A stretch of 64,000 nt of DNA from an uncultured Bacteroidales bacterium (GTDB lineage: Bacteria; Bacteroidota; Bacteroidia; Bacteroidales; Bacteroidaceae). The stretch's first letter is position 1. Each line of letters starts with the position of its first letter. Location: NCBI GenBank assembly GCA_902779165.1, contig CACZAN010000024.1, forward strand, positions 19,152 to 83,151. Reading direction: 5' to 3'. The notes beneath the pieces are model-generated. The model was given only the letters and a program-made list of their open reading frames with translations, was not told the origin of the DNA and made no database searches. The position numbers and the translations under genes are program-made. Shown in pieces: positions 1 to 64,000 of the stretch.

Positions 1-1
1 T

Positions 2-2791
2 CGCTCTAAGGATCCATGGGAAATAATGCTCGACAGGCTCATCTCGTCTGAACAGAAGGCTGATGCCTCAGATTCGGGCGAACATCGCGTCATGTACATC
101 ATCATGAGTGATGGTGAAAGCGTGGAGCTGCGCGAACAAAACCGCCTCAAGGACGGACGATGGGGAGCCGGAAAGATGTTGCCCTGGAACCGCTTTGTCA
201 CGGGCACAGAGCCTTTTATGGACCGTGCAGACCAGGCCGTGGTGGCTGACGTCCGTTTCCTGGGCATGAACCGTCTCACGGTGGGTGTCGTCCTCCCTCA
301 TCTTGTGGGTTCCGACCGTGTCTACACCGGCGAGCAGATGCCTTTCCGGCGAGTCAATATTGAACAGCAGAAGCCATATGTCATCATCGAACAGAAGCCT
401 GAAGGAGGCTTCCGCCTGCAGTCGAATGTGACCTTTAAGGACATGATGTCGCAGACCAGCGTCTATCACCGCGTGGACTCTATGCAGTACATCTATTTCC
501 CCATGAGCGATCATGAGCGTTCGGTGCTGATGGAGCTGCTTTCGGTTACAGATTTTCCGCCTGAAGCAGAGGAGAAGCTGCGGAAGCTGTTGCCCCTGCT
601 TGTGGGAACCACCGATATCCATAGTGATCTCATGCCCTTGGAACAGGAGATTCAGAGCCTTGATACTCAGAGCAAGACGCTTATCCGCCTCACACCCGAC
701 CCGACGACCCAGACGATGTTCGATGCTTACGTGATCGTGCGTCCGCTCTTGGGAGGACAGATGGCTCTCACCCCGGCACAGGGTGACCGCACTATCATCG
801 ACCAGAGCGAGAAAACGGGCCGTGTGCGTATTGATCGTGACTTCGAGACCGAGGGTCACAACCTCTCGGTTTTCCTCAATTTCTGCCAGCAGCACGACAT
901 CGAGCTGACTGAGAATCTGGGCGCGCACCTCTCCACTCCTCAGGTGCTGGATATTCTTGCTTTTGTCAGTTCACACTCGGAGATCTGCGGCATGGAATGG
1001 CCTGAAGGTGAGAAACTGCGCATGCGCCGTGCCAACAAGTCGTCTGATTGGGACATTGCCCTGCACCAGCGCGGTCGATGGTTCGAAATCGAAGGCGACG
1101 TGAAACTCGACGACAATTCCATCCTCACCGCCCAGCAACTGCTACAGGCCCTCGGAACCAGCCACGGAGGATACGTCCAGCTGCAGAACGGCGACTACCT
1201 CTGGCTCTCGGAGAGACTACGCAAACAGCTCGACACCTTGGAGAGCCTTACCACGGTCGAAAACGGGCGTCCCACGGTATCAAACCTCCAGACGTCCCTG
1301 CTCGGCGAGATTGTCAACGGAGAGATTATTATTCATCATGATGAAGAGTTTGAAGGGCTCAAGCAACGCATCGAAAAGGCCGAAAAGGTAGAGCCTGAGA
1401 TACCTCAAGGACTCGAAGCCACACTGCGTCCCTATCAGGTGGAGGGCTTCCAGTGGATGTCGCGTCTGTCGATGTGGGGCGCCGGAGGATGTCTGGCTGA
1501 CGATATGGGCCTGGGTAAGACCGTGCAGACCATAGCCTTCCTGCTGGATCAGGCCGAAAAGGGGCCGTCCCTGGTGGTGGCTCCTGCCAGCGTCGTACCC
1601 AACTGGCGCAACGAGATCCAGCGCTTTGCCCCTGGCCTCCATCCCTACGTCATCACGGATTATGTCAATCGTGAGAATATTGTGAATCAGGCCTCTGATG
1701 GCGACGTCATCCTCACCTCCTACGGGACGCTCGTTTCGCTGCATTTCTGCATGACCAGCAAGCAATGGAACATCGCCTGCCTTGACGAGGCTCATGTCAT
1801 CAAAAACCGGGGCACCAAGACCAGCATTGTCTGCATGCAGCTCCAAGCTGCCAGCCGCATCATCCTCACCGGTACTCCCGTACAGAACCACCTCGGTGAG
1901 CTCTGGAACCTCTTCCAGTTCATCAACCCCGGGCTCCTCAGTTCCTACGAGCAGTTCAACCAGAAATACATCATCCCTATCACCAACTTGCAGGATGACG
2001 AACGCCAACAGCAGCTGCAGGCACTCGTCTCGCCCTTTATGCTCCGCCGTACCAAGCAGGCGGTGGCCAAGGAACTGCCCGAGAAGACTGAAATCACCAT
2101 CAACGTGGAACTCACGGAGAACGAGATGGCGTTCTATGAGGTGGTGCGTCGCGAAGCAGAACAGCGCGTTATCGAGGAGGGCGAGAAGCTTAGTATCAAT
2201 GTATTGTCGGAACTCACCCGGCTGCGCCGCACGGCCTGCAGCGTGGAGCTCAATGACCCCACGTGGATAGAAGGGTCCAGCAAGGTCAACGCCTTCCTTG
2301 AACTTGTTCAGGCAATTGTCGAAGGAGGCCACAGTGTGCTGGTGTTCAGTCAGTTCACATCGTTCCTGCAGCTCGTGCAGCGCACGTTGAAGGAGAACCA
2401 TCTTCCATTCCTCTACCTCGACGGCGCCGTGCCCCTCAAACAGCGCGAACAGCTCGTACACGACTTCCAGAAAGGTAAGAGTCCCATCTTCCTCATCAGC
2501 CTCAAGGCCGGTGGAGTAGGGCTCAACCTCACTGCCGCCAACTACGTCATACATCTCGACCCCTGGTGGAATCCTGCTATCGAACAGCAGGCTACAGACC
2601 GAGCTTATCGAATCGGACAGACGCAGGCCGTCACTGTCTATCACCTCATTTCGAGACATACAATCGAGGAAAAGATCCTGCGCCTGCACGAGAGCAAAAG
2701 AGCACTTTCCGACTCAATCCTCGAAGGAGCCGAAAACAACTTCAAACTTACAGCTAAAGATCTGCTTGAAATGCTGTCAAATAAATGGTAG
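2..2791 (+). CDS. SNF2-family DNA helicase/ATPase (5' end cut by window edge)
   Basis: Swi2/Snf2-type double-stranded DNA translocase, likely remodelling protein-DNA complexes. The frame is open to base 2 without a stop (reads RSKDPWEI before the first ATG at 26), so the gene very probably begins outside the window and the 921-codon ATG reading is only its visible part. Numbering from that ATG, the ATP site DDMGLGKT is near residue 495, the DEAH box (LDEAH) near 587, LTGTPVQN follows, and the C-terminal helicase lobe ends with GGVGLNL, the DPWWNP segment and the motif VI arginines (DRAYRIGQ, about 855-865). The N-terminal half matches no domain I can name. It overlaps the possible upstream trmD start by 7 bases, suggesting co-transcription. 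Confidence 0.93.
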
Positions 2792-2793
2792 CC

Positions 2794-3477
2794 ATGAGAA
2801 TAGACATCATCACTGTACTCCCGCAACTTATCGAGGGATTTCTCGGAGAGAGCATCATCGGACGAGCCCAGAAGCGAGGACTCGTGGAGATACACCTGCA
2901 CAACCTCCGCGACTACGCCGTGCGGAAAGATCGTCGTATTGACGACTATCCTTTCGGAGGATTTGCGGGAATGGTCATGCAGTGCGAACCCATCGATCGC
3001 TGCATCAGTGCCCTCACGGCCGAGCGCCACTATGACCAGATTATTTTCACCACCCCCGACGGCGAACAGTTCTCACAGCCTATGGCCAACGAGCTGTCGC
3101 TCTGCGAAAACATCATTATCCTCTGCGGACACTATAAAGGCATCGATTATCGCATACGCGAACATTTGATAACCAAGGAAGTAAGCATTGGGGACTATGT
3201 CCTCACCGGGGGCGAACTGGCAGCTGCCGTCATGGCAGACGCCATCGTACGTATTCTTCCTGGGGCTATCGGCGACGAACAGAGTGCCCTCTCAGATTCT
3301 TTCCAGGACAACCTTCTTGCAGCGCCCGTTTACACCCGGCCGGCTGAATATCGCGGATGGAAAGTGCCTGATGTGCTCCTTTCCGGACACGAGGCGCGCA
3401 TCAAAGAATGGGAACTACAGCAGAGTCTGGAACGAACACAGAGGTTGCGACCAGACTTGTTGAAGCCGAAAGATTGA
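2794..3477 (+). CDS. trmD: tRNA (guanine-37-N1)-methyltransferase TrmD
   Basis: Transfers a methyl group from S-adenosylmethionine to N1 of G37 next to the anticodon, preventing +1 frameshifting. The 227-residue product has the usual length and family landmarks: [12 protein letters not shown] at the N-terminus, [26 protein letters not shown], and the SAM-binding trefoil-knot loop [13 protein letters not shown] near residue 130. I chose ATG 2794 because family members begin with MRIDIIT; ATG 2785 would add only MVA and overlap the SNF2 stop codon. It is not next to rpsP/rimM as in many bacteria; rpsP lies 30 kb away. Confidence 0.96.
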
Positions 3478-3576
3478 AGAGTTTAAAAGTTTAAAGGTTT
3501 AAGGGGGTTAAGGGTTATGAGGATGAAATGTTAAAAAATGCCAAGGAATGAGGAGATATTCAATTTTCACCCTTTA

Positions 3577-3612
3577 TTTTGCGCCATGCATCTGAAAAAC
3601 TCCCTATCTTTG
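3577..3612 (+). promoter_or_regulatory. Possible Bacteroidetes promoter for the zeta-toxin gene pair
   Basis: A -7 type element TATCTTTG at 3605-3612 lies 23 bases before the toxin start. The nearest -33 candidate is TTTTG at 3577-3581, a spacing of 23, a little wider than the 19-21 seen at the other promoters in this window, so the -33 assignment is weak. Confidence 0.45.
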
Positions 3613-3635
3613 CCCCGAACTAAGTATAAAACCCT

Positions 3636-4241
3636 ATGGCAGAGCAAAAAAAACGCAACCTTTATGTCATCGCAGGATGCAACGGAGCTGGCAAGACTAC
3701 AGCTTCCTTCACCGTCCTGCCTGAGATGTTAGACTGCCGCGAATTCGTCAACGCCGATGAAATCGCCAAGGGACTCTCGCCCTTCAACCCCGAAGGCGTG
3801 GCTATTCAGGCAGGACGACTCATGATAGATCGCATCATTCACCTCCTCAAGGAAGGAGAGACTTTCGCCTTCGAGACCACGCTGGCCACGCGCTCTTACA
3901 TAAAGCTCATCCAGCAGGCACAGAAACGAGGCTACTTCGTCACCCTCCTCTTCTTCTCGCTGTCGTCGCCGGAGCAGGCCGTAGCACGAGTGGCCAAGCG
4001 CGTCAGTCAGGGAGGCCACAATATCCCCCTCGAAGTTATCCATCGCCGCTTCCATGCCGGACTGCAGAACCTCTTCCAGCTCTATATCCCCGTGGTTGAC
4101 TACTGGGCTCTCTATGATAACTCCACCGTTCCTTCAGCCAAGATTGCATGTGGGTGGAAGGATCAGCGAGTTAACGTCGTGGACGAGACACGATACATCG
4201 ATTTATCTGCAACCTATAAAATCCCCGAAAGTCATGAATGA
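3636..4241 (+). CDS. Zeta-toxin-like P-loop kinase
   Basis: A 201-residue zeta-toxin/PezT-like P-loop protein. Characterised zeta toxins phosphorylate UDP-N-acetylglucosamine and block cell-wall synthesis; that activity is inferred here. Seen in the sequence: Walker A GCNGAGKTT at residues 14-22, the NADEIAKGLSP segment at 39-49 that fits the zeta substrate region, and FAFETTLATRSY, a family hallmark. At 201 residues it is shorter than PezT (about 250). No antitoxin lies upstream. A 51-codon gene overlaps its 3' end by 8 bases and is the likely partner. Its own promoter-like element and a hairpin after the pair make it a stand-alone two-gene unit between trmD and ftsY. It could instead be a solitary housekeeping kinase of the same fold. 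Confidence 0.82.
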   Translation: MAEQKKRNLYVIAGCNGAGKTTASFTVLPEMLDCREFVNADEIAKGLSPFNPEGVAIQAGRLMIDRIIHLLKEGETFAFETTLATRSYIKLIQQAQKRGYFVTLLFFSLSSPEQAVARVAKRVSQGGHNIPLEVIHRRFHAGLQNLFQLYIPVVDYWALYDNSTVPSAKIACGWKDQRVNVVDETRYIDLSATYKIPESHE

Positions 4242-4389
4242 AAGAGAAGTAATCGAAATGCAACGCAAGATTGATCGGGGAATTCTTCTGGCGCAGCAGA
4301 AACTCGTTGAACGTTCACGCCTGTTACACTACACCCTTGTTGTAGCCCGCGGAGGACAAGTCGTCGAAGTGCAACCCGACGAACTCTGA
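4234..4389 (+). CDS. 51-residue protein overlapping the zeta-like kinase; candidate antitoxin
   Basis: The ATG at 4234 lies inside the 3' end of the kinase gene in another frame, giving translational coupling by an 8-base overlap. The peptide begins MNEREVIEMQRKIDRG, has a charged, probably helical first half (IDRGILLAQQKLVERSR), and then a strand-like segment YTLVVARGGQVVEVQ. I do not recognise a named family. Its position and coupling fit a small antitoxin or regulatory partner. In classical epsilon/zeta systems the antitoxin gene precedes the toxin, so this order would be reversed. The antitoxin role is inference from context only. Confidence 0.6.
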   Translation: MNEREVIEMQRKIDRGILLAQQKLVERSRLLHYTLVVARGGQVVEVQPDEL

Positions 4390-4489
4390 TTGAAGCGTTT
4401 ACCGACAAACCCAGTTCGGAGTGCTGCTTGGCGCATCCTTTTCGAAGTGTTGCTCGGTGGCATCTGACCGTTTTTCCGACACCTAAAGT

Positions 4490-4528
4490 GACTCAGTGGC
4501 TCAATAACAAGTCACTGAGTCGCATTTT
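4490..4528 (+). terminator. Probable rho-independent terminator after the toxin pair
   Basis: Perfect 9-bp stem GACTCAGTG (4490-4498) with CACTGAGTC (4513-4521), a 14-base loop, then GCATTTTT. The stem is convincing; the T run is short and offset by three bases, so termination strength is uncertain. Confidence 0.5.
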
Positions 4529-4582
4529 TGGTCGAAAGGAGGTCGCTTTGGTGGATGTGAGGCCGTGGACCGTTAGACATAA

Positions 4583-4692
4583 GGTCGTAGGTGGCGATTC
4601 GTTAGGCCGTAGGCGGCGATACGTTAGGTCGTAGGCGGCGATACGTTAGGTCGTAGGCGGCGATACGTTAGGTCGTAGGCGGCAGAATATAA
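4583..4692. repeat. 22-bp tandem repeat array 1 (five units)
   Basis: Five head-to-tail units of exactly 22 bp at 4583, 4605, 4627, 4649 and 4671. Units 3 and 4 are identical, unit 2 differs by one base, unit 1 by two, and unit 5 is diverged in its second half; a partial sixth (GGTCGTAA) follows. The unit starts GGTCGTAGGCGGCGATACG and contains the inverted pair CGTA/TACG around an 8-base centre. No spacer sequences are present. Confidence 0.95.
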
Positions 4693-4820
4693 GGTCGTAA
4701 ACACCCTTGCGACCTAATATATTTAGGTCCTCAAAAATATGCAAGATGGGTCACGAAGATTGCAGATAAATGTTAAGATGCTTAAATCAGTCTAAAACCA
4801 CCCTTAAACTATTGGTCAAA

Positions 4821-4852
4821 TTTGGTGGTTTCGAAAAAAAGTCGTACTTTTG
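4821..4852 (+). promoter_or_regulatory. ftsY promoter (Bacteroidetes type)
   Basis: TTTG at 4821-4824, 20 bases, then TACTTTTG at 4845-4852. This fits the Bacteroidetes primary sigma consensus and implies transcription starting near 4858. It rules out the upstream TTG at 4850 as the ftsY start, because that codon lies inside the -7 element. Confidence 0.85.
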
Positions 4853-4873
4853 CACCGCAAAAATGAAATGAAT

Positions 4874-5839
4874 ATGGGATTCCTGAATTTCTTCTCCCGC
4901 AACAAGGAGCAACAGAAAGAGACGCTGGACCGCGGTCTCGAGAAAACCAAAGAGAGTTTCTTTGGTAAGCTGGCACGTGCCGTGGCTGGCAAGAGCAAGG
5001 TGGACGACGATGTGCTCGACGACCTCGAAGAGGTGCTTGTTACCTCCGACGTGGGCGTGGACACCACATTGAATATCATCCGTCGGATAGAAGAGCGCGT
5101 AGCACGCGACAAGTATGTGAGCACCAGTGAACTTCAGGCCATCCTCCGCGAAGAGATTGCAGCCCTGCTGACTGAGAACAACACCGGCGACACCGAAGGC
5201 TACCAGCTGCCCGAGGGCAAGCGCCCGTATGTCATTATGGTCGTGGGAGTCAACGGCGTAGGCAAGACCACCACCATTGGAAAACTCGCATGGCAGTTCA
5301 AGCAAGCGGGGCTGAAGGTGATGCTCGGCGCTGCCGACACGTTCCGTGCTGCCGCCGTGGAGCAGATCGTCATCTGGGGCCAACGCGTGGGAGTGCCCGT
5401 GGTGAAGCAGCAGATGGGCGCCGACCCTGCCAGCGTGGCTTTCGACACCCTCAGCAGTGCTGTTGCCAACGACGTCGACGTCGTACTCATCGACACCGCA
5501 GGGCGACTGCATAATAAGAAAGGCCTGATGGACGAGCTCTCGAAGATCAAGCGCGTGATGCAGAAGGTGGTGCCCGAGGCCCCGCACGATGTGATGCTGG
5601 TGCTCGACGGCAGCACGGGGCAGAACGCCTTCGAACAGGCTCGCCAGTTCACAGCTGCCACCGACGTCACCTCCATGGCTATCACCAAGCTCGATGGCAC
5701 GGCAAAGGGTGGGGTAGTGCTCGGCATCTCAGACCAGTTCAAGATTCCCGTCCGCTATATCGGACTCGGTGAAGGCATGGAAGATCTGCAGCCCTTCAAC
5801 CGCCGCGATTTCGTAAATAGCTTGTTCGGGGAGAAATAG
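4874..5839 (+). CDS. ftsY: Signal recognition particle receptor FtsY
   Basis: SRP-receptor GTPase that docks ribosome-nascent-chain complexes at the inner membrane. The 321-residue protein has the NG domain: G1 loop GVNGVGKTTT near residue 125, the ADTFRAAA segment, DTAGR near 206, and TKLDGTAKGG near 272. The N-terminal A domain is short, as is usual in Bacteroidetes, and starts MGFLNFFSRNKEQQKE. I chose ATG 4874 because homologs begin MGLF/MGFL and the promoter overlaps any earlier start; ATG 4868 (MNMGF) is the alternative. rimO follows after 65 bases. Confidence 0.96.
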   Translation: MGFLNFFSRNKEQQKETLDRGLEKTKESFFGKLARAVAGKSKVDDDVLDDLEEVLVTSDVGVDTTLNIIRRIEERVARDKYVSTSELQAILREEIAALLTENNTGDTEGYQLPEGKRPYVIMVVGVNGVGKTTTIGKLAWQFKQAGLKVMLGAADTFRAAAVEQIVIWGQRVGVPVVKQQMGADPASVAFDTLSSAVANDVDVVLIDTAGRLHNKKGLMDELSKIKRVMQKVVPEAPHDVMLVLDGSTGQNAFEQARQFTAATDVTSMAITKLDGTAKGGVVLGISDQFKIPVRYIGLGEGMEDLQPFNRRDFVNSLFGEK

Positions 5840-5904
5840 CCCCGCCCATCATCCTCCCTTTGAAGAAGAGGTGGTTGCCATCAAGAACAATATGATAAGT
5901 TAGT

Positions 5905-7368
5905 ATGACTCATTCCCCTAAAACAGTAAGACATTCTTCTCCCTCCAGAAAAGGAAGGGCAGGGAGTGGGTCTTCTATCGACATCCTCACTATGGGCTGT
6001 TCCAAGAACTTGGTGGACAGCGAGCGCCTGATGGCCCAGCTGCACCACGCCGGCTATCGGGTGCAGCACGACCCTGAAGTTTGTGAGGGAGACATCTGCA
6101 TCATCAACACCTGCGGTTTCATCGGCGACGCCAAGGAGGAAAGCATCAATATGATACTCCAGCAGGGACTGCGAAAGCAACTTCTGTCAAATACCCCGGC
6201 TCCAGCCCCCTCTTCGACGAGCCCTGTTGCTGGCGGTTCGTCCGCCAGCCCCCTCCGCCCCCTCCGCCGTCTCTACGTCATGGGGTGCCTCTCTCAGCGC
6301 TACCTCGAAGAGCTGCAGGCCGAAATCCCCGAAGTCGACGGCTGGTACGGCAAGTTCGACTGGCCTCGTCTGCTGGCTGACCTCGGCCACGCCTGGGACG
6401 ACGCCCTCACCCCCGGCCGCCTGCTCACCACCCCATCGCACTACGCCTATGTGAAGATCTCTGAGGGCTGCGACCGCCGCTGCTCCTACTGCGCCATCCC
6501 CCTCATCACCGGCCGTCACCAGAGCCGTCCGATGGAGGAAATACTCGATGAGGTGCGGCAGCTCGTGAAGCAGGGCGTAAAGGAGTTCAACATCATAGCC
6601 CAGGAACTCACTTATTACGGCATCGACCTTTACCACCGTCGTGCCATTGCCGAGCTCGTCGACCGCATGGCCAACATCGAAGGAGTATGCTGGATACGCC
6701 TGCACTACGGCTATCCCACAGACTTCCCTTGGGAGCTCTTGCAGGTGATGAACCGTCATGAGAACGTATGTCGCTACCTCGACATCGCACTGCAGCACAT
6801 CGCCGACCCCGTGCTCACCGCCATGCGCCGCCACATAACACGTCAGCAGACCTATGACTTCGTGGAACGCCTTCGTAACGAGGTGCCCGGAATCCACCTG
6901 CGTACCACCTTGATGGTCGGCCATCCAGGTGAGACGGAGGAAGCTTTCCAGGAGTTGCTCGACTTCACCCGTTGGGCTCGCTTCGAACGGATGGGCGCCT
7001 TTGCCTACAGCGAGGAAGAGGGCACTCATAGTGCTACTGCCTACTCCGACGACATCCCCGACGAGGTCAAGCAGGCCCGTCTGTCGAAACTCATGCGCAT
7101 CCAACAACGCATCTCCAACGAGGTTCAGGAAGCTAAGGTCGGCACCCTGCAACGTGTTATCATCGACCGCACAGAAGGTGATTACTACGTCGGACGCACT
7201 CAGTACGACTCTCCGGAAGTGGATCCCGAAGTGCTCATCCCCATCCAGGTCGAGGAGGGCACCTCTGAGGGTCAGACCCTCGGCGCCTCCCTCACCATAG
7301 GTCGCTTCTATGATGTCCGCATTACCTCGGCCGATGACTTCGACCTCTACGCTACACCCATCCGATAA
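5905..7368 (+). CDS. rimO: Ribosomal protein S12 methylthiotransferase RimO
   Basis: Radical-SAM enzyme that adds a methylthio group to an aspartate of ribosomal protein S12. The N-terminal cluster-binding cysteines are in MGCSKN (C32), INTCGF and VMGCLSQR; the radical SAM motif is C189-x3-C193-x2-C196 (CDRRCSYC); a TRAM-like domain closes the protein. At 487 residues it is about 50 longer than usual. Two low-complexity additions explain this: an N-terminal leader (residues about 11-24) encoded by a C/G-rich palindromic repeat, and an Ala/Pro/Ser insertion near residues 95-118 before LYVMGC, whose DNA includes the hairpin CTGGCGG-TTCGT-CCGCCAG. Catalytic residues are intact, so it should be functional. 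No in-frame start lies closer to the conserved region than ATG 5905. Confidence 0.95.
   Translation: MTHSPKTVRHSSPSRKGRAGSGSSIDILTMGCSKNLVDSERLMAQLHHAGYRVQHDPEVCEGDICIINTCGFIGDAKEESINMILQQGLRKQLLSNTPAPAPSSTSPVAGGSSASPLRPLRRLYVMGCLSQRYLEELQAEIPEVDGWYGKFDWPRLLADLGHAWDDALTPGRLLTTPSHYAYVKISEGCDRRCSYCAIPLITGRHQSRPMEEILDEVRQLVKQGVKEFNIIAQELTYYGIDLYHRRAIAELVDRMANIEGVCWIRLHYGYPTDFPWELLQVMNRHENVCRYLDIALQHIADPVLTAMRRHITRQQTYDFVERLRNEVPGIHLRTTLMVGHPGETEEAFQELLDFTRWARFERMGAFAYSEEEGTHSATAYSDDIPDEVKQARLSKLMRIQQRISNEVQEAKVGTLQRVIIDRTEGDYYVGRTQYDSPEVDPEVLIPIQVEEGTSEGQTLGASLTIGRFYDVRITSADDFDLYATPIR
5936..5974 (-). repeat. AGACCCA-type palindromic element inside rimO
   Basis: Read on the minus strand it starts AAGACCCACTCCCTGCCC, then CTTCCTTTTCTGGAGGG. 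The same layout occurs at 31491-31535 and at 44283-44336. Here the element is translated in rimO as SPSRKGRAGSGSS. Confidence 0.65.
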
Positions 7369-7394
7369 TTCAAATATAATAAATATATAACTGA

Positions 7395-7682
7395 ATGAAT
7401 CATAAAGAATTCATATCCGCCCTATCTCAGCAGACGGGTCTCACGGCAAAGCGCACACAGAGCATGGTCAGCAACTTGCTGGCCGAACTCACCGCACGCT
7501 TTGAGGAGGGCGATGCCCTACAAGTCCAGAACTTCGGCACTTTCGAGGTAAAGAAGAAAATGGAACGTATCATCGTCAATCCCTCTGGAGGACAACGCAT
7601 GCTGGTGCCCCCAAAACTCGCACTGGTCTTCAAACCGAGTGTTAACTTTAAAGAAAACATTCAGGAAGGAGGTGAACAGTAG
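7395..7682 (+). CDS. HU-family DNA-binding protein
   Basis: A 95-residue histone-like protein of normal HU/IHF length that bends DNA as a dimer. Seen: N-terminal helices with LTAKRTQSMVSNLLAEL, then the family signature VQNFGTFEVKKK, a beta arm carrying INPSG-like IVNPSGGQRM, and FKPSVNFKE at the end. It sits 26 bases after rimO and 2 bases before a second, much larger HU-type gene, so the two are probably co-translated and may pair. GGAGG at 7669-7673, inside its 3' end, could serve the next gene. Confidence 0.92.
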   Translation: MNHKEFISALSQQTGLTAKRTQSMVSNLLAELTARFEEGDALQVQNFGTFEVKKKMERIIVNPSGGQRMLVPPKLALVFKPSVNFKENIQEGGEQ

Positions 7683-7684
7683 CC

Positions 7685-8974
7685 GTGGATGCAAGATTCT
7701 CAATCATGGATTTGGCTCAGGCTATGGTGCGCCGTGCCAATGTCCCCTATGCAGATGCTGCAGCTTTCGTCCGTCAATTCTTCGAGACCATACAGGAAGC
7801 CTTGCTGCGTGATAAGATTGTCAAAGTACGTGGCTTCGGCACCTTCAAACTTATCAGCGTGGAGCCTCGGGAGAGTATCAGCGTAGCCGACGGTAGGCGC
7901 ATCCAGATTGCAGGCCACACCAAGGTCTCTTTCACACCCGATGCCGTTCTCCGCGATGCAGTAAACAAGCCCTTTGCAGAGTTCGAAACCGTTATACTTA
8001 GCGACAATCTCGACATCAATACTTTAGAAGCTCTGGATGCAGAGGTTCCTGCAGAAGAAGTCCCTGCAGAAGGAGTTTCTGTAGAAGAGGTTCTTTCAGA
8101 AGAAGTTTCTGTTCCAGTTGAAGTACTTCCGTCAGAAGAGGAACCGATAGTTCCAGAGGAAAAGGTTGAAGTTGAAGAAACCGTTGCTCCTGGTCCTGTG
8201 GAAGAACTTGTTGTTTCTCTGGATGAGGAGGAAACTGCTGATCCCATAGAAGGGGAAAAAGAGATTGAAACTTCTGAAGAAGAGGAAGAAGAATCCCCGA
8301 CTCCTGAACCAAAGGAAGGGTCCCCAGCCAAAACAGAAGAGCCCGTGGCTGTGAAAGTGGTTGAACCCGTTCCTGTAGTGGTGGTTGAGCCAGTCCCTAC
8401 AGGAGAATCTGACAAGGCTGAGAACGGAACCGAAGTGCCGGTGACTCCCTTGAGGAGCGAGACATCTCGCTCCTGTAGCTTCTGGCGCTGTTTCCTCGCT
8501 TTCTTCCTGGCATTGCTGCTCTTTATCGCGGGCTATTGTGTAGGTTATCTGCGGCCCGTTGAGCTGCCCTTCCTAACCGGACAGACCGAGCCAACAGTTT
8601 CCGGGCAGGCGCCTGCAAAACAGCCTTCGGCAAAACAACAGTCGGCAAGGAAGCCTGTTCCTGTTGCGTCCTCAGCCGCCAAAGACTCCATAGCGGCCAA
8701 GGCTGATTCCACAGTTGCTGCTAAGCCTGTCGATCCCGCTAAGGCTCCCTCCGAGACGCTCGCTTATCCGCAGGTCGAAGGAGGACAATACTGGATTATT
8801 GGAATCAAGGGCACCGAGATTATGAAACCCGGACGGACCCTCCTCAACTTCTCATTGAAATATTATAAGAGCAAGGACTTCGTAGAGTACATCTGTGTGA
8901 TGAACGATATTAAGAACCCAGATATCGTTCCTATCAACAAAGAACTCAAGATTCCTGAACTCCAGAAAAAATAA
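7685..8974 (+). CDS. HU-type domain fused to acidic linker, membrane segment and LysM-like domain
   Basis: A 429-residue composite protein. Residues 1-95 are an HU/IHF-like DNA-binding domain (VRGFGTFKLISVEPRES). Residues about 100-255 form a Glu/Val/Pro-rich, repeat-like acidic linker. A hydrophobic segment near 262-290 (FLAFFLALLLFIAGYCVGYL) should cross the inner membrane. An Ala/Lys/Pro linker leads to a C-terminal LysM-like domain near 355-429 (SLKYYKSKDFVEYICVMN, ending LKIPEL). The layout suggests a DNA-binding cytoplasmic head and a peptidoglycan-binding periplasmic tail, that is, a tether between nucleoid and wall; this role is inference. GTG 7685 is preferred over ATG 7706 because the FSIMDLA residues align with the start of HU domains and GGAGG lies 11 bases upstream. 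Confidence 0.85.
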   Translation: MDARFSIMDLAQAMVRRANVPYADAAAFVRQFFETIQEALLRDKIVKVRGFGTFKLISVEPRESISVADGRRIQIAGHTKVSFTPDAVLRDAVNKPFAEFETVILSDNLDINTLEALDAEVPAEEVPAEGVSVEEVLSEEVSVPVEVLPSEEEPIVPEEKVEVEETVAPGPVEELVVSLDEEETADPIEGEKEIETSEEEEEESPTPEPKEGSPAKTEEPVAVKVVEPVPVVVVEPVPTGESDKAENGTEVPVTPLRSETSRSCSFWRCFLAFFLALLLFIAGYCVGYLRPVELPFLTGQTEPTVSGQAPAKQPSAKQQSARKPVPVASSAAKDSIAAKADSTVAAKPVDPAKAPSETLAYPQVEGGQYWIIGIKGTEIMKPGRTLLNFSLKYYKSKDFVEYICVMNDIKNPDIVPINKELKIPELQKK

Positions 8975-9002
8975 CGTTAACTCTAAAAAATATACAACAA
9001 AA

Positions 9003-9998
9003 ATGGCAGAATCCATTGACATTCGCGAACTCAACGAGCGCATCGAGCGCCAGAGTGGTTTCGTCACCAACTTAATGACCGGTATGGATCAGGTCATCGT
9101 GGGACAGCGACACCTCGTAGAGTCCCTACTTATCGGCCTTCTCTCCGACGGCCACGTCCTCCTCGAAGGCGTCCCTGGTCTCGCAAAGACCCTCGCCATC
9201 AAGACTTTGGCGCAACTTATCGACGCAAAGTTCAGCCGCATTCAGTTTACCCCAGACCTGCTTCCTGCAGATGTCACCGGAACTATGATCTATTCTCAAA
9301 AGGACGAGAAGTTCATGGTCGAACAGGGGCCGGTCTTCGCTAACTTTGTCCTCGCCGACGAAATAAACCGTGCTCCCGCCAAGGTGCAGAGTGCTCTGCT
9401 CGAAGCCATGCAGGAGCGTGAGGTCACCATCGGAAAGCAGACCTTCCACCTGCCCTCGCCATTCCTCGTGCTGGCTACGCAGAACCCTATCGAACAGGAA
9501 GGCACATACCCACTGCCCGAGGCACAGGTAGACCGCTTCATGCTGAAGGTGGTCATCAGCTACCCAAAACTCGAAGAGGAGAAGCGCATCATTCGTCAGA
9601 ATATCGGAGGCGAGCGTACGGCTGTGCGTGCCGTCCTCTCTACAAAGGAGATTATGGAAGCACGAGAGGTTGTGCGTCAGGTTTATCTCGACGAGAAGAT
9701 TGAACAATATATCGCCGATATTGTATTCGCTACACGTTTCCCTGAAAACTACGGATTGAAAGAAATCAAGGACTTCATCGAATTCGGAGGATCGCCCCGT
9801 GCAAGCATCAACCTGGCACTCGCGGCTCGTGCCTACGCTTTCATCAAGCGACGTGGCTACGTCATTCCCGAGGATGTTCGTGCCGTTGCTCACGATGTGC
9901 TGCGCCATCGTATCGGGCTCACCTACGAAGCCGAGGCCAACAATGTCAGTGCCGACGAAATCGTCAGCAAGATTCTGAACAAGGTAGAAGTACCCTAA
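9003..9998 (+). CDS. MoxR-family AAA+ ATPase
   Basis: A 331-residue MoxR-type AAA+ chaperone ATPase, thought to mature VWA-domain complexes. Walker A is GVPGLAKT near residues 56-63, with the Leu-Ala-Lys-Thr variant usual in this family; Walker B and helix VLADEINRAPAKVQSALLEA lie near 113-132, sensor 1 is ATQNP, and the lid domain contains GGSPRASI. It is the first gene of the bat aerotolerance operon and precedes DUF58 and VWA genes, its usual partners. Its last bases and stop codon are tandemly duplicated just downstream (9980-10021). Confidence 0.95.
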   Translation: MAESIDIRELNERIERQSGFVTNLMTGMDQVIVGQRHLVESLLIGLLSDGHVLLEGVPGLAKTLAIKTLAQLIDAKFSRIQFTPDLLPADVTGTMIYSQKDEKFMVEQGPVFANFVLADEINRAPAKVQSALLEAMQEREVTIGKQTFHLPSPFLVLATQNPIEQEGTYPLPEAQVDRFMLKVVISYPKLEEEKRIIRQNIGGERTAVRAVLSTKEIMEAREVVRQVYLDEKIEQYIADIVFATRFPENYGLKEIKDFIEFGGSPRASINLALAARAYAFIKRRGYVIPEDVRAVAHDVLRHRIGLTYEAEANNVSADEIVSKILNKVEVP

Positions 9999-10021
9999 TT
10001 CAAGGTAGAAGTGCTCTAATT
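9980..10021. repeat. 21-bp tandem duplication at the moxR stop codon
   Basis: Two adjacent 21-bp copies, 9980-10000 and 10001-10021, both starting CAAGGTAGAAGT and ending CTAATT, with differences only in the centre. The moxR stop codon is in the first copy. It lies in the 129-base moxR-DUF58 spacer, which also holds the hairpin CCGCGAT-TCT-ATCGCGG (10083-10099). Confidence 0.85.
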
Positions 10022-10127
10022 TGACGATTTAAGGTTTTAAGGCCTGAGAAATTGGGGCCTCAAGAATTGTCCCGTTTCTTCCACCGCGATTCTATCGCGG
10101 CTCCCTGAAATCATAAAACATACAATC

Positions 10128-10997
10128 GTGGAAACATCTGAAATCCTTAAGCGCGTCCGCCAGATAGAAATCAAGACCCGCGGCCTCTCCTCGAACATCT
10201 TTGCCGGAGAGTACCACTCGGCCTTCAAGGGGCGTGGTATGGCCTTCAGCGAAGTGCGTGAATATCAGTACGGCGACGATATCCGCGACATAGAATGGAA
10301 CGTTACCGCCCGATTCAACAAACCTTATATCAAGGTTTTCGAAGAGGAACGTGAACTGACCGTGATGTTGCTCGTGGACGTCAGCGGAAGTCTTGACTTC
10401 GGAACCACCGTACAGACCAAGCGTGATATGGTTACAGAGATTGCAGCCACACTGGCCTTCAGCGCCATACAGAACAACGATAAGATTGGCGTCATCTTCT
10501 TTTCCGACCGCATAGAGAAGTTTATACCGCCGAAGAAGGGTCGCAAGCACATCCTTTATATCATCCGAGAGCTCCTGGACTTCAAGCCCGAGAGCCAGCG
10601 GACCGATATACAGCAGGCTGTGGAATATCTCACCCAGGTTATCAAGCGCCGCTGCACCTGTTTTCTGCTCAGCGACTTCATTGATGAGCGCGACTTCCGT
10701 CAGCCACTGACCATTGCCAACCGTAAGCACGATGTCGTGGCCATCCAGGTCTATGACCGACGCATTGCAGAACTGCCTGACGTGGGACTGATGCGGTTGA
10801 GGGATGCCGAGACGGGGCATCTACAGTGGATAGACACCTCCAGCCGTAAGGTGAGGGCTGCCCAGTCCCGATGGTGGCACGAACAGACCCAGCGCCTGAA
10901 CGATATCTTCTCGCGGAGCAATGTTGATCACGTCAGCGTGCGTACAGACCAAGATTACGTGGTGGCACTGCGAAGCCTATTTGCACAAAGAACGTAA
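10128..10997 (+). CDS. DUF58-domain protein of the bat operon
   Basis: A 289-residue DUF58 protein with a VWA-like fold. Family landmarks are SEVREYQYGDDIRDIEWN (residues about 41-58), followed by NKPYIKVFEEER and LLVDVSGSLDFG near 80-91, where D-x-S-x-S forms the metal site. No membrane segment is evident, so it is probably cytoplasmic or peripheral. The start is GTG at 10128; no better ATG lies nearby. It stands between moxR and the membrane/VWA genes, the standard Bacteroidetes order. The molecular role is not established; MoxR-DUF58-VWA modules are thought to act in envelope stress. Confidence 0.9.
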   Translation: METSEILKRVRQIEIKTRGLSSNIFAGEYHSAFKGRGMAFSEVREYQYGDDIRDIEWNVTARFNKPYIKVFEEERELTVMLLVDVSGSLDFGTTVQTKRDMVTEIAATLAFSAIQNNDKIGVIFFSDRIEKFIPPKKGRKHILYIIRELLDFKPESQRTDIQQAVEYLTQVIKRRCTCFLLSDFIDERDFRQPLTIANRKHDVVAIQVYDRRIAELPDVGLMRLRDAETGHLQWIDTSSRKVRAAQSRWWHEQTQRLNDIFSRSNVDHVSVRTDQDYVVALRSLFAQRT

Positions 10998-10999
10998 AA

Positions 11000-12079
11000 A
11001 TGATGAGATTCAGAAATATCATCCTGCTATCGCTTCTGATAATAGCGACGACAGCCAGGGCTCAAGTCATCTTTGATGCGCGTATCGATACACTCATACT
11101 GCTCATCGGAGAACAGCGCGAGCTAACCCTCGATGTCACCTGCGGAGCCCAGCAGAAACTGAAGATGCCCGATTACAAACCGATGCAGCCCTTGGCGCAA
11201 GACGTCGAAATCGTTGAACTGCTCGGTACAGATACTACCTTCCTCGATGAAGGCCATAGGATGCAGGTCCTGCAGCGATATTCTATTACCGCATGGGACT
11301 CTGCCTTCGTGTTGCTGCCTCCCTTTGAGGTTGAAGTAGACGGCCAGCAGTATAAGTCCAATCAATTAGCCCTGAAGGTACTTACGGTTCCTGTAGACAC
11401 CGTTCATGTCGACCAGTTCTTCCCTCCAAAGGATATCCAGAACAATCCTTTCTCTTGGGATGACTGGAAACCCGTGATGTGGTTCGTAGGCATCAATCAG
11501 CTACTGGCACTTATCCTCCTATGGATTTACAGCCGCTGGCGCGAGAACAAACCGCTCATCCGCATCATCCGCCGAAAGGTGAAGTTGCCGCCCCATCAGG
11601 TGGCTATGACCGAGATCGAACGTATCAAGGCAGATCGTAAGTGGGCGGAGGAAGACAGCAAGGAATACTACACCCAGCTCACGGATACTCTGCGCAACTA
11701 TATCAAGGAGCGCTACGGATTCAACGCTACCGAGATGACATCCTCTGAGATTATTGAACGACTGCTGCAGGAACAGGACGAACAGGCGTTGGCGGAATTG
11801 CGCCAGCTCTTCACCACCGCCGACCTCGTCAAGTTCGCCAAGTGGACGACGCTCATCAATGAGAACGACGCCAACCTCGTCAGCGCCATCGACTTCATCA
11901 ATCAGACGAAGATTGAGGTAGATCCCAACGCACCCACAGAAATCGTGGAGGTGCCCGAGGAAGTGAAGCAAAGCCAGAAGCGATCGTTCGCCCTGAAGGC
12001 CGTCATGTGGGTGATTGCCGTCATCGCCGTAGCCTTTGTTGCTTATGCTCTCTACCTCTCTATCGACTTAATCCGTTAA
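11000..12079 (+). CDS. Membrane protein of the bat operon (signal peptide, two TM segments)
   Basis: A 359-residue envelope protein without an established function. An N-terminal signal peptide (IILLSLLIIATTARAQ) leads to a periplasmic beta-rich domain of about 140 residues. A membrane segment follows near 158-175 (WFVGINQLLALILLWIY), then a charged cytoplasmic domain with the helical signature EYYTQLTDTLRNYIKERYG, and a second membrane segment at the C-terminus. That helical part resembles the C-terminal domain of BatD (16.6-16.9 kb), so the two may be distant paralogs. It starts 2 bases after DUF58 and 4 bases before batA. Either ATG 11000 or ATG 11003 can be the start. Confidence 0.85.
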   Translation: MMRFRNIILLSLLIIATTARAQVIFDARIDTLILLIGEQRELTLDVTCGAQQKLKMPDYKPMQPLAQDVEIVELLGTDTTFLDEGHRMQVLQRYSITAWDSAFVLLPPFEVEVDGQQYKSNQLALKVLTVPVDTVHVDQFFPPKDIQNNPFSWDDWKPVMWFVGINQLLALILLWIYSRWRENKPLIRIIRRKVKLPPHQVAMTEIERIKADRKWAEEDSKEYYTQLTDTLRNYIKERYGFNATEMTSSEIIERLLQEQDEQALAELRQLFTTADLVKFAKWTTLINENDANLVSAIDFINQTKIEVDPNAPTEIVEVPEEVKQSQKRSFALKAVMWVIAVIAVAFVAYALYLSIDLIR

Positions 12080-12083
12080 GACT

Positions 12084-13082
12084 ATGCAATTTGCACATCC
12101 ATATTTCCTCCTGCTACTGCTGCTGCTCGTACCTTATATAATATGGTATCTCCTGCGGCACCGTACCAGCGAGCCTACGTTGCAGGTGTCTTCGACATCA
12201 GCATTCCGACATGCGCCCCGCACCTACAAGCAGTTCCTGGTCCATGCGCCCTTCCTTCTGCGTTGTCTCTCATTCCTGATGATTGTGCTCGTGCTCTGCC
12301 GTCCACAGACCAGTAACTCCTGGAGCGACCGCACCATCGAAGGTATTGATATCATGCTCTGTGTGGATATCTCGACATCCATGCTGGCCGAGGACCTGAG
12401 GCCGAATCGTATCGAAGCCGCCAAGAAGGTGGCCGCAGAGTTCATCGCGGGCCGTCCGAATGATAATATTGGTCTCACCATCTTCTCCGGCGAGTCCTTC
12501 ACCCAATGTCCGATGACCACAGACCATGCCGTGCTGCTGAATCTCTTCGAGAATGTCAGCTGTGATATGGTGCAGCGTGGACTCATGGACGATGGAACGG
12601 CAATAGGCATGGGATTGGCCAACGCCATCACACGCCTCAAGGACAGTAAGGCCAAGTCTAAGGTCATTATCCTGTTGACCGACGGCTCCAACAATGCTGG
12701 CGACATCTCACCGCTGACGGCAGCCGAAATCGCCAAAAGTTTCGGAATTCGCGTCTATACCATAGGCGTAGGAACCAATGGAACAGCACGTTATCCTTAT
12801 CCCGTAGGAGGGCGGATTGAGTACATCAACATTCCAGTAGAGATTGACGAGAAGACCCTCGCGTCCATTGCCCGCACCACCGACGGCGAGTTCTACCGCG
12901 CCACCAATAATGCCAAGTTACGTGAGGTCTATCAGGAAATCGACAAACTGGAGAAGACCAAGATGAACGTCAAGCAGTACTCCAAGCGCTATGAGGCCTT
13001 TGCTCCCTTTGCACTTTTCGCATGCCTCTTCATACTGCTCGAAATCCTTCTGCGTGAAACCATTCTCAAGAAAATTCCATAA
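12084..13082 (+). CDS. batA: BatA, VWA-domain membrane protein
   Basis: A 332-residue inner-membrane protein. Two N-terminal hydrophobic segments (residues about 6-24 and 55-72) precede a von Willebrand factor A domain with an intact MIDAS motif, DISTS near residue 94, with Thr in DDGTAIG and Asp in LLTDGSNNAGD. A C-terminal membrane segment (FALFACLFILLEILL) closes it. Bat proteins were linked to aerotolerance in Bacteroides fragilis and probably form an envelope complex with MoxR. A variant GGRIEYINIPVEIDE stretch is typical of BatA. It is followed by a second VWA gene after 45 bases. Confidence 0.93.
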   Translation: MQFAHPYFLLLLLLLVPYIIWYLLRHRTSEPTLQVSSTSAFRHAPRTYKQFLVHAPFLLRCLSFLMIVLVLCRPQTSNSWSDRTIEGIDIMLCVDISTSMLAEDLRPNRIEAAKKVAAEFIAGRPNDNIGLTIFSGESFTQCPMTTDHAVLLNLFENVSCDMVQRGLMDDGTAIGMGLANAITRLKDSKAKSKVIILLTDGSNNAGDISPLTAAEIAKSFGIRVYTIGVGTNGTARYPYPVGGRIEYINIPVEIDEKTLASIARTTDGEFYRATNNAKLREVYQEIDKLEKTKMNVKQYSKRYEAFAPFALFACLFILLEILLRETILKKIP

Positions 13083-13127
13083 TCTGTTAAGTATGTTGCC
13101 GTTCTGCGGCAACGAATCCAACTGCCT

Positions 13128-14882
13128 ATGTTCCGCTTCGAGAATCCCATATACCTCTATGCACTCGCAATCATTCCGCTGCTTGCGCTGCTGCATTATG
13201 GAACCAACATCCTGCGCCGCCGTCGCCTGAAAAAGTATGGCGACATGGAGTTACTGAAACCACTGATGCCCGACGTCTCACGCTGGCGTCCGGAAGTAAA
13301 GTTCTGGCTGGTGAACCTCGCACTGGCGATGATGATTGTCTGTCTCGCCCGTCCGCAATACGGTACGAAGATAGACACCCGCACTCGGAAAGGCATCGAA
13401 GCCATCATCGCACTCGATGTCTCCAACTCCATGCTGGCCGAGGATGTTACTCCCAGCCGTCTGGCCAAGTCCAAGATGCTCATTAGCAGCCTCGTGGACA
13501 ATATGGTGGACGACAAGGTTGGACTTATCGTCTATGCAGGCGAAGCCTACACCCAGCTGCCTATCACTTCAGACTACGTCTCGGCCAAGATGTTTCTCGA
13601 CAACATCTCGCCTGATATGATCGCCGTTCAGGGCACAGACATTGCCCGAGCTATCCGGCTTGCGACCCATAGCTTCACGCAACAGGAAGGCGTGGGAAGG
13701 GCCATCTTCGTCATCACCGACGGTGAGGACAACGAAGGCGGGGCTGTTGAAGCCGCTAAGGATGCCCTGAAGAAGGGGATGAATGTCTACGTACTTGGCG
13801 TAGGTTCACCTGAGGGAAGTCCGATCCCTATTCCTGGAGGTCGCGGCTACCTCACTGATAATTCTGGAAATACCGTAGTCTCTAAACTTAATGAAGAGAT
13901 GTGTCGAGAGATTGCTCAGGCCGGAGGAGGTGCATATATCTATGTAGACAACAGTTCTTCCGCTCAGGCCGCGCTACAGCGCCATGTCGACAAGCTTGCG
14001 AAGGCAGAGATGGAATCTGTACTCTACAGCGAATACGACGAGCACTTCGGCGACTTCGCCTGGGCAGCTCTGGTCCTCCTGCTCGTAGACCTCTTTATCC
14101 TTGCCCGTATGAACCATGTCTTCAGCCGAGTACGATTGTTCCGTGTTTCAGACAAGGGCGCAGCCCTGCTCCTTTTCCTCTTCTTCTCGCTGGGCACACC
14201 GGCACTCTTCAGCGACTCTTGTTCTGCCTATGCCCAGAAGAAGAACGACCGTTACTATGTGCGCCACGGTAACCGCTACTACCGCGACAGCCTCTACGCC
14301 AAGGCGCAGGTAGATTATCAGAAGGCAATAGAAAAGGATGCTTCGAACCCCACAGCTCACTACAACCTGGGCAATGCCTTCCTCTTTCAGGGTCAGCCTC
14401 AGGAGGCGATGAAAAACTATGAGAGCGCTATCCGCCTCGAAAAAGATCCGTTGCGACAGGCACAGGCTTACCACAATGCCGGTGTCATCTTCCAGAGTCA
14501 GCAGCAGTTCCAGCAGGCTATAGGATGTTATAAGAACGCTCTCCGCAAGAACCCCAAGGACGACGAGACACGCTATAACCTGGCCCTTTGTCAGCATCAG
14601 CTGAAGAACCAGCAGCAGAATCAGGACAACAACCAGGATCAGCAGCAACAGGACCAGCAGCAACAAGACCAACAGCAGCAACAACAAGACCAGCAGCAGC
14701 AACAACAGCAACAACAGCAACAACAAGACCAGCAGCAACAGCAGCAGGAACAGCCCAAGATGTCGCGTGAGAATGCTGAGCAGCTCCTGCAAGCCGCGCA
14801 GCAAGAGGAAAAACAGACGCAGGACAAGGTCAACAAAGCTCAGCAGAAACCTCAGCGTCGCCAGCTGCAGAAGCAATGGTAA
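13128..14882 (+). CDS. Fused BatB-BatC: VWA domain plus TPR and glutamine-rich tail
   Basis: One 584-residue frame joins two proteins that are normally separate. Residues 1-330 are BatB: two N-terminal membrane segments, VWA with MIDAS LDVSNS near 96, ITDGEDNEGG, and a membrane segment near 309-327. Residues about 343-363 (AALLLFLFFSLGTPALF, then SAYAQ) look like the old BatC signal peptide, now an internal membrane segment that would place the TPR part (about 370-490) in the periplasm. The tail at 491-543 is Gln/Asp rich, encoded by CAG/CAA repeats that could slip. No start codon or stop separates the halves. A missed stop by sequencing error is possible, but the frame is clean throughout. 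Confidence 0.9.
   Translation: MFRFENPIYLYALAIIPLLALLHYGTNILRRRRLKKYGDMELLKPLMPDVSRWRPEVKFWLVNLALAMMIVCLARPQYGTKIDTRTRKGIEAIIALDVSNSMLAEDVTPSRLAKSKMLISSLVDNMVDDKVGLIVYAGEAYTQLPITSDYVSAKMFLDNISPDMIAVQGTDIARAIRLATHSFTQQEGVGRAIFVITDGEDNEGGAVEAAKDALKKGMNVYVLGVGSPEGSPIPIPGGRGYLTDNSGNTVVSKLNEEMCREIAQAGGGAYIYVDNSSSAQAALQRHVDKLAKAEMESVLYSEYDEHFGDFAWAALVLLLVDLFILARMNHVFSRVRLFRVSDKGAALLLFLFFSLGTPALFSDSCSAYAQKKNDRYYVRHGNRYYRDSLYAKAQVDYQKAIEKDASNPTAHYNLGNAFLFQGQPQEAMKNYESAIRLEKDPLRQAQAYHNAGVIFQSQQQFQQAIGCYKNALRKNPKDDETRYNLALCQHQLKNQQQNQDNNQDQQQQDQQQQDQQQQQQDQQQQQQQQQQQQDQQQQQQEQPKMSRENAEQLLQAAQQEEKQTQDKVNKAQQKPQRRQLQKQW
14610..14755. repeat. CAG/CAA microsatellite coding poly-Gln/Asp in batB-batC
   Basis: A run of CAG, CAA and GAC/GAT codons, almost pure glutamine broken by single aspartates. 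A length change that is not a multiple of three would alter only the protein's last few dozen residues. Mixed CAG/CAA usage should dampen slippage. Confidence 0.85.
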
Positions 14883-14896
14883 TAGGCCGTTTGGTC

Positions 14897-14984
14897 GAGT
14901 TCCACTGCTGGAACTGGCGAGTTCCACTGCTGGAACTCACGAATTCCACTGCTGGAACTCACGAATTCCACTGCTGGAACTCGC
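14897..14984. repeat. 22-bp tandem repeat array 2 (four units)
   Basis: Four exact 22-bp units at 14897, 14919, 14941 and 14963, in the 200-base spacer between batB-batC and batD. Each unit holds a hairpin: GAGTTCCA-CTGC-TGGAACTC in the second unit, GAATTCCA in the third and fourth. Differences between units are one or two bases. Confidence 0.95.
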
Positions 14985-15082
14985 TAACAGATAAGGACGC
15001 AAATCCGAATCCGGCTCCCGCAGCCTCACCGACTTAAGGTCGTAAAGAACCAAAACAACAAAGGATAAACAAGAACAATTAT

Positions 15083-16942
15083 ATGAAAAGACATTTAGTT
15101 CTATTTTCATTCCTTCTCTTTCTCCTGCCCGCATGGGCGCAGGTACGCATCACCGTCCAGGCACCGTCTGACGTCGTGGAGGGCGACCGCTTCCGCATAT
15201 CCTATGTGGTGAACACGCAGGATATCGAGAACTTCAAGGTTGATAAGTTCGAGGGGCTTGTGGAGCTCTATGGGCCCAGCCAAAGCCGTTCGTCCAGCGT
15301 TTCTATAGTCAACGGACGAACCACGTCGTCCAGCACCATTACGTTCACGTACACGGTGACGACGGAGAAGCCTGGCACCTTCCACGTTCCGGCAGCGACC
15401 GTTGTCAGCGACGGCAAGGCCTACAAGTCCGACTCTCCTACCATCAATGTATTGCCGGGCGGTAGCAGATCTGGCGGCGGCTCAGCTGGCGGTGGCCAAG
15501 GTGCGCAGGGTGGGGGGCAGGCCCACCAGAATCCAGCCGATCGTATGCACGTTGCTGATGTGGGCGACCGCATCACCGGAAAGGATATCTTCATCGCCGT
15601 CACAGCCTCGAAGAAGCGGGTGTTCGAGCAGGAAGCTGTCTTGCTGACTTATAAGCTCTACACCCTTGTGAATATCAGCAGTCTGGAAGGAAAGATGCCC
15701 GAACTCGACGGCTTCCATGTGCAGGAAATCAACCGCCAGCGTCAGCCCGAGTTGAAGATGGAGCACTACAACGGCAAGAACTATGGAACGGTCGTTTGGT
15801 CGCAGTATGTGGTATTCCCCCAGCAGACGGGTACGCTTCGTATTCCAGAAATCAAGTACGAAGCCACCGTCGTGCAGCAGAACCGCAGCGCCGATCCCTT
15901 CGATATCTTCTTCGGCGGAGGTTCGATGATGCAGGAAGTCCGAAAGACTGTGATGGCTCCTGCCGTCACCCTGCAGGTCGATGCCCTTCCCACTCCTAAG
16001 CCCGCGAACTTCTCAGGAGCCGTAGGACGTTTCAGCATTGCTTCTACGCTTACTCCCCAGGAACTGAAGGCCAACGATGCAACGACCCTGCGCCTGACCG
16101 TGACGGGAACGGGTAATATGAAGCTGATGAAAGCTCCTGAAGTGGCTTGGCCCAAGGACTTTGAACGCTACGACCCGAAGACTGAGGACAAGACTTCCGT
16201 CGGTGCTACGGGTTCCTCGGGCAGTGTCCTCTATGACTTCATTGCTGTGCCCCGTCATCAAGGCAAGTTCGAGCTGCCTCCAGTGGAGTTCTGCTACTTC
16301 GATCCCGATGCCCGTGAGTACAAGACCGTATCGACAGCCAGCTACACCATCGATGTAGCCAAAGGCAAGGGCGGCAGCTCTTCCTCTCAAGCTATGTCGA
16401 AGGAAGAAGTGGAACTGCTGAACAGCGATATTCATTATATCAAAACAGGCGAGCCCACTTATCTCACCGCAGATTCCGCCCTCTTTGGTTCCTCGCGTTA
16501 TTGGATGACTTATGGTATCGCTCTGGTGGCCTTTGGCGTGTTGATGTTCATCTTCCGTCGCAGAGCTGTGGCGAATGCCGACTTGGTAGGCCGACGGGGC
16601 AGAGGCGCCAGCAAGGTAGCCACCAAACGTCTGAAGACAGCCCGCAAGCTGATGGCTGAGAACAACGCAACCGCCTTCTATGAGGAGACGATGAAAGCAC
16701 TCTGGGGCTATGTCGGCGACAAACTGAATATTCCCGTCAGCGAGCTCTCGAAGGATAATGTGAGGGAAAAACTGACCGCTCGTCAGTTGTCCGACGAACT
16801 CATCGACCAGTTCCTCCGTGCTCTGGACGATTGTGAGTTTGCGCGCTTTGCTCCCGGTGACCCTGCTGATACGATGGACAAGATCTATGCCTCTGCCGAA
16901 GAGGTCATCAATAAAATGGAAACAGAACTGAAAAGGAAATAA
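15083..16942 (+). CDS. batD: BatD, oxygen-tolerance membrane protein
   Basis: A 619-residue BatD-family protein. A signal peptide (ends LPAWAQ, residue 20) is followed by a long periplasmic region with repeated beta-sandwich units; each begins with phrases like APSDVVEGDRFRISY and GTLRIPEIKYEA. A Gly/Ser/Gln linker lies near residues 131-150. A membrane segment near 472-494 (YGIALVAFGVLMFIFRRR) leads to a basic cytoplasmic tail with FYEETMKALWGYVGDKL. Position between batC and batE is the standard order. It likely scaffolds the Bat complex; no enzymatic motif is visible. Confidence 0.93.
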   Translation: MKRHLVLFSFLLFLLPAWAQVRITVQAPSDVVEGDRFRISYVVNTQDIENFKVDKFEGLVELYGPSQSRSSSVSIVNGRTTSSSTITFTYTVTTEKPGTFHVPAATVVSDGKAYKSDSPTINVLPGGSRSGGGSAGGGQGAQGGGQAHQNPADRMHVADVGDRITGKDIFIAVTASKKRVFEQEAVLLTYKLYTLVNISSLEGKMPELDGFHVQEINRQRQPELKMEHYNGKNYGTVVWSQYVVFPQQTGTLRIPEIKYEATVVQQNRSADPFDIFFGGGSMMQEVRKTVMAPAVTLQVDALPTPKPANFSGAVGRFSIASTLTPQELKANDATTLRLTVTGTGNMKLMKAPEVAWPKDFERYDPKTEDKTSVGATGSSGSVLYDFIAVPRHQGKFELPPVEFCYFDPDAREYKTVSTASYTIDVAKGKGGSSSSQAMSKEEVELLNSDIHYIKTGEPTYLTADSALFGSSRYWMTYGIALVAFGVLMFIFRRRAVANADLVGRRGRGASKVATKRLKTARKLMAENNATAFYEETMKALWGYVGDKLNIPVSELSKDNVREKLTARQLSDELIDQFLRALDDCEFARFAPGDPADTMDKIYASAEEVINKMETELKRK

Positions 16943-16946
16943 GGCA

Positions 16947-17693
16947 ATGAAACGCATCTGTATATACCTCGCAGCCCTGCTGCTCACACTTCCTGCTTTG
17001 GCCGACGAGAAAGCTCTCGCTGATTCCGCCTATGCGCATGAAGATTTCACCAAGGCAGCTCAAATCTACACCCAGCTCCTCGACTCCTGCGGCAGCAGTG
17101 CACAGCTCTACTATAACCTCGGCAACTGCTACTATCGCCAGGACTCCATCGCCCGAGCCATCCTCTGCTACGAACGTGCCCGTCTGCTCGACCCCGCTGA
17201 CGATGATGTGCGCATGAATCTCGAGATGGCGAGGGCAAAGACCGTCGACCGCGTCATGCCCGTCAACGAGATGTTCTTCGTCGCCCTCTTCCACCGCCTG
17301 GTGCTCTCGCTGAGCCTTCAGACCTGGGCTTGGTTGGGTCTGCTGACTTTTCTGCTGATGCTCTGCGCCATCGCAGCCTACTTCTTCCTCCCCACTTTGG
17401 CGGGAAAGAAGGCTGGCTTCACGGTGGCCGTCATCGCGCTGCTTGTCTGCGTCTTTGCAAACCTTGCCGCCTATCAGCAACTCCATCAACTGGAGAACCG
17501 CACGAGTGCAGTTATCATGTCTTCCTCCGTGGTCGTCAAGAGCACGCCCAGCCAAACCGGCACAGACCTCTTTATATTACATGAGGGCACGCGCGTGGAA
17601 ATCGACGACAACTCCATGAAGGAGTGGGTGGAAATTCAGATGAACGACGGCAAACAAGGTTGGATTCGTCGTGCAGATATCGAAGTGATTTAG
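16947..17693 (+). CDS. batE: BatE, TPR and SH3-like domain protein
   Basis: A 248-residue envelope protein closing the bat operon. Signal peptide (ends LPALA, residue 19), TPR repeats near 22-95 (YYNLGNCYYRQDSIARAILC), two membrane segments near 125-175, and a C-terminal bacterial SH3-like domain near 190-248 (VVKSTPSQTGTDLFILHEG ... GWIRRADIEVI). It starts 4 bases after batD. SH3b domains often bind peptidoglycan or peptides, which fits an envelope-bound complex. Confidence 0.9.
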   Translation: MKRICIYLAALLLTLPALADEKALADSAYAHEDFTKAAQIYTQLLDSCGSSAQLYYNLGNCYYRQDSIARAILCYERARLLDPADDDVRMNLEMARAKTVDRVMPVNEMFFVALFHRLVLSLSLQTWAWLGLLTFLLMLCAIAAYFFLPTLAGKKAGFTVAVIALLVCVFANLAAYQQLHQLENRTSAVIMSSSVVVKSTPSQTGTDLFILHEGTRVEIDDNSMKEWVEIQMNDGKQGWIRRADIEVI

Positions 17694-17723
17694 AATGTGG
17701 TAACTTCCCCATAGACCAGATCG

Positions 17724-18428
17724 ATGGAAGAACTGATTCATACCGACCAACAACTGTTCTTGGCCCTCAACGGCAGCGACAGCGTGTGGCTTGACCATTG
17801 TTTCCTGACCATCACGCGAACTGGTACCTGGATTCCACTCATTCTTGTTCTGCTCTATATCCTGCTGAAGAATCGTCCCTGGCGCGAGGTGTTGCTCGTC
17901 GTAGCCAGCCTTGCCCTCGTCATCTTCCTGGCCGACCGCTTTTCCAGCGGATTCTGTAAACCTTTCTTCCATCGTTTCCGCCCCAGCCACGAGCCAGCGC
18001 TGGAAGGCTATGTGGACTTGGTCGGTGACTTGCGGGGAGGGCTCTACGGCTTCATCAGTAGCCACGCCGCCAATACCTTTGGTGCCTGGGCCTTCCTCTC
18101 GCTCTATTTCCGCCGCACGGCGATGAATTGGACGCTGTTCCTCTGGGCTTGTCTCAGCAGTTTCTCTCGGATTTACCTCGGTCTGCATTTCCCCGGCGAC
18201 ATCCTTTGCGGCGCCCTCTGGGGAATCTTCTGCGGAGCCGTCTGCTTTGGCCTGATGAGGGGATTTGCCGTGTGGAAACAGATTCCTTTCTATGACTATG
18301 GGGCGACAGCACCTACGCTCTTGGGTTACTACTCCAACCCTGATGGTTTTGAGCGCAAAGATTACCTTATCTTTGCGGCTACTTTTGGGCTTACGTTGCT
18401 TTTTGTAGCGATTTATGCGCTTCTTTAG
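17724..18428 (+). CDS. PAP2-family membrane phosphatase
   Basis: A 234-residue integral membrane acid phosphatase of the PAP2 superfamily. The tripartite active site is visible: KPFFHRFRP near residues 78-86, GFISSHAANTF (His in place of PSGH) near 109-119, and SRIYLGLHFPGD near 151-162. Around these are five to six hydrophobic segments. Candidate substrates are undecaprenyl pyrophosphate or phosphatidyl-glycerophosphate; the sequence alone does not decide. It begins 30 bases after batE, so it may be read through from the bat operon. Confidence 0.9.
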   Translation: MEELIHTDQQLFLALNGSDSVWLDHCFLTITRTGTWIPLILVLLYILLKNRPWREVLLVVASLALVIFLADRFSSGFCKPFFHRFRPSHEPALEGYVDLVGDLRGGLYGFISSHAANTFGAWAFLSLYFRRTAMNWTLFLWACLSSFSRIYLGLHFPGDILCGALWGIFCGAVCFGLMRGFAVWKQIPFYDYGATAPTLLGYYSNPDGFERKDYLIFAATFGLTLLFVAIYALL

Positions 18429-18458
18429 GCCGAAATCGAAAGTTTTTTGCTCTTAAGT

Positions 18459-18489
18459 TTTGCCCTTAACAATTAAATTGTTACTTTTG
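18459..18489 (+). promoter_or_regulatory. ileS promoter (Bacteroidetes type)
   Basis: TTTG at 18459-18462, 19 bases, TACTTTTG at 18482-18489. It lies 63 bases before the ileS start, in the only gap that separates ileS from the upstream genes. Confidence 0.8.
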
Positions 18490-18552
18490 CGCCGTTTTTT
18501 GGGTAAGATATAACATCTGGCCCCTCTGAATTATACAAAAATTACAAAAAAT

Positions 18553-21500
18553 ATGACTACAAAGTTTCCTGAACACAGTCGCCTCAATCTGACAGAGGTG
18601 AACCATGAAGTACTCAAGCTTTGGGAACAGGAAGACCTGTTCCATCGCAGCATCTCTGAACGCGAGGGATGCCCCTCTTTCGTATTCTTCGAAGGCCCCC
18701 CATCCGCTAATGGTCATCCAGGTATCCATCACGTGCTCGCACGTTCCATTAAGGATACTTTCTGCCGTTTCAAGACGATGAAGGGCTTTCAGGTTCACCG
18801 CAAGGCAGGCTGGGATACTCATGGACTTCCCGTGGAGCTGGGTGTGGAGAAGGAACTTGGTATCACCAAGGAAGATATCGGTAAGACCATCTCTATCGAT
18901 GACTACAACCGCAAGTGCCGGCAGAACGTGATGATGTTCACTCAGGAGTGGGAAGACCTCAGCAGCCGTATGGGATACTGGGTTGATATGGAGCATCCTT
19001 ACATCACCTACGATAACAAATACATCGAGACGCTCTGGTGGCTGTTGAAGCAACTCTACCAGAAGGGACTGCTCTATAAGGGCTACACCATCCAGCCCTA
19101 CAGCCCCGCCGCCGGCACCGGTCTCTCTTCTCATGAGCTGAACCAGCCCGGCTGCTATCGCGACGTGAAGGACACCACTGTTACAGCACAATTCAAAGTC
19201 ATTTCTCCCGTCAGTAGTGTGTTCGGCAGCTCCGTTGCCGAAAGCTCCCTCCCAGTCTACATCCTCGCTTGGACCACCACGCCATGGACGTTGCCTTCGA
19301 ACACCGCCCTCTGCGTTGGCCCGAAGATTGAGTATATGGCCGTGAAGGGTCAGAATCCTTATTCCAAGGAAGAAGCCATTTATATCATCGCCAAGTCCCG
19401 CAAGGATGTGTACTTCCCGACTCCGAAGGAAGAGGGCGTGCCCGCTCCTGAGGTGCTTGGAGAATGCCTGGGTTCAGACCTCCTCGGTCTCCACTACGAG
19501 CAGCTCTTCCCCTGGGTGAAGCCCTGCGCTCTTGAGAACGGCAAGGCTGTAGACAAGTCGGCAGATGCCTTCCGCGTCATCCCCGGCGACTATGTTACCA
19601 CAGAAGACGGTACTGGTATCGTGCATATCGCACCCACTTTTGGTGCCGACGATGCCAAGGTGGCTAAGGATGCCGGCATCCCCTCGCTCTTTGTCATCGA
19701 TAAGGCAGGCGACACCCGTCCTATGGTGGACTTCACGGGTAAGTATTTCGTGAAGGAAGATATGGATGAGGCATTTGTTCAGACCTGCGTCAATGACAGC
19801 TACTGGCACCACGCCGGCGACTTCGTGAAGAATGCCTACGACCCCAAGTATGCCGACCTCGATGAGAAAGCACTGTCGAAGACCGAAGACCTCAACATTG
19901 TACTTTGCATGGAGATGAAGCAGGAGGGAACGGCCTTCAAAATCGAGAAGCATATTCATAACTATCCCCACTGCTGGCGTACCGACAAGCCCGTCCTTTA
20001 TTATCCTCTCGACAGCTGGTTCATCCGCAGTACCGCTGCCAAGGAGCGCATGATGGAACTCAACAAGACAATTCTCTGGAAGCCCGAGTCAACAGGTACG
20101 GGACGTTTCGGCAAGTGGCTCGAGAACCTCAATGACTGGAACCTCAGCCGTAGTCGCTATTGGGGCACTCCGCTGCCCATTTGGCGCAATCGCGACACAC
20201 GCGAGGAAATCTGTATCGGATCCGTCGAAGAGCTTTATAATGAGATAGAGAAAGCAGTGCGTGCCGGCGTGATGGCCTACAATCCGCTGAAGGACAAGGG
20301 CTTCGTACCCGGCGATATGTCGCAGGAGAACTACGACCGTATAGACCTCCACCGTCCCTACGTCGATGAAATCATCCTTGTAGGTGAGAGCGGACAGCCC
20401 CTGCGTCGCGAACTCGACCTCATCGACGTATGGTTCGATAGCGGCGCTATGCCTTATGCCCAGATTCACTATCCCTTCGAGAACAAGGAGGCGTTGGACA
20501 ACCGCATCGTCTATCCTGCTGATTTCATTGCCGAAGGTGTCGACCAGACGCGTGGCTGGTTCTTCACACTCCACGCTATTGCTACGATGGTCTTCGACAG
20601 CGTTTCTTATAAGGCTGTGATTTCCAATGGTCTCGTCCTTGACAAGAACGGTCTCAAGATGTCCAAGCGCTTGGGCAATGCTATCAATCCTTTCGACAAT
20701 ATCGAGAAGTTCGGCAGCGATGCCGTCCGCTGGTACATGATTACCAACTCCCAGCCGTGGGATAACCTCAAGTACGACGAGGCAGGTGTGGCCGAGGTGC
20801 AGCGCTCGTTCTTCGGCAAGCTGTTCCAGACCTATAGCTTCCTCGCCATGTACGCCAACGTCGACGGCTGGCACTTCGAGGAGAACGATGTACCGATGAG
20901 CGACCGCCCGGAGATGGATCGCTGGATACTCTCGGAACTGAACTCCCTCATCCGCGATGTGGAGGCTTGCTATGAGGACTACGAGCCCACCCGCGCTGGA
21001 CGTCTCATCCAGACCTTCGTCATCGACCACGTCTCCAACTGGTTTGTGCGCCTTTCCCGTGCCCGCTTCTGGGCTGGAGGCATGAGTATCGATAAGCTCT
21101 CAGCCTACCAGACGCTCTTCACCTGCCTGGAGACCGTAAGCCGACTGATGGCACCCATCGCACCCTTCTATGCCGACCTCCTCTATCGCGACCTTCATAG
21201 TGTGCTCGGCGGTTCTGCCGCTGAGGCTCCTGCCTCTGTTCATCTCGCCACCTTCCCCGTGGCCGACATCGCAAAGATTGACAAGGAACAGGAATCGCGC
21301 ATGGAACTCGCTCAGCAGATTACCTCCATGGTCCACTCCCTGCGCAAGAAGGAACAAATCATTGTTCGTCAGCCTCTTGCACGCATCGCCATTCCTGCTA
21401 TCGACCGCGAACAGCAGCTACGTATCGAGGCCGTGAAGCAGCTCATCCTTGATGAGGTCAATGTCAAGGCGTTGGAGTTTGTGGAAGGTGCAGGACTGTT

Positions 21501-22026
21501 GACGAAGAAGGTGAAGTGCAACTTCCGCACGATGGGTAAGAAGTTCGGCAAGCTGATGAAGGACGTCAACGCCGCCGTTACAGCTCTCTCTCAGGAACAG
21601 ATTGCCGAACTCGAGACGGGCCATCTCGCTCTCACCCTGTCCACGGGCGATGCCATCACGGTGGATCTTGAGGATGTTGAGATATTCTCAGAAGATATTC
21701 CCGGATGGACCGTGGCCAACGAAGGCTCGCTTACCGTAGCCCTCGACATCACTATCACCGATGAACTGCGCAACGAGGGCGTGGCCCGCGAACTTGTCAA
21801 GCGCATTCAGGCCTTCCGCAAGGAGAGTGGATTCGAAATCACCGACCACATTCGTGTACAACTCACACATACCATCGAAACAGACCAGGCTGTTGCTGCC
21901 TTCGGAGCATACATCTCCAAGCAGGTGCAGGCCGACGAACTGACGATTGTCGATACCCTCGATGGCGCCGCGGAGCTCGACCTCGACGGACTGAAAGTGA
22001 ACATACTTATCCAGAAACAAAACTAA
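18553..22026 (+). CDS. ileS: Isoleucyl-tRNA synthetase
   Basis: Charges tRNA-Ile with isoleucine. The 1157-residue length and LEGANGRP-like start (FFEGPPSANGHPGIHH, the HIGH motif, residues 49-64) mark the long, eukaryote-like IleS class common in Bacteroidetes, which is often less sensitive to mupirocin. The KMSKR motif is near residue 702 (LKMSKRLGN). The editing CP1 domain includes WTTTPWTLPSN. The C-terminal zinc ribbon of short IleS is absent, as expected. dksA-like, lspA and a DUF4296 gene follow with 4-20 base gaps and probably share its promoter. Confidence 0.97.
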   Translation: MTTKFPEHSRLNLTEVNHEVLKLWEQEDLFHRSISEREGCPSFVFFEGPPSANGHPGIHHVLARSIKDTFCRFKTMKGFQVHRKAGWDTHGLPVELGVEKELGITKEDIGKTISIDDYNRKCRQNVMMFTQEWEDLSSRMGYWVDMEHPYITYDNKYIETLWWLLKQLYQKGLLYKGYTIQPYSPAAGTGLSSHELNQPGCYRDVKDTTVTAQFKVISPVSSVFGSSVAESSLPVYILAWTTTPWTLPSNTALCVGPKIEYMAVKGQNPYSKEEAIYIIAKSRKDVYFPTPKEEGVPAPEVLGECLGSDLLGLHYEQLFPWVKPCALENGKAVDKSADAFRVIPGDYVTTEDGTGIVHIAPTFGADDAKVAKDAGIPSLFVIDKAGDTRPMVDFTGKYFVKEDMDEAFVQTCVNDSYWHHAGDFVKNAYDPKYADLDEKALSKTEDLNIVLCMEMKQEGTAFKIEKHIHNYPHCWRTDKPVLYYPLDSWFIRSTAAKERMMELNKTILWKPESTGTGRFGKWLENLNDWNLSRSRYWGTPLPIWRNRDTREEICIGSVEELYNEIEKAVRAGVMAYNPLKDKGFVPGDMSQENYDRIDLHRPYVDEIILVGESGQPLRRELDLIDVWFDSGAMPYAQIHYPFENKEALDNRIVYPADFIAEGVDQTRGWFFTLHAIATMVFDSVSYKAVISNGLVLDKNGLKMSKRLGNAINPFDNIEKFGSDAVRWYMITNSQPWDNLKYDEAGVAEVQRSFFGKLFQTYSFLAMYANVDGWHFEENDVPMSDRPEMDRWILSELNSLIRDVEACYEDYEPTRAGRLIQTFVIDHVSNWFVRLSRARFWAGGMSIDKLSAYQTLFTCLETVSRLMAPIAPFYADLLYRDLHSVLGGSAAEAPASVHLATFPVADIAKIDKEQESRMELAQQITSMVHSLRKKEQIIVRQPLARIAIPAIDREQQLRIEAVKQLILDEVNVKALEFVEGAGLLTKKVKCNFRTMGKKFGKLMKDVNAAVTALSQEQIAELETGHLALTLSTGDAITVDLEDVEIFSEDIPGWTVANEGSLTVALDITITDELRNEGVARELVKRIQAFRKESGFEITDHIRVQLTHTIETDQAVAAFGAYISKQVQADELTIVDTLDGAAELDLDGLKVNILIQKQN

Positions 22027-22038
22027 TGTAAAACCTAT

Positions 22039-22425
22039 ATGGCAGAGAAAACACGTTATAGCGACGCTGAACTCGAGGAGTTCCGCGAGTTGATAGAAGA
22101 GAAACTGAAGGTCGCTCAAGAAGACTACGACCATACCATGGACGCAGTCATGAACCGCGACAGCAACGAGACTGATGACACCGCTCCCACCTACCACGCC
22201 CTCGAGGAGGGTAGCGAGGTGCAGTCCAAGGAACAACTTATGGCTATGGCGCAGCGCCAGCTGAAGTTCGTGCAGGGACTGAAGGCCGCCCTCGTTCGCA
22301 TCGAGAACAAAACTTATGGCATCTGTCGCGAGACCGGAAAGCTGATTCCCAAGGAGCGTCTGCGTGCTGTGCCCCATGCCACCCTCAGCATCGAGGTCAA
22401 GAAGGACCGCAACCGCCACGCATAA
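22039..22425 (+). CDS. DksA/TraR-family protein without the zinc-binding cysteines
   Basis: A 128-residue DksA/TraR-like protein, a class that binds in the RNA polymerase secondary channel. The N-terminal coiled coil (about 8-85) carries acidic residues near its tip (DDTAP). The C-terminal finger reads YGICRETGKLIPKERL and then VPHATLSIEVKK; only one cysteine remains where the family has four, so zinc is probably not bound. This cysteine-poor form is, as far as I know, usual in Bacteroidetes. It lies between ileS and lspA. Confidence 0.9.
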   Translation: MAEKTRYSDAELEEFRELIEEKLKVAQEDYDHTMDAVMNRDSNETDDTAPTYHALEEGSEVQSKEQLMAMAQRQLKFVQGLKAALVRIENKTYGICRETGKLIPKERLRAVPHATLSIEVKKDRNRHA

Positions 22426-22434
22426 CTCGTGCTC

Positions 22435-23100
22435 ATGACAGATAAACGCAGACGACAAGCACAGGCAGCAACGGTCATTCTCATCTTCCTGGGCTTCCTC
22501 ATCATAGACCAGGTCTCCAAGGTATGGGTGAAGACCCACATGACGTTGCACGAGAGCATTCTCATCACCGACTGGTTCCGCATCACCTTCATCGAGAACA
22601 ACGGCATGGCCTTCGGATGGGCATTCATCACCAAGACCCTGCTGACGCTTTTCAGAGTGGTGGCAACGGTGGCTGTCGGGTGGTACATCGTGCGGCTCAT
22701 CCGCCGCGGCGTGCACTGGGGCTTCCTCACTTGTTTGGCATTTATCATGACAGGGGCTGCCGGCAACATCATCGATTGCATTTTCTACGGACAGATATTC
22801 AGTGAGTCCACCCTCTACGAAACCTCGCACCTGGTGCCTTTGGGTGAGGGCTATGCCTCCTGGCTCAACGGTCGCGTCGTCGACATGCTTTATTTCCCCC
22901 TCTGCCACTGGACGTGGCCCGAGTGGGTGCCTTTAGTGGGCGGGCAGCCCTACACCTTCTTCAGCTATATATTCAATGTGGCTGATGCCTGCATCTCCTG
23001 CGGGGTCATTGCCCTGTTGCTATTCTTCCGCCACACGCTTAGTCGAGAGTTGCCAGACGATGTCAAGAGTGGCGAATCTCCAGCTGAAGACCCTTCATGA
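22435..23100 (+). CDS. lspA: Lipoprotein signal peptidase LspA
   Basis: Aspartyl protease of the inner membrane that cleaves prolipoprotein signal peptides after diacylglyceryl modification. The 221 residues contain four membrane segments and both catalytic aspartates: AGNIIDCIFYG (D114) and FNVADACIS (D184), plus the conserved ENNGMAFG. It is longer than the usual 160-170 because of an insertion between the two aspartates (residues about 119-165), common in Bacteroidetes LspA. ATG 22435 is preferred to GTG 22429 just after dksA. The next gene encodes a lipoprotein, a natural substrate. Confidence 0.94.
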   Translation: MTDKRRRQAQAATVILIFLGFLIIDQVSKVWVKTHMTLHESILITDWFRITFIENNGMAFGWAFITKTLLTLFRVVATVAVGWYIVRLIRRGVHWGFLTCLAFIMTGAAGNIIDCIFYGQIFSESTLYETSHLVPLGEGYASWLNGRVVDMLYFPLCHWTWPEWVPLVGGQPYTFFSYIFNVADACISCGVIALLLFFRHTLSRELPDDVKSGESPAEDPS

Positions 23101-23119
23101 TCATTCCCCCTGAACTGCA

Positions 23120-24106
23120 ATGAGAAACCTGAAGTCCATAGCAGTCCTGTGCATCGTGGCGGTGCTTGTGTCCTGCAAGCCCCCCTTGCCCGACGGTGTG
23201 CTCTCTGAAAGCAAAATGGAGCGCGTGCTCTATGATTTCCATCTCTCGCAGGGGATGGTGGAGTATGCACCGCGCGCAGAGGGACAGGACTATGACGCAG
23301 TGCGCTTTGAACTTCAGCAGGCCGTGTTCCGCAAGCATGGTATCACGCAGGAAGACTTCGACCGATCCATGTCCTATTATCTCAGCGACATGGATCATCT
23401 GGCAAAAATGTACAAGCGGGTTGCCGACCGCTTGGAGCGCGATGCCGAGGCACTGGGTGTAGCCGCAGGACCGCGCGATGCCTATGCCGCACTGACCGCT
23501 GAAGGCGACACTGCCAACGTTTGGGCCGACCGCCGCATCTTTGTCGTCCGCAACGCCCAGCAGTCCAACTTCCAGATGTGGAAACTGCCCTGTGACTCCA
23601 CGTGGCTGCCCGGCGACGACCTGTTGTGGCGCTTCGAACTCAAGCAGATTACACAGTCTTATGGTCCTGGCGACCTCTTCGCAGACCTCGTTATCTACTT
23701 CACCAACGACTCCGTCGTCAGCCGCCTCGTCAGCGTGGGCGACAAGAAGGATGTCGAGCTGCGCATCGACAACCCTGACAGATTGTTGCCGCGTTCCGTC
23801 AGCGGACACCTCTTCACTCCTGTAGAAACCGACCCTACACGTGCACGCATGTACGTGATATATGCACCCGCGCTTATACGTTTTCATAAGGAGCAATCCG
23901 ATCTCGCTGCCGACAGCCTTGCTGCCGACAGCCTCCTGGCCGATTCCCTCCGGTTCCGCACCGATACCCTACAGCAGCGACTCACACCTGAGCAGCGTCG
24001 CGAGCGTCAGGACGTAGAGCGCACTATTGATGTCGTGCGCGAGAAACCATATCAGGCACCGCGTAGGGGAGGGAAGAAGCGTTTCACCCAGCCACGCCGC
24101 CGATAA
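23120..24106 (+). CDS. DUF4296-domain lipoprotein
   Basis: A 328-residue predicted lipoprotein: signal peptide with lipobox LVSC (Cys19). The N-terminal part (about 25-110) fits the DUF4296 family (MERVLYDFHLSQGMVEYA), found in Bacteroidetes and of unknown function. Near residue 265 a short repeat AADSLAADSLLADSL occurs, and the C-terminus is very basic (PRRGGKKRFTQPRRR). It lies 19 bases after lspA and ends the ileS operon or continues into the small gene after it. Confidence 0.85.
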   Translation: MRNLKSIAVLCIVAVLVSCKPPLPDGVLSESKMERVLYDFHLSQGMVEYAPRAEGQDYDAVRFELQQAVFRKHGITQEDFDRSMSYYLSDMDHLAKMYKRVADRLERDAEALGVAAGPRDAYAALTAEGDTANVWADRRIFVVRNAQQSNFQMWKLPCDSTWLPGDDLLWRFELKQITQSYGPGDLFADLVIYFTNDSVVSRLVSVGDKKDVELRIDNPDRLLPRSVSGHLFTPVETDPTRARMYVIYAPALIRFHKEQSDLAADSLAADSLLADSLRFRTDTLQQRLTPEQRRERQDVERTIDVVREKPYQAPRRGGKKRFTQPRRR

Positions 24107-24132
24107 GAACATGCCTCTACGCTGATAACGCC

Positions 24133-24357
24133 ATGCCTCTACGCGCCTACCACCGCCTCATACTCCCCGACGGCACCACCCAATCCCTCTCCGTAGTCCG
24201 CTTCGACGATGCGGGCCGCTATCTCAGCCATCACCCTTTATCGGGCGAAGAACCCTTCGTGGAATGGGTGGGAGGATCGCTCGATTTGCGAACAGACATC
24301 ACTTCTTTCCCTCCGGTAACTCCTATCGATGATTTATATCAAGAAAAAAAGCCCTGA
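24133..24357 (+). CDS. Small hypothetical protein (74 residues)
   Basis: A compact 74-residue reading frame 26 bases after the DUF4296 gene. It has balanced, protein-like composition (MPLRAYHRLILPDGTTQSL; SGEEPFVEWVGGSLDL) and no membrane segment. I do not recognise a family. Genome-like codon choice and co-orientation support a real gene. It ends just before an A-rich region carrying the galE promoter. Confidence 0.65.
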   Translation: MPLRAYHRLILPDGTTQSLSVVRFDDAGRYLSHHPLSGEEPFVEWVGGSLDLRTDITSFPPVTPIDDLYQEKKP

Positions 24358-24432
24358 AAAGGCCATTTAGACCTAAAAACCGAAGAAAAGAGCAAAAAAA
24401 TGCGGTTTAGAGCAAAAAAACTTGAGAAATGT

Positions 24433-24463
24433 TTTGTTCGTATATAAAAAACGCCTACTTTTG
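24433..24463 (+). promoter_or_regulatory. galE promoter (Bacteroidetes type)
   Basis: TTTG at 24433-24436, 19 bases, TACTTTTG at 24456-24463. A TTG at 24466 would fall before any plausible transcription start plus leader, which supports the ATG at 24499. Confidence 0.85.
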
Positions 24464-24498
24464 TCTTGTCAAACAAGAAAAAACACCAAATAACGCAT

Positions 24499-25533
24499 AT
24501 GAAAGAGACTATATTGGTCACAGGTGGCACCGGTTTCATTGGCTCGCACACCACCGTTGAACTCCAAAATGCAGGTTACGATGTTGTCATCGTTGACAAT
24601 CTTTCCAACTCCCGCGCCGACGTTATCGACGGAATCGAGAAAATCACCGGCATTCGCCCCGCCTTCGAAGAAGTAGACCTTCGTGACTACGATGCTACAG
24701 AGGCCGTCTTCAAGAAGTATCCCAAAATCAGCGGCATCATCCACTTCGCTGCATCCAAGGCCGTAGGAGAGAGTGTGCAGAAACCGCTCCTCTACTACCG
24801 CAACAATATCGTCTCGCTCATCAACCTTCTGGAGCTGATGCCTAAATACAATGTCAAGGGCATCATATTCTCCTCCAGTTGCACCGTCTACGGTCAGCCT
24901 GATCAACTGCCAGCCACAGAGGAAACGCCGATAAAGAAGGCAGAATCACCCTACGGCAACACCAAGCAGATTAACGAGGAAATAATTCAGGACACCGTAG
25001 CCAGCGGCTCGCCCATCAAGGCCATTCTCCTGCGCTATTTCAACCCCATTGGTTCCCATCCCTCCGCCATTATTGGTGAGATGCCCAACGGCGTTCCCCA
25101 GAACCTCATCCCCTTCCTCACGCAGACAGCCATCGGCATCCGCGAGAAACTCAGCGTCTTCGGTGACGACTACGACACCCCCGACGGCTCCTGTATTCGC
25201 GACTACATCTATGTCGTCGACCTCGCCAAAGCTCACGTGTGCGCTATGACACGTATCATGGAAGACAAAATCGAGGAACCCGTAGAAGTCTATAACATCG
25301 GAACAGGCAAGGGTACCTCCGTGCTCGAACTCATCCATGGGTTCGAAAAAGCCACCGGCGTGAAACTCAACTACCAGATCGTAGGCCGTCGTGCAGGCGA
25401 TATTGAGAAGGTGTGGGGCAACGTCGACAAGGCAAACCGCGTTCTCGGCTGGAAAGCCGACACTCCTCTCGAAGACGTGCTCGCCTCTGCGTGGAAGTGG
25501 CAATGCGCCCTCCGCGAACGAGGCATCATGTAA
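24499..25533 (+). CDS. galE: UDP-glucose 4-epimerase
   Basis: Interconverts UDP-glucose and UDP-galactose using tightly bound NAD. The 344-residue protein is a classical extended SDR: VTGGTGFIGSH near residues 7-17, the serine in IIFSSSCTVYG, and the catalytic Y152-x3-K156 in SPYGNTKQ. GEMPNGVPQNLIP and GDDYDTPDGSCIRDYI are GalE landmarks. It has its own promoter and stands alone. Confidence 0.96.
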   Translation: MKETILVTGGTGFIGSHTTVELQNAGYDVVIVDNLSNSRADVIDGIEKITGIRPAFEEVDLRDYDATEAVFKKYPKISGIIHFAASKAVGESVQKPLLYYRNNIVSLINLLELMPKYNVKGIIFSSSCTVYGQPDQLPATEETPIKKAESPYGNTKQINEEIIQDTVASGSPIKAILLRYFNPIGSHPSAIIGEMPNGVPQNLIPFLTQTAIGIREKLSVFGDDYDTPDGSCIRDYIYVVDLAKAHVCAMTRIMEDKIEEPVEVYNIGTGKGTSVLELIHGFEKATGVKLNYQIVGRRAGDIEKVWGNVDKANRVLGWKADTPLEDVLASAWKWQCALRERGIM

Positions 25534-25876
25534 ATATAAAAGGCAATATCCTTTATCCCCTTTCGTGAGAAAGGTCGCATCAGAAAAATGCCAGGTAGTC
25601 GCTGACTACCAATAGGCTGACTGATTCAATCTCTGATTTTTGTGGTTCTTCCCATTATGCACCCAGAGCCACTTCGACGGGCCCCTTCCACGGCCATGCG
25701 TGAGCAAATACTGCTGGAATACCCGCCATCTTATAGTCCTTTCACTGTGGACTCTGAGGTAGCATATTGTCGTGTTTTATTTTGTGTTTGTGTTGTGGCT
25801 GTTCTCCGACGTGAGTTGGGGGGCAGTCTTTTTTCTCCAGAATCCTTTTTTTGAATCATCTAAATATAACCTAATT
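25534..25876. other. Intergenic region after galE
   Basis: 343 bases with no gene I can support. A 7-bp hairpin GGTAGTC-GCT-GACTACC (25594-25610) has no following T run. A 70-codon frame at 25642 has no family resemblance and is not called. T/G-rich sequence with stretches such as TTTTATTTTGTG leads to the next gene; no clear -7 element stands out. Confidence 0.6.
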
Positions 25877-27616
25877 ATGAATAAGAAACAGATTATCTTT
25901 AAGCTCGTCATCGTCGCCGCGCTGCCGCTGGCGGTCGTGAGCGTTCATGCTGCCGACTGGCTCTTCCGGGACGGCAAGAGCAGCTACCAGATTGTGGTCT
26001 CTGCCCAGGCATCCTCCTCTGAGCAGACCGCAGCCCGCGAATTGCAGCACTACATCCGACAGGTGAGTGGGGTGGAGCTGCCCATCACCTCAGACTTGAC
26101 GACCCGCGGACGCAGCATCTACGTGGGCTTCAACCCGCGGGTGGCAGCCCTCTCTGGTGCACTGCCTCCGCAGTATGACGACGAGAGCTTCACCTACCGC
26201 ACCGTAGGCCACGACCTCCTCATCTGGGGCGGTGCGGGGCGAGGTACGATGTACGGCGTCTTCACCTTCCTTGAGCGTGAACTGGGCATCCATTGGCTCA
26301 CGCCCCAGTGCACCGTAGTCCCTGAACTCGACAAGTGGAAGCTGCCCCGACTGGATCGCAGCGAACGCCCCTTCATCGGCTATCGCTACAGTAACTACTT
26401 CGTAGCCAAGGACGTTCCCGAGTGGAGTGCCCACACACGCGAGAACACCAAGTGGTCTCCCACCACCAACGACTACGGCAACATTGAGGCCTACTATGGC
26501 GCCCACACCATGGAATGGTTCGTGCCCGTCAAGGAGTTCTTTGCCACGCATCCCGAGTACTTCTGCCTGCGCGACGGCAAGCGCTATGACGGCTACGGAC
26601 AGCTCTGCCTCTCCAACCCCGACGTGCTGGAAATCTGCACCACACGCATGAAACAGCGCATGCGCGAGGAGCCTGGCTACCGCATCTACAGCCTCTCGCA
26701 GAATGATAACTTCCGCTTCTGCGAGTGCGAACAATGCGCAGCCATCGAAGCCCGGTACGGCGGCCACTCGGGACTCATCGTGTGGTTCGTCAACCAGGTG
26801 GCCGACGCCATTAAAGACGAGTTCCCCGACAAATACATTGGCACCTTCGCCTATCAGTACTCCCGACAGCCGCCCACGGGCATCCGCCCCCGCGAGAATG
26901 TGGTCATCCGCCTCTGCAGCATCGAGTGTTGCTTCGCCCACCCGCTGAATGCCGGATGTCCTCAGAACGAGGCATTTATGCGCGACCTTAAGGGCTGGGC
27001 AGACATCGCTCCCCACCTCTTCATCTGGGACTACATCGTCGACTACGCCCAGTACATGGCTCCCTGGCCAAACTTCCAGGTGCTGGGTCCTAACATCCGC
27101 GTCTTCGGTGAGCACAAGGCCATCGGCGTCTTCGAGGAGGCACAGTACCAGTCGGCAGGGGCGGAGTTCGACGAGATGAAAGCTTGGACCGTGAACCAGC
27201 TGCTGTGGAATCCCGATCAGGACGTCGATTCCCTCGTCAGCATCTTCATCAACAACTACTACGGCAACGCCGCACCCCGCATCATGGATTACTACCGCCT
27301 CTGTCAGTCGCTGGTGAAGCCCGACGTGCATTTCGGCATCTACATCACTGAGCATCATGAGATCTACAGCGACGATTTCATCCGTCAAGCCTTCACCCTC
27401 CTCAACGAAGCCTTCGCCGCGGCAGAATCCGACGAGATCCGCGAGCGAGTGGACCGTGTCCGTATGCAGCCCCTCTACCTCCAATGCATGCGCCACAAGG
27501 AAGAATCCCGACACGATGGCACGTGGCAGGACCTGCTGCGGCTGATGAAGCGCTACGGCGCCCTGCACCGCGAGGGCGTCCCTCAGGACCGTTTCATCCG
27601 CGAATTCGAGCAATAG
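25877..27616 (+). CDS. Secreted DUF4838-domain protein, probable carbohydrate-active
   Basis: A 579-residue secreted or periplasmic protein. A signal peptide (IFKLVIVAALPLAVVSVHA) is followed by an N-terminal domain like those preceding GH20/GH67 catalytic domains (EQTAARELQHYIRQVSG, FTYRTVGHDLLIWGG, GTMYGVFTFLERELG). The central region (about 190-480) fits DUF4838, with SLSQNDNFRFCECEQC and HLFIWDYIVDYAQYM. These features suggest a glycoside hydrolase-like barrel; the catalytic activity is not known to me. ATG 25877 is chosen because it gives the signal peptide directly; an upstream start would add 35 atypical residues. It stands alone rather than in a SusC/D locus. Confidence 0.85.
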   Translation: MNKKQIIFKLVIVAALPLAVVSVHAADWLFRDGKSSYQIVVSAQASSSEQTAARELQHYIRQVSGVELPITSDLTTRGRSIYVGFNPRVAALSGALPPQYDDESFTYRTVGHDLLIWGGAGRGTMYGVFTFLERELGIHWLTPQCTVVPELDKWKLPRLDRSERPFIGYRYSNYFVAKDVPEWSAHTRENTKWSPTTNDYGNIEAYYGAHTMEWFVPVKEFFATHPEYFCLRDGKRYDGYGQLCLSNPDVLEICTTRMKQRMREEPGYRIYSLSQNDNFRFCECEQCAAIEARYGGHSGLIVWFVNQVADAIKDEFPDKYIGTFAYQYSRQPPTGIRPRENVVIRLCSIECCFAHPLNAGCPQNEAFMRDLKGWADIAPHLFIWDYIVDYAQYMAPWPNFQVLGPNIRVFGEHKAIGVFEEAQYQSAGAEFDEMKAWTVNQLLWNPDQDVDSLVSIFINNYYGNAAPRIMDYYRLCQSLVKPDVHFGIYITEHHEIYSDDFIRQAFTLLNEAFAAAESDEIRERVDRVRMQPLYLQCMRHKEESRHDGTWQDLLRLMKRYGALHREGVPQDRFIREFEQ

Positions 27617-27703
27617 TAGAACCAACGCATCACCATTCGCCGCGACCAGTGCCTGGCCCTCAACGACTTGGCAAAGATGATTTGCGAGAGATAAAGAACT
27701 CGC

Positions 27704-27769
27704 AATAAGACGTCACGTCTTCCTGAATAAGACGTCACGTCCTCCACGATATGACGTATCGTCTTCCAT
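27704..27769. repeat. 22-bp tandem repeat array 3 (three units)
   Basis: Three units of 22 bp at 27704, 27726 and 27748. The first contains the inverted repeat AAGACGT-C-ACGTCTT; the third GACG-TAT-CGTC. The reverse complement of the second unit shares 19 of 22 bases with units of array 5, about 24 kb away. Confidence 0.9.
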
Positions 27770-27927
27770 GATAGGCCGGGACATCTGAGCCTGCCGCTCC
27801 TTCTTTTCTTTCTCTTAATAGCCCGACAAATGTGCATTCTGGGGTGTGGGCGGGGCTTTTTGCGGTTCGTTATCAGCGTTTTCCGAAGAAAATGGGGGAG
27901 AAGTGCGGTTATCTCGTTTTTTTGTTG

Positions 27928-27935
27928 TACCTTTG
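27928..27935 (+). promoter_or_regulatory. -7 element upstream of the ABC-F gene
   Basis: TACCTTTG followed by CACC matches the -7 consensus, but no TTTG lies 19-21 bases upstream. It is 122 bases before the start codon, giving a long AT-rich leader with direct repeats that could regulate expression. Confidence 0.5.
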
Positions 27936-28042
27936 CACCCGCAATTCGTAAAATAGGGAAAAAGAGACGATTGTAAAAAAGTCAAATCGTAAAATAGAAT
28001 AGCGTGAAATCGTGAAATAGTCAAATCGTAAAATTAGTATAA

Positions 28043-29677
<1,635 letters not shown>

Positions 29678-29734
29678 AAAAACGACGTGGCACGATGTTT
29701 GCACGAGAGGGGATAGAACCAAAAAAAGGAAATT

Positions 29735-30346
29735 ATGACAGACGAACTGAAAGATAAAGAAGAAATCCTCGAGAACGAGGAGAATACTGCAGCAGCCGCC
29801 ACGACAGAAGACGGTTGCGCAGCTGGCGACTTTGTCGCCACAGAACCCGCAGAACCCGCAGAACCCGCAGAGGCTGCTGCAGAGCTGACTCCCGAGCAGC
29901 TGCTGGCACAGGCAAAGGCCGAGATTGAGGAACTGAAGACGCAGGCCCTGTACAAGCAGGCCGAGTTCGAAAACTACCGCAAGCGCACCATCAAAGAGAA
30001 GGCGGAACTCATCCTAAACGGCTCGAAGTCAGCCGTTACTGCACTGCTGCCCATCGTAGATGATTTAGAGCGCGCATTGCCCTCGATGAAGAAGGCAGAG
30101 GACGTGGCAGCCGTAGCAGAAGGCGTGGAACTCATCTACCAGAAGTTCCTGAAGGCCTTGGCAGGTCTGGGCGTGAAACCCATCGACACCGAGGGCAAGG
30201 ACTTCGATGTGGACCTGCACGAGGCTGTGGCTCAGGTGCCTGGCGTGCCCGACGAACAGAAAGGGCGCGTCATAGACTGTATCGAAAAGGGCTATATGCT
30301 GAACGACCAGGTCATCCGACACGCCAAAGTGGCAGTCGGCATGTAA
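29735..30346 (+). CDS. grpE: GrpE nucleotide exchange factor
   Basis: Releases ADP from DnaK. The 203-residue protein has an acidic, repetitive N-terminal tail (Glu/Ala/Pro: a tandem GAACCCGCA repeat near 29845 encodes the EPA run), the long dimerising helix with [18 protein letters not shown], and the beta domain with [18 protein letters not shown] and [16 protein letters not shown]. It is followed by dnaJ after 15 bases; dnaK is not in the window. Confidence 0.95.
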
Positions 30347-30361
30347 GGAAAGGAGGTAATT

Positions 30362-31491
30362 ATGGCAGACCAGAAACGAGATTATTACGAAGTACTGGGC
30401 GTCGCGAAGACCGCTACCGAACAGGAAATAAAGGCGGCCTACAAGAAGATGGCCATCAAATATCACCCCGACCGTCAGGGCGACAAGTCCGAGGCCGAGA
30501 AGAAGGAAGCCGAAGCCAAGTTCAAGGAGCGAGCGGTGGCTACCAGAATATGTCGATGGACGACATCTTCTCGCAGTTCGGCGACATCTTCAAGGATCTC
30601 TTCGGCGGCGGAGCCTCCTTCGGCGGAGATTTCAGCGACTTCGGCTTCGGAGGTTTCGGCGGAGGCTTCGGTGGAGGACGTGGAAAACCCCAGCACCACG
30701 GCGGAGACCTGCGGTTGAAGGTGAAGCTGACGCTGAAGGAATGCGCCACTGGCGTCACAAAGAAATTCAAGGTACGCAAGAAGGTGACCTGCACCCACTG
30801 CCACGGTACGGGTGCTGAGGGCGGTGCCAGCTCCACACAGACCTGCGGCACCTGCCACGGTACGGGCTATGTCATTCGTTCCCAGCGTTCTGTATTCGGA
30901 ATGATGCAGACGCAGGCCGTGTGTCCCGACTGTCAGGGCGAAGGCACCATCATCAAGAATAAATGCTCCTTCTGCGGTGGCACGGGCGTCACCACGGGTG
31001 ACGAAGTCGTAGAGGTGAAGATTCCTGCCGGCGTGGCCAACGGCATGGTGGTCAACGTCCCCGGCAAGGGCGACGCCGCTATTCACAACGGTGTGCCAGG
31101 CAGCATTCAGGTCTACGTGGAAGTGGAGCAGGACAAGGATTTCGTGCGACAGGACAAGGACATCATCTACAACCTGCTCATCGACGTGCCCACCGCAGCC
31201 CTCGGAGGCAATGTGGAAGTGCCCACACTCGACGGCAAGGTGAAGGTGAAGATTGACCCCGGCACACAGCCCGGCAAGGTGTTGCGCCTGCGCGGTAAGG
31301 GACTGCCCGCCATCCAGGGCTACGGCTACGGCAATGGCGACGAAATCATCAACATTTCTGTCTATGTCCCCGAAACCCTCTCCCGCGAGGAGAAGGAGGC
31401 CCTGGAGAAGATGCGCCAGAGCGACAACTTCCACCCGAACCAGAGCGTCAGAAGCCGTATCTTCAACAGATTCAAGCAGATGTTTGAATAA
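30362..31491 (+). pseudogene. dnaJ: dnaJ interrupted by an internal, frame-breaking deletion
   Basis: The first frame (from 30362) encodes the J domain through helix III, including YHPDRQ, and breaks down after AKFKE near 30527. The second frame (visible from about 30533; first ATG 30550) encodes [16 protein letters not shown], the Gly/Phe-rich part, four zinc-finger repeats ([32 protein letters not shown]) and the C-terminal substrate-binding domains. Compared with DnaJ of this group, about 35-40 residues are missing: J-domain helix IV and the start of the G/F region (the usual [20 protein letters not shown]-type segment). The frames differ so that the loss must be 3n+1 bases. Either a real mutation or a collapse in assembly at GC-rich sequence; the rest is undamaged, which favours a recent event or an artefact. 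Confidence 0.85.
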
Positions 31492-31535
31492 GACCCACCC
31501 CCAAACCCCTCCCGTAATGGAGGGGAGCAGATCCC
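31491..31535 (+). repeat. AGACCCA-type palindromic element between dnaJ and folC
   Basis: Begins AGACCCACCCCCAAA and contains the hairpin CCCCTCC-CGTAAT-GGAGGGG (31506-31525), ending AGATCCC. It fills the whole dnaJ-folC gap. Related copies lie in rimO and upstream of araA. Confidence 0.7.
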
Positions 31536-31536
31536 A

Positions 31537-32829
31537 ATGAACGCCTACCAATCAACTCTTGATTATCTTTATCATGCAGCCCCGTTGTTTCAGAACATCG
31601 GGGCTGGTGCCTATAAGGAGGGGCTCTCGACAACGCGTGCGCTGGACGAGCACTTCGGGCACCCTCACACCCGCTATCGCACCCTGCATGTGGCCGGTAC
31701 CAACGGCAAGGGCAGTGTCTCCTCGACGCTTGCTGCCATCCTCCAGTCGGCAGGCCTGAGGGTGGGGCTCTACACGTCGCCGCACCTGACGGACTTCCGT
31801 GAACGCATCCGTGTGAATGGCGAGATGATTCCTGAGCAGCGCGTGGTGGACTTCGTGGAGCAGGAACGTGCCTTCTTCGAGCCGCTGTATCCTTCTTTCT
31901 TCGAGCTGACCACCGCCCTGGCTTTCCTCTATTTCGCTGAGCAGCAGGTGGATGTGGCTGTCGTGGAGGTGGGCTTAGGCGGCCGCCTCGACTGCACGAA
32001 CATCATACGCCCTGACCTCGCTGTCATCACCAACATCAGCTTCGACCACCAGCAGTTCCTGGGCGACACGCTGCCCCTGATAGCCGCCGAGAAGGCAGGC
32101 ATCATCAAGGAGGGAGTGCCCGTCGTCGTGGGCGAGACCAACGGTCATGAGGAGGTGCGCGAGGTCTTCAGTCAGAAAGCTCAGGAGCTGCGTGCCCCGC
32201 TTCGTTTTGCCGACGAAGAGGAGTTTCCGCCCGTGGAGAGCGAGCTGAAAGGGGAGTACCAGCAGGCGAATATGCAGACCGTGCAGTGCGTCCTCTCGGA
32301 GTTGCAGAAGCAGCCTTTCTACGCCCCTCTGCTGACCCCAGAAACCGTAGGGTACGGACTGATGCATGTCATGGAACTTTCAGGACTGCGAGGCCGTTGG
32401 CAGGTACTTCAGGAACGTCCCCGGCTTATTTGTGATGCAGGTCATAATATTGCAGGAATACAATATGTTACATCGCAGTTGTTGAAGCAGCAGTACAATA
32501 CGCTTCGTGTGGTTTTTGGAATGGTGGATGATAAGGATTATTCCACCGCCGTAAGTCTGCTCTTGCAGCTTTGTCAGCGGCGCGTGGCGTTCTATTTCAC
32601 CCAGCCTTCCTGCGCCCGCGCGCTGTCCGCCGAAGTACTGGCAGAGGCCTTCCGCCAGCAGGCAGAAACTTCCTCCAAGAAACAGAAAGGCCCGCACCCT
32701 CAGGTGCAGACCTTCCGTGCTGTTTCCGATGCCCTGCAGGCCGCTCTCGCCGACTCTTCGGAGGATGACCTTATCTTTGTCGGCGGCAGTTGTTATGTCC
32801 TTGCAGATCTCTTTGCCGCACTCAGTTAA
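31537..32829 (+). CDS. folC: Bifunctional folylpolyglutamate synthase / dihydrofolate synthase
   Basis: Adds glutamate to dihydropteroate or to folates, an ATP-dependent Mur-ligase-like reaction. The 430-residue protein shows the P-loop HVAGTNGKGSVSST near residues 50-62, the omega loop VGLYTSPHLTDFRERI, FELTTALAFLYFAEQ, EVGLGGRLDCTNI, ITNISFDHQQFLG and AEKAGIIKEGVPVV. The C-terminal domain begins near residue 285 with LICDAGHNIAG. The start ATG 31537 comes directly after the AGACCCA element. No other folate genes are adjacent. Confidence 0.95.
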   Translation: MNAYQSTLDYLYHAAPLFQNIGAGAYKEGLSTTRALDEHFGHPHTRYRTLHVAGTNGKGSVSSTLAAILQSAGLRVGLYTSPHLTDFRERIRVNGEMIPEQRVVDFVEQERAFFEPLYPSFFELTTALAFLYFAEQQVDVAVVEVGLGGRLDCTNIIRPDLAVITNISFDHQQFLGDTLPLIAAEKAGIIKEGVPVVVGETNGHEEVREVFSQKAQELRAPLRFADEEEFPPVESELKGEYQQANMQTVQCVLSELQKQPFYAPLLTPETVGYGLMHVMELSGLRGRWQVLQERPRLICDAGHNIAGIQYVTSQLLKQQYNTLRVVFGMVDDKDYSTAVSLLLQLCQRRVAFYFTQPSCARALSAEVLAEAFRQQAETSSKKQKGPHPQVQTFRAVSDALQAALADSSEDDLIFVGGSCYVLADLFAALS

Positions 32830-32879
32830 ACATTATTTTCTTAAAAATAAGCATCCGAGGAAAAATAACTCTTTGAAAA

Positions 32880-32911
32880 TTTGGTCAATTCAGAGAATTG
32901 TCGTACCTTTG
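32880..32911 (+). promoter_or_regulatory. rpsP promoter (Bacteroidetes type)
   Basis: TTTG at 32880-32883, 20 bases, TACCTTTG at 32904-32911, followed by a 60-base leader to the rpsP start. Confidence 0.85.
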
Positions 32912-32971
32912 CGCCCGCTGTCACGAGATGGCAGCATAATTTCAAACCTATTAACTCATAATTAAACATTT

Positions 32972-33526
32972 ATGGCAACTAAAATCAGATTGCAACGACA
33001 TGGCCGTAAGGGCTACGCCTTCTACAGCATCGTCATTGCTGATGTAAGAGCTCCGCGCGACGGTAAGTTTACAGAAAAGATTGGTACCTACAACCCCAAC
33101 ACCAATCCTGCCACTGTAGATTTGAAATTCGATCGTGCCCTCTATTGGGTGGAGACGGGTGCTCAGCCCACGGACACCGTGCGCAACATCCTCTCCGGTG
33201 AAGGCGTTTACCTCATGAAGCACCTCCGTGGTGGCGTCAAGAAAGGCGCATTTGATGAGGCTACTGCCCAGGTAAAGTTCAACGCTTGGAAGGCTGACCG
33301 TCAGAAAGGCCTGAAGGCTGTTGAGGATAAGGTCGCTGCTGACAAGAAGGCCGCTGCTGCTGCCGCACTTGAAGCCGAGAAGAAGACCAATGAAGAGATC
33401 GCTAAGAAAGTAGCCGACAAGAAGGCTGCTGAGGCTGCTGCGAAAGCAGAGGCCGAGGCTGCTGCCCAGGCTGAAGCTACTGCAGAGGAACAACCCACAA
33501 CAGAGGAGGCTCCCGCAGAAGCTTAA
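32972..33526 (+). CDS. rpsP: 30S ribosomal protein S16 with long charged tail
   Basis: The first 80-90 residues are S16 ([50 protein letters not shown]). The remaining half (about 100-184) is an Ala/Lys/Glu-rich low-complexity tail, making the protein 184 residues against about 80-90 in Escherichia coli. Such extensions occur in Bacteroidetes S16; their role is unknown and they are probably helical or disordered. The gene is single, with its own strong promoter, rather than in an rpsP-rimM-trmD-rplS operon. Confidence 0.95.
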
Positions 33527-33869
33527 ACCCAACTTCCAAAAATATACTTCTTTCCAAACAAACATACAGGGAGGCGTGGCTGTGAAGCTGCGCCTCTTCT
33601 GCGTTTTAGGCGGGAGAGAGTAGCTGCTCAGTCAAGGGGTGGAACGTAACTATTCAGCAATTGCTATATATCAGTTTTCTGTGCTTAGAACAAGGCCCGA
33701 ATAGCAGCGTATGGTGAGTTATTCTGTTTCTTGGAGGAAACATCATTTGTTAATTTAAGTAAAAATACGCCCTGCTAAGCACATTTCTACCTCCTGCGCG
33801 CGCGCAATTATATTAAAAAGTATTACCTTTGTGCCGTATTTGACAAGCAGAGTTTGCAAAACGAGACAA
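33527..33869. other. Intergenic region rpsP-rseC
   Basis: 343 bases with no gene I can support. A hairpin GAGGCG (33571-33576) with CGCCTC (33591-33596) may be a weak terminator for rpsP. An alternating GC tract of 10 bases lies at 33796-33805, in the place where the -33 element of the rseC promoter would be. The -7 element itself is at 33824. Confidence 0.6.
33824..33831 (+). promoter_or_regulatory. -7 element of the rseC-rnf promoter
   Basis: TACCTTTG at 33824-33831. It overlaps the GTG at 33831, so that codon cannot be the rseC start. No TTTG is present at the expected distance upstream; the position is taken by the alternating GC tract. Confidence 0.6.
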
Positions 33870-34292
33870 ATGGAACAGATAATCAGGCACAATGCTGTGG
33901 TGAAAGCTATTGATGGTCAGGCGGTTCGTGTGACCATTGTGCAGTCGTCGGCCTGTGGCGGCTGTGCAGCAAGGAAGATGTGCAATAGTGCCGAGGCCAA
34001 AGAGAAGGAAGTTGATGTCTTGACGCCTGATGCAGTCACCTATAGGGTGGGGCAGCAGGTGGTGCTCGAAGGGCGCCTTTCCGACGGGCGCACGGCTGCG
34101 ATTATTGCCTACGTACTGCCGTTGTTGGTGCTTCTGGTGGCACTGGTTCTGGGTATTCAGCTTTCAGGTAGCGAGACGGCTGGTGCTTTGTGGGCACTGG
34201 GCTCGGTGGCTGTGTATTACTTCCTCGTCTTCCTCTTCCTGCGTCAGCGTCTGCAGCAGCGTTTCTCGTTCAGAATCGGGGGAGCTAGCTGA
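33870..34292 (+). CDS. rseC: SoxR-reducing-system protein RseC-like
   Basis: A 140-residue membrane protein of the RseC/MucC family, often found with Rnf genes. An N-terminal cytoplasmic region has a cysteine cluster (SACGGCAARKMC) that may bind a metal or redox centre. Two membrane segments follow near 75-95 and 103-122 (AAIIAYVLPLLVLLVALVL; LGSVAVYYFLVFLFL). ATG 33870 was chosen since homologs begin near this methionine and the longer GTG start lies within the promoter. rnfB follows after 86 bases. Confidence 0.88.
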   Translation: MEQIIRHNAVVKAIDGQAVRVTIVQSSACGGCAARKMCNSAEAKEKEVDVLTPDAVTYRVGQQVVLEGRLSDGRTAAIIAYVLPLLVLLVALVLGIQLSGSETAGALWALGSVAVYYFLVFLFLRQRLQQRFSFRIGGAS

Positions 34293-34378
34293 TTCCCGAC
34301 ATCTCTAAATCACGAATTCTGAAATCTCGATAACTAAATAACTTAAAATACTCAATAACTCAAAAAACTTAAAAACTC

Positions 34379-35305
34379 ATGAATGTAATCCTGATTGCAG
34401 TGATTGTTCTCGGCGGCATCGGACTGGTGGCAGCGCTCATCCTGTTCCTTGCCGGCAAGAAATTCGCTGTTCATGAAGACGAGCGCATCGCGAAAGTGGC
34501 TGAGGTATTGCCACAGGCCAACTGCGGCGGCTGCGGCTTCCCGGGCTGCTCGGGTTTCGCTGGTGCCTGTGTGAAGGCTGCCGACAAAGGTTCGCTCGAA
34601 GGACTGCTCTGTCCCGTAGGCGGACAGCCTGTGATGGAGCAAGTGGCCGACATCCTCGGAATGAAGGCCGAGGCCAGTGCCCCGAAGGTGGCTGTCGTGC
34701 GCTGCAACGGCACCTGCGAGAGCCGTCCGCGTATCGCGGAGTTCGATGGCGCTCAGAGCTGTAAGGTGCAGCAGATGCTGGGCTCAGGCGAAACGGCCTG
34801 TGCCTACGGCTGCCTGGGCTGTGGCGACTGCGTGGCCGCCTGCCAGTTCGATGCTATCAGAATGAATCCCGAGACGGGTCTGCCCGAGGTGGACGAAGAG
34901 AAATGTACCGCTTGCGGTGCCTGCTCCAAGGCTTGTCCGCGCGGCATCATCGAGATTCGACTGAAAGGCCTGAAGAACCGCCGCGTCGTGGTGCTCTGCA
35001 ACAACAAGGACAAGGGAGCACAAACGCGCAAGGCTTGCTCCGTGGGATGCATCGCCTGCCAGAAGTGCGTGAAGGTCTGCAAGTTCGAGGCCATCACCGT
35101 GGATGCCAACCTCGCCCACATCGACGCCGAGAAGTGCAAGCTCTGTCGCAAGTGCGAGGACGAATGCCCGCAGAATGCCATCCACGCTTTCAACTTCCCG
35201 CCGAGGAAGCCAAAAGTGGAAGCACCTGTAGCAGATGCTCCTGCCGCTCCTGCCGTGAACCCCGTTCCCAATGTTGAACCCGCTAAAGAACAAGAAAAAG
35301 CATGA
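34379..35305 (+). CDS. rnfB: Rnf complex subunit RnfB
   Basis: Iron-sulfur subunit that takes electrons from ferredoxin for the ion-pumping ferredoxin:NAD oxidoreductase. The 308-residue protein has an N-terminal membrane anchor (3-25), the 4Fe-4S motif with Cys49, Cys52, Cys57 and a later cysteine (NCGGCGFPGCSG), and several ferredoxin-type CxxCxxCxxxC clusters (CLGCGDCVAACQ, CTACGACSKACP, CIACQKCVKVCK, CKLCRKCEDECP). A Pro/Ala/Glu tail ends it. Its stop overlaps the rnfC start by 4 bases (ATGA), giving coupling. Confidence 0.97.
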   Translation: MNVILIAVIVLGGIGLVAALILFLAGKKFAVHEDERIAKVAEVLPQANCGGCGFPGCSGFAGACVKAADKGSLEGLLCPVGGQPVMEQVADILGMKAEASAPKVAVVRCNGTCESRPRIAEFDGAQSCKVQQMLGSGETACAYGCLGCGDCVAACQFDAIRMNPETGLPEVDEEKCTACGACSKACPRGIIEIRLKGLKNRRVVVLCNNKDKGAQTRKACSVGCIACQKCVKVCKFEAITVDANLAHIDAEKCKLCRKCEDECPQNAIHAFNFPPRKPKVEAPVADAPAAPAVNPVPNVEPAKEQEKA

Positions 35306-36672
35306 AGACATTTAATATTGGCGGTGTTCATCCCGCAGAGAATAAGCTTTCAGCTGCCCAGCCCATCAAAGTAGCAGCAATCCCTAAACAGGCTGTCTTC
35401 TCGATGTTTCAGCACATCGGAGCTCCTGCCGTACCCGTCGTCAAGAAAGGCGACGAGGTGAAGGTCGGCACGCTGCTGGGCGAGGCCGGCAAGGGTCTCA
35501 GTGTTCCCGTCTTCTCCAGCGTCAGCGGCAAGGTCAACAAAGTGGATGCTGTGCTGGACAGCAGTGGCACCCGCCGCATGGCTGTCGTCGTTGATGTGGA
35601 AGGCGACGAATGGCTGGAGACCATCGACCGTTCGGACAAGCTCGTGACCATGAAGGATCTCGGCAATATCACCGCAGAGGAAGTAGTGAACCGAATCAAG
35701 GCTGCCGGCATCGTAGGTATGGGTGGCGCTACCTTCCCCACTGGCGTCAAGCTGATGCCTCCTCCCGGAACGAAGGCGGAGGCCATCATCGTCAATGCTG
35801 TAGAGTGCGAGCCTTATTTGACCGCTGATCATCGCCTGATGCTCGAGAAACCCGAGCAGATACTCGTAGGCATCCAACTCATCAAGCACGCCGTGAACTG
35901 CCCGAAGGCATACATCGGCATCGAGATGAACAAACCCGACGCCATCCATCTGCTGACGAACCTGTTGAAGGAAAAGGCAGCGCAGTATCCTGGTATTGAG
36001 GTCGTTCCTCTGAAGGTAAAGTACCCGCAGGGCGGCGAGAAACAGCTCATCGACGCCGTCATCGGCCGTCAGGTGCCTGCACCTCCTGCTCTGCCCATCA
36101 ACGTGGGTGCCATCGTTCAGAACGTGGGCACGGTGTATGCCATTTACGAAGCCGTGACGAAGAACAAGCCGCTGATCGAGCGCATCATCACCGTCACGGG
36201 TAAGAGCGTGAAGCAGCCCTCGAACTTCCTCGCACGCATCGGCACGCCCATGCAGCAGCTCATCGACGAGGCTGGCGGTCTGCCCGAAGATACGGGTAAG
36301 ATCATCGGCGGCGGTCCTATGATGGGACGTGCGCTGATGTCGCTCGAGGTGCCTGTCACCAAGGGCTCCAGCGGCCTGCTGCTGATGACTGAGAAGGAAA
36401 GCCGTCGCGGAGAGGTATCGCCCTGCATCCGCTGTGCCAAGTGTGTCAGTGCCTGCCCCATGGGTCTCGAACCCTACCTCCTCGCTTCCTACACCCGCCT
36501 GAAGGACTGGGACGGCTGCGAGAAGAACGACGTTACCTCCTGCATCGAGTGCGGTTCCTGCGCCTTCACCTGCCCCTCCAACCGTCCGCTGCTCGACAAT
36601 ATCCGCGTGGCCAAGCAGACTGTCATGGGCATCATCAAGGCAAGGCACATGGAGAGTATAACTAAAAAATAG
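35302..36672 (+). CDS. rnfC: Rnf complex subunit RnfC
   Basis: Peripheral NADH- and FMN-binding subunit with two 4Fe-4S clusters. The 456 residues show the Nqo1-like region (GIVGMGGATFPTGVKL, AVECEPYLTADHRLM) and two cluster motifs near the end: CIRCAKCVSACP and CIECGSCAFTCP. Start ATG 35302 overlaps rnfB. A 169-base gap with an inverted repeat separates it from rnfD. Confidence 0.97.
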   Translation: MKTFNIGGVHPAENKLSAAQPIKVAAIPKQAVFSMFQHIGAPAVPVVKKGDEVKVGTLLGEAGKGLSVPVFSSVSGKVNKVDAVLDSSGTRRMAVVVDVEGDEWLETIDRSDKLVTMKDLGNITAEEVVNRIKAAGIVGMGGATFPTGVKLMPPPGTKAEAIIVNAVECEPYLTADHRLMLEKPEQILVGIQLIKHAVNCPKAYIGIEMNKPDAIHLLTNLLKEKAAQYPGIEVVPLKVKYPQGGEKQLIDAVIGRQVPAPPALPINVGAIVQNVGTVYAIYEAVTKNKPLIERIITVTGKSVKQPSNFLARIGTPMQQLIDEAGGLPEDTGKIIGGGPMMGRALMSLEVPVTKGSSGLLLMTEKESRRGEVSPCIRCAKCVSACPMGLEPYLLASYTRLKDWDGCEKNDVTSCIECGSCAFTCPSNRPLLDNIRVAKQTVMGIIKARHMESITKK

Positions 36673-36700
36673 ACTCGCGCAGCGCGCGAGCGGGGTTTAA

Positions 36701-36806
36701 AAGTTTATGGTTTAAAGTTTAATGTAGATACCTTTGAACCAAAAAACTTAACTGATAATTCCGCAAGCCGCAGAGCGATACTCATTAAACTTCAAACCTC
36801 AAACTT
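36701..36806. repeat. AT-rich inverted repeat between rnfC and rnfD
   Basis: Arms 36701-36724 (starts AAGTTTATGGTTTAAAG) and 36783-36806 pair at 21 of 24 positions. The loop has a -7-like TACCTTTG at 36729-36736, so it could provide an internal promoter for rnfDGEA. A separate GC hairpin CTCGCGC-AGC-GCGCGAG precedes it at 36674-36690. Confidence 0.8.
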
Positions 36807-36841
36807 TAATCTTTAAACTGCGGGCTTTGCCTGCTCAAAAT

Positions 36842-37819
36842 ATGAAACCCATCATTTCCCTTTCCCCCCACGTCCACGGCGGCGACTCGGTGCAGAAGAA
36901 CATGTATGGCGTGTGCATCGCGCTCGTTCCTGCCCTCGTTGCCTCGTTGTATTTCTTCGGCGTGGGTTCTGCCATCGTCCTTGCTACATCGGTGGCTGCG
37001 TGTGTGCTCTTCGAGTGGGCTATCACACGCTTCATCCTGGGTCGTGAGAAGCTGACCATCTGCGACGGCAGTGCCGTGCTGACAGGTCTGCTCCTTGGCT
37101 TCAACCTGCCCTCGAACCTACCCATTTGGATTATTATCATCGGTGCCCTCGTGGCCATCGGCGTCGGTAAACTGACGTTCGGTGGTCTGGGCTGCAATCC
37201 CTTCAATCCCGCTCTCGTAGGACGTGTGTTCCTGCTCATCTCCTTCCCAGTGCAGATGACGACGTGGCCTGTCAGCGGTCAGCTGGGATATGTGGACGTG
37301 GAGACGGGTGCTACGCCCCTCTTCATCATGAAGGAAGCTATCAAAACTGGCGATGCCAGCCTGCTAAACCAGTTACCCTCGTCCTTGGATATGCTGCTTG
37401 GTCAGACGGGCGGTTCGCTGGGTGAAATCAGCGCCCTCTGCCTGCTCATTGGCTGTGTCTATATGCTATGCCGCAAGATTATCACTTGGCACATCCCCGT
37501 GAGTATTCTCGGAACAGTCTTCGTGCTCGCAGGACTCTTCCACCTCATCGACCCCAGCTATGCCAACCCTGTGCAGGTCATCCTCTCGGGCGGTCTGATG
37601 CTCGGTGCCTGCTTCATGGCTACGGACTATGTCACCTCGCCCATGACTGCTAAGGGCCAGCTCATCTACGGCGTTGCCATCGGTGTGCTGACAGTGCTCA
37701 TCCGCGACTTCGGCAGTTATCCCGAGGGCATGAGCTTCGCCATTCTCATCATGAACGGCTTCACTCCGCTCATAAACACCTATGTCAAACCTAAACGCTT
37801 CGGGGAGGTAAAGAAATGA
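36842..37819 (+). CDS. rnfD: Rnf complex subunit RnfD
   Basis: Integral membrane subunit, homolog of NqrB, with covalently bound FMN. The 325-residue protein contains 8-10 hydrophobic segments, the NP-rich stretch GLGCNPFNPALVGRVF, and the flavinylation motif VETGATPL, where the threonine receives FMN. ATG 36842 gives MKPIISLSPHVHGGDSVQ, the usual family start; the TTG at 36827 would add five residues. It overlaps rnfG by 4 bases. Confidence 0.95.
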   Translation: MKPIISLSPHVHGGDSVQKNMYGVCIALVPALVASLYFFGVGSAIVLATSVAACVLFEWAITRFILGREKLTICDGSAVLTGLLLGFNLPSNLPIWIIIIGALVAIGVGKLTFGGLGCNPFNPALVGRVFLLISFPVQMTTWPVSGQLGYVDVETGATPLFIMKEAIKTGDASLLNQLPSSLDMLLGQTGGSLGEISALCLLIGCVYMLCRKIITWHIPVSILGTVFVLAGLFHLIDPSYANPVQVILSGGLMLGACFMATDYVTSPMTAKGQLIYGVAIGVLTVLIRDFGSYPEGMSFAILIMNGFTPLINTYVKPKRFGEVKK

Positions 37820-38424
37820 AAAAGCTACCATCAACACTTCCGAATATGCTCATCGTGCTGACCCTCATCTCGGTCATCGCAGCTGGAGCATTGGCCTATG
37901 TGAACAAGATCACAGCAGGTCCCATCGAAGAGAATAAAGCCCGCACTCTGGCCGAAGGTATAAATACTGTGCTGGGCGTTTCAGGCGCCCAGGTCCAGGA
38001 AACCAAGACCGTGCAGGATGCCAACGGCAACGATGTCATCATTTATGCAACTGATAAGGGCGTTGCCGTGCAAGCCATTGATCCCAATGGCTTTGGAGGC
38101 AAATTGAGCGTGCTCGTCGGTTTCGATGACGAGGGGGCCATCAAGGGCTACACCGTCCTCGAACATGCCGAAACCCCCGGCCTCGGAGCCAAGGCTGGTT
38201 CCTGGTTCCAAAAGGGAGAGAAGGGTGACATCATTGGCAAGAATCCAGGCCAGAAGGAGTTGACTGTCAGTAAGGACGGTGGCGAAGTGGATGCCATCAC
38301 CGCTTCCACCATCACCTCCCGTGCCTTTCTCCGCGCCGTCAATGTTGCCTTCCACGCCTATGCCGGAGCAAGTGCATCGGACGGCCAGACAGGTGCAAGT
38401 CAACAACAACAACCTAAAAACTAA
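37816..38424 (+). CDS. rnfG: Rnf complex subunit RnfG
   Basis: Membrane-anchored flavoprotein subunit, related to NqrC. The 202 residues begin with a membrane segment (NMLIVLTLISVIAAGALAYV) and a periplasmic FMN-binding domain with GFGGKLSVLVGFDDEG, HAETPGLGAK and the flavinylation site DAITASTITSRAF, threonine as the acceptor. ATG 37816 overlaps the rnfD stop (ATGA). A short Gln/Ser-rich tail ends it. Confidence 0.95.
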   Translation: MKKLPSTLPNMLIVLTLISVIAAGALAYVNKITAGPIEENKARTLAEGINTVLGVSGAQVQETKTVQDANGNDVIIYATDKGVAVQAIDPNGFGGKLSVLVGFDDEGAIKGYTVLEHAETPGLGAKAGSWFQKGEKGDIIGKNPGQKELTVSKDGGEVDAITASTITSRAFLRAVNVAFHAYAGASASDGQTGASQQQQPKN

Positions 38425-38436
38425 GGAGAAACGACT

Positions 38437-39021
38437 ATGAAATATTTCAAGATTTTATGGAACGGCATCCTCAAGGAGAACCCGACCTTCGTCCTTCTCC
38501 TGGGTATGTGCCCCACGCTGGGAACCACTTCCAGCGCCATTAACGGTATGTCGATGGGTCTGGCCACCATGGCGGTGCTCATCTTTTCCAACCTCATCAT
38601 CTCGTGCATCAAGAGCCTTGTGCCCGACATGGTTCGCATTCCATCGTACATCGTCGTGATTGCCAGCCTTGTCACCGCTTTGCAGATGATCATGCAAGCT
38701 TTCACACCGGAGGTGTATAAGACCCTCGGTCTGTTCATCCCACTGATAGTGGTGAACTGCATTATCCTTGGTCGTGCTGAAGCCTTTGCAGCCAAGAACG
38801 GTCCTGTGGAGAGTCTCTTCGACGGTATCGGAATTGGTCTCGGTTTCACCATCGCCCTGACGCTCCTCGGCGGCATCCGTGAACTTCTGGGCACCGGCAA
38901 GCTCTTCAATATGACTATCTACAGCGAGAACTATGGCATGCTCCTCTTCGTCCTCGCTCCCGGAGCCTTCATCGCGCTGGGTTATCTAATCGCAGTTGTT
39001 AAGAAAGTAGCAAAGATTTAA
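38437..39021 (+). CDS. rnfE: Rnf complex subunit RnfE
   Basis: A 194-residue integral membrane subunit related to NqrD, with six hydrophobic segments, starting FKILWNGILKENPTFVLLLG. RnfE and RnfA form a pseudo-symmetric pair carrying a shared iron-sulfur site; LLGMCPTLG holds the family cysteine. It lies 12 bases after rnfG and 5 before rnfA. Confidence 0.95.
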   Translation: MKYFKILWNGILKENPTFVLLLGMCPTLGTTSSAINGMSMGLATMAVLIFSNLIISCIKSLVPDMVRIPSYIVVIASLVTALQMIMQAFTPEVYKTLGLFIPLIVVNCIILGRAEAFAAKNGPVESLFDGIGIGLGFTIALTLLGGIRELLGTGKLFNMTIYSENYGMLLFVLAPGAFIALGYLIAVVKKVAKI

Positions 39022-39026
39022 TAACT

Positions 39027-39644
39027 ATGGCATATCTATTAATATTCTTCTCTGCCATCTTCGTCAACAACATCGTGTTCTCGCAGTTCCTTGGAATCTG
39101 CCCGTTCCTCGGTGTGTCGAAGAAAGTGGACACCGCACTCGGTATGTCCGCGGCTGTGGCTTTCGTGCTCACTATCGCAACGATTGTCACCTATTTGATT
39201 CAGATTCTGCTTGTCAAGTATCAGCTTGAGTACTTGCAGACCATTGCCTTCATCCTCGTCATTGCCGCCCTCGTTCAGATGGTAGAGATTATCTTGAAGA
39301 AGGTTTCTCCCGCTCTGTATCAGGCTCTTGGCGTCTTCCTGCCTCTGATTACCACGAACTGCGCCATCCTCGGTGTTGCCATCCTTGTGGCTCAGAACAC
39401 GTACAACGCCCAAGGCCTAGAGCCCAACCTGCTGACAGGCGTTGTCTTTGCAGTCTCCACAGCCCTCGGCTTCGGCCTTGCACTAACCATCTTCGCTGCA
39501 ATCCGTGAACAGTTGGCTATGATGGATATCCCCAAGGGGATGCAGGGCATGCCCATTGCGCTTGTAGTGGCTGGTCTCCTCGCAATGGCCTTCATGGGCT
39601 TCGGCGGTGTGGACAATGGCCTCGCAAAAGTATTTGGTCTGTAA
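39027..39644 (+). CDS. rnfA: Rnf complex subunit RnfA
   Basis: A 205-residue integral membrane subunit related to NqrE, six hydrophobic segments. The starting segment YLLIFFSAIFVNNIVFSQFL then GICPFLGVSKKVD and the second half-site TTNCAILGVAIL hold the two conserved cysteines that share an iron-sulfur centre with RnfE. It is the last rnf subunit gene, giving the order B-C-D-G-E-A typical of Bacteroidetes. Confidence 0.96.
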   Translation: MAYLLIFFSAIFVNNIVFSQFLGICPFLGVSKKVDTALGMSAAVAFVLTIATIVTYLIQILLVKYQLEYLQTIAFILVIAALVQMVEIILKKVSPALYQALGVFLPLITTNCAILGVAILVAQNTYNAQGLEPNLLTGVVFAVSTALGFGLALTIFAAIREQLAMMDIPKGMQGMPIALVVAGLLAMAFMGFGGVDNGLAKVFGL

Positions 39645-39645
39645 T

Positions 39646-40239
39646 ATGTTTCAGATTTTTCGTTCCTCATTCTTGGCTGGCGTATGCATCGGCATCGCCG
39701 GCTTTGGTTATCTGGCCGAGAAGAGCATCGTTGGTGCGGTGCTCTTCGCCTTCGGCCTGCTTACAGTTGTACACTATGGGCTGAAACTCTATACCGGCAC
39801 AGCTGGTTTCATCCGTCGCGGTGAGGTGGGGCAGCTATTTCTCATCCTCGTAGGTAATATTCTGGGCTGTCTGGCTGTAGCCCTCATCGCCCGCTGTTCG
39901 CCCATGCCCCTTCAGGAGACAGCACAGACGGTGCTTGAGGGACGTCTGGCTACTGGTCCCTTGCGTGGTGGCGTACTCGCCATAGGTTGTGGATTTATCA
40001 TGACAACCGCCGTGAACTTCGCCCGTCAGGGCAAGAACCTCCCGTTGCTGTTCGGCGTGCCTTTGTTCATCATGTGTGGATTCCCCCACTGCATTGCCGA
40101 CGCTTTCTACTACCTTTGTGTGCCCCTTGACTTCTGGGCATGCTACTGGCCTTCCATCCTTCTTTTCTACGTCTCCATAGTCTTTGGTAATTTCATCGGC
40201 TGCAACCTGTATCGTGCCGTCCTTCCGGACAAGGCATGA
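39646..40239 (+). CDS. Formate/nitrite transporter (FNT)-like membrane protein
   Basis: A 197-residue integral membrane protein starting one base after the rnfA stop, so probably in the same operon. It has about six hydrophobic segments and FNT-like features: FGFPHC-type CGFPHCIADAFYY, which carries the central histidine, and FGNFIGCNLYR near the end. It is shorter than typical FNT channels (250-280), missing some N- and C-terminal sequence. Substrate (formate, nitrite or other small anion) cannot be told. ATG 39646 fits better than the upstream start at 39607 inside rnfA. It converges on the next gene with a 13-base gap. Confidence 0.8.
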   Translation: MFQIFRSSFLAGVCIGIAGFGYLAEKSIVGAVLFAFGLLTVVHYGLKLYTGTAGFIRRGEVGQLFLILVGNILGCLAVALIARCSPMPLQETAQTVLEGRLATGPLRGGVLAIGCGFIMTTAVNFARQGKNLPLLFGVPLFIMCGFPHCIADAFYYLCVPLDFWACYWPSILLFYVSIVFGNFIGCNLYRAVLPDKA

Positions 40240-40252
40240 TGCAGCTCCGCTG

Positions 40253-41059
40253 TCAGTTCCTCTTTCTCAGTTGCCAGAACGCAATCGCTGACGCTGCTGC
40301 AACATTCAGGGAATCGACATGGTGGGACATGGGAATGCGGACAACATAGTCTGCTGAGGTTATGGCGGTGGAGGGGAGTCCGTCGCCCTCTGTGCCCATA
40401 ATGATGGCAAGACGCGGCTCTGAGAGCAGGGTGGGGTCATCGATGCTGATGGAATTGTCGGAGAGTGCCATTGCGGCCGTGTGGAATCCAAGCTGTCGGA
40501 GTCGGGATTGATAATCAGTAGATTCCAACCAAGTCCAGGGGACGAGGAACACACTTCCCATTGATACACGCACAGCTCGCCGATTCAGTGGATCGCAGGA
40601 ATTTGGGGTGAGCAGTACAGCATCTATGCCAAGTGCTGCTGCTGAACGAAATATGGCACCTATATTCGTGGTGTCTACAACTCCCTCAATAACGACTACG
40701 CGGCTGGCATCCTTGCAAACAGCTTCCACAGTTGGAGGCTGAGGACGTCGCATGGCGCAGAGCACACCGCGTGTCAGGGTGTAGCCCGTCAGTCGTGTCA
40801 ACAGTTCGCGCGAACCGGTATAGATGGGAATGTCGTTAGCTCGCTGGATGATATCTGCCGCATCGCCTTCAATGTGCCGGCGTTCGCAGAGTAATGCCAG
40901 CGGCTGATACCCAGCGTCTAATGCCACGCGAATGACCTTAGGACTTTCGGCAATAAAAAGGCCACGCTCCGGTTCCAGCCGATTACGCAGCTGGGCTTCC
41001 GTGAGCGTGGCGAAGATTTCTAAGCCCGGGTGGCTTAGGGAAGAGATTTCAGTTACCAA
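40253..41059 (-). CDS. TrmH/SpoU-family RNA 2'-O-methyltransferase
   Basis: SAM-dependent methyltransferase acting on rRNA or tRNA ribose. The 268-residue protein has the N-terminal substrate-binding domain (ERGLFIAESPKVIRVAL) and the three SpoU motifs: motif 1 TTNIGAIFRSAAALG near 140-155, motif 2 IIMGTEGDGLP near 222-232, and motif 3 IPMSHHVDSLNVAAASA near 243-259. The target nucleotide is unknown. It lies 31 bases after the ribulokinase and may be transcribed with the arabinose operon. Confidence 0.92.
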   Translation of the reverse strand: MVTEISSLSHPGLEIFATLTEAQLRNRLEPERGLFIAESPKVIRVALDAGYQPLALLCERRHIEGDAADIIQRANDIPIYTGSRELLTRLTGYTLTRGVLCAMRRPQPPTVEAVCKDASRVVVIEGVVDTTNIGAIFRSAAALGIDAVLLTPNSCDPLNRRAVRVSMGSVFLVPWTWLESTDYQSRLRQLGFHTAAMALSDNSISIDDPTLLSEPRLAIIMGTEGDGLPSTAITSADYVVRIPMSHHVDSLNVAAASAIAFWQLRKRN

Positions 41060-41090
41060 TGGACAAAGGTCTTTGGAAACAGATGCATGC

Positions 41091-42683
41091 TTATTTCTTG
41101 GACTTCACAGCTGCTTGCTCTATGGGCAAGTTCTGCTTGTAGTTCTCGATGTAGCGGTTGAAGCCAGCGACGTCCTCGGGGGTGGGAACAACCTCCACGC
41201 CTGTGTTGCCTGCGAAGACCACCTGATCGAGGTAGTCGGCGAGGTTCAGCTTCTGCGGGTTGTTGACCACGAAGTTTGCCAGCAGGGCAATACCCCATGC
41301 GCCACCTTCGCCTGCGGTCTCCATTACGGAAATCGGGGAGTTGAGGGCGGCGGCGAGCATACGCTGTCCTACCTTCGGAGTGGTGAAGTATCCGCCGTGA
41401 CCTGTGATGCGGTCGACCTTGATCTTCTCCTCATTGAGCAGGATGTCGTTACCGATTTTCAGCACGCCGATGGCTCCATAGAGCTGAGCACGCATGAAGT
41501 TGGCAAGATTGAACTTGTCGCTGGCAGAGCGCACGAAGAGGGGACGGCCGTCTGACAGACCCGTGACAGGTTCGCCGCTGACATAGTTGTAAGCCATCAG
41601 TCCGCCGCAGTCAGCATCGCCATTGAGGGCTGCATTGAAGAGGGTGGAGTAGAGGTCGAAAGTACTCTGCTTCACACCCAGCAACTCCTGATATTCCTTG
41701 AACATCTTCACCCAGGCGTTGATTTCGCTGGTGCAGTTGTTGCAGTGTACCATAGCTACGAGGAATCCATCGGGCGTGGTGACGAGGTCGATGGGCTCGT
41801 AGGGTTTGCTCAGCGGCTTCTCCAGCACAATCATCGAGAAGGAACTGGTGCCGGCACTGACGTTACCTGTGCGTTCGCGAACGGCATTGGTGGCAACCAT
41901 ACCTGTTCCTGCGTCGCCTTCGGGAGGACATACGGGGATGCCAGGCTTCAGATGACCGCTTACGTCCAACTTCAGAGCACCTTCGGGGGTGAGGAAGCCT
42001 GCGTTCTCGCCGGCTACGAGAACCTTGGGGAGGATGTCCAACAGCTTCCATGAGAAGCCCTTGGGAGCGATGAGTTTGTCGAACTTAGCAACCATCGTTG
42101 CATCGTAGGTCTTGGTGAAGGGGTCTACGGGAATCATACCCGAAGCGTCGCCCACACCCAGTACTTTCTGGCCGGTCACCTGCCAGTGGACGTAACCAGC
42201 GAGGGTGGTGAGGAAGGTGATGTCCTTCACGTGTTCCTCGTTGTCGAGAATGGCCTCATAAAGGTGGCTGATGCTCCAACGGAGAGGAATGTTGTAGACG
42301 AAGAGCTTGGAGAGCTCTGCGGCAGCCTTACCCGTATTGGTGTTGCGCCAGGTGCGGAAGGGCACAAGGATGTCACCTTTCTCGTTGAACGGCATGTAGC
42401 CGTGCATCATGGCGGAGAAGCCGATGGCGGCGAGTGTCTCGATTTCGCAGTCGTACTCCTTGAGGACATTCTTTCGTAGGTCTGCATAGCAGTCCTGAAG
42501 TCCGTACCAGATGGCTTCTGTGGAGTAGGTCCACAGTCCGTCCACAAGCTGGTTCTCCCAGGTGTGGGAGCCCTGTGCTATGGGCTTGTTCTCGGGGTCG
42601 ATGAGAACGGCCTTGATGCGGGTAGAGCCAAACTCGATACCGAGAATGGCTTTTCCTGACTCAATAATTTGTTTTGCGTTCAT
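41091..42683 (-). CDS. Ribulokinase-type FGGY sugar kinase
   Basis: Phosphorylates L-ribulose in arabinose catabolism (assigned from operon context). The 530-residue FGGY-family protein starts with the phosphate-binding segment GIEFGSTRIKAVLID, followed by SAMMHGYMPF, the C-terminal ATPase segment with VSAGTSSFSMIV and ITGHGGYF, and ETAGEGGAWGIALLA near the end. It belongs to the Bacteroides type distinct from E. coli AraB, so I give no symbol. ATG 42683 (MNAKQIIESG) is chosen; the start at 42710 would lie closer to the intergenic inverted repeat. Confidence 0.9.
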   Translation of the reverse strand: MNAKQIIESGKAILGIEFGSTRIKAVLIDPENKPIAQGSHTWENQLVDGLWTYSTEAIWYGLQDCYADLRKNVLKEYDCEIETLAAIGFSAMMHGYMPFNEKGDILVPFRTWRNTNTGKAAAELSKLFVYNIPLRWSISHLYEAILDNEEHVKDITFLTTLAGYVHWQVTGQKVLGVGDASGMIPVDPFTKTYDATMVAKFDKLIAPKGFSWKLLDILPKVLVAGENAGFLTPEGALKLDVSGHLKPGIPVCPPEGDAGTGMVATNAVRERTGNVSAGTSSFSMIVLEKPLSKPYEPIDLVTTPDGFLVAMVHCNNCTSEINAWVKMFKEYQELLGVKQSTFDLYSTLFNAALNGDADCGGLMAYNYVSGEPVTGLSDGRPLFVRSASDKFNLANFMRAQLYGAIGVLKIGNDILLNEEKIKVDRITGHGGYFTTPKVGQRMLAAALNSPISVMETAGEGGAWGIALLANFVVNNPQKLNLADYLDQVVFAGNTGVEVVPTPEDVAGFNRYIENYKQNLPIEQAAVKSKK

Positions 42684-42700
42684 AATAGTTGATTCAAAAT

Positions 42701-42776
42701 CACAATTCAAAATTCACAATGGGCACCGGAATGTTTGATTGCAATGCGCCAGCGTCATTGTGAATTCTGAATTGTG
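42701..42776. repeat. Inverted repeat between araA and the ribulokinase gene
   Basis: Arms 42701-42721 (CACAATTCAAAATTCACAA...) and 42756-42776 match at 20 of 21 positions, around a 34-base loop. It would form a strong hairpin in the polycistronic mRNA and could set relative expression of the two genes. Confidence 0.88.
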
Positions 42777-42785
42777 AATTGTTAA

Positions 42786-44276
42786 TTACTTCAGGGCTTT
42801 GTTCAGCATGTAGTAGACCTCGTTGTTGCGGAGAGTCTGCTTGAAGTCAGCGATGTTGGTGTCCTTGTTGATCTTCACGTACTCGATGCCGGTCATCTCA
42901 GCGAAGTCCTCCCAGTACTCTTCAGTAATGTCGTAGGAGAAGGCGCTGTGGTGTGTGCCGCCAGCGAGAATCCATGCACCTGCACCAATCTCGAAGGTGG
43001 GCTGGGGAACCCAGAGTGCGCTGGCCACGGGAAGGTTGGGCATGGGCTTGGGCTCGATGCACTCCACGGTCTGAGAAATCAGACGGAAGCGATTGCCGAG
43101 GTCCACGACGGTAGCTTTGATGCCAGGACCAACCTTGGAGGTGAAGACGAGTCGTGCGGTCTGCTGCTTGCGGATGCCGATGCCGAGGAAATGTACTTCG
43201 AGCTTGGGCTTGTCGGTAGCGATGAGCGGGCATACTTCGAGCATGTGGCTCTGCAGGCAGGAGCTGCGGTCGCCGGCGAAGTTCAGCGTGTAGTCCTCGA
43301 GGAATGAGCAACCGGTGGGCATACCCTGCTGGATGACCCAAAGTGTGCGATAGAGGCAAGCGGTCTTCCAGTCGCCCTCGGCGCCGAAACCGTAGCCTTC
43401 CTGCATCAGACGCTGGGAAGCGAGGCCGGGAATCTGGTCGAAGCCCAGGAAGTTGGGATCGTCGATGTCGGCACCTCCGAGGTCATCGAAGTTGGTGGTG
43501 AAGGCGGTAGCACCCTCATCCTTCAGCACGCGGCGCAGGGCGATTTCAGCCTTGGCTGCGTTGTGAACCTTCTCCCAATATACCTTCTCGCCGCTCTCGT
43601 CGATCTTGATGGTGTAGAGCTTCTTGTACTCCTCAACGAGCTCGTCGGCTTCCTTGTCGGTAACCTTCTTGAAGTAGTCCATCAGAGAGCTTACGGGATA
43701 GTAGTCAACGTGGTAGCCCAGACGCTGCTCGAACTCAACACGGTCACCGTCGGTAACGGCTACGTTGTTCATGTTCATGCCGAACATGAGGCAGCGTACG
43801 TTGTGAGCATCAGCAACACCGGCAGCTACGCGAGCCCAAACGGCAATCTGCTTCTGAACCTTCTCCTCTTTCCAGTAGCCGCAAACGACCTTGCGGGCCA
43901 CGCGCATGCGAGTGCAGATATGACCGAACTCGATGTCGCCGTGGGCGCTCTGGTTGAGGTTCATGAAGTCCATGTCAATCTCACCCCAAGGAATCTCGGC
44001 GTTGTACTGGGTGTGGAAATGGAGTAGGGGCTTCTGCAGCTGCTGCAGACCCTTGATCCACATCTTGGCGGGAGAGAAGGTGTGCATCCAGGTGATGATA
44101 CCTACGCACTTCTCGTCGTTGTTGGTACCTTTATATACAATCTTCACGGGGATGTTGCCACTCTTGTTCAGGCCCTCGACCATCTCCTTTGAGTGTCCAT
44201 CAACTGCAACGACTGCGTCGCCTCCATAGAGGAGCTGTGCGCCGGTTACCCACCAAATCTCATAATCTTTAAACAT
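42786..44276 (-). CDS. araA: L-arabinose isomerase
   Basis: Converts L-arabinose to L-ribulose with Mn2+. The 496-residue protein has typical length and family signatures: EIWWVTGAQLLYGGDAV at the start, WMHTFSPAKMWI, LLHFHTQYNAEIPW, DMDFMNLNQSAHGDIEFG, and the C-terminal WILAGGTHHSAFSY. Glutamates in GYGFGAEGDWKTA and FLEDYTLNF, with histidines in SHMLEVCP and GTHHSAF, match expected metal-binding positions. It follows the 649-residue TPR gene after 91 bases with an AGACCCA-type element in between. Confidence 0.96.
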   Translation of the reverse strand: MFKDYEIWWVTGAQLLYGGDAVVAVDGHSKEMVEGLNKSGNIPVKIVYKGTNNDEKCVGIITWMHTFSPAKMWIKGLQQLQKPLLHFHTQYNAEIPWGEIDMDFMNLNQSAHGDIEFGHICTRMRVARKVVCGYWKEEKVQKQIAVWARVAAGVADAHNVRCLMFGMNMNNVAVTDGDRVEFEQRLGYHVDYYPVSSLMDYFKKVTDKEADELVEEYKKLYTIKIDESGEKVYWEKVHNAAKAEIALRRVLKDEGATAFTTNFDDLGGADIDDPNFLGFDQIPGLASQRLMQEGYGFGAEGDWKTACLYRTLWVIQQGMPTGCSFLEDYTLNFAGDRSSCLQSHMLEVCPLIATDKPKLEVHFLGIGIRKQQTARLVFTSKVGPGIKATVVDLGNRFRLISQTVECIEPKPMPNLPVASALWVPQPTFEIGAGAWILAGGTHHSAFSYDITEEYWEDFAEMTGIEYVKINKDTNIADFKQTLRNNEVYYMLNKALK

Positions 44277-44282
44277 AATTCT

Positions 44283-44336
44283 GAGCCCCCTCTTATCCCC
44301 CGAAAAGGGGGAAGACCGTAACAGGGCTTGGGTCTT
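44283..44336 (-). repeat. AGACCCA-type palindromic element upstream of araA
   Basis: On the minus strand it starts AAGACCCAAGCCCTG and contains CCCCC-TTTTC-GGGGG. It fills most of the 91-base gap before araA. Relatives lie in rimO and between dnaJ and folC. Confidence 0.7.
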
Positions 44337-44367
44337 TAGTTATTAAATAAAAGTTTATAATATCGAT

Positions 44368-46317
44368 CTACTCGAACCTGAGACGGGAGAGCAGGTGCAT
44401 GGGCTGCTGACGGTAGTCAACGAACTGCCATTCGTCTATCATGTATCCACCGTTGCGCTCTATGTTCTCCTCGGCTGCATCCTTGAAAGGCTCTATGAGT
44501 TCCTCTGACGTGCGGAATGCGAACTGCGGTTCATCGGGAACCTTGACAAAGAGCGTGTCGCGGCAGAGGTTGCAGCTGAGCAGTGCCTTTTCTGCTTCTG
44601 TCCACAAGACGTGCAACTCCTGTGCCGGCAGCTCGCCGTCTGAGGACTTTGGACATTCTGCATCCTCTATGTCTTCCATATTCTCTGTGTCCCCTTCGTC
44701 ATCGCTGGAGGAAAAGTCAGGGTCGTCGTATTCCTCGAAGCCATTGTCGTCAACCCCGATGCTCTCCAGTTCTTCACTGGTGGGCATGCGCACCAATCCT
44801 CCGGTAGCAGCATGGAGCAGCTGGGTGAGGTTGTAAACGAGCATAAGTCCCTTGAGTGGCTTAATGTTGTAGCTACCGTCTTCGAGGAAAAAGACCATGG
44901 TGCCTCTCATTTCCTGTCCGTGGCCGTAGATGATGGTGCCAGTCATATTGTCAGGCAGGTCCTTGGCATATCCGTCGCGATCGACGGCCATGGCCAGATG
45001 GTAGCCTTGTTTGTCGAGACAGAGCGCACGTGTCAGTCGTGTGAGCAGGTCTGAGTAGTGAACGATGTCTAAGCCACGTGCGTCTATCCACGCTGACACA
45101 TCGTTCGTGTCGAGGTTGTCGGAGGCAACGTCGCGAGCGTAGTAGAATCCCTGCGGATAGACCTGTAGCACGGCGGTAGCCTCGGCATCATCCTCATTGG
45201 CAGTGGTTATCTCCATATATTTCTTCAGCCACAGCCGCTCTATCTCCTCCTTGTGCTCAGGCAGCAGGTCCTCCACGTAGGCGCGTGCCACCTGCTCCAG
45301 ATTCTGAGTGTCATAGTCCTCCATCCGCAACGCCTGCAGAAAGAGCTTGGCCATCTGCTTGCGGTTCACCTTCAGATGATCGGGCAACTCATCGTTGTGA
45401 TAGAGGTAGATGCTGGCCAGTAGGCTTGGAGAATAATCATCGCCAAGCTGACAGCCCTTCATCAGGTAGTGTATAGCCTTGACTATGTCGGCCTCGTAGC
45501 CCAGGCTACCGTAGTAGAGGTTTACCCCCATGCGGTAGTAGGCCAGTGCCATGTGCCGCGACATGGCATAGTGCAGGTCGCGGTCTGTCATGTCGTGCTG
45601 CGCCTGCTGCTCTGACGGCGAGAGCTGCTGGAAATCTTCGTCTGATGTGTACCAGCCGAAAGCCTGCAGCACGTCGTGCTCCTTTGCGGCTGCCAGTGCC
45701 TTGGCCGTTTGGGCTTTGTCGCCCATTTCATCGTAGGTGACTGCTAAGTAGTAATAGCCCTCGGGATCACCGTGTTCTATGGCCTCCTTGAAGATAGAGA
45801 TGGCCTGCTCGGGGGCGCTCTCTTTGACAGCTCGACCGTAGAGTGTCCAGTATATAGGGTCGCTCTCGGGGTGCTTATCTATGTGTCCCTTCAAGATGTC
45901 GGCCACCAATTCGGGCTTTGCCTCAAAGCCGTAGAAGCCATAGATGGTGCATAGGAGCGTGTAGTACTGTGCCATTTCGCTGCCAAGCTTGTATGCATTG
46001 TCCATCATAGCAGCAAAGACTTCGGGTTGTGCCTTGTTACCTTCAACAGTCCCACTGAAATACATTCGCGCCAACGGCACGTAAGCATCGTGAACGCCAT
46101 TGGTGGCAGCCCACAGCAGCTTTATCTCCGCACTCTTGCGCAACTCATTGCTGTTGGCGGTGTAGAAAAGCCAGCTGCCGTAGCCATAGGCACCGTAGGG
46201 GTCGTCGCTGGTGCGCAACCGCTCTACCATCTCGTCGGAGAGGCTCAACGTGCGCTGTTTGGTCATGAAGTTTTTCAAAAACTCACGGTCGTGAGTAATG
46301 TTGAAGATCGTAGTCAT
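44368..46317 (-). CDS. Sel1/TPR-repeat protein of unknown function inside the arabinose operon
   Basis: A 649-residue protein without a signal peptide or membrane segment, so probably cytoplasmic. Helical repeats of Sel1/TPR type fill about residues 20-360 (AAMMDNAYKLGSEMAQYYTL, IYWTLYGRAVKESAPEQA, GYYYLAVTYDEMGD, AIHYLMKGCQLGDDYSPSLL). A second domain near 380-530 (GFYYARDVASDNLDTNDVSA; GTIIYGHGQEMRGTMVFF) is followed by a strongly acidic stretch (DPDFSSSDDEGDTENMEDIE). I do not recognise the second domain. ATG 46317 fits a 2-base gap after the 118-residue gene; an upstream start at 46395 would overlap it. Its role in arabinose use is not evident. Confidence 0.85.
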   Translation of the reverse strand: MTTIFNITHDREFLKNFMTKQRTLSLSDEMVERLRTSDDPYGAYGYGSWLFYTANSNELRKSAEIKLLWAATNGVHDAYVPLARMYFSGTVEGNKAQPEVFAAMMDNAYKLGSEMAQYYTLLCTIYGFYGFEAKPELVADILKGHIDKHPESDPIYWTLYGRAVKESAPEQAISIFKEAIEHGDPEGYYYLAVTYDEMGDKAQTAKALAAAKEHDVLQAFGWYTSDEDFQQLSPSEQQAQHDMTDRDLHYAMSRHMALAYYRMGVNLYYGSLGYEADIVKAIHYLMKGCQLGDDYSPSLLASIYLYHNDELPDHLKVNRKQMAKLFLQALRMEDYDTQNLEQVARAYVEDLLPEHKEEIERLWLKKYMEITTANEDDAEATAVLQVYPQGFYYARDVASDNLDTNDVSAWIDARGLDIVHYSDLLTRLTRALCLDKQGYHLAMAVDRDGYAKDLPDNMTGTIIYGHGQEMRGTMVFFLEDGSYNIKPLKGLMLVYNLTQLLHAATGGLVRMPTSEELESIGVDDNGFEEYDDPDFSSSDDEGDTENMEDIEDAECPKSSDGELPAQELHVLWTEAEKALLSCNLCRDTLFVKVPDEPQFAFRTSEELIEPFKDAAEENIERNGGYMIDEWQFVDYRQQPMHLLSRLRFE

Positions 46318-46319
46318 AG

Positions 46320-46676
46320 CTAAACAGTTTTCTTTCTCAGTTTCAGTCTCACACAGTAGTCCCACGAGCCGAAGCTGTACCATCCACTCGACCACTGCTC
46401 GCCAGGCTTCAGTGTGATGTCCTGGCGGTAATGCTTGTCGGTGTAGAGGTGCACAGCCTCGTCGTCGGCGCTCAGGAAATAGAACGTGTACGACTGGTAG
46501 CCTCCATAGCTGTCACGACAGTTTTGGGGATGCCACTGGGGTGATTTAGTCTTGATGAGCGCACTCACGTCACAAGTAAAGACATCTGTGCCGCCCATGT
46601 CGCGACCCGTCACCTCACATTCTTTTGAACTTTCTTCTTCAAGAACCAGTTCGTATTCGTTCCAGTTTACTGCCAT
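46320..46676 (-). CDS. 118-residue protein of unknown function inside the arabinose operon
   Basis: A small soluble protein starting 1 base after the araD stop and ending 2 bases before the TPR gene, so very likely co-translated with both. It begins MAVNWNEYELVLEEESSKE and is rich in Tyr, Trp and Ser, with a beta-strand-like pattern (YGGYQSYTFYFLSADDEAVH; GWYSFGSWDYCVRLKLR) and three cysteines. No family recognised. ATG 46676 is chosen over the start at 46745, which would overlap araD by 68 bases. Confidence 0.75.
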   Translation of the reverse strand: MAVNWNEYELVLEEESSKECEVTGRDMGGTDVFTCDVSALIKTKSPQWHPQNCRDSYGGYQSYTFYFLSADDEAVHLYTDKHYRQDITLKPGEQWSSGWYSFGSWDYCVRLKLRKKTV

Positions 46677-46677
46677 C

Positions 46678-47388
46678 TTAGTGCTTCTGACCTTTTTGTC
46701 CGTAATAAGCGTTAGGACCATGCTTACGCATGTAGTGCTTCTCAACCAGCAGCGGGTTCATTGTCAGGTTAGGGTTCACCGAGAAAGCCACGAAAGCCAT
46801 CTTGGCACACTGCTCCATAACCTTGGCATTATACACGGCGTTGTCAGGAGAGGTACCCCATGAGAAGGGGCCGTGGTTCTTGACCAGAACGGCGGGAGTG
46901 TGGTCGGGGTTGATTTTGCGGATGTTAAGGATCTCGTCCACGATGACGTTGCCCGTTTCCAGTTCATACTGTCCCTTTACCTCAGCCTCGGTCATGTCGC
47001 GCGTGCAGGGGATATCCTGATAGAAGTAGTCGGCATGGGTGGTGCCGATATTCGGGATGTCGCGACCAGCCTGTGCGAAGGCTGTGGCATAGGTGGAGTG
47101 GGTGTGAACCACGCCTTGAATGTTGGGGAACGCCTTGTAGAGGACCAGGTGGGTGGGTGTGTCGCTGCTGGGGTTGAGGTCACCCTCAACCACTTTTCCG
47201 CTTTCGAGGTCCACAACGACAATATCGCTGGCCTTCATCTCGTCGTAGCTGACGCCCGAAGGTTTGATGACAACGAGTCCTTTTTCGCGATCGATGCCTG
47301 AGACATTGCCCCAGGTGAAGATGACCAGTCCCTGCTTCACTAAGTCAAGGTTGGCCTTGAATACTTTTTGTTTCAGTTCTTCTAACAT
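46678..47388 (-). CDS. araD: L-ribulose-5-phosphate 4-epimerase
   Basis: Zinc enzyme that converts L-ribulose-5-phosphate to D-xylulose-5-phosphate. The 236-residue protein shows class II aldolase-like motifs: [37 protein letters not shown], the zinc ligands in [16 protein letters not shown], the aspartate in TTHADYF, and KNHGPFSWG near the C-terminal third. All expected catalytic positions appear intact. It lies 55 bases after araR and 1 base before the 118-residue gene. Confidence 0.96.
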
Positions 47389-47443
47389 GAGTCTTATGAG
47401 TTAATGAGTTTATGGGTCATTTATATATAGGTGTAGCAAATAG

Positions 47444-48124
47444 TCAGAGTTTGAAGTGGCCGTCACGCTGATAGGCAGTATTGTTGAACCTATAGAGTGC
47501 AGCCCCGCGTTTCGATGTTCTCTTATCGATCTCATCGGTTTTCTCGATGAACGTCATCTCAGCCACGCGCTTGCGGAAGTTGCGCTTGTCGATGTTTTCG
47601 CCAATGATGGCTTCATAGAGCATCTGCAGCTGGGTGAGGGTGAATAGGGGGGGCAGGAGTTGAAATCCTACGGGTCGCTTCGACACACGTTCCCGCAGCA
47701 TCGTCAGAGCACGTTGCACCATCTCCTTGTGGTCGAAAAGCAACTTGGGCAGTGTGGAGAGATCCTCCCAGTAGGCCGAGTGCTCGCGATTGCGTTCCTT
47801 GTCAACGCGATCAATGTCAAGCAGGGCAAAATAGGCGACAGAGATAACGCGGTCGCCGGAGTCGCGGTTGACGCTGCCGAAAGCGCCCACTTGTTTCATA
47901 TAGACATTCTTCAGGCCCGTCAGTTCAGTCAGAACGCGGGCTGCTGCATCATCAACGTCCTCGTCGCTATTGACGAAGCCGCCCATCAGCGACCATTCAC
48001 CAGCGTGGGGCTCGAATGGTCGCTGTTGTAGAAGTACTTTCAATAGACCGTTTTTGAAGCCGAAGATGATACAGTCGACAGCTACGTGGAATTTTGGGTA
48101 TTGTTGATAAAAGGTGGATGACAT
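47444..48124 (-). CDS. araR: NUDIX-type transcriptional regulator AraR
   Basis: A 226-residue regulator of the NrtR/AraR type: a NUDIX-like ligand-binding domain (residues about 10-145) plus a C-terminal winged helix (about 155-226; LTQLQMLYEAIIGENIDKRN). The NUDIX box is degenerate: around GGFVNSDEDVDDAAARVL the REx2EE catalytic glutamates are missing, consistent with a sensor rather than a hydrolase. In Bacteroides such a protein represses arabinose genes and responds to L-arabinose; here that is inferred from operon membership. The symporter gene lies upstream, the gap holding an AT-rich inverted repeat. Confidence 0.92.
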   Translation of the reverse strand: MSSTFYQQYPKFHVAVDCIIFGFKNGLLKVLLQQRPFEPHAGEWSLMGGFVNSDEDVDDAAARVLTELTGLKNVYMKQVGAFGSVNRDSGDRVISVAYFALLDIDRVDKERNREHSAYWEDLSTLPKLLFDHKEMVQRALTMLRERVSKRPVGFQLLPPLFTLTQLQMLYEAIIGENIDKRNFRKRVAEMTFIEKTDEIDKRTSKRGAALYRFNNTAYQRDGHFKL

Positions 48125-48145
48125 GGGTGTTGAGATTTTTAAATA

Positions 48146-48261
48146 ATGTATAATTGATAATGTATATAATTGATAATGTATAATGTATAATTATGGGGGG
48201 ACGCGGGCTTCTTGTTTGCAGGCGCAGCTCAATTATCAATTATACATTATCAATTATACAT
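48146..48261. repeat. AT-rich inverted repeat between the symporter and araR genes
   Basis: A left arm from 48146 (ATGTATAATTGATAATG) and right arm 48230-48261 are nearly perfect inverted copies, the left with a 2-base insertion. The loop (about 50 bases) is G/C richer. Together they occupy most of the 149-base gap. Confidence 0.85.
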
Positions 48262-48273
48262 CAAGAGAGTATA

Positions 48274-50019
48274 TTACCAGAAGTACCAGTAGAACGTAGC
48301 GCAGAGACCAATGACGGCCAGGGTTCCGATGACATCCCAAACGCCCCAGCTCTCCTTGATGGACTTCTTGAAGTCGGCGGAGAAGGTGATGGCGTCGACC
48401 TGTTCTTTCGAGGGCGCGGGAGTGAAGAAGCTGACAACCACCATCAACAGGATGATGAATACCAGCAGCCAGCACTCGAAGATGAGCCAGTTGGTCTGCC
48501 AGAACCAAGCTGTGTTCTCCCAGAATGCGCCATCCATGACGGCCTTGCCAGAGTCTGTGAGGACATTAGTCAGCAGGCGTATCATGCCGATGACGAAACC
48601 GCCGATGAGACCCCATTCACCAGCCTTCGGCGTAATCTTCTTCGAGAAGATACCCAGTGTGAAGACGGCAACCATAGCGGGAGCAATCAGCGACTGGATG
48701 TCCTGGAGGTAGCTGTAGAGGTTGCCCATGTTCATCATAATAGGCATCCAAGCCAGACCGAGCAGCACAACAACGACGGTAGCGGTGCGGCCTACGAAGA
48801 CGTAGTGAGCTTCGCTCTTGCCCTTCTTCATGGGCTTGTAGAAGTCTTCGGTGAAGAGGGTGGCGCAGCTGTTGAAGAAGGCTGCCAGCGAGGCGACGAG
48901 CGCGCAGACGAAACCGATGGTCACGATACCCTTGATACCTGCAGGCAGGATGTTCTTCACCATCATGGCGAAGGCGCCGTCGGTGGACTCGTGGTTGGTA
49001 ATGTCCATCTCGATTCCGCTGCCGGCCTTCAGGGAGAGGGCGTAGGCTATCATACCAGGGATGAGGAACATGAATACGGGGAGCAGCTTGAAGAAACCGG
49101 CTGCGATGGTGCCGCGGCGGGCGCGCTTCATCACTTCCTTGTTGTCTTCGCCGGGCACTTGTCCGAGCACACGCTGAACGATGTGCTGGTCAGTACACCA
49201 GTACCAGAAACCGATAATCGAAGCACCGAGGAAGACTACGTAGCCCGGGAACTGAGGATACATGGGATCATCTGGATTGGGATGGAACATGTGGGTGGTG
49301 CCGAAGCCGTCGTGAGCTTCATTGCAAACACGCATCATCTCTGCCCAACCAGCGGTGATGCTGCCGTCGCCGAGCATGCTCAGACCCAAGAACAGGACGA
49401 GGAAAGAACCTATAATAAGAATAGGTGTCTGGATCGTAGAAAGCGTCATCACACCCTTCATACCGCCGAAGACGGTGAATACGGCGGTGATGGCTATCAG
49501 ACCGATGGCTCCATACCAGAAGGGAATGCCCAGCAGGTACTTGAAGAAGATACCACCCGTGAAGGCGGTCACGCTGACCTTCGTTAGCACGTAGGCCACA
49601 AGGGTGATGATGCTGAGCCACGAACCCGTGCGCTGGGTGTAGCGGAACTTCAGGAAGTCGGGCATGGTGATAATCTTGCCCATCTTGTTGATCAGCAGCT
49701 GATAGAAGGGAACGAACAGCCAGCCGAGGATGAGGATCATCCAGCCCTGCATCTCCCAGTGAGCCATGCCCACGCCGTCCTTGGCACCTGTGCCGGCCAG
49801 GCCTACGAGGTGCTCGGAACCGATATTGGCAGCAAAGATGGCCATACCGATGACGTACCAGGGTTCGCCCTTACCAAAGAGGTAAGCCGAAGAGTCTTCT
49901 CCCTTCTGTGACTTCTTGTCTTTCCAGATGGCGTACCATACGGCAGCAACCACGCCTAAGAGGCCGACGGCGAGTACCACCCAGTCGAGCCAAATGAATT
50001 CATGTGAACTCCAATTCAT
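48274..50019 (-). CDS. Sodium:solute symporter, probable arabinose transporter
   Basis: A 581-residue SSS-family inner-membrane symporter with about 14 hydrophobic segments. Visible landmarks are GKGEPWYVIGMAIFAANIGSE (the SSS signature), LVGLAGTGAKDG, FRYTQRTGSWLSI and QRVLGQVPGEDN. Its place between galM and araR makes L-arabinose the likely substrate (AraP type); glucose or galactose are possible for this family. Start ATG 50019 lies 53 bases after galM. Confidence 0.92.
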   Translation of the reverse strand: MNWSSHEFIWLDWVVLAVGLLGVVAAVWYAIWKDKKSQKGEDSSAYLFGKGEPWYVIGMAIFAANIGSEHLVGLAGTGAKDGVGMAHWEMQGWMILILGWLFVPFYQLLINKMGKIITMPDFLKFRYTQRTGSWLSIITLVAYVLTKVSVTAFTGGIFFKYLLGIPFWYGAIGLIAITAVFTVFGGMKGVMTLSTIQTPILIIGSFLVLFLGLSMLGDGSITAGWAEMMRVCNEAHDGFGTTHMFHPNPDDPMYPQFPGYVVFLGASIIGFWYWCTDQHIVQRVLGQVPGEDNKEVMKRARRGTIAAGFFKLLPVFMFLIPGMIAYALSLKAGSGIEMDITNHESTDGAFAMMVKNILPAGIKGIVTIGFVCALVASLAAFFNSCATLFTEDFYKPMKKGKSEAHYVFVGRTATVVVVLLGLAWMPIMMNMGNLYSYLQDIQSLIAPAMVAVFTLGIFSKKITPKAGEWGLIGGFVIGMIRLLTNVLTDSGKAVMDGAFWENTAWFWQTNWLIFECWLLVFIILLMVVVSFFTPAPSKEQVDAITFSADFKKSIKESWGVWDVIGTLAVIGLCATFYWYFW

Positions 50020-50072
50020 AGTTGTATTATACGATTTTATGATTATGTGATTTCCAATTCTTTACTTCCGGC

Positions 50073-51236
50073 TTACTTCACGCTGAACTTATAAGCGCAG
50101 TGACTGGTGTAGGTTTCGCCGGGATTGAGGTATGCGTTGGGCCAACCTTCGAGGCCAGCCTTGTTGGGGCTGTCGGGGTACTTCTGTGTCTCTAAGCAGA
50201 TGGCAGCGTGCTGGTTGTAGGTGATACCCTTCTTACCCACAGCTGTGCCATCGAGGAAGTTGCCGCTGTAGACCTGAATACCGGGCTCGTCGGTGAAGAC
50301 CTCCATCAGGATGCCTGTCTCGGGGCTGTAGATGCTGGCTGCCACCTGGGTGTCGTCGCCCTGGGTGTTCAAGCACCAGTTGTGGTCGAAGCCGTTGCCG
50401 TTCTTGATCTGCTCGAACTCGAAGTTCTTGATGTCCTGACCCACGGCGTGCGGCTGGCGGAAGTCCATGGGAGTGCCCTCTACGGGAGCAATCTCGCCTG
50501 TCGTCATGAAGGTGGAGTCCACGGGAGTGTAGTTGTCGGCGTTCACATAGAGTTCATGATTCGTGATGGGCTGTGTGGGGTCGCCGTTGAGGTTGAAGTA
50601 GCTGTGGTTCGTCATGTTGATGACGGTGGGAGCGTTCGTTGTGGCCTCGTAGCAGATGTCCAGTGTGTTGTCATCGGTTAGCATGTAGCTGACAACGGCC
50701 GTCACTTCGCCCGGGAAGTTGTTATCACCATCGGGGCTCACCAGCTTCAGCTGCAGCGTGCTCTCTGTGACGTCCACCACGTCATAGACCTTGTACTGCC
50801 AGCCTTGGGGACCTCCGTGCAGGCAATGTCCGAAATTGTTCTTCGGCAGCTGGATTTCCTGTCCTTCTACCGTAATCTTGCCCTGAGCGATGCGGTTGGC
50901 ATAGCGGCCGATAGCGGCGCCGAAGTCGCTGGGATGTTTCACATTGTCCATGAAGGTGGCTACGTTGTCGAAACCGAGCACCACATCCTTCATCTCGCCC
51001 TTGTTGTCGGGCACCATGATGCTGACCACGCGTCCGCCGAAGTTGGTGATGCAAACTTCCATTCCGTTGCTGTTTGTCAGCGTGTAGAGCTGCGTGCCAG
51101 CCACGCTGTCCACAAACTGTTCGGGGTTCAGACCACTCAGTGTGGTCACCGCTTCAGCCTTCTTTGGCTGGGTGCATGCAGAGAGCATGACCAGTGCAGC
51201 GCTTGCTGCGAGCATTCCTTTCGTAAAAGCGTTCAT
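50073..51236 (-). CDS. galM: Aldose 1-epimerase (mutarotase), lipoprotein
   Basis: Interconverts alpha and beta anomers of sugars. The 387-residue protein starts with a lipoprotein signal (LVMLSAC, Cys at about residue 21), so it acts at the envelope, probably in the periplasm. GalM motifs: NFGGRVVSIMVPD, IGRYANRIAQG, the catalytic His in MTNHSYFNLNGD and the catalytic Glu in AICLETQKYPDSPN. As first gene of the arabinose operon it likely acts on L-arabinose before uptake. Confidence 0.94.
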   Translation of the reverse strand: MNAFTKGMLAASAALVMLSACTQPKKAEAVTTLSGLNPEQFVDSVAGTQLYTLTNSNGMEVCITNFGGRVVSIMVPDNKGEMKDVVLGFDNVATFMDNVKHPSDFGAAIGRYANRIAQGKITVEGQEIQLPKNNFGHCLHGGPQGWQYKVYDVVDVTESTLQLKLVSPDGDNNFPGEVTAVVSYMLTDDNTLDICYEATTNAPTVINMTNHSYFNLNGDPTQPITNHELYVNADNYTPVDSTFMTTGEIAPVEGTPMDFRQPHAVGQDIKNFEFEQIKNGNGFDHNWCLNTQGDDTQVAASIYSPETGILMEVFTDEPGIQVYSGNFLDGTAVGKKGITYNQHAAICLETQKYPDSPNKAGLEGWPNAYLNPGETYTSHCAYKFSVK

Positions 51237-51322
51237 TGTTCTTAATAGAGATTAAATGTTTGTATGGGGATTTTTTATTTCTTTTTGGGCCGTTTTGGGC
51301 ACTTTTTCTTCAAATTTGCCCT

Positions 51323-51363
51323 CAAAGATACTACTTTTTTTTATTAGTTGGTGTCTCTGACAC
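51323..51363 (-). promoter_or_regulatory. Arabinose operon promoter with candidate AraR operator
   Basis: On the minus strand TATCTTTG (51330-51323) is a good -7 element, 87 bases before galM. No clear TTTG lies at -33; instead the perfect palindrome GTGTC-TCT-GACAC occupies 51351-51363, just where polymerase would contact the -33 region. A regulator bound there would be well placed to control the operon. That it is the AraR site is inference. Confidence 0.55.
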
Positions 51364-51538
51364 ACTTTTTTTTCATGAAATCCCTATTTTTTAAGAAAAA
51401 GTAGAGATTTTCGTTCCTTTTCAGTCCCCCTTACATGCAAATAACCGTCACAGATTCTCTTTTTGTCTTTCACTTTGGCCTCTCAGCGACTTTTCTTCAT
51501 CGTCTTTCGCCTCTCAACGACTTTTTCTTCACCGAAAA

Positions 51539-51570
51539 TTTGCAAGTATCGCAAGAAAGCCCTACCTTTG
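51539..51570 (+). promoter_or_regulatory. tRNA-Pro promoter (Bacteroidetes type)
   Basis: TTTG at 51539-51542, 20 bases, TACCTTTG at 51563-51570, 11 bases before the tRNA 5' end. Confidence 0.88.
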
Positions 51571-51581
51571 CACCCGCAAAT

Positions 51582-51654
51582 CGGGGTGTAGCGCAGTTGG
51601 TAGCGTTCCTGGTTTGGGACCAGGCGGTCGCCCGTTCGAGTCGGGTCGCCCCGA
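51582..51654 (+). tRNA. tRNA-Pro (anticodon UGG)
   Basis: 73 bases forming a cloverleaf. Acceptor arms CGGGGTG (51582-51588) and CGCCCCG (51647-51653) with discriminator A at 51654. The anticodon stem-loop is CCTGG-TTTGGGA-CCAGG with TGG as anticodon. The T arm has GTTCGAG. CCA is not encoded. One tRNA alone, with its own promoter and terminator. Confidence 0.95.
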
Positions 51655-51670
51655 CGATTTATGCAATGAA

Positions 51671-51714
51671 GAAGGAGAAGCCCCTCGTGAGAGTCGCTCT
51701 CCTTCGTTTTTTTT
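51671..51714 (+). terminator. Rho-independent terminator of tRNA-Pro
   Basis: Stem GAAGGAGA (51671-51678) with TCTCCTTC (51698-51705), 19-base loop, then G and a run of eight T (51707-51714). Confidence 0.88.
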
Positions 51715-51723
51715 GTGCCTGCA

Positions 51724-51789
51724 CTTCGTCGTGCAACAAACTATAGTTCGTCGTGCAACAAACTATAGTTACTTCGACGACAAACTATA
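51724..51789. repeat. 22-bp tandem repeat array 4 (three units)
   Basis: Units at 51724, 51746 and 51768. The first two differ at one base; the third is diverged in its first half. Units end CAAACTATA, and at the unit junctions AACTATAGTT forms a perfect palindrome. Confidence 0.92.
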
Positions 51790-51818
51790 CTTTGTTTTTT
51801 TCCAGACGTGAGGGTGAA

Positions 51819-52038
51819 GATGTATATACGTAAAGGCCGAGATGTATATACGTAAAGGCTGAGATGTATATACGTGAAGACGGAGACCTATATACGTGAA
51901 GACGGAGATGTATATACGTGAAGGTCGTGACGTCCTTTCGTGGAGGACGTGACGGATTATGGTGGAGGACGTGACGGATTATGGTGGAGGGCGTGACGGA
52001 TTATGGTGAAAGACGTGACGGATTACGGCGAAAGAGGT
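51819..52038. repeat. 22-bp tandem repeat array 5 (ten units, two sequence types)
   Basis: Ten units in unbroken 22-bp register from 51819. Units 1-5 have a GATGTATATACGT half; units 7-10 have a GACGGATTATGGT half; unit 6 (GACGTCCTTTCGTGGAGGAC...) is a bridge. One half of the unit (GTGAAGACG or GTGGAGGACGT) stays similar across both types while the other half switches. Array 3 shares 19 of 22 bases with units 7-8, in reverse orientation. Confidence 0.93.
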
Positions 52039-52064
52039 AACGGATTCTGAATGTATTTATTTAT

Positions 52065-52171
52065 TTTTTCTCAAAAATCCCCCGCATCCACCGATAGTGG
52101 TTTTTTTTCTACTGGAATTTGTTTCCAGAGGGGGGGGAGAATCGGTGGATGCGGGGGATTTTTGAGAAAAA
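52065..52171. repeat. Element with perfect 31-bp terminal inverted repeats
   Basis: Arms 52065-52095 and 52141-52171 are exact inverted copies (outer TTTTTCTCAAAAATCCCCCG, inner CATCCACCGAT). The 45-base centre has an inner hairpin CTGGAA/TTCCAG and a G run. No coding sequence. It could be a MITE-like element or a very strong bidirectional terminator; the T-rich sequence after the right arm favours termination of rightward transcripts. Confidence 0.92.
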
Positions 52172-52209
52172 GTTTTTATTTTAATGGTCTTCGTGTTCTT
52201 CGTGTTCTG

Positions 52210-55053
52210 TCATTTCTGTGACAGGATGTAGTGGATGAGGTCGTGGTAGGGCTTGCAGGTATCGAGAAGAGAGAGGTTACCGACGAGGATGAACTGTTGG
52301 CGGGCACGGGTGATGGCGACGTTGAGTTTGCGGTCGACGAGTTCTCCCTCGGTGTCAACAGGATCGGAGAGGATGGGAAGCTGCCAGGGGGCACCGACAA
52401 CGGTGGAGAAGATGATGATGTCGCGTTGCGAGCCCTGATAACGCTCTACGGTGTCGATGGTGATGGTGTCTGCTTCGGGCACGTTGAGTTGGGTAAGGGC
52501 GTTGCGCAACTGCTGTATCTGACTGCGGAAGGGCACGATGATACCGAGGCGCTTCTCCCAATTGGGCGCAAGGGCGTTGTGGCAGCAGAGGTCAGCAAAG
52601 GAGGCGACGATCTGTGCGGTCTGGCGTGCTTCGAGGCTGTTGCTCTTTAGCCCGGATTCTTCGGGATTGCAGATGTCGAAGCAGAGGAGACGACGAGTGG
52701 CCAGGGCAATGTGTAGGGGAGAGTCTTCGGCGCCTACCTTCCAACCGAGTTCGCCTGTCTGATGGGGCAGGGGAAGGATGTCTAACTGTCCGCCGTAGTA
52801 CTGCCGACTGGCGAAGGCACCGATGTCTCGGTGCATGCGCCCCTGGCGACGGAGCATGGCGATGATATCTGTGCTGCCTTGGTGAAGAGCCAGCGTATGC
52901 AGGCGCTCAAAGAGCGAGCGGCGGCAGTCGGTGAGGCCCATAGCATGGAGTTCAGTGTCGCTGACGAGCGATGCCTCGGTGGGTTGCACGACAACGGCGG
53001 GCAGCTGCTTATGGTCGCCGATGAAGATGAATTTGCGGATGGCTGGCTTGCCGCTGACTTGGGCTGCGAGCAGCGGAAGGAGCTGTGGCTCCAGCACCTG
53101 CGAGGCCTCGTCGATGATGGCCGTGTCAAATGTTTTCAGCAGGAACAGTTCCTGCGAGGAAGCCAGTGAGGCGATTGTGCCGACGACAATGGGTGTGGCG
53201 GCGAGCAGGCGGCGAATAGCTTCGCGGGTGGGGTGGCGGCGGGCGAGGGCGGTGAGTGTGCGCTCGCGGAAAGCAGGAGAAGTGCTGAGCTCTGGGCCAA
53301 TGCGCAGGTAGTCGGGCTGGGGGGTGATGGTGGTCAGCATCTGGCAGATCTCGTCCACGGCGCGGTTGGTGAATGCCATGAGCAACAGCGAGCGCTCTTC
53401 GTTGGGGTTGCTGGCCAGAAACTCGATGACCATTTGCCGGAGAGCCACGCTGGTCTTGCCCGTACCTGGAGGTCCCACGAGGAGGAAATAGTCTTCAGCT
53501 TGTTTGGCGCGCAGGATGATGTCGCGCAGGGCGGCATCGGCAACGGGAACAGCCAGTTGCAGAGAAGGATTTGTGCGTGGCTGACGTTGTCCGAGGATGA
53601 GGTCCTGACGCTGTCTTGGGGCTTCGAGGAGCGAGAAAAGTCCTTGGTAGAGTGTGGCGTAGGTGGAATCGACGTGGGCCGTTTCGATGGCATAGCGGCG
53701 CGCGGAATTGATGATGGAAGCATCGTGTTGTGGATAGCGCAGCCGCAAGTCCAGAACTCCGGCTCCTATGTCCTCGATAATGCAGGGGAAGTAGAAAGCG
53801 GAGGAAAAGGTGTCGGTGTGCAGCATCACAAGGTCGCCAGGTCGGAAGTCTGATTCTGCAGATGGGTCGAATCTGAAATGGAGACGGCTGAGCGGCGGGC
53901 GGGGAGATCCTACGGAGTCATCAACGGTTTCGGAGTCTTTCTCACTCTCGGAAATCGCGGGAATGACCACAAGAACCTCGTGTTCTGCGGCGGTCTTGGC
54001 CAACAGCTGCTCTCGCTGGACGAAGGCCAGCATGGTGAAGAAGTATTGGCGAAGGAGGGGGGCGGCGTGTCGGATGGTGCCGAGAAGGCGTTGAATGGGA
54101 GGTAGCTGGTAGTTCTGGAAAAAGCGGTCGTGGCGTCCTGCGGGGTTGAAGTCGTTGAGATTCAGCTTCATGAGGACTGCCTCGGGCGAAGTACAGAGGC
54201 GGCGCTCGAGATCCACGATGCCGTTGCGGAGCATGATGGCCCGATGGATATCCTTGCGGCCGAGGTGTATATCCATGAGGGCAGGGTAGAGGGAGTAGAA
54301 GAGCAAAGTGCGTACTTGGGCGTAGGGCAGCGAGGCGTTGTAATAGAGCGACTCCTTGTAGAGGGCCATCTGCAAGGCGTGTTCATAGCGATAGGCCACC
54401 TCATCGGGCTGACGGGAGTAGCCTCCTTTGCCGGATTTGAGCTCGATGATGGTGCGCATATCTTCGCTCATAAGGTCCATACGTCCTTGAATACCAAGTG
54501 CTTCGCACAAGAAGGCTATTTCTAACTGAGCGTGGGCGATGGGATTGGAGGCCATCGTCTGTCGGATATTCTGGAACTGCTGTTGGCATCGTTCAGAGAA
54601 GCGGGCATCGATGCCTGCAACCGTGGAGAAGCGCAACGGGTCGGAAGAGAAGCTCTTGCGAAGGGATTGTCGGAAGAGGAGGGCAGGGGAGGAGTCGTCG
54701 GAGTTGACGATGTCATCGAGAAATTGGTTGGCGACGGCACCTAACTGGATAGCATCTGTGGCTGTGTGGGGCAGGAACTTCTGGAGCAGGTGGTGGGCAG
54801 GCGCATCGCCGCAATCAGTAGCGCACCGACAGATGGCGGTGACGTCGACCAAGTAATCAGGTTCGAGGACGATGTGCTGGGGATGAAGGTGCCCTTCGGC
54901 ATCCGTTTCTGCAAGCAGCAGATTCAGCTGTGCTCCCTCGAAGAGCCATTCGCGAGGCATTTCGGTATCTGCTACAACCACTCCTTGGCCGTAGATCTCA
55001 TGATCCGTGAAGTTGGTCACGGTGATTCGTGTGCATTTGCTGGAAGGTGTCAT
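52210..55053 (-). CDS. Dna2-like nuclease-helicase (PD-(D/E)xK plus SF1 helicase)
   Basis: A 947-residue protein combining an N-terminal PD-(D/E)xK nuclease and a C-terminal superfamily 1 helicase, the layout of Dna2. Nuclease motifs: GRMDLM near residue 190 and IIELKSGKGG near 204, with YRYEHALQMALYKE following. Helicase: Walker A LVGPPGTGKTS near 525, FTNRAVDEI, Walker B IIDEASQ, FIGDHKQLPAVV, the Q/R motif TVERYQGSQRDIIIF and KLNVAITRARQQFILVG. It likely processes DNA flaps or broken ends. It overlaps the previous gene by 4 bases (ATGA). Length is somewhat short for bacterial Dna2-like proteins, mainly at the N-terminus. Confidence 0.9.
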   Translation of the reverse strand: MTPSSKCTRITVTNFTDHEIYGQGVVVADTEMPREWLFEGAQLNLLLAETDAEGHLHPQHIVLEPDYLVDVTAICRCATDCGDAPAHHLLQKFLPHTATDAIQLGAVANQFLDDIVNSDDSSPALLFRQSLRKSFSSDPLRFSTVAGIDARFSERCQQQFQNIRQTMASNPIAHAQLEIAFLCEALGIQGRMDLMSEDMRTIIELKSGKGGYSRQPDEVAYRYEHALQMALYKESLYYNASLPYAQVRTLLFYSLYPALMDIHLGRKDIHRAIMLRNGIVDLERRLCTSPEAVLMKLNLNDFNPAGRHDRFFQNYQLPPIQRLLGTIRHAAPLLRQYFFTMLAFVQREQLLAKTAAEHEVLVVIPAISESEKDSETVDDSVGSPRPPLSRLHFRFDPSAESDFRPGDLVMLHTDTFSSAFYFPCIIEDIGAGVLDLRLRYPQHDASIINSARRYAIETAHVDSTYATLYQGLFSLLEAPRQRQDLILGQRQPRTNPSLQLAVPVADAALRDIILRAKQAEDYFLLVGPPGTGKTSVALRQMVIEFLASNPNEERSLLLMAFTNRAVDEICQMLTTITPQPDYLRIGPELSTSPAFRERTLTALARRHPTREAIRRLLAATPIVVGTIASLASSQELFLLKTFDTAIIDEASQVLEPQLLPLLAAQVSGKPAIRKFIFIGDHKQLPAVVVQPTEASLVSDTELHAMGLTDCRRSLFERLHTLALHQGSTDIIAMLRRQGRMHRDIGAFASRQYYGGQLDILPLPHQTGELGWKVGAEDSPLHIALATRRLLCFDICNPEESGLKSNSLEARQTAQIVASFADLCCHNALAPNWEKRLGIIVPFRSQIQQLRNALTQLNVPEADTITIDTVERYQGSQRDIIIFSTVVGAPWQLPILSDPVDTEGELVDRKLNVAITRARQQFILVGNLSLLDTCKPYHDLIHYILSQK

Positions 55054-56192
55054 CGACGAAGGCTGTCACTAAGGAATTCCTCGCGTGAGCGTATGCGTGC
55101 GTTACGTTTTTTATTATTATCCTGGGGAGTGACTGACAGCGTTGCGGCATGTGCTGCGCCTCGGTATTGTGCCCAGCGGGCAATGATCTGGCGAACGTAG
55201 CCCGAAGTCTCGCTGCCTCGGAGGTAACCTGCCTTGACAACGGGGTCACGGTAATATCGCGGTTGGGCAAGGAGGAGAATGTAGCGGTCCACATCGTTCC
55301 AGTGGTGGGGATTGCCGCCGTACTTGGCGGTGAGAGCCATTGCGTCGCGTACGTGGGTGGTACCGCCGTTGTAGGCTGCAAGTACAAAACATAACCGCTC
55401 TGTGCGCTCATGAATATCGGAGAAACTACGTTGTAGCTCAGCGATATAACGAGCGGCAGCGGCGATGTTCTGTGAGGGCTCAAAGACTTGTGATGCAGGG
55501 AGACCCAGATGGGCTGCTGTGCCAGGCATGATTTGCATAAGTCCTTGTGCACCAGCCCATGAGACGGCTCGTGGGTCGAAGGCTGATTCCTGATAGCATT
55601 GTGCTGCCAGCAGTCGCCAATCCACGCCAGCAACTCGGGCATTGCTCTGGAAGAGACCGTCGTAGCTGCTGATGATGCCCTTCTCGCGCGAAAGCATGGG
55701 AGGGCGAGCGGAACGACGAACACGGTTGGTGGAAGTGTGGCGATGGCGTTCGGCTGCAATGGTGCGTTCGCGCAGGTCCGGTTGCCACCATGCTTTCAGT
55801 GCAGCTGCCAACTGTGGCGATGTGGGCCGTGTCTGCCAGGTGGGTGGCGTCAGGGCCAGGTCTGCCTCTCCGGCAGCAAGTTTGCGCATGAGTTCAGCTG
55901 AATCCTGAGCAATCTCCACGCGCAGACGGGTTCCGATGTGGCTGGCGAAGGATTTGGCCATCTCATATTCCACACCAAAACCCTCACCTCGATATTCGTA
56001 GTAGGTCTCTGGGCCGGAGAGTGCTGTGGCAATAAGTTCGCCCGAGGCCTGGATGTCCTCGAGGTCATAGGCTGCATCATCCTGTATATCAGCCTGACCG
56101 AACATTACAGAGGGCTGATGCTTCTGTTGCTGGCAGGCAGTCAGCAACAAAAGGATTGCAGCACAATAGAAGGAAATCCTATATTTCTTCAA
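55050..56192 (-). CDS. MltF-like lytic transglycosylase with reduced substrate-binding domain
   Basis: Cleaves peptidoglycan between N-acetylmuramic acid and N-acetylglucosamine. A lipoprotein signal (CAAILLLLTAC) is followed by part of a solute-binding protein domain (EYRGEGFGVEYEMAKSFA), which is cut short: the second lobe is largely missing. The C-terminal SLT domain is intact: QESAFDPRAVSWAGAQGL with catalytic Glu, MQIMPGTA, and VLAAYNGGTTHV. There is no ATG before the signal. I propose TTG 56192 (LKKYRIS); the longest open reading from TTG 56234 adds a basic leader encoded by a TTGAAA-type simple repeat. The SBP lobe loss suggests altered regulation rather than a dead enzyme. Confidence 0.8.
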   Translation of the reverse strand: MKKYRISFYCAAILLLLTACQQQKHQPSVMFGQADIQDDAAYDLEDIQASGELIATALSGPETYYEYRGEGFGVEYEMAKSFASHIGTRLRVEIAQDSAELMRKLAAGEADLALTPPTWQTRPTSPQLAAALKAWWQPDLRERTIAAERHRHTSTNRVRRSARPPMLSREKGIISSYDGLFQSNARVAGVDWRLLAAQCYQESAFDPRAVSWAGAQGLMQIMPGTAAHLGLPASQVFEPSQNIAAAARYIAELQRSFSDIHERTERLCFVLAAYNGGTTHVRDAMALTAKYGGNPHHWNDVDRYILLLAQPRYYRDPVVKAGYLRGSETSGYVRQIIARWAQYRGAAHAATLSVTPQDNNKKRNARIRSREEFLSDSLRR

Positions 56193-56260
56193 CCTTTTGC
56201 CTTTCAACCTTTTTCGCGGTTTCAACCTTTTCAATCTTTCACGGTTTCAACCGATGGATG
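56193..56260. repeat. Simple repeat at the transglycosylase 5' end
   Basis: Four to five copies of a TTTCAACC-like word (CAACCTTTTGCCTTTCAACC, then CGGTTTCAACC, twice more) span the end of udk and the start of the next gene. They make the translation start hard to place. Confidence 0.6.
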
Positions 56261-56850
56261 ATGTAGGTTCGCATAATATCGATGGCCTTTTGATTCTCGC
56301 CACCTTGTGGGATGATGAGGTCGGCATATCGTTTCGTGGGCTCTATGAATTCCAGATGCATAGGCTTCAGCACGTCGACATAGCGGTCCATAACCATCTG
56401 TGTGGTGCGGCCGCGTTCTACAATGTCGCGTGTGATGACGCGCATAAGGCGGTCATCGGGATCAGCATCCACGAAGATTTTTAAGTCCATCAGGTCGCGC
56501 AGCTCTTTGCGGCACAATGCCATGATGCCCTCGATAATAATAACCTCGCACGGCTCGATATGTATGGTCTCGGGCAAGCGGTTGCACTCTAAATAGGAGT
56601 ATGTTGGCTGTTCGATGGCCCTTCCCTCCCGTAGCTCGTTGATTTGATGAATAAGCAGCTTCCAGTCAAAAGCGTTGGGGTGGTCGAAGTTGATCTTGCG
56701 GCGTTCCTCCATGGGCATCCCCGTGTTGTCGTTGTAATACGAGTCTTGTGGGATGACCGCAATCTTCTCGCCTGGCAGCGATTCTACGATTTTGCGAACT
56801 ACGGTTGTCTTTCCGGACCCTGTGCCGCCTGCAATGCCGATGATATACAT
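56239..56850 (-). CDS. udk: Uridine kinase
   Basis: Phosphorylates uridine and cytidine in pyrimidine salvage. The 203 residues show P-loop GGTGSGKTT at 8-16, the substrate loop IPQDSYYND, NFDHPNAFDW, YSYLECNRLPET, VIIIEGIMAL, and the lid VDADPDDRLMRVITRD. Length and spacing are normal. It is 18 bases after the GH125 gene. Confidence 0.96.
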   Translation of the reverse strand: MYIIGIAGGTGSGKTTVVRKIVESLPGEKIAVIPQDSYYNDNTGMPMEERRKINFDHPNAFDWKLLIHQINELREGRAIEQPTYSYLECNRLPETIHIEPCEVIIIEGIMALCRKELRDLMDLKIFVDADPDDRLMRVITRDIVERGRTTQMVMDRYVDVLKPMHLEFIEPTKRYADLIIPQGGENQKAIDIMRTYIIHRLKP

Positions 56851-56868
56851 AGAACAGAAAATCTTTTG

Positions 56869-58311
56869 TTACTGAATGGTGATGCTGTTGAGCAGGTCGA
56901 GTTTGCCCTCACCTACCAGCTTGACGATAAGTTCGCCGAAGAGGGTGTTCTGCCATGCAAACCAGTCGCGGGTGTAGTTCGTGGCATCGTCCTTATGGAA
57001 ACTCTCATGCATGAACCCCTTTCCGGCATCGGTCGTCATCAGCATTTCGATACAGGCCTTGATTTCAGCATCGTCGGTGCTGGTGAATGCCTTCATCATA
57101 ATGCTCATCGGCCAAGGCATATCGTGTCCGATGTGAGGTCCGCCAATGCCTTCGCCTGCTTTACCGCGGAAGAAATAGGGGTTGTCCTCGCTCCATACGA
57201 AGCGGCGGGTGTTCTGGTAGATGGGATCGCTGGCGGGAACGTCGCCCAGATAGGCCATAGCAAGTAACGAGGGCACGTTCGCATCGTCCATCAGCAGCTG
57301 GTTGCCGAAGCCATCTACCTCGAAAGCGTAGATGGGACCGTACTTGGGATGGATGTTGATGGCGTACTTGTTCAAAGCCTCCTTCACCTCATTAGCCAAA
57401 GCGGTGCATTGTTGGGCAAGATCTGTGCGCTGGTTCACTTTCGTGAGAATCTCTGCGGCATTGCGTAACTGATGAACAGCCATGAAGTTAGAGGGAATGA
57501 GGAAAAGGAAGGTGGTGGCATCGTCGCTGGGACGGAAGGCGCTGGCAATGAGTCCCACAGGTTTCACAGGAGCTCCCCAGCCGTTGTTGCTCATCGTGTC
57601 GAGCTGGCGCTCGGTTCTGCGCTGGAAACGGTATTTGCCCTTATTGCCGTCTTTGTGCTGCTGGTCGCGGAAGGTGGTGAGGATGTTCTGCACAGCCTGA
57701 ATCCATGTTTCACCGAAAACGGAGGTGTCTCCCGTTGTAATCCAGTATTCATAGGCGAGGCGGATGACGTAGCAAAGGGAATCGATTTCCCACTTGCGTT
57801 CGTGCAGTTCGGGCTTCATGTCCGTCAAATCCTTCATCCATCCTCCATTGGGATTCGGTTCCTTGTTGAAGGCATTGGCGTAGGGGTCGATATTGATGCA
57901 TTTGAACTGGCGGAGTACAACGCCGGCGAGCATACGCTGCAGGTGCTTGTCCTTGGGAGCAAGTTTCACGTATGGGAAGACTTGAGCCCCTGAATCGCGC
58001 AACCACATGGCATGGATATCACCAGTATAAACGAATGTGTCGGGCAGCCCCTGTTCGTCGCTTTCTGTGTAGTGTACGGTGGTGTCGATGGTGTTGGGAT
58101 AGCAGTTGACGAACATCCAGGCGAGGCGATGGTTGGTCAGCAAGCGGGCTATCTCCTTGATTTGCTTTTCCACGGCATCGGAACGGAACAAACGTTCGCT
58201 TTCAGCGGGACGGTTGTTGACTTTCAGCACGTCGGTCTCTGCCACATAGTCGTTTGCTCGAATGGCTGTCGTTGCCAATGTCAATGCCAATAAGGTAAGA
58301 ATCTTCTTCAT
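56869..58311 (-). CDS. GH125 exo-alpha-1,6-mannosidase
   Basis: A 480-residue secreted protein fitting glycoside hydrolase family 125, metal-independent, inverting alpha-mannosidases. Signal peptide (ILTLLALTLATTAIRA), then DTFVYTGDIHAMWLRDSGAQ, NAFNKEPNPNGGWMKD, ERKWEIDSLCYVIRLAYEYW, SAFRPSDDATTFLFLIPSN, and GIGGPHIGHDMPWPMSIMM near the C-terminus. These long conserved blocks cover the whole length. In Bacteroidetes such enzymes trim host or yeast mannans, though no other mannan genes are close by. It lies between udk and an acyl-CoA synthetase gene. Confidence 0.9.
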   Translation of the reverse strand: MKKILTLLALTLATTAIRANDYVAETDVLKVNNRPAESERLFRSDAVEKQIKEIARLLTNHRLAWMFVNCYPNTIDTTVHYTESDEQGLPDTFVYTGDIHAMWLRDSGAQVFPYVKLAPKDKHLQRMLAGVVLRQFKCINIDPYANAFNKEPNPNGGWMKDLTDMKPELHERKWEIDSLCYVIRLAYEYWITTGDTSVFGETWIQAVQNILTTFRDQQHKDGNKGKYRFQRRTERQLDTMSNNGWGAPVKPVGLIASAFRPSDDATTFLFLIPSNFMAVHQLRNAAEILTKVNQRTDLAQQCTALANEVKEALNKYAINIHPKYGPIYAFEVDGFGNQLLMDDANVPSLLAMAYLGDVPASDPIYQNTRRFVWSEDNPYFFRGKAGEGIGGPHIGHDMPWPMSIMMKAFTSTDDAEIKACIEMLMTTDAGKGFMHESFHKDDATNYTRDWFAWQNTLFGELIVKLVGEGKLDLLNSITIQ

Positions 58312-58352
58312 AGCGTTTTTATTTGTTTCACGTCACTATTCCACGTCTTATT

Positions 58353-60026
58353 TCACACCGGATAGTCCATATAGAGGTATCGCTTAATGCTCCTCTTTGG
58401 GGTCTTCTCGAACTCTTCGGGCATGAGCCGGATTGCGTGGAGACGGCAGTAGGAGGGGACAATCTTGTTCAGCTCTATCCGATTCTCTTCCATCTGAGCT
58501 TCCAGCATAGCAGCCGAGAGTTTTGCAGCCTTGGCCTCTTCTGGGTCTGTGTAGACCAATCCGTAGAGGTGCTCGCCTTTCTGGATGACTACGCACTCCG
58601 ATACGAAAGGCAGTGAACCCAACTTGTCCTCTATTTCCTCGGGATAGATGTTCTGTCCGCTGGCACCCAGGAGCATGTTCTTTGAACGTCCCTTGATAAA
58701 GATGTTACCCTCGGCATCCATCACTCCGAGATCTCCTGTGTGATACCATCCGTCTTCATCGAGAATAGCTGCTGTGGCTTCTTCGTTCTTGTAGTAGCCC
58801 AGCATGACATTGGTGCCTCGTGTGAGGATTTCTCCAATGACGTTTTGTGGGTCTGGACTGTCGATGCGTACTTCCATGCGAACTACTGGCCGTCCGCAGG
58901 AACCAGGCTTGAAGGTCGACCAGTCGGAATAGCTGATGATGGGTGCACACTCGGTGGTACCGTAGCCTACAGTATAGTTGAATCCTATATCATGGAGTAC
59001 GGTTTCAATGTCCTGACTGAAAGCCGCTCCTCCCACAATGATTTCATAGAAGTTGCCGCCGAAGGCCTGCTGTAACTTGTGACATACTTCGGCTTTCACA
59101 CGGTCACGTAGAAAGGGTGTGCGTAGGGCCAGTCGAACGGCTGGTGTCTGCAGTTTTGGCAACACGGCTTTGCGAACGATTTTCTCGATGATGAGTGGAA
59201 CGGCAACCACCAATTTTGGCTTCAGGTCGGCAAAAGCTGAGAGCAACACAGCGGGCGATGGTGTCTTGGATAGGAAATGAACATGGACGCCATGAAGGAA
59301 CTCGTAGATGAACTCGAAGGCCATACCGTACATGTGGGCCATCGGAAGCATGGAGAGTACTTTGTCCCCAGGTCCCATTATATGGCCTAATACATCTACG
59401 GCGAATGCGTAGTTGCTCCACAACGCACGGAAAGGAATCATCACTCCCTTGGAATTCGATGTTGTACCGCTGGTGTAGTTCAGTACGGCCAGTTCATCGG
59501 GTTTATCCTCGTAATAATGTATGTCGCGAGCGCGGAAGTTCATTGGATATTTGGCACCGAAAAGACGATTGAGGTTCTCACGTGCATAGCGTACTTTCTC
59601 TGTGCGACCAACCAGCAGCGTGTATTCGTCGCTGGAGTTTCCGAAGATTCCTTCCAAATGGGGCATCTTGTCGGCATTGAGCTTGGGCCACACCTGGTCG
59701 CCCACGAACAGCAGTTTTGCTTCCGAGTGGTTTACGATATCGTGTATCTGCTCGGGGTGGAATTCATGCAGGATGGGCACTGCCACAGCACCATAGGTCA
59801 GAGTGGCGAAGAAGGCGATGCCCCATCGGGAGCTGTTGCGGCCGCAGATGGCCACTTTGTCTCCATGTCTGACACCCGATGCTTCGAGAATGATATGTAA
59901 CTTCTCGATGATACGGGCTACATCTTTATATTGGAAGGTCTGTACGCCGTAGTCGCTCAGACCGTCTCTGTCCCAGTACTTTTGAATTGTTTCCTGAACA
60001 CAGGCGTTGAAACTTTTTGTCTCCAC
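58353..60026 (-). CDS. AMP-forming acyl-CoA synthetase, tandem copy A
   Basis: ANL-superfamily adenylating enzyme of 557 residues, probably activating long-chain fatty acids. Motifs: A3 LNYTSGTTSNSKGVMIP near 185-201, A5 GYGTTECAPIISY, A8 DGWYHTGDLGVMD, and the lysine region KGRSKNMLLGASGQNIYPEEIED. The C-terminus reads KRSIKRYLYMDYPV. It is closely similar over its whole length to copy B upstream and has the same length, so they arose by tandem duplication. Substrate differences cannot be read from the sequence. Confidence 0.92.
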   Translation of the reverse strand: METKSFNACVQETIQKYWDRDGLSDYGVQTFQYKDVARIIEKLHIILEASGVRHGDKVAICGRNSSRWGIAFFATLTYGAVAVPILHEFHPEQIHDIVNHSEAKLLFVGDQVWPKLNADKMPHLEGIFGNSSDEYTLLVGRTEKVRYARENLNRLFGAKYPMNFRARDIHYYEDKPDELAVLNYTSGTTSNSKGVMIPFRALWSNYAFAVDVLGHIMGPGDKVLSMLPMAHMYGMAFEFIYEFLHGVHVHFLSKTPSPAVLLSAFADLKPKLVVAVPLIIEKIVRKAVLPKLQTPAVRLALRTPFLRDRVKAEVCHKLQQAFGGNFYEIIVGGAAFSQDIETVLHDIGFNYTVGYGTTECAPIISYSDWSTFKPGSCGRPVVRMEVRIDSPDPQNVIGEILTRGTNVMLGYYKNEEATAAILDEDGWYHTGDLGVMDAEGNIFIKGRSKNMLLGASGQNIYPEEIEDKLGSLPFVSECVVIQKGEHLYGLVYTDPEEAKAAKLSAAMLEAQMEENRIELNKIVPSYCRLHAIRLMPEEFEKTPKRSIKRYLYMDYPV

Positions 60027-60099
60027 GAATATCTTTTCGGGCTTTGCCCGTATTAAAATGTTTATTTATTGAGAATAATAATCTGTAGCGAGAACTCTA

Positions 60100-61773
60100 T
60101 TAAACAGGATAGTCCATATAGAGGAAGCGCTTAATGCTCTTTTTAGGCGTCTTCTCGAATTCCTCTGGCATGAGCTTAATGGCGTGAACGCGGGCGTAGA
60201 TGGGAACGATATTGTTCAACTCCAGTCGGTTCTCTTCCATCTGCTGTTCAAGGGCAGAAGGTGAGAGCCCGCCTTTTTTCACTTCGTCCGGATCAGCATA
60301 GACCAGTCCGAAAAGTTTGTCGCCCTTCTGGATGACCACACATTCTGTCACGTAGGGTAGGGAGGAGAGTTTGTCCTCGATTTCTTCGGGATAGATGTTT
60401 TGTCCGTTGGCACCCAGCAACATGTTCTTCGAGCGTCCCTTGATGAATACGTTGCCTTCGGAGTCCATCACTCCCAAGTCGCCCGTGTGGTACCATCCGT
60501 CTTTGTCCAGCGTTTGGGCTGTGGCCTCTTCGTTCTTATAGTACCCCAGCATGACATTCATACCGCGAGTGAGGATCTCACCTGGGATATTCTGAGGATC
60601 ACGGCTGTCGATGCGCACTTCCATGCGTGGTGCCGGACGACCGCACGAACCCTGTTTGAACTTGTTCCAGGGGGAATAGCAGATGATAGGTGCACACTCT
60701 GTGGCACCATAGCCGATGGTGTAGTTGAAGCGGATACCCTTGAGGAACACCTCAATGTCGTGGTTCATAGCTGCACCACCGACGATGATTTCGAAGAAGT
60801 TATCACCAAAGGCCTGCTGCATCTTGCGACGGATTTTGGTCTTCACATGGTCGCGAAGCAGAGGGGTCATAAGTGCCAACTGAATGGCAGGTGCCTTGAT
60901 CTTCGGGAAGATAGCCTTGCGCACCACTTTTTCTATCAGCAACGGAACAGCAATCACCACCTTTGGCTTCAGGTCTGAGAAGGCCTTCAACAGTACGGTG
61001 GGTGAAGGAGTCTTTCCCAGGAAATGAACGTGGGCGCCGCGGGTCATCTCATAAAGGAACTCGAAAGCCATTCCATACATGTGTGCTGTAGGCAGGATGC
61101 TCACGATATTGTCGCCGGCTTTTACATGGTTGTCATACACCTCATGGGCAAACTCTACGTTGCTCCACAACGCGCGGTAGGGAATCATCACTCCCTTGGA
61201 GTTCGAAGTCGTACCGCTGGTGTAGTTGAGTACTGCCATCTCATCAGCTTGGTCTTCATAGTAATGAATGTCGCGGGCTCTGAAATTCATGGGGAACTTC
61301 TCACCAAAAAGTCGGTTAAGATTCTCGCGCGCATACCTTACTTTATCTGTGCGCCCGTGAAGGAGGCGGTATTCATCGTTGCTGTTTGCAAAGATGCCTT
61401 CCAATCCGGGCATCTTCTCGGCATCGAGGTTTGGCCACACCTGGTCGCCTACGAAGAGTAACTTTGCCTCCGAGTGGTTCACGATGTCATGAATCTGTTC
61501 AGGGTGGAATTCATGCAGGATGGGTACAGCCACTGCCCCATAGGTCAACGTGGCCAGAAAAGCAATACCCCACCGAGCGGTGTTGCGGCCGCAGATAGCA
61601 ACCTTGTCGCCATGTTGCACTCCGGATGCCTCCAAAATGATGTGCAACTTTTCTATGATGCGTGCTACGTCTTTGTATTGGAAAGTGTGGACGCCATAGT
61701 CCGACAAGGCATCCAGATCCCAATGATCTTTGATGCTTTGTTCCAGACTGGCGTTGAAACTTGGACAATCCAT
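60100..61773 (-). CDS. AMP-forming acyl-CoA synthetase, tandem copy B
   Basis: Paralog of copy A, also 557 residues: LNYTSGTTSNSKGVMIPYRA, IGYGATECAPIICY, DGWYHTGDLGVMDSEGN, KGRSKNMLLGANGQNIYPEE, and end KKSIKRFLYMDYPV. It is first in a probable minus-strand operon with the promoter at 61889-61920; 73 bases separate it from copy A. All ATP-binding and catalytic motifs are intact in both copies, so both should be active. Likely membrane-associated. Confidence 0.92.
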   Translation of the reverse strand: MDCPSFNASLEQSIKDHWDLDALSDYGVHTFQYKDVARIIEKLHIILEASGVQHGDKVAICGRNTARWGIAFLATLTYGAVAVPILHEFHPEQIHDIVNHSEAKLLFVGDQVWPNLDAEKMPGLEGIFANSNDEYRLLHGRTDKVRYARENLNRLFGEKFPMNFRARDIHYYEDQADEMAVLNYTSGTTSNSKGVMIPYRALWSNVEFAHEVYDNHVKAGDNIVSILPTAHMYGMAFEFLYEMTRGAHVHFLGKTPSPTVLLKAFSDLKPKVVIAVPLLIEKVVRKAIFPKIKAPAIQLALMTPLLRDHVKTKIRRKMQQAFGDNFFEIIVGGAAMNHDIEVFLKGIRFNYTIGYGATECAPIICYSPWNKFKQGSCGRPAPRMEVRIDSRDPQNIPGEILTRGMNVMLGYYKNEEATAQTLDKDGWYHTGDLGVMDSEGNVFIKGRSKNMLLGANGQNIYPEEIEDKLSSLPYVTECVVIQKGDKLFGLVYADPDEVKKGGLSPSALEQQMEENRLELNNIVPIYARVHAIKLMPEEFEKTPKKSIKRFLYMDYPV

Positions 61774-61888
61774 ATTCTTTGTTCTTTAGTACTGTTGTGC
61801 GTCTGTTTTCTTACTTTTGTTAAATCCGGTATACCGAAATGGTACCTCAAAATAGAGGCTTTTATTGCACATTTTGGCAAATCGTGTG

Positions 61889-61920
61889 CAAAGGTAGGGC
61901 GTTTTTTGCACACTTCCAAA
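61889..61920 (-). promoter_or_regulatory. Promoter of the acyl-CoA synthetase operon
   Basis: On the minus strand, TTTG at 61920-61917, 20 bases, TACCTTTG at 61896-61889. It gives a leader of about 110 bases. Genes down to the Dna2-like gene (52210) are closely spaced and may be read from here. Confidence 0.85.
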
Positions 61921-62017
61921 TTTTTTGTGCAAAAAATAGCCATGCCTTTATGAATTTGTATCAAGAAGGAACTTTCAGAACAAAGAATTGGCAAAATCGG
62001 TCATTTTACCAAATCTG

Positions 62018-62686
62018 CTAATATTGGCGCTGCCCGAAAATCTGTGTGCCGATACGGATGAGCGTGGAACCTTCATCTACGGCAATATGCCAATCATCAC
62101 TCATGCCCATCGAGAGTTCACGGAAATGGTTACTCTCTTGAAAGAAGTCCTTGCGAGCTTCCTCGAAGAAACGGCGGGCCTGATGGAAATCCTCACGTAT
62201 GCGAAAGGTATTATCGGTATTCGTGGCCATCGCCATAATACCAGCAATTTCTACGCCTTTCATGGTTCGCCAAACACCTTCTTCAAGAAACAGACGTGCT
62301 TCATCGGGAGTAAAACCGAATTTTGTTTCTTCTTGTGCCACATGGAGTTGAAGCAGGCAAGGGATGATACGGCCGGATTTTAAGGCTTGTTTGTTGATTT
62401 CTGAGAGCAAGTGTAGAGAATCTACGGCATGAATGAGGTGTACGTAGGGGGCTATATATTTGACCTTGTTAGTCTGTAGATGTCCGATAAAATGCCACTC
62501 CAGGCCTAGGTTTGCCAGTTCCTGGTGCTTACGTTGTAGCTCTTGAGCATGGCTCTCGCCGAATACACGCTGGCCAGCAGCGTATGCTTCACGAATGGCC
62601 TCCGAAGGGTGGTATTTCGATACAGCCACGAGGCGCACCCCTGAGGGTAGCGCTTCGTGGATTCTTTGGATTTCTTCAGAAATCAT
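62018..62686 (-). CDS. YggS-family pyridoxal phosphate-binding protein
   Basis: PLP-binding protein of the YggS/PROSC family, which maintains PLP homeostasis and has no known enzymatic activity. The 222-residue protein has the PLP lysine in VAVSKYHPSEAI (Lys24), GESHAQELQRKHQEL, the family hallmark EWHFIGHLQTNKVKYI, and LSMGMSDDWHIAVDEGST near the end. ATG 62686 gives the family's usual start and overlaps the DUF4494 stop (ATGA). Confidence 0.94.
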   Translation of the reverse strand: MISEEIQRIHEALPSGVRLVAVSKYHPSEAIREAYAAGQRVFGESHAQELQRKHQELANLGLEWHFIGHLQTNKVKYIAPYVHLIHAVDSLHLLSEINKQALKSGRIIPCLLQLHVAQEETKFGFTPDEARLFLEEGVWRTMKGVEIAGIMAMATNTDNTFRIREDFHQARRFFEEARKDFFQESNHFRELSMGMSDDWHIAVDEGSTLIRIGTQIFGQRQY

Positions 62687-63129
62687 TTTGCAACCTGTTT
62701 GTAACGATAAACATCCATGATGTTCGTCTCGGTAATACTCACGATGACCCAGTCGCCCAGCGTACCTTCCATGCATTTGTCGAGATTCTTGACGGTATCG
62801 CGGAAGTCGGTGGCTTGGACCAATATATTTTGGGCCGTGCGCTTTTCGGCTCCAGTCTTCTCATCAAGGGTGATATAGGCAACCTTCGCCCGAAACCAGC
62901 GGTCAGCAGTGCTGTCCGAGCTTTCAAAAAGCTCTGCCAAGCGGGCGCGTTTGATATCGGTGACTGTGAATTCACCACTGATGTAAGGGGTCATCTCTTC
63001 GATGAAACGACGTTCGGCCTCTGTGAAACTCAGTGCTTCTACGACATATGTTTCGGTCACTTTCTTCAATAAGCCCGTTTCCATGGTCTTGTCGTAACGG
63101 ACTTTGCATTCAAACCATTCGTTATTCAT
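62683..63129 (-). CDS. DUF4494-family protein
   Basis: A 148-residue cytoplasmic protein fitting DUF4494, a Bacteroidetes family of unknown function often located beside yggS. It begins NNEWFECKVRYDKTMETGLL and includes VVEALSFTEAERRFIEEM. It is coupled to yggS by a 4-base overlap, which suggests linked function. Confidence 0.85.
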   Translation of the reverse strand: MNNEWFECKVRYDKTMETGLLKKVTETYVVEALSFTEAERRFIEEMTPYISGEFTVTDIKRARLAELFESSDSTADRWFRAKVAYITLDEKTGAEKRTAQNILVQATDFRDTVKNLDKCMEGTLGDWVIVSITETNIMDVYRYKQVAK

Positions 63130-63183
63130 AATATTACTATGTTTTTATTGTTCTGAAAAGAGCATTTGTCTCCTAAGTGGGCA

Positions 63184-63191
63184 CAAAGATA
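63184..63191 (-). promoter_or_regulatory. -7 element for DUF4494-yggS
   Basis: TATCTTTG on the minus strand (63191-63184). The nearest TTTG upstream (63217-63214) gives a spacing of 22. It lies back to back with the plus-strand promoter at 63231. Confidence 0.6.
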
Positions 63192-63230
63192 CAGCATTTT
63201 CATAAGAAAACAGCAAAAAAAATGAAATTC

Positions 63231-63263
63231 TTTGGGCCGAATAAGAGGAAATCAGTATTTTTG
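63231..63263 (+). promoter_or_regulatory. Promoter of the last gene (Bacteroidetes type)
   Basis: TTTG at 63231-63234, 21 bases, TATTTTTG at 63256-63263, 50 bases before the start codon. Confidence 0.75.
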
Positions 63264-63313
63264 CACCCAGAAAATCCTTTTTAACCGTAGCAATTAACAC
63301 AAACAATACTTTT

Positions 63314-64000
63314 ATGAAGAGATTCTCAATCCGAGGTTTGCTGTTGGGTACTGCATGGGTGCTCAGCACATCTGCAGTTTTTTCTTATTCTGCTCTGCTA
63401 TCTGAATCAGATGACGAATTTGTCATCCGCTTCGTTGATGCGAAAGGAGCTCCCATCCACAGGGCCAGTTCAACTCTGCCAGAGGTCATACGTCTCAATG
63501 GTACTGGCGCAGAGGCCGATGTCACAGTCTCTGCAACAGAGCTGACAGAGGACATCAGTCTTCGGGTCGGACCGGGTTTGGAGGTCACTCCTACCACCAT
63601 TTCTGCGGGAACGCCTTCGACGAAGGTGACCGTGCGGAATGTCTCCACCTTGCGTCACACCGAGAGTCAGCTGATTCTTCGCTCTGGCGACATCCGCACC
63701 TATGTGAATATCGTTGCCGAAGGTACGCAATTGCCCAGCAAGGACATCTCCTCTCTTGCCACCGTATTTGACGGTGCTTCGGTCGAATCCCAGTCGTTCG
63801 ATGCCTCTTCTCTGAGCTCTCAGGGCTACACTATTGAGATTAAGGCCCGCACCGACGACCCCTCGAAGTCCGTACTTCCTTATGCCGTTACTTCCGACGG
63901 CCTGGGCTTCAAGAGCTACATCCGCAGCACGTCAATGGGTCTGATGAACGGTAAGAATGTCTTCGTCTCGGAGAAGGGTCTCTCTAATCCCTCAAACGGC
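63314..64000 (+). CDS. Secreted protein, 3' end beyond the window
   Basis: Starts ATG 63314 and stays open to the window end (229 codons seen). A signal peptide (IRGLLLGTAWVLSTSAVFS) precedes a beta-rich domain (VIRFVDAKGAPIHRASSTLP; LRVGPGLEVTPTTISAGTP), reminiscent of the N-terminal domains of Bacteroidetes surface proteins, and then the start of a region like concanavalin/LamG domains (GYTIEIKARTDDPSKS). This suggests a secreted carbohydrate-binding or glycan-processing lipid-free protein. No catalytic motif is visible in the part seen. Confidence 0.8.
   Translation, partial: MKRFSIRGLLLGTAWVLSTSAVFSYSALLSESDDEFVIRFVDAKGAPIHRASSTLPEVIRLNGTGAEADVTVSATELTEDISLRVGPGLEVTPTTISAGTPSTKVTVRNVSTLRHTESQLILRSGDIRTYVNIVAEGTQLPSKDISSLATVFDGASVESQSFDASSLSSQGYTIEIKARTDDPSKSVLPYAVTSDGLGFKSYIRSTSMGLMNGKNVFVSEKGLSNPSNG

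Follow-up and report, generated by a model that had tools for sequence, protein, structure and literature searches.

Intergenic 22-bp palindromic arrays in a rumen Bacteroidales genome and their association with BT4734-VapE primase-helicase genes

The intergenic DNA of a rumen Bacteroidaceae/Prevotellaceae MAG holds tandem arrays that share an exact 22-bp period and fall into several unit families, one of which also forms an array just upstream of a gene for a BT4734-VapE protein, here called the reader. We propose, with a probability of roughly 0.57, that the arrays are dyad-symmetric, two-turn-phased predicted binding sites of this protein, kept as a dispersed non-autonomous population. Each 22-bp step would hold two inverted half-sites, so that successive sites, two turns apart, would face one side of the helix. 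An array directly 5' of the reader gene may serve as a replication origin and/or operator, and arrays of the same unit across the chromosome would form a non-autonomous population, comparable to REPINs with their single-copy RAYT. In one lineage the arrays would be carried in MITE-like deletion derivatives of a small reader-bearing mobile element. A change in reader specificity would lead to turnover of the unit sequence, with the protein geometry preserving the 22-bp beat. The first-pass annotation of this DNA had already suggested a single mechanism, such as a protein phased every two helical turns; the period peak, the half-sites, the whole palindromes and the link to a protein family all fit that suggestion, and the binding itself stays putative.

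Arrays in the window and the 22-bp period

The window, that is the whole 64,000-nt stretch analysed, was searched for tandem repeats with TRF, and the arrays of 22-bp period were listed (Table 1). Six of them are strong. The first-pass annotation had counted five; all five positions stand, but the last (51819-52038) is made of two blocks with different units. The exact period that it had described is confirmed by TRF and is absent from shuffled sequence: 40 dinucleotide-preserving shuffles of the window gave no array of period 22 or 44 at a TRF score of at least 60, against seven in the real window. Motif centres in each block are 22 bp apart, and those across block borders 38 and 37 bp, the third motif in this measurement not being centred on a dyad. 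The arrays fall between likely genes, in agreement with their earlier description as intergenic; among mechanical ORFs of at least 100 aa, called by a longest-ORF heuristic, an antisense ORF (14148-14927, minus strand) extends into array B and a doubtful one (51435-51746) into array D. The gene names ftsY, lpxD, lpxC and pyrF are assumed throughout from our reading of the sequences.

Table 1. Tandem repeats of 22-bp period found in the window.
Array	Family	Position	Unit or core	Copies	Neighbours and remarks
A		4582-4683 by TRF (degenerate ends to 4560-4699)	AGGTCGTAGGCGGCGATACGTT	~4.6 good copies + degenerate ends	upstream of ORF 4850-5839, presumably FtsY
B	T2	14896-14982	GAGTTCCA-N4-TGGAACTC, N2 separating the palindromes	4	gene with BatA, VWA and TPR domains on one side, BatD-domain gene on the other
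C	T4	27705-27773	GACGT-N-ACGTC	3	gap between DUF4838 gene and ABC ATPase gene
D	T1	51725-51789	AACTATAGTT	3	adjoins tRNA-Pro (51582-51655)
E1	T3	51806-51924	ATGTATATACGT-like	5	
E2		51940-52046	GGACGTGACGGATTATGGTGGA	~5	weak dyad
Weak duplication		24098-24144		2	TRF score 66; overlaps ORF end; left out as member

For the genome as a whole, periods were counted in 40 stretches of 20 kb plus the window, taken from contig starts and mid-parts and covering 864 kb of 3.59 Mb. The distribution, which had been named earlier as the check on a common mechanism, has a sharp peak: 31 intergenic arrays in this sample have a period of 22 bp, and every other period of 17-26 bp has at most six. The peak returns in genomes of the same genus, where 22-bp arrays make up 13 of the 16 intergenic arrays in G012, 8 of 21 in G017 and 8 of 37 in G016. 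Lag counts agree, less clearly so in G003, where lags 14, 21 and 28 exceed lag 22. Arrays of this period are rare in the outgroup (2 in 56 outgroup loci; own genome against outgroup, per intergenic kb, p = 4e-7).

Neutral minisatellites arising by slippage, with an accidental period, would account for the varying copy numbers, the degenerate end units and the frequency of some other periods (7-9, 11 and 14 bp). We regard this explanation as highly improbable, since the period stays fixed over unrelated sequences and genera, the arrays end in whole palindromes, the units match one gene family, and dyads are in excess (31% of 72 period-22 units have a dyad at p < 0.05, against 0-12% at periods 14-21, though 27% of 11 units at period 24).

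Dyad symmetry and dispersal of the unit families

Clear dyad cores are present in B (GAGTTCCA/TGGAACTC), C (GACGT/ACGTC), D (AACTATAGTT) and E1 (ATGTATATACGT), and for these four the earlier claim that every unit has an inverted repeat holds. In A and E2 the dyad is weak, and only D among the window arrays falls below 0.05 in a whole-circle shuffle test (p = 0.0375; B, C and E1 0.13-0.18, A 0.89, E2 0.985). The pair CGTCCT/AGGACG that had been assigned to the last array holds in part only, AGGACG being present in the E2 unit and CGTCCT in one row only. With their weak dyads, units A and E2 fit our explanation poorly. Half-sites are conserved and centres variable, and the arrays consist of whole palindromes with an N4/N2 grammar; in T2 arrays free variation is confined to the N4/N2 positions, and the units run head to tail. 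T3 cores no more than 70 bp apart in the own-genome sample are spaced by 22 bp in 17 of 18 cases and by 44 bp in the remaining one. A CRISPR array is ruled out by head-to-tail units without unique spacers.

Palindromes of this kind could also act as RNA, with tandem hairpins that would terminate or attenuate transcription or stabilise mRNA. Several units are able to fold, array B begins 14 bp past a stop codon, G002 arrays are bordered by AAGCCCC/GGGGCTT-like sequence, and in the own genome convergent gaps hold 11 of 25 arrays, more than their share of the gaps of at least 100 bp (39 of 202). At three of eight arm positions G002 units also pair slightly more than shuffles (p < 0.01). Over whole units, however, compensatory pairing is absent from the three unit families tested, with Watson-Crick pairs at or below expectation (z = -5.3, -0.9 and -7.8; a few of the 140 fuzzy T2 matches in this covariation test are not array units), and hairpin selection over whole units was rejected on this ground. 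T1 and T3 cores have practically no loop left, arrays occur in divergent gaps as well, and tRNA is the sole Rfam match in the window. We consider a role as RNA quite unlikely.

Several unit families are spread over tens of places in the genome. The T2 unit occurs at about 25 places, 20 of which were read as arrays: from 26 groups listed, five were set aside as chance (L135, L139, L140, L147 and the first L148), and the remaining 21 correspond to 20 places because L138, cut by the end of its stretch, and L243 are one array. Group L228 has two distant chance matches added to it, and the spacing counts of 78 and 61 include such items. For T1, a search for two cores at 22-bp spacing with at most three mismatches gave 53 matches in the own genome, overlapping pairs counted, and 0 in the control. 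T2 arrays lie inside a MITE-like element with conserved ends at 11 of the 25 places tested, these being part of the genome's total and some having short flanks; two more copies of the element, at C20 and C27, lie outside the 25. Among the borders inspected, the dispersed arrays of G002 and G018 have no terminal repeat or target duplication in common beyond the array. A common neighbour family was rejected: clustering of the 144 flanking ORFs grouped only bat (6 and 6) and ftsY (3), besides four pairs.

BT4734-VapE genes and the arrays upstream of them

The BT4734-VapE protein combines an AEP-type (archaeo-eukaryotic) primase domain with a VapE-like helicase and a variable DUF3874-type end. One reader scores 75.1 bits against PF08800, for which the curated cut-off is 22.4, and four more readers are also over the cut-off; PF05272 is the second domain found. 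In NCBIfam, two of the six proteins searched had weak PrimPol matches, far under the curated cut-off, and a PDB sequence search gave one weak VapE-like match. There are 0 to 5 PF08800 copies per genome. Genes of the BT4734/BF3469 type are found in 27 of 41 genomes of the genus, and also in cultured Bacteroides and Parabacteroides.

In the loci fetched, the arrays that accompany these genes lie 5' of them. Of 30 BT4734-like_N loci, fetched from 57 matches, 11 have a 22-bp array 5' of the gene and none has one 3' of it, the other 19 being without a TRF array; without the own gene at C25 that prompted the search the 5' rate is 10 of 29. Background ORFs have such an array upstream in 51 of 896 cases and downstream in 65 of 896. 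The association gives a Fisher p of 1e-6, which is overstated because orthologues are included. The gene lies directly upstream of an lpxD-like gene in eight of 30 such loci fetched, five of the 30 having less than 1 kb upstream, and six of these readers share 45-59% protein identity. The reader is thus kept at one gene neighbourhood in eight genomes, as a low-copy, vertically inherited gene. In the own genome, the reader that precedes lpxD lacks an array.

Moreover, in three species of the genus the array that borders a BT4734-VapE gene on its 5' side is built of a unit that is also dispersed. In the own genome this is the T2 unit, at C25. The reader array of G002 has 63 matches at 35 places, its own included, and that of G018 at least 43 matches at no fewer than 40 places (40 of 81 candidates scored). 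All three genomes were searched whole; in two partial ones the identity was not found, the reader units of G003 having no match in 190 kb and that of G016 one weak match in 220 kb.

Array B is the only window array with an identified candidate reader, as judged from sequence, and none is established for families A, T1, T3, T4 and E2. At C15 of the own genome, a stand-alone BT4734-type gene has a T4 array right behind its stop codon, a link that is suggestive only. Upstream of the VapE-DUF3874 gene at C18 there are T1, T3 and T4-like cores, which may be there by chance because such cores are abundant. A parent gene for T1 was sought and rejected: L308 has a single T1 core and a single T3 core ahead of a VapE gene, and the other tested stretches lack T1 except L354, which holds a T1 array but was chosen for it. 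C-terminal similarity gave no pointer to a T1 reader.

Outside the genus, the best five of 71 plasmid-collection records were examined. Those of Bacteroides finegoldii and Parabacteroides distasonis are contigs labelled plasmids, yet carrying housekeeping genes. TRF found a 22-bp palindromic array upstream of the BT4734/BF3469 gene in three of the five. Matches of the P. distasonis array were confined to 10 P. distasonis records; the first B. finegoldii array matched seven records (six B. finegoldii and one P. distasonis) and the second three, all B. finegoldii, each count including the record of the reader itself. The reader-upstream unit is therefore also dispersed in these two species, making five genomes in all, and in six B. 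finegoldii regions the cores are spaced by 22 or 44 bp, with a single exception of 57.

Some genomes have arrays and no detected reader. PF05272 has no match in G012 (13 arrays in 154 kb), G024 and G005 (arrays at bat), and PF08800 has none in G012 and G024, all of these being incomplete MAGs. The reader locus fetched from G017 has no array, and the G017 sample holds eight arrays with other units. Carriage by phages was rejected: 18 viral_contigs stretches matched a pattern, but no relative was encoded in any of them, the reach of this search being limited to close relatives.

These observations bear on a further explanation, that the arrays serve a host DNA-binding protein with a chromosome-organising or regulatory role, and that BT4734-VapE genes merely borrow them as operators. 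Besides their presence in genomes without a detected reader, arrays occupy tandem, convergent and divergent gaps, so that strict promoter or terminator placement was rejected, and in other species the ftsY and bat gaps are re-used by 22-bp arrays with different units. One conserved host protein would nevertheless be odd, because a single genome holds several unrelated units and close species differ in theirs. Many species have no arrays at bat and ftsY, and the link to the reader is 5', unit-matched where whole genomes were searched, and seen in several genera. We judge host-protein sites to be rather unlikely.

Comparison with known repeat systems

In RAYT/REPIN systems, according to the portion of PMC8049555 available, a vertically inherited reader has matching repeats beside it, and the repeats persist without the reader; here too, arrays occur where no reader is detected. 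The present arrays are alike in lying beside the reader as matching repeats and in having tens of extragenic palindromic copies, and the dispersed copies equal the reader-adjacent repeat in the own genome, G002, G018, B. finegoldii and P. distasonis, though not in the partial G003 and G016. They differ in that the reader is a BT4734 primase plus VapE helicase and not a Y1 HUH transposase, and in that the units run head to tail at exactly 22 bp and whole-unit hairpin selection was not found.

A Y1 (RAYT/TnpA-REP) transposase could also have spread the arrays as ordinary REP/BIME sequences, and they are indeed extragenic, palindromic, dispersed and in species-specific families. We give this very little credence: PF01797 is over the cut-off in 5 of 26 genomes of the genus (nearly all incomplete MAGs), and the strongest own PF01797 copy has no array in its 3.3-kb locus. 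RAYT was rejected as a general cause, as PF01797 was not found in the array-rich, incomplete genomes G002, G016, G018 and G012.

In plasmid iteron/Rep origins, the gene for the replication protein is preceded by tandem sites, each of about two helical turns. The likeness lies in tandem direct repeats 5' of an initiator-type gene, as in the 11 of 30 BT4734_N loci and the three of five Bacteroides/Parabacteroides genes above; unlike such origins, both reader and arrays are chromosomal, with tens of arrays far from the gene.

A relation to the BrickBuilt MITEs of Porphyromonas gingivalis had been raised at the outset. In the accessible part of PMC4596501, these have a 23-nt repeat inside one MITE family, 22-nt repeats being mentioned for W83. 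BrickBuilt elements also carry a conserved leader and tail. Both are intergenic tandem repeats, some inside a MITE, as with the T2 element (11 of 25 places); the period of 22, the many units and the gene-family link set the present arrays apart, over half of the T2 places tested lack MITE ends, and the relation is not supported. P. gingivalis as origin was rejected, the host being a rumen MAG.

The whole suggests a system of reader and scattered sites built on a replication enzyme. More tentatively, and with somewhat less than even odds, it may be a widespread Bacteroidales system parallel to RAYT/REPIN, with a domesticated primase-helicase in place of a transposase that would own and propagate genome-wide populations of phased palindromic arrays, specificity and sequence turning over together and the 22-bp geometry being kept, whether selfish or domesticated. 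If each BT4734/BF3469 gene has its own genome-wide phased sites, a class of intergenic DNA would gain a partner, one that is testable in cultured Bacteroides; within-genome sequence populations would need no transposase; and a natural series of reader-site pairs would be at hand for study of the evolution of DNA-binding specificity.

The available text of PMC5862659 and PMC8065100 places the BT4734-like family in the AEP superfamily and does not mention repeat arrays for it, 'iteron' occurring 0 times in that of PMC5862659. The readers share PF08800 and PF05272 with BT4734-like primases and the VirE/VapE helicase domains of mobile elements.

The 22-bp period in the window and the genome

The tandem arrays of period 22 that a first-pass annotation had reported between genes of the window were all recovered by TRF at the places it gave. 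Its positions stand, and its list is amended in that the last array consists of two blocks with different units, giving six strong arrays. The units align when the arrays are written as 22-wide rows, and at a TRF score of at least 60 the real window holds 7 arrays of period 22 or 44, against 0 in 40 dinucleotide shuffles. The same annotation had named the lack of a genome-wide peak at this period as a refutation, and the peak is present in 864 kb of the host's own sequence: 31 intergenic arrays have period 22, and no other period from 17 to 26 has more than 6. In a TRF-free lag count, lag 22 has 79 runs (median 5). Arrays with shorter units are likewise common between genes in this sample (periods 7, 8, 9, 11 and 14, with 9, 11, 8, 7 and 7 cases), an example being the ACTCCGAAC repeats near T1 arrays.

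The window (G000:C24:19152-83151) belongs to a MAG of 3.59 Mb in 75 contigs, with an estimated completeness of 86%. Most of the named RimO relatives nearest to it are rumen MAGs labelled Bacteroidaceae, Prevotellaceae or Bacteroidales, UBA4372 among them. The host is not P. gingivalis; we infer that the genus is that around UBA4372. Within this genus the period accounts for 13 of 16 intergenic TRF arrays in G012 (32 lag-22 runs, median 0), 8 of 37 in G016 and 8 of 21 in G017. G003 has 3 arrays at 22 bp and 5 at 21 bp, and its lags 14, 21 and 28 all exceed lag 22. Seven period-22 intergenic arrays were found in 24 genus RimO loci and two in 56 outgroup loci (985 kb), where lag 22 (10 runs) is not above lags 14 and 18. 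Period-22 units show dyad symmetry more often than shuffled ones do, with 31% of 72 units reaching p<0.05; the corresponding values are 0-12% for periods 14-21 and 27% of 11 for period 24.

Unit families and their gene context

The host carries dispersed families of units. T1, defined by two AACTATAGTT cores 22 bp apart, has 53 matches (control 0), and T2, to which the window array in the bat gap belongs (AGTTCCACTGCTGGAACT, at most 3 mismatches), has 60 forward and 66 reverse matches (control 1 and 3). Cores no more than 70 bp apart are spaced by 22 bp in 12/12 cases for T1, 17/18 for T3 and 7/9 for T4 in the host sample, the remainder by 44 bp. The grammar of T2 is strict, its half-site spacing alternating between 12 bp (78 times) and 10 bp (61), with the N4 and N2 variable. 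In the 20 T2 arrays read, a GAGTTCCA-type half-site comes first and a TGGAACTC-type last, two distant chance matches at one locus (L228) having been dropped. Half-sites are conserved and their centres variable, and a covariation test found no compensation between arms over whole units, so that a dimeric DNA-binding protein fits better than RNA hairpins. The two-turn step is fixed despite unrelated sequences, and this pattern points to protein geometry as what would set it.

The arrays have no single gene context. Of those in the host, 11 lie in tandem, 11 in convergent and 3 in divergent gaps, the background for gaps of at least 100 bp being 120, 39 and 43; the over-representation of convergent gaps arises in part because several arrays share some gaps. 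The gap 5' of the ORF beside RimO, occupied by one window array, holds 22-bp arrays with different units in 5/25 near relatives and 23-bp repeats in three more. In seven genus species the bat gap spans some 12-60 bp; in five others (L012, L015, L017, L018, L022) it contains arrays with other units. The arrays thus have the appearance of dispensable additions. The repeats near the end of the BatA/VWA/TPR-domain gene also vary among relatives. The genes called ftsY, lpxD, lpxC and pyrF are what we take them to be from our own reading of the sequence.

Coordinates of features inside and outside the window
Feature	Sequence	Positions
CAG-rich repeat, a Q-rich tract towards the end of the BatA/VWA/TPR-domain gene	window	14640-14754
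Small mobile element	L278 (G000:C25:95001-103782)	
Inverted ends of about 130 bp	L278	near 2386-2512, 5503-5629, 8395-8522
DUF6078-like ORF	L278	2674-3111
Two GTTTTCCAACCAGTTGGAAAAC 22-bp palindromes	L356 (G003)	2270-2500
Stand-alone BT4734-type gene, 3' of an AAA ATPase gene	L341 (G000:C15:55500-59460)	2245-3340
16-bp array near a BT4734_N-match operon	L340	3867-3959
20-bp array near another BT4734_N-match operon	L342	4208-4280

The BT4734-VapE gene as candidate partner

On contig C25 of the host, a small mobile element carries a DUF6078-like ORF (26% identity to a P. distasonis DUF6078 protein, E 3e-20), followed by a T2 array and then by a 703-aa BT4734-VapE gene with BT4734-like_N (PF08800) and VapE-like (PF05272) domains. 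One 22-bp register is held from the array to the start of the gene despite two changes of unit. The ends of this element have three TTGCAGTAGATT-type sites each, spaced 46 and 30 bp, and the tip often contains CGCGCGCG; a third copy of the end encloses genes for RhuM and KilA-N together with a fragment of the BT4734-VapE gene. Sites of type TTGCAGTAGATT lie within 1 kb of 11/25 T2 places tested, and a 601-bp stretch of one element copy matches the genome in 89 pieces, a count that takes in arrays.

PF08800 occurs in 27/41 genus genomes (57 matches). At the 30 of these loci that were fetched, TRF within about 1.5 kb found a 22-bp array on the 5' side of the gene in 11 and on the 3' side in none (10/29 on the 5' side once the C25 gene, which had led to the test, is set aside), and no such array at 19; for ordinary ORFs the figures are 51/896 upstream and 65/896 downstream. 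The units vary from gene to gene. In G003, the two palindromes are 44 bp apart by reading, are absent from the TRF output, and sit between an upstream ORF resembling the DUF6078 type and the BT4734-VapE gene. A pattern of vertical inheritance is seen in 8/30 lpxD loci, where the gene lies directly upstream of lpxD; six of these proteins share 45-59% identity, and an array is present in 5/7 with a readable upstream region, with none at G010 or at the host's copy. Conservation is highest in the helicase core and variation in the N-terminal half and C-terminal region, a pattern that changing specificity would produce; the DNA-binding part is, at a guess, the variable C-terminus.

The explanation we favour, at a little under three chances in five, is that the arrays would be binding sites of the BT4734-VapE protein, maintained as a dispersed non-autonomous population. 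In G002, with a single PF08800 match, the 97-bp array beside that gene has 63 matches, spread by our count over 35 places, one apparently the ftsY-gap array, and 20 arrays read there are mostly three palindromes with a CCTAGG frame. G018 likewise has a single PF08800 match, and the 212-bp array beside it has matches at no fewer than 40 places. Flanking sequence common to 20 loci in each genome is patchy and mostly distant, which leaves the array itself as their common feature. In the G002 dispersed arrays (L369-L388) the ends frequently have a frame of AAGCCCC/GGGGCTT or CATCCCC/GGGGATG; which of the two is used seems independent from one end to the other, and the frame resembles a terminator foot. 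No second occurrence of the gene's own unit was found in partial sequence of G003, nor, except for one weak match, of G016; these searches count against the explanation and slightly lower our confidence in it. Also against a simple account, 19/30 gene loci showed no array, no partner gene was identified for five of the six window arrays, and none was detected on searching G012 and similar array-rich genomes. The dispersed copies here resemble REPINs, which likewise persist without their RAYT (PMC8049555). BT4734-like proteins are described as members of the AEP primase family (PMC5862659, PMC8065100); with primase and helicase in one protein, a role of the adjacent arrays as origin or iterons would be natural. 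Titles and opening lines of abstracts, with thin coverage of subscription literature, gave no description of the link between array and gene, which is weak evidence that it is new.

Occurrence beyond the genus

Among plasmid-collection relatives (the best 5 of 71 records), palindromic 22-bp arrays lie just 5' of two BT4734-VapE genes of B. finegoldii and one of P. distasonis, the latter sharing the order DUF6078, array, gene; TRF found none upstream of the Bacteroides sp. CACC 737 and B. uniformis genes. With the gene's own record counted, the P. distasonis array matches 10 records, all P. distasonis, and B. finegoldii makes up 6/7 and 3/3 of the records matched by its arrays. Of the dispersed regions, eight were read: the four from P. 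distasonis have a TRF period of 22 or 44 bp, and in those from B. finegoldii, as at their two genes, the cores are spaced by 22 or 44 bp with a single exception of 57. In the host, a T4-family array begins at the stop codon of the stand-alone BT4734-type gene, a possible partner of the T4 family, to which one window array belongs. The 16-bp and 20-bp arrays lie near two other operons; arrays of different period may go with different families of primase.
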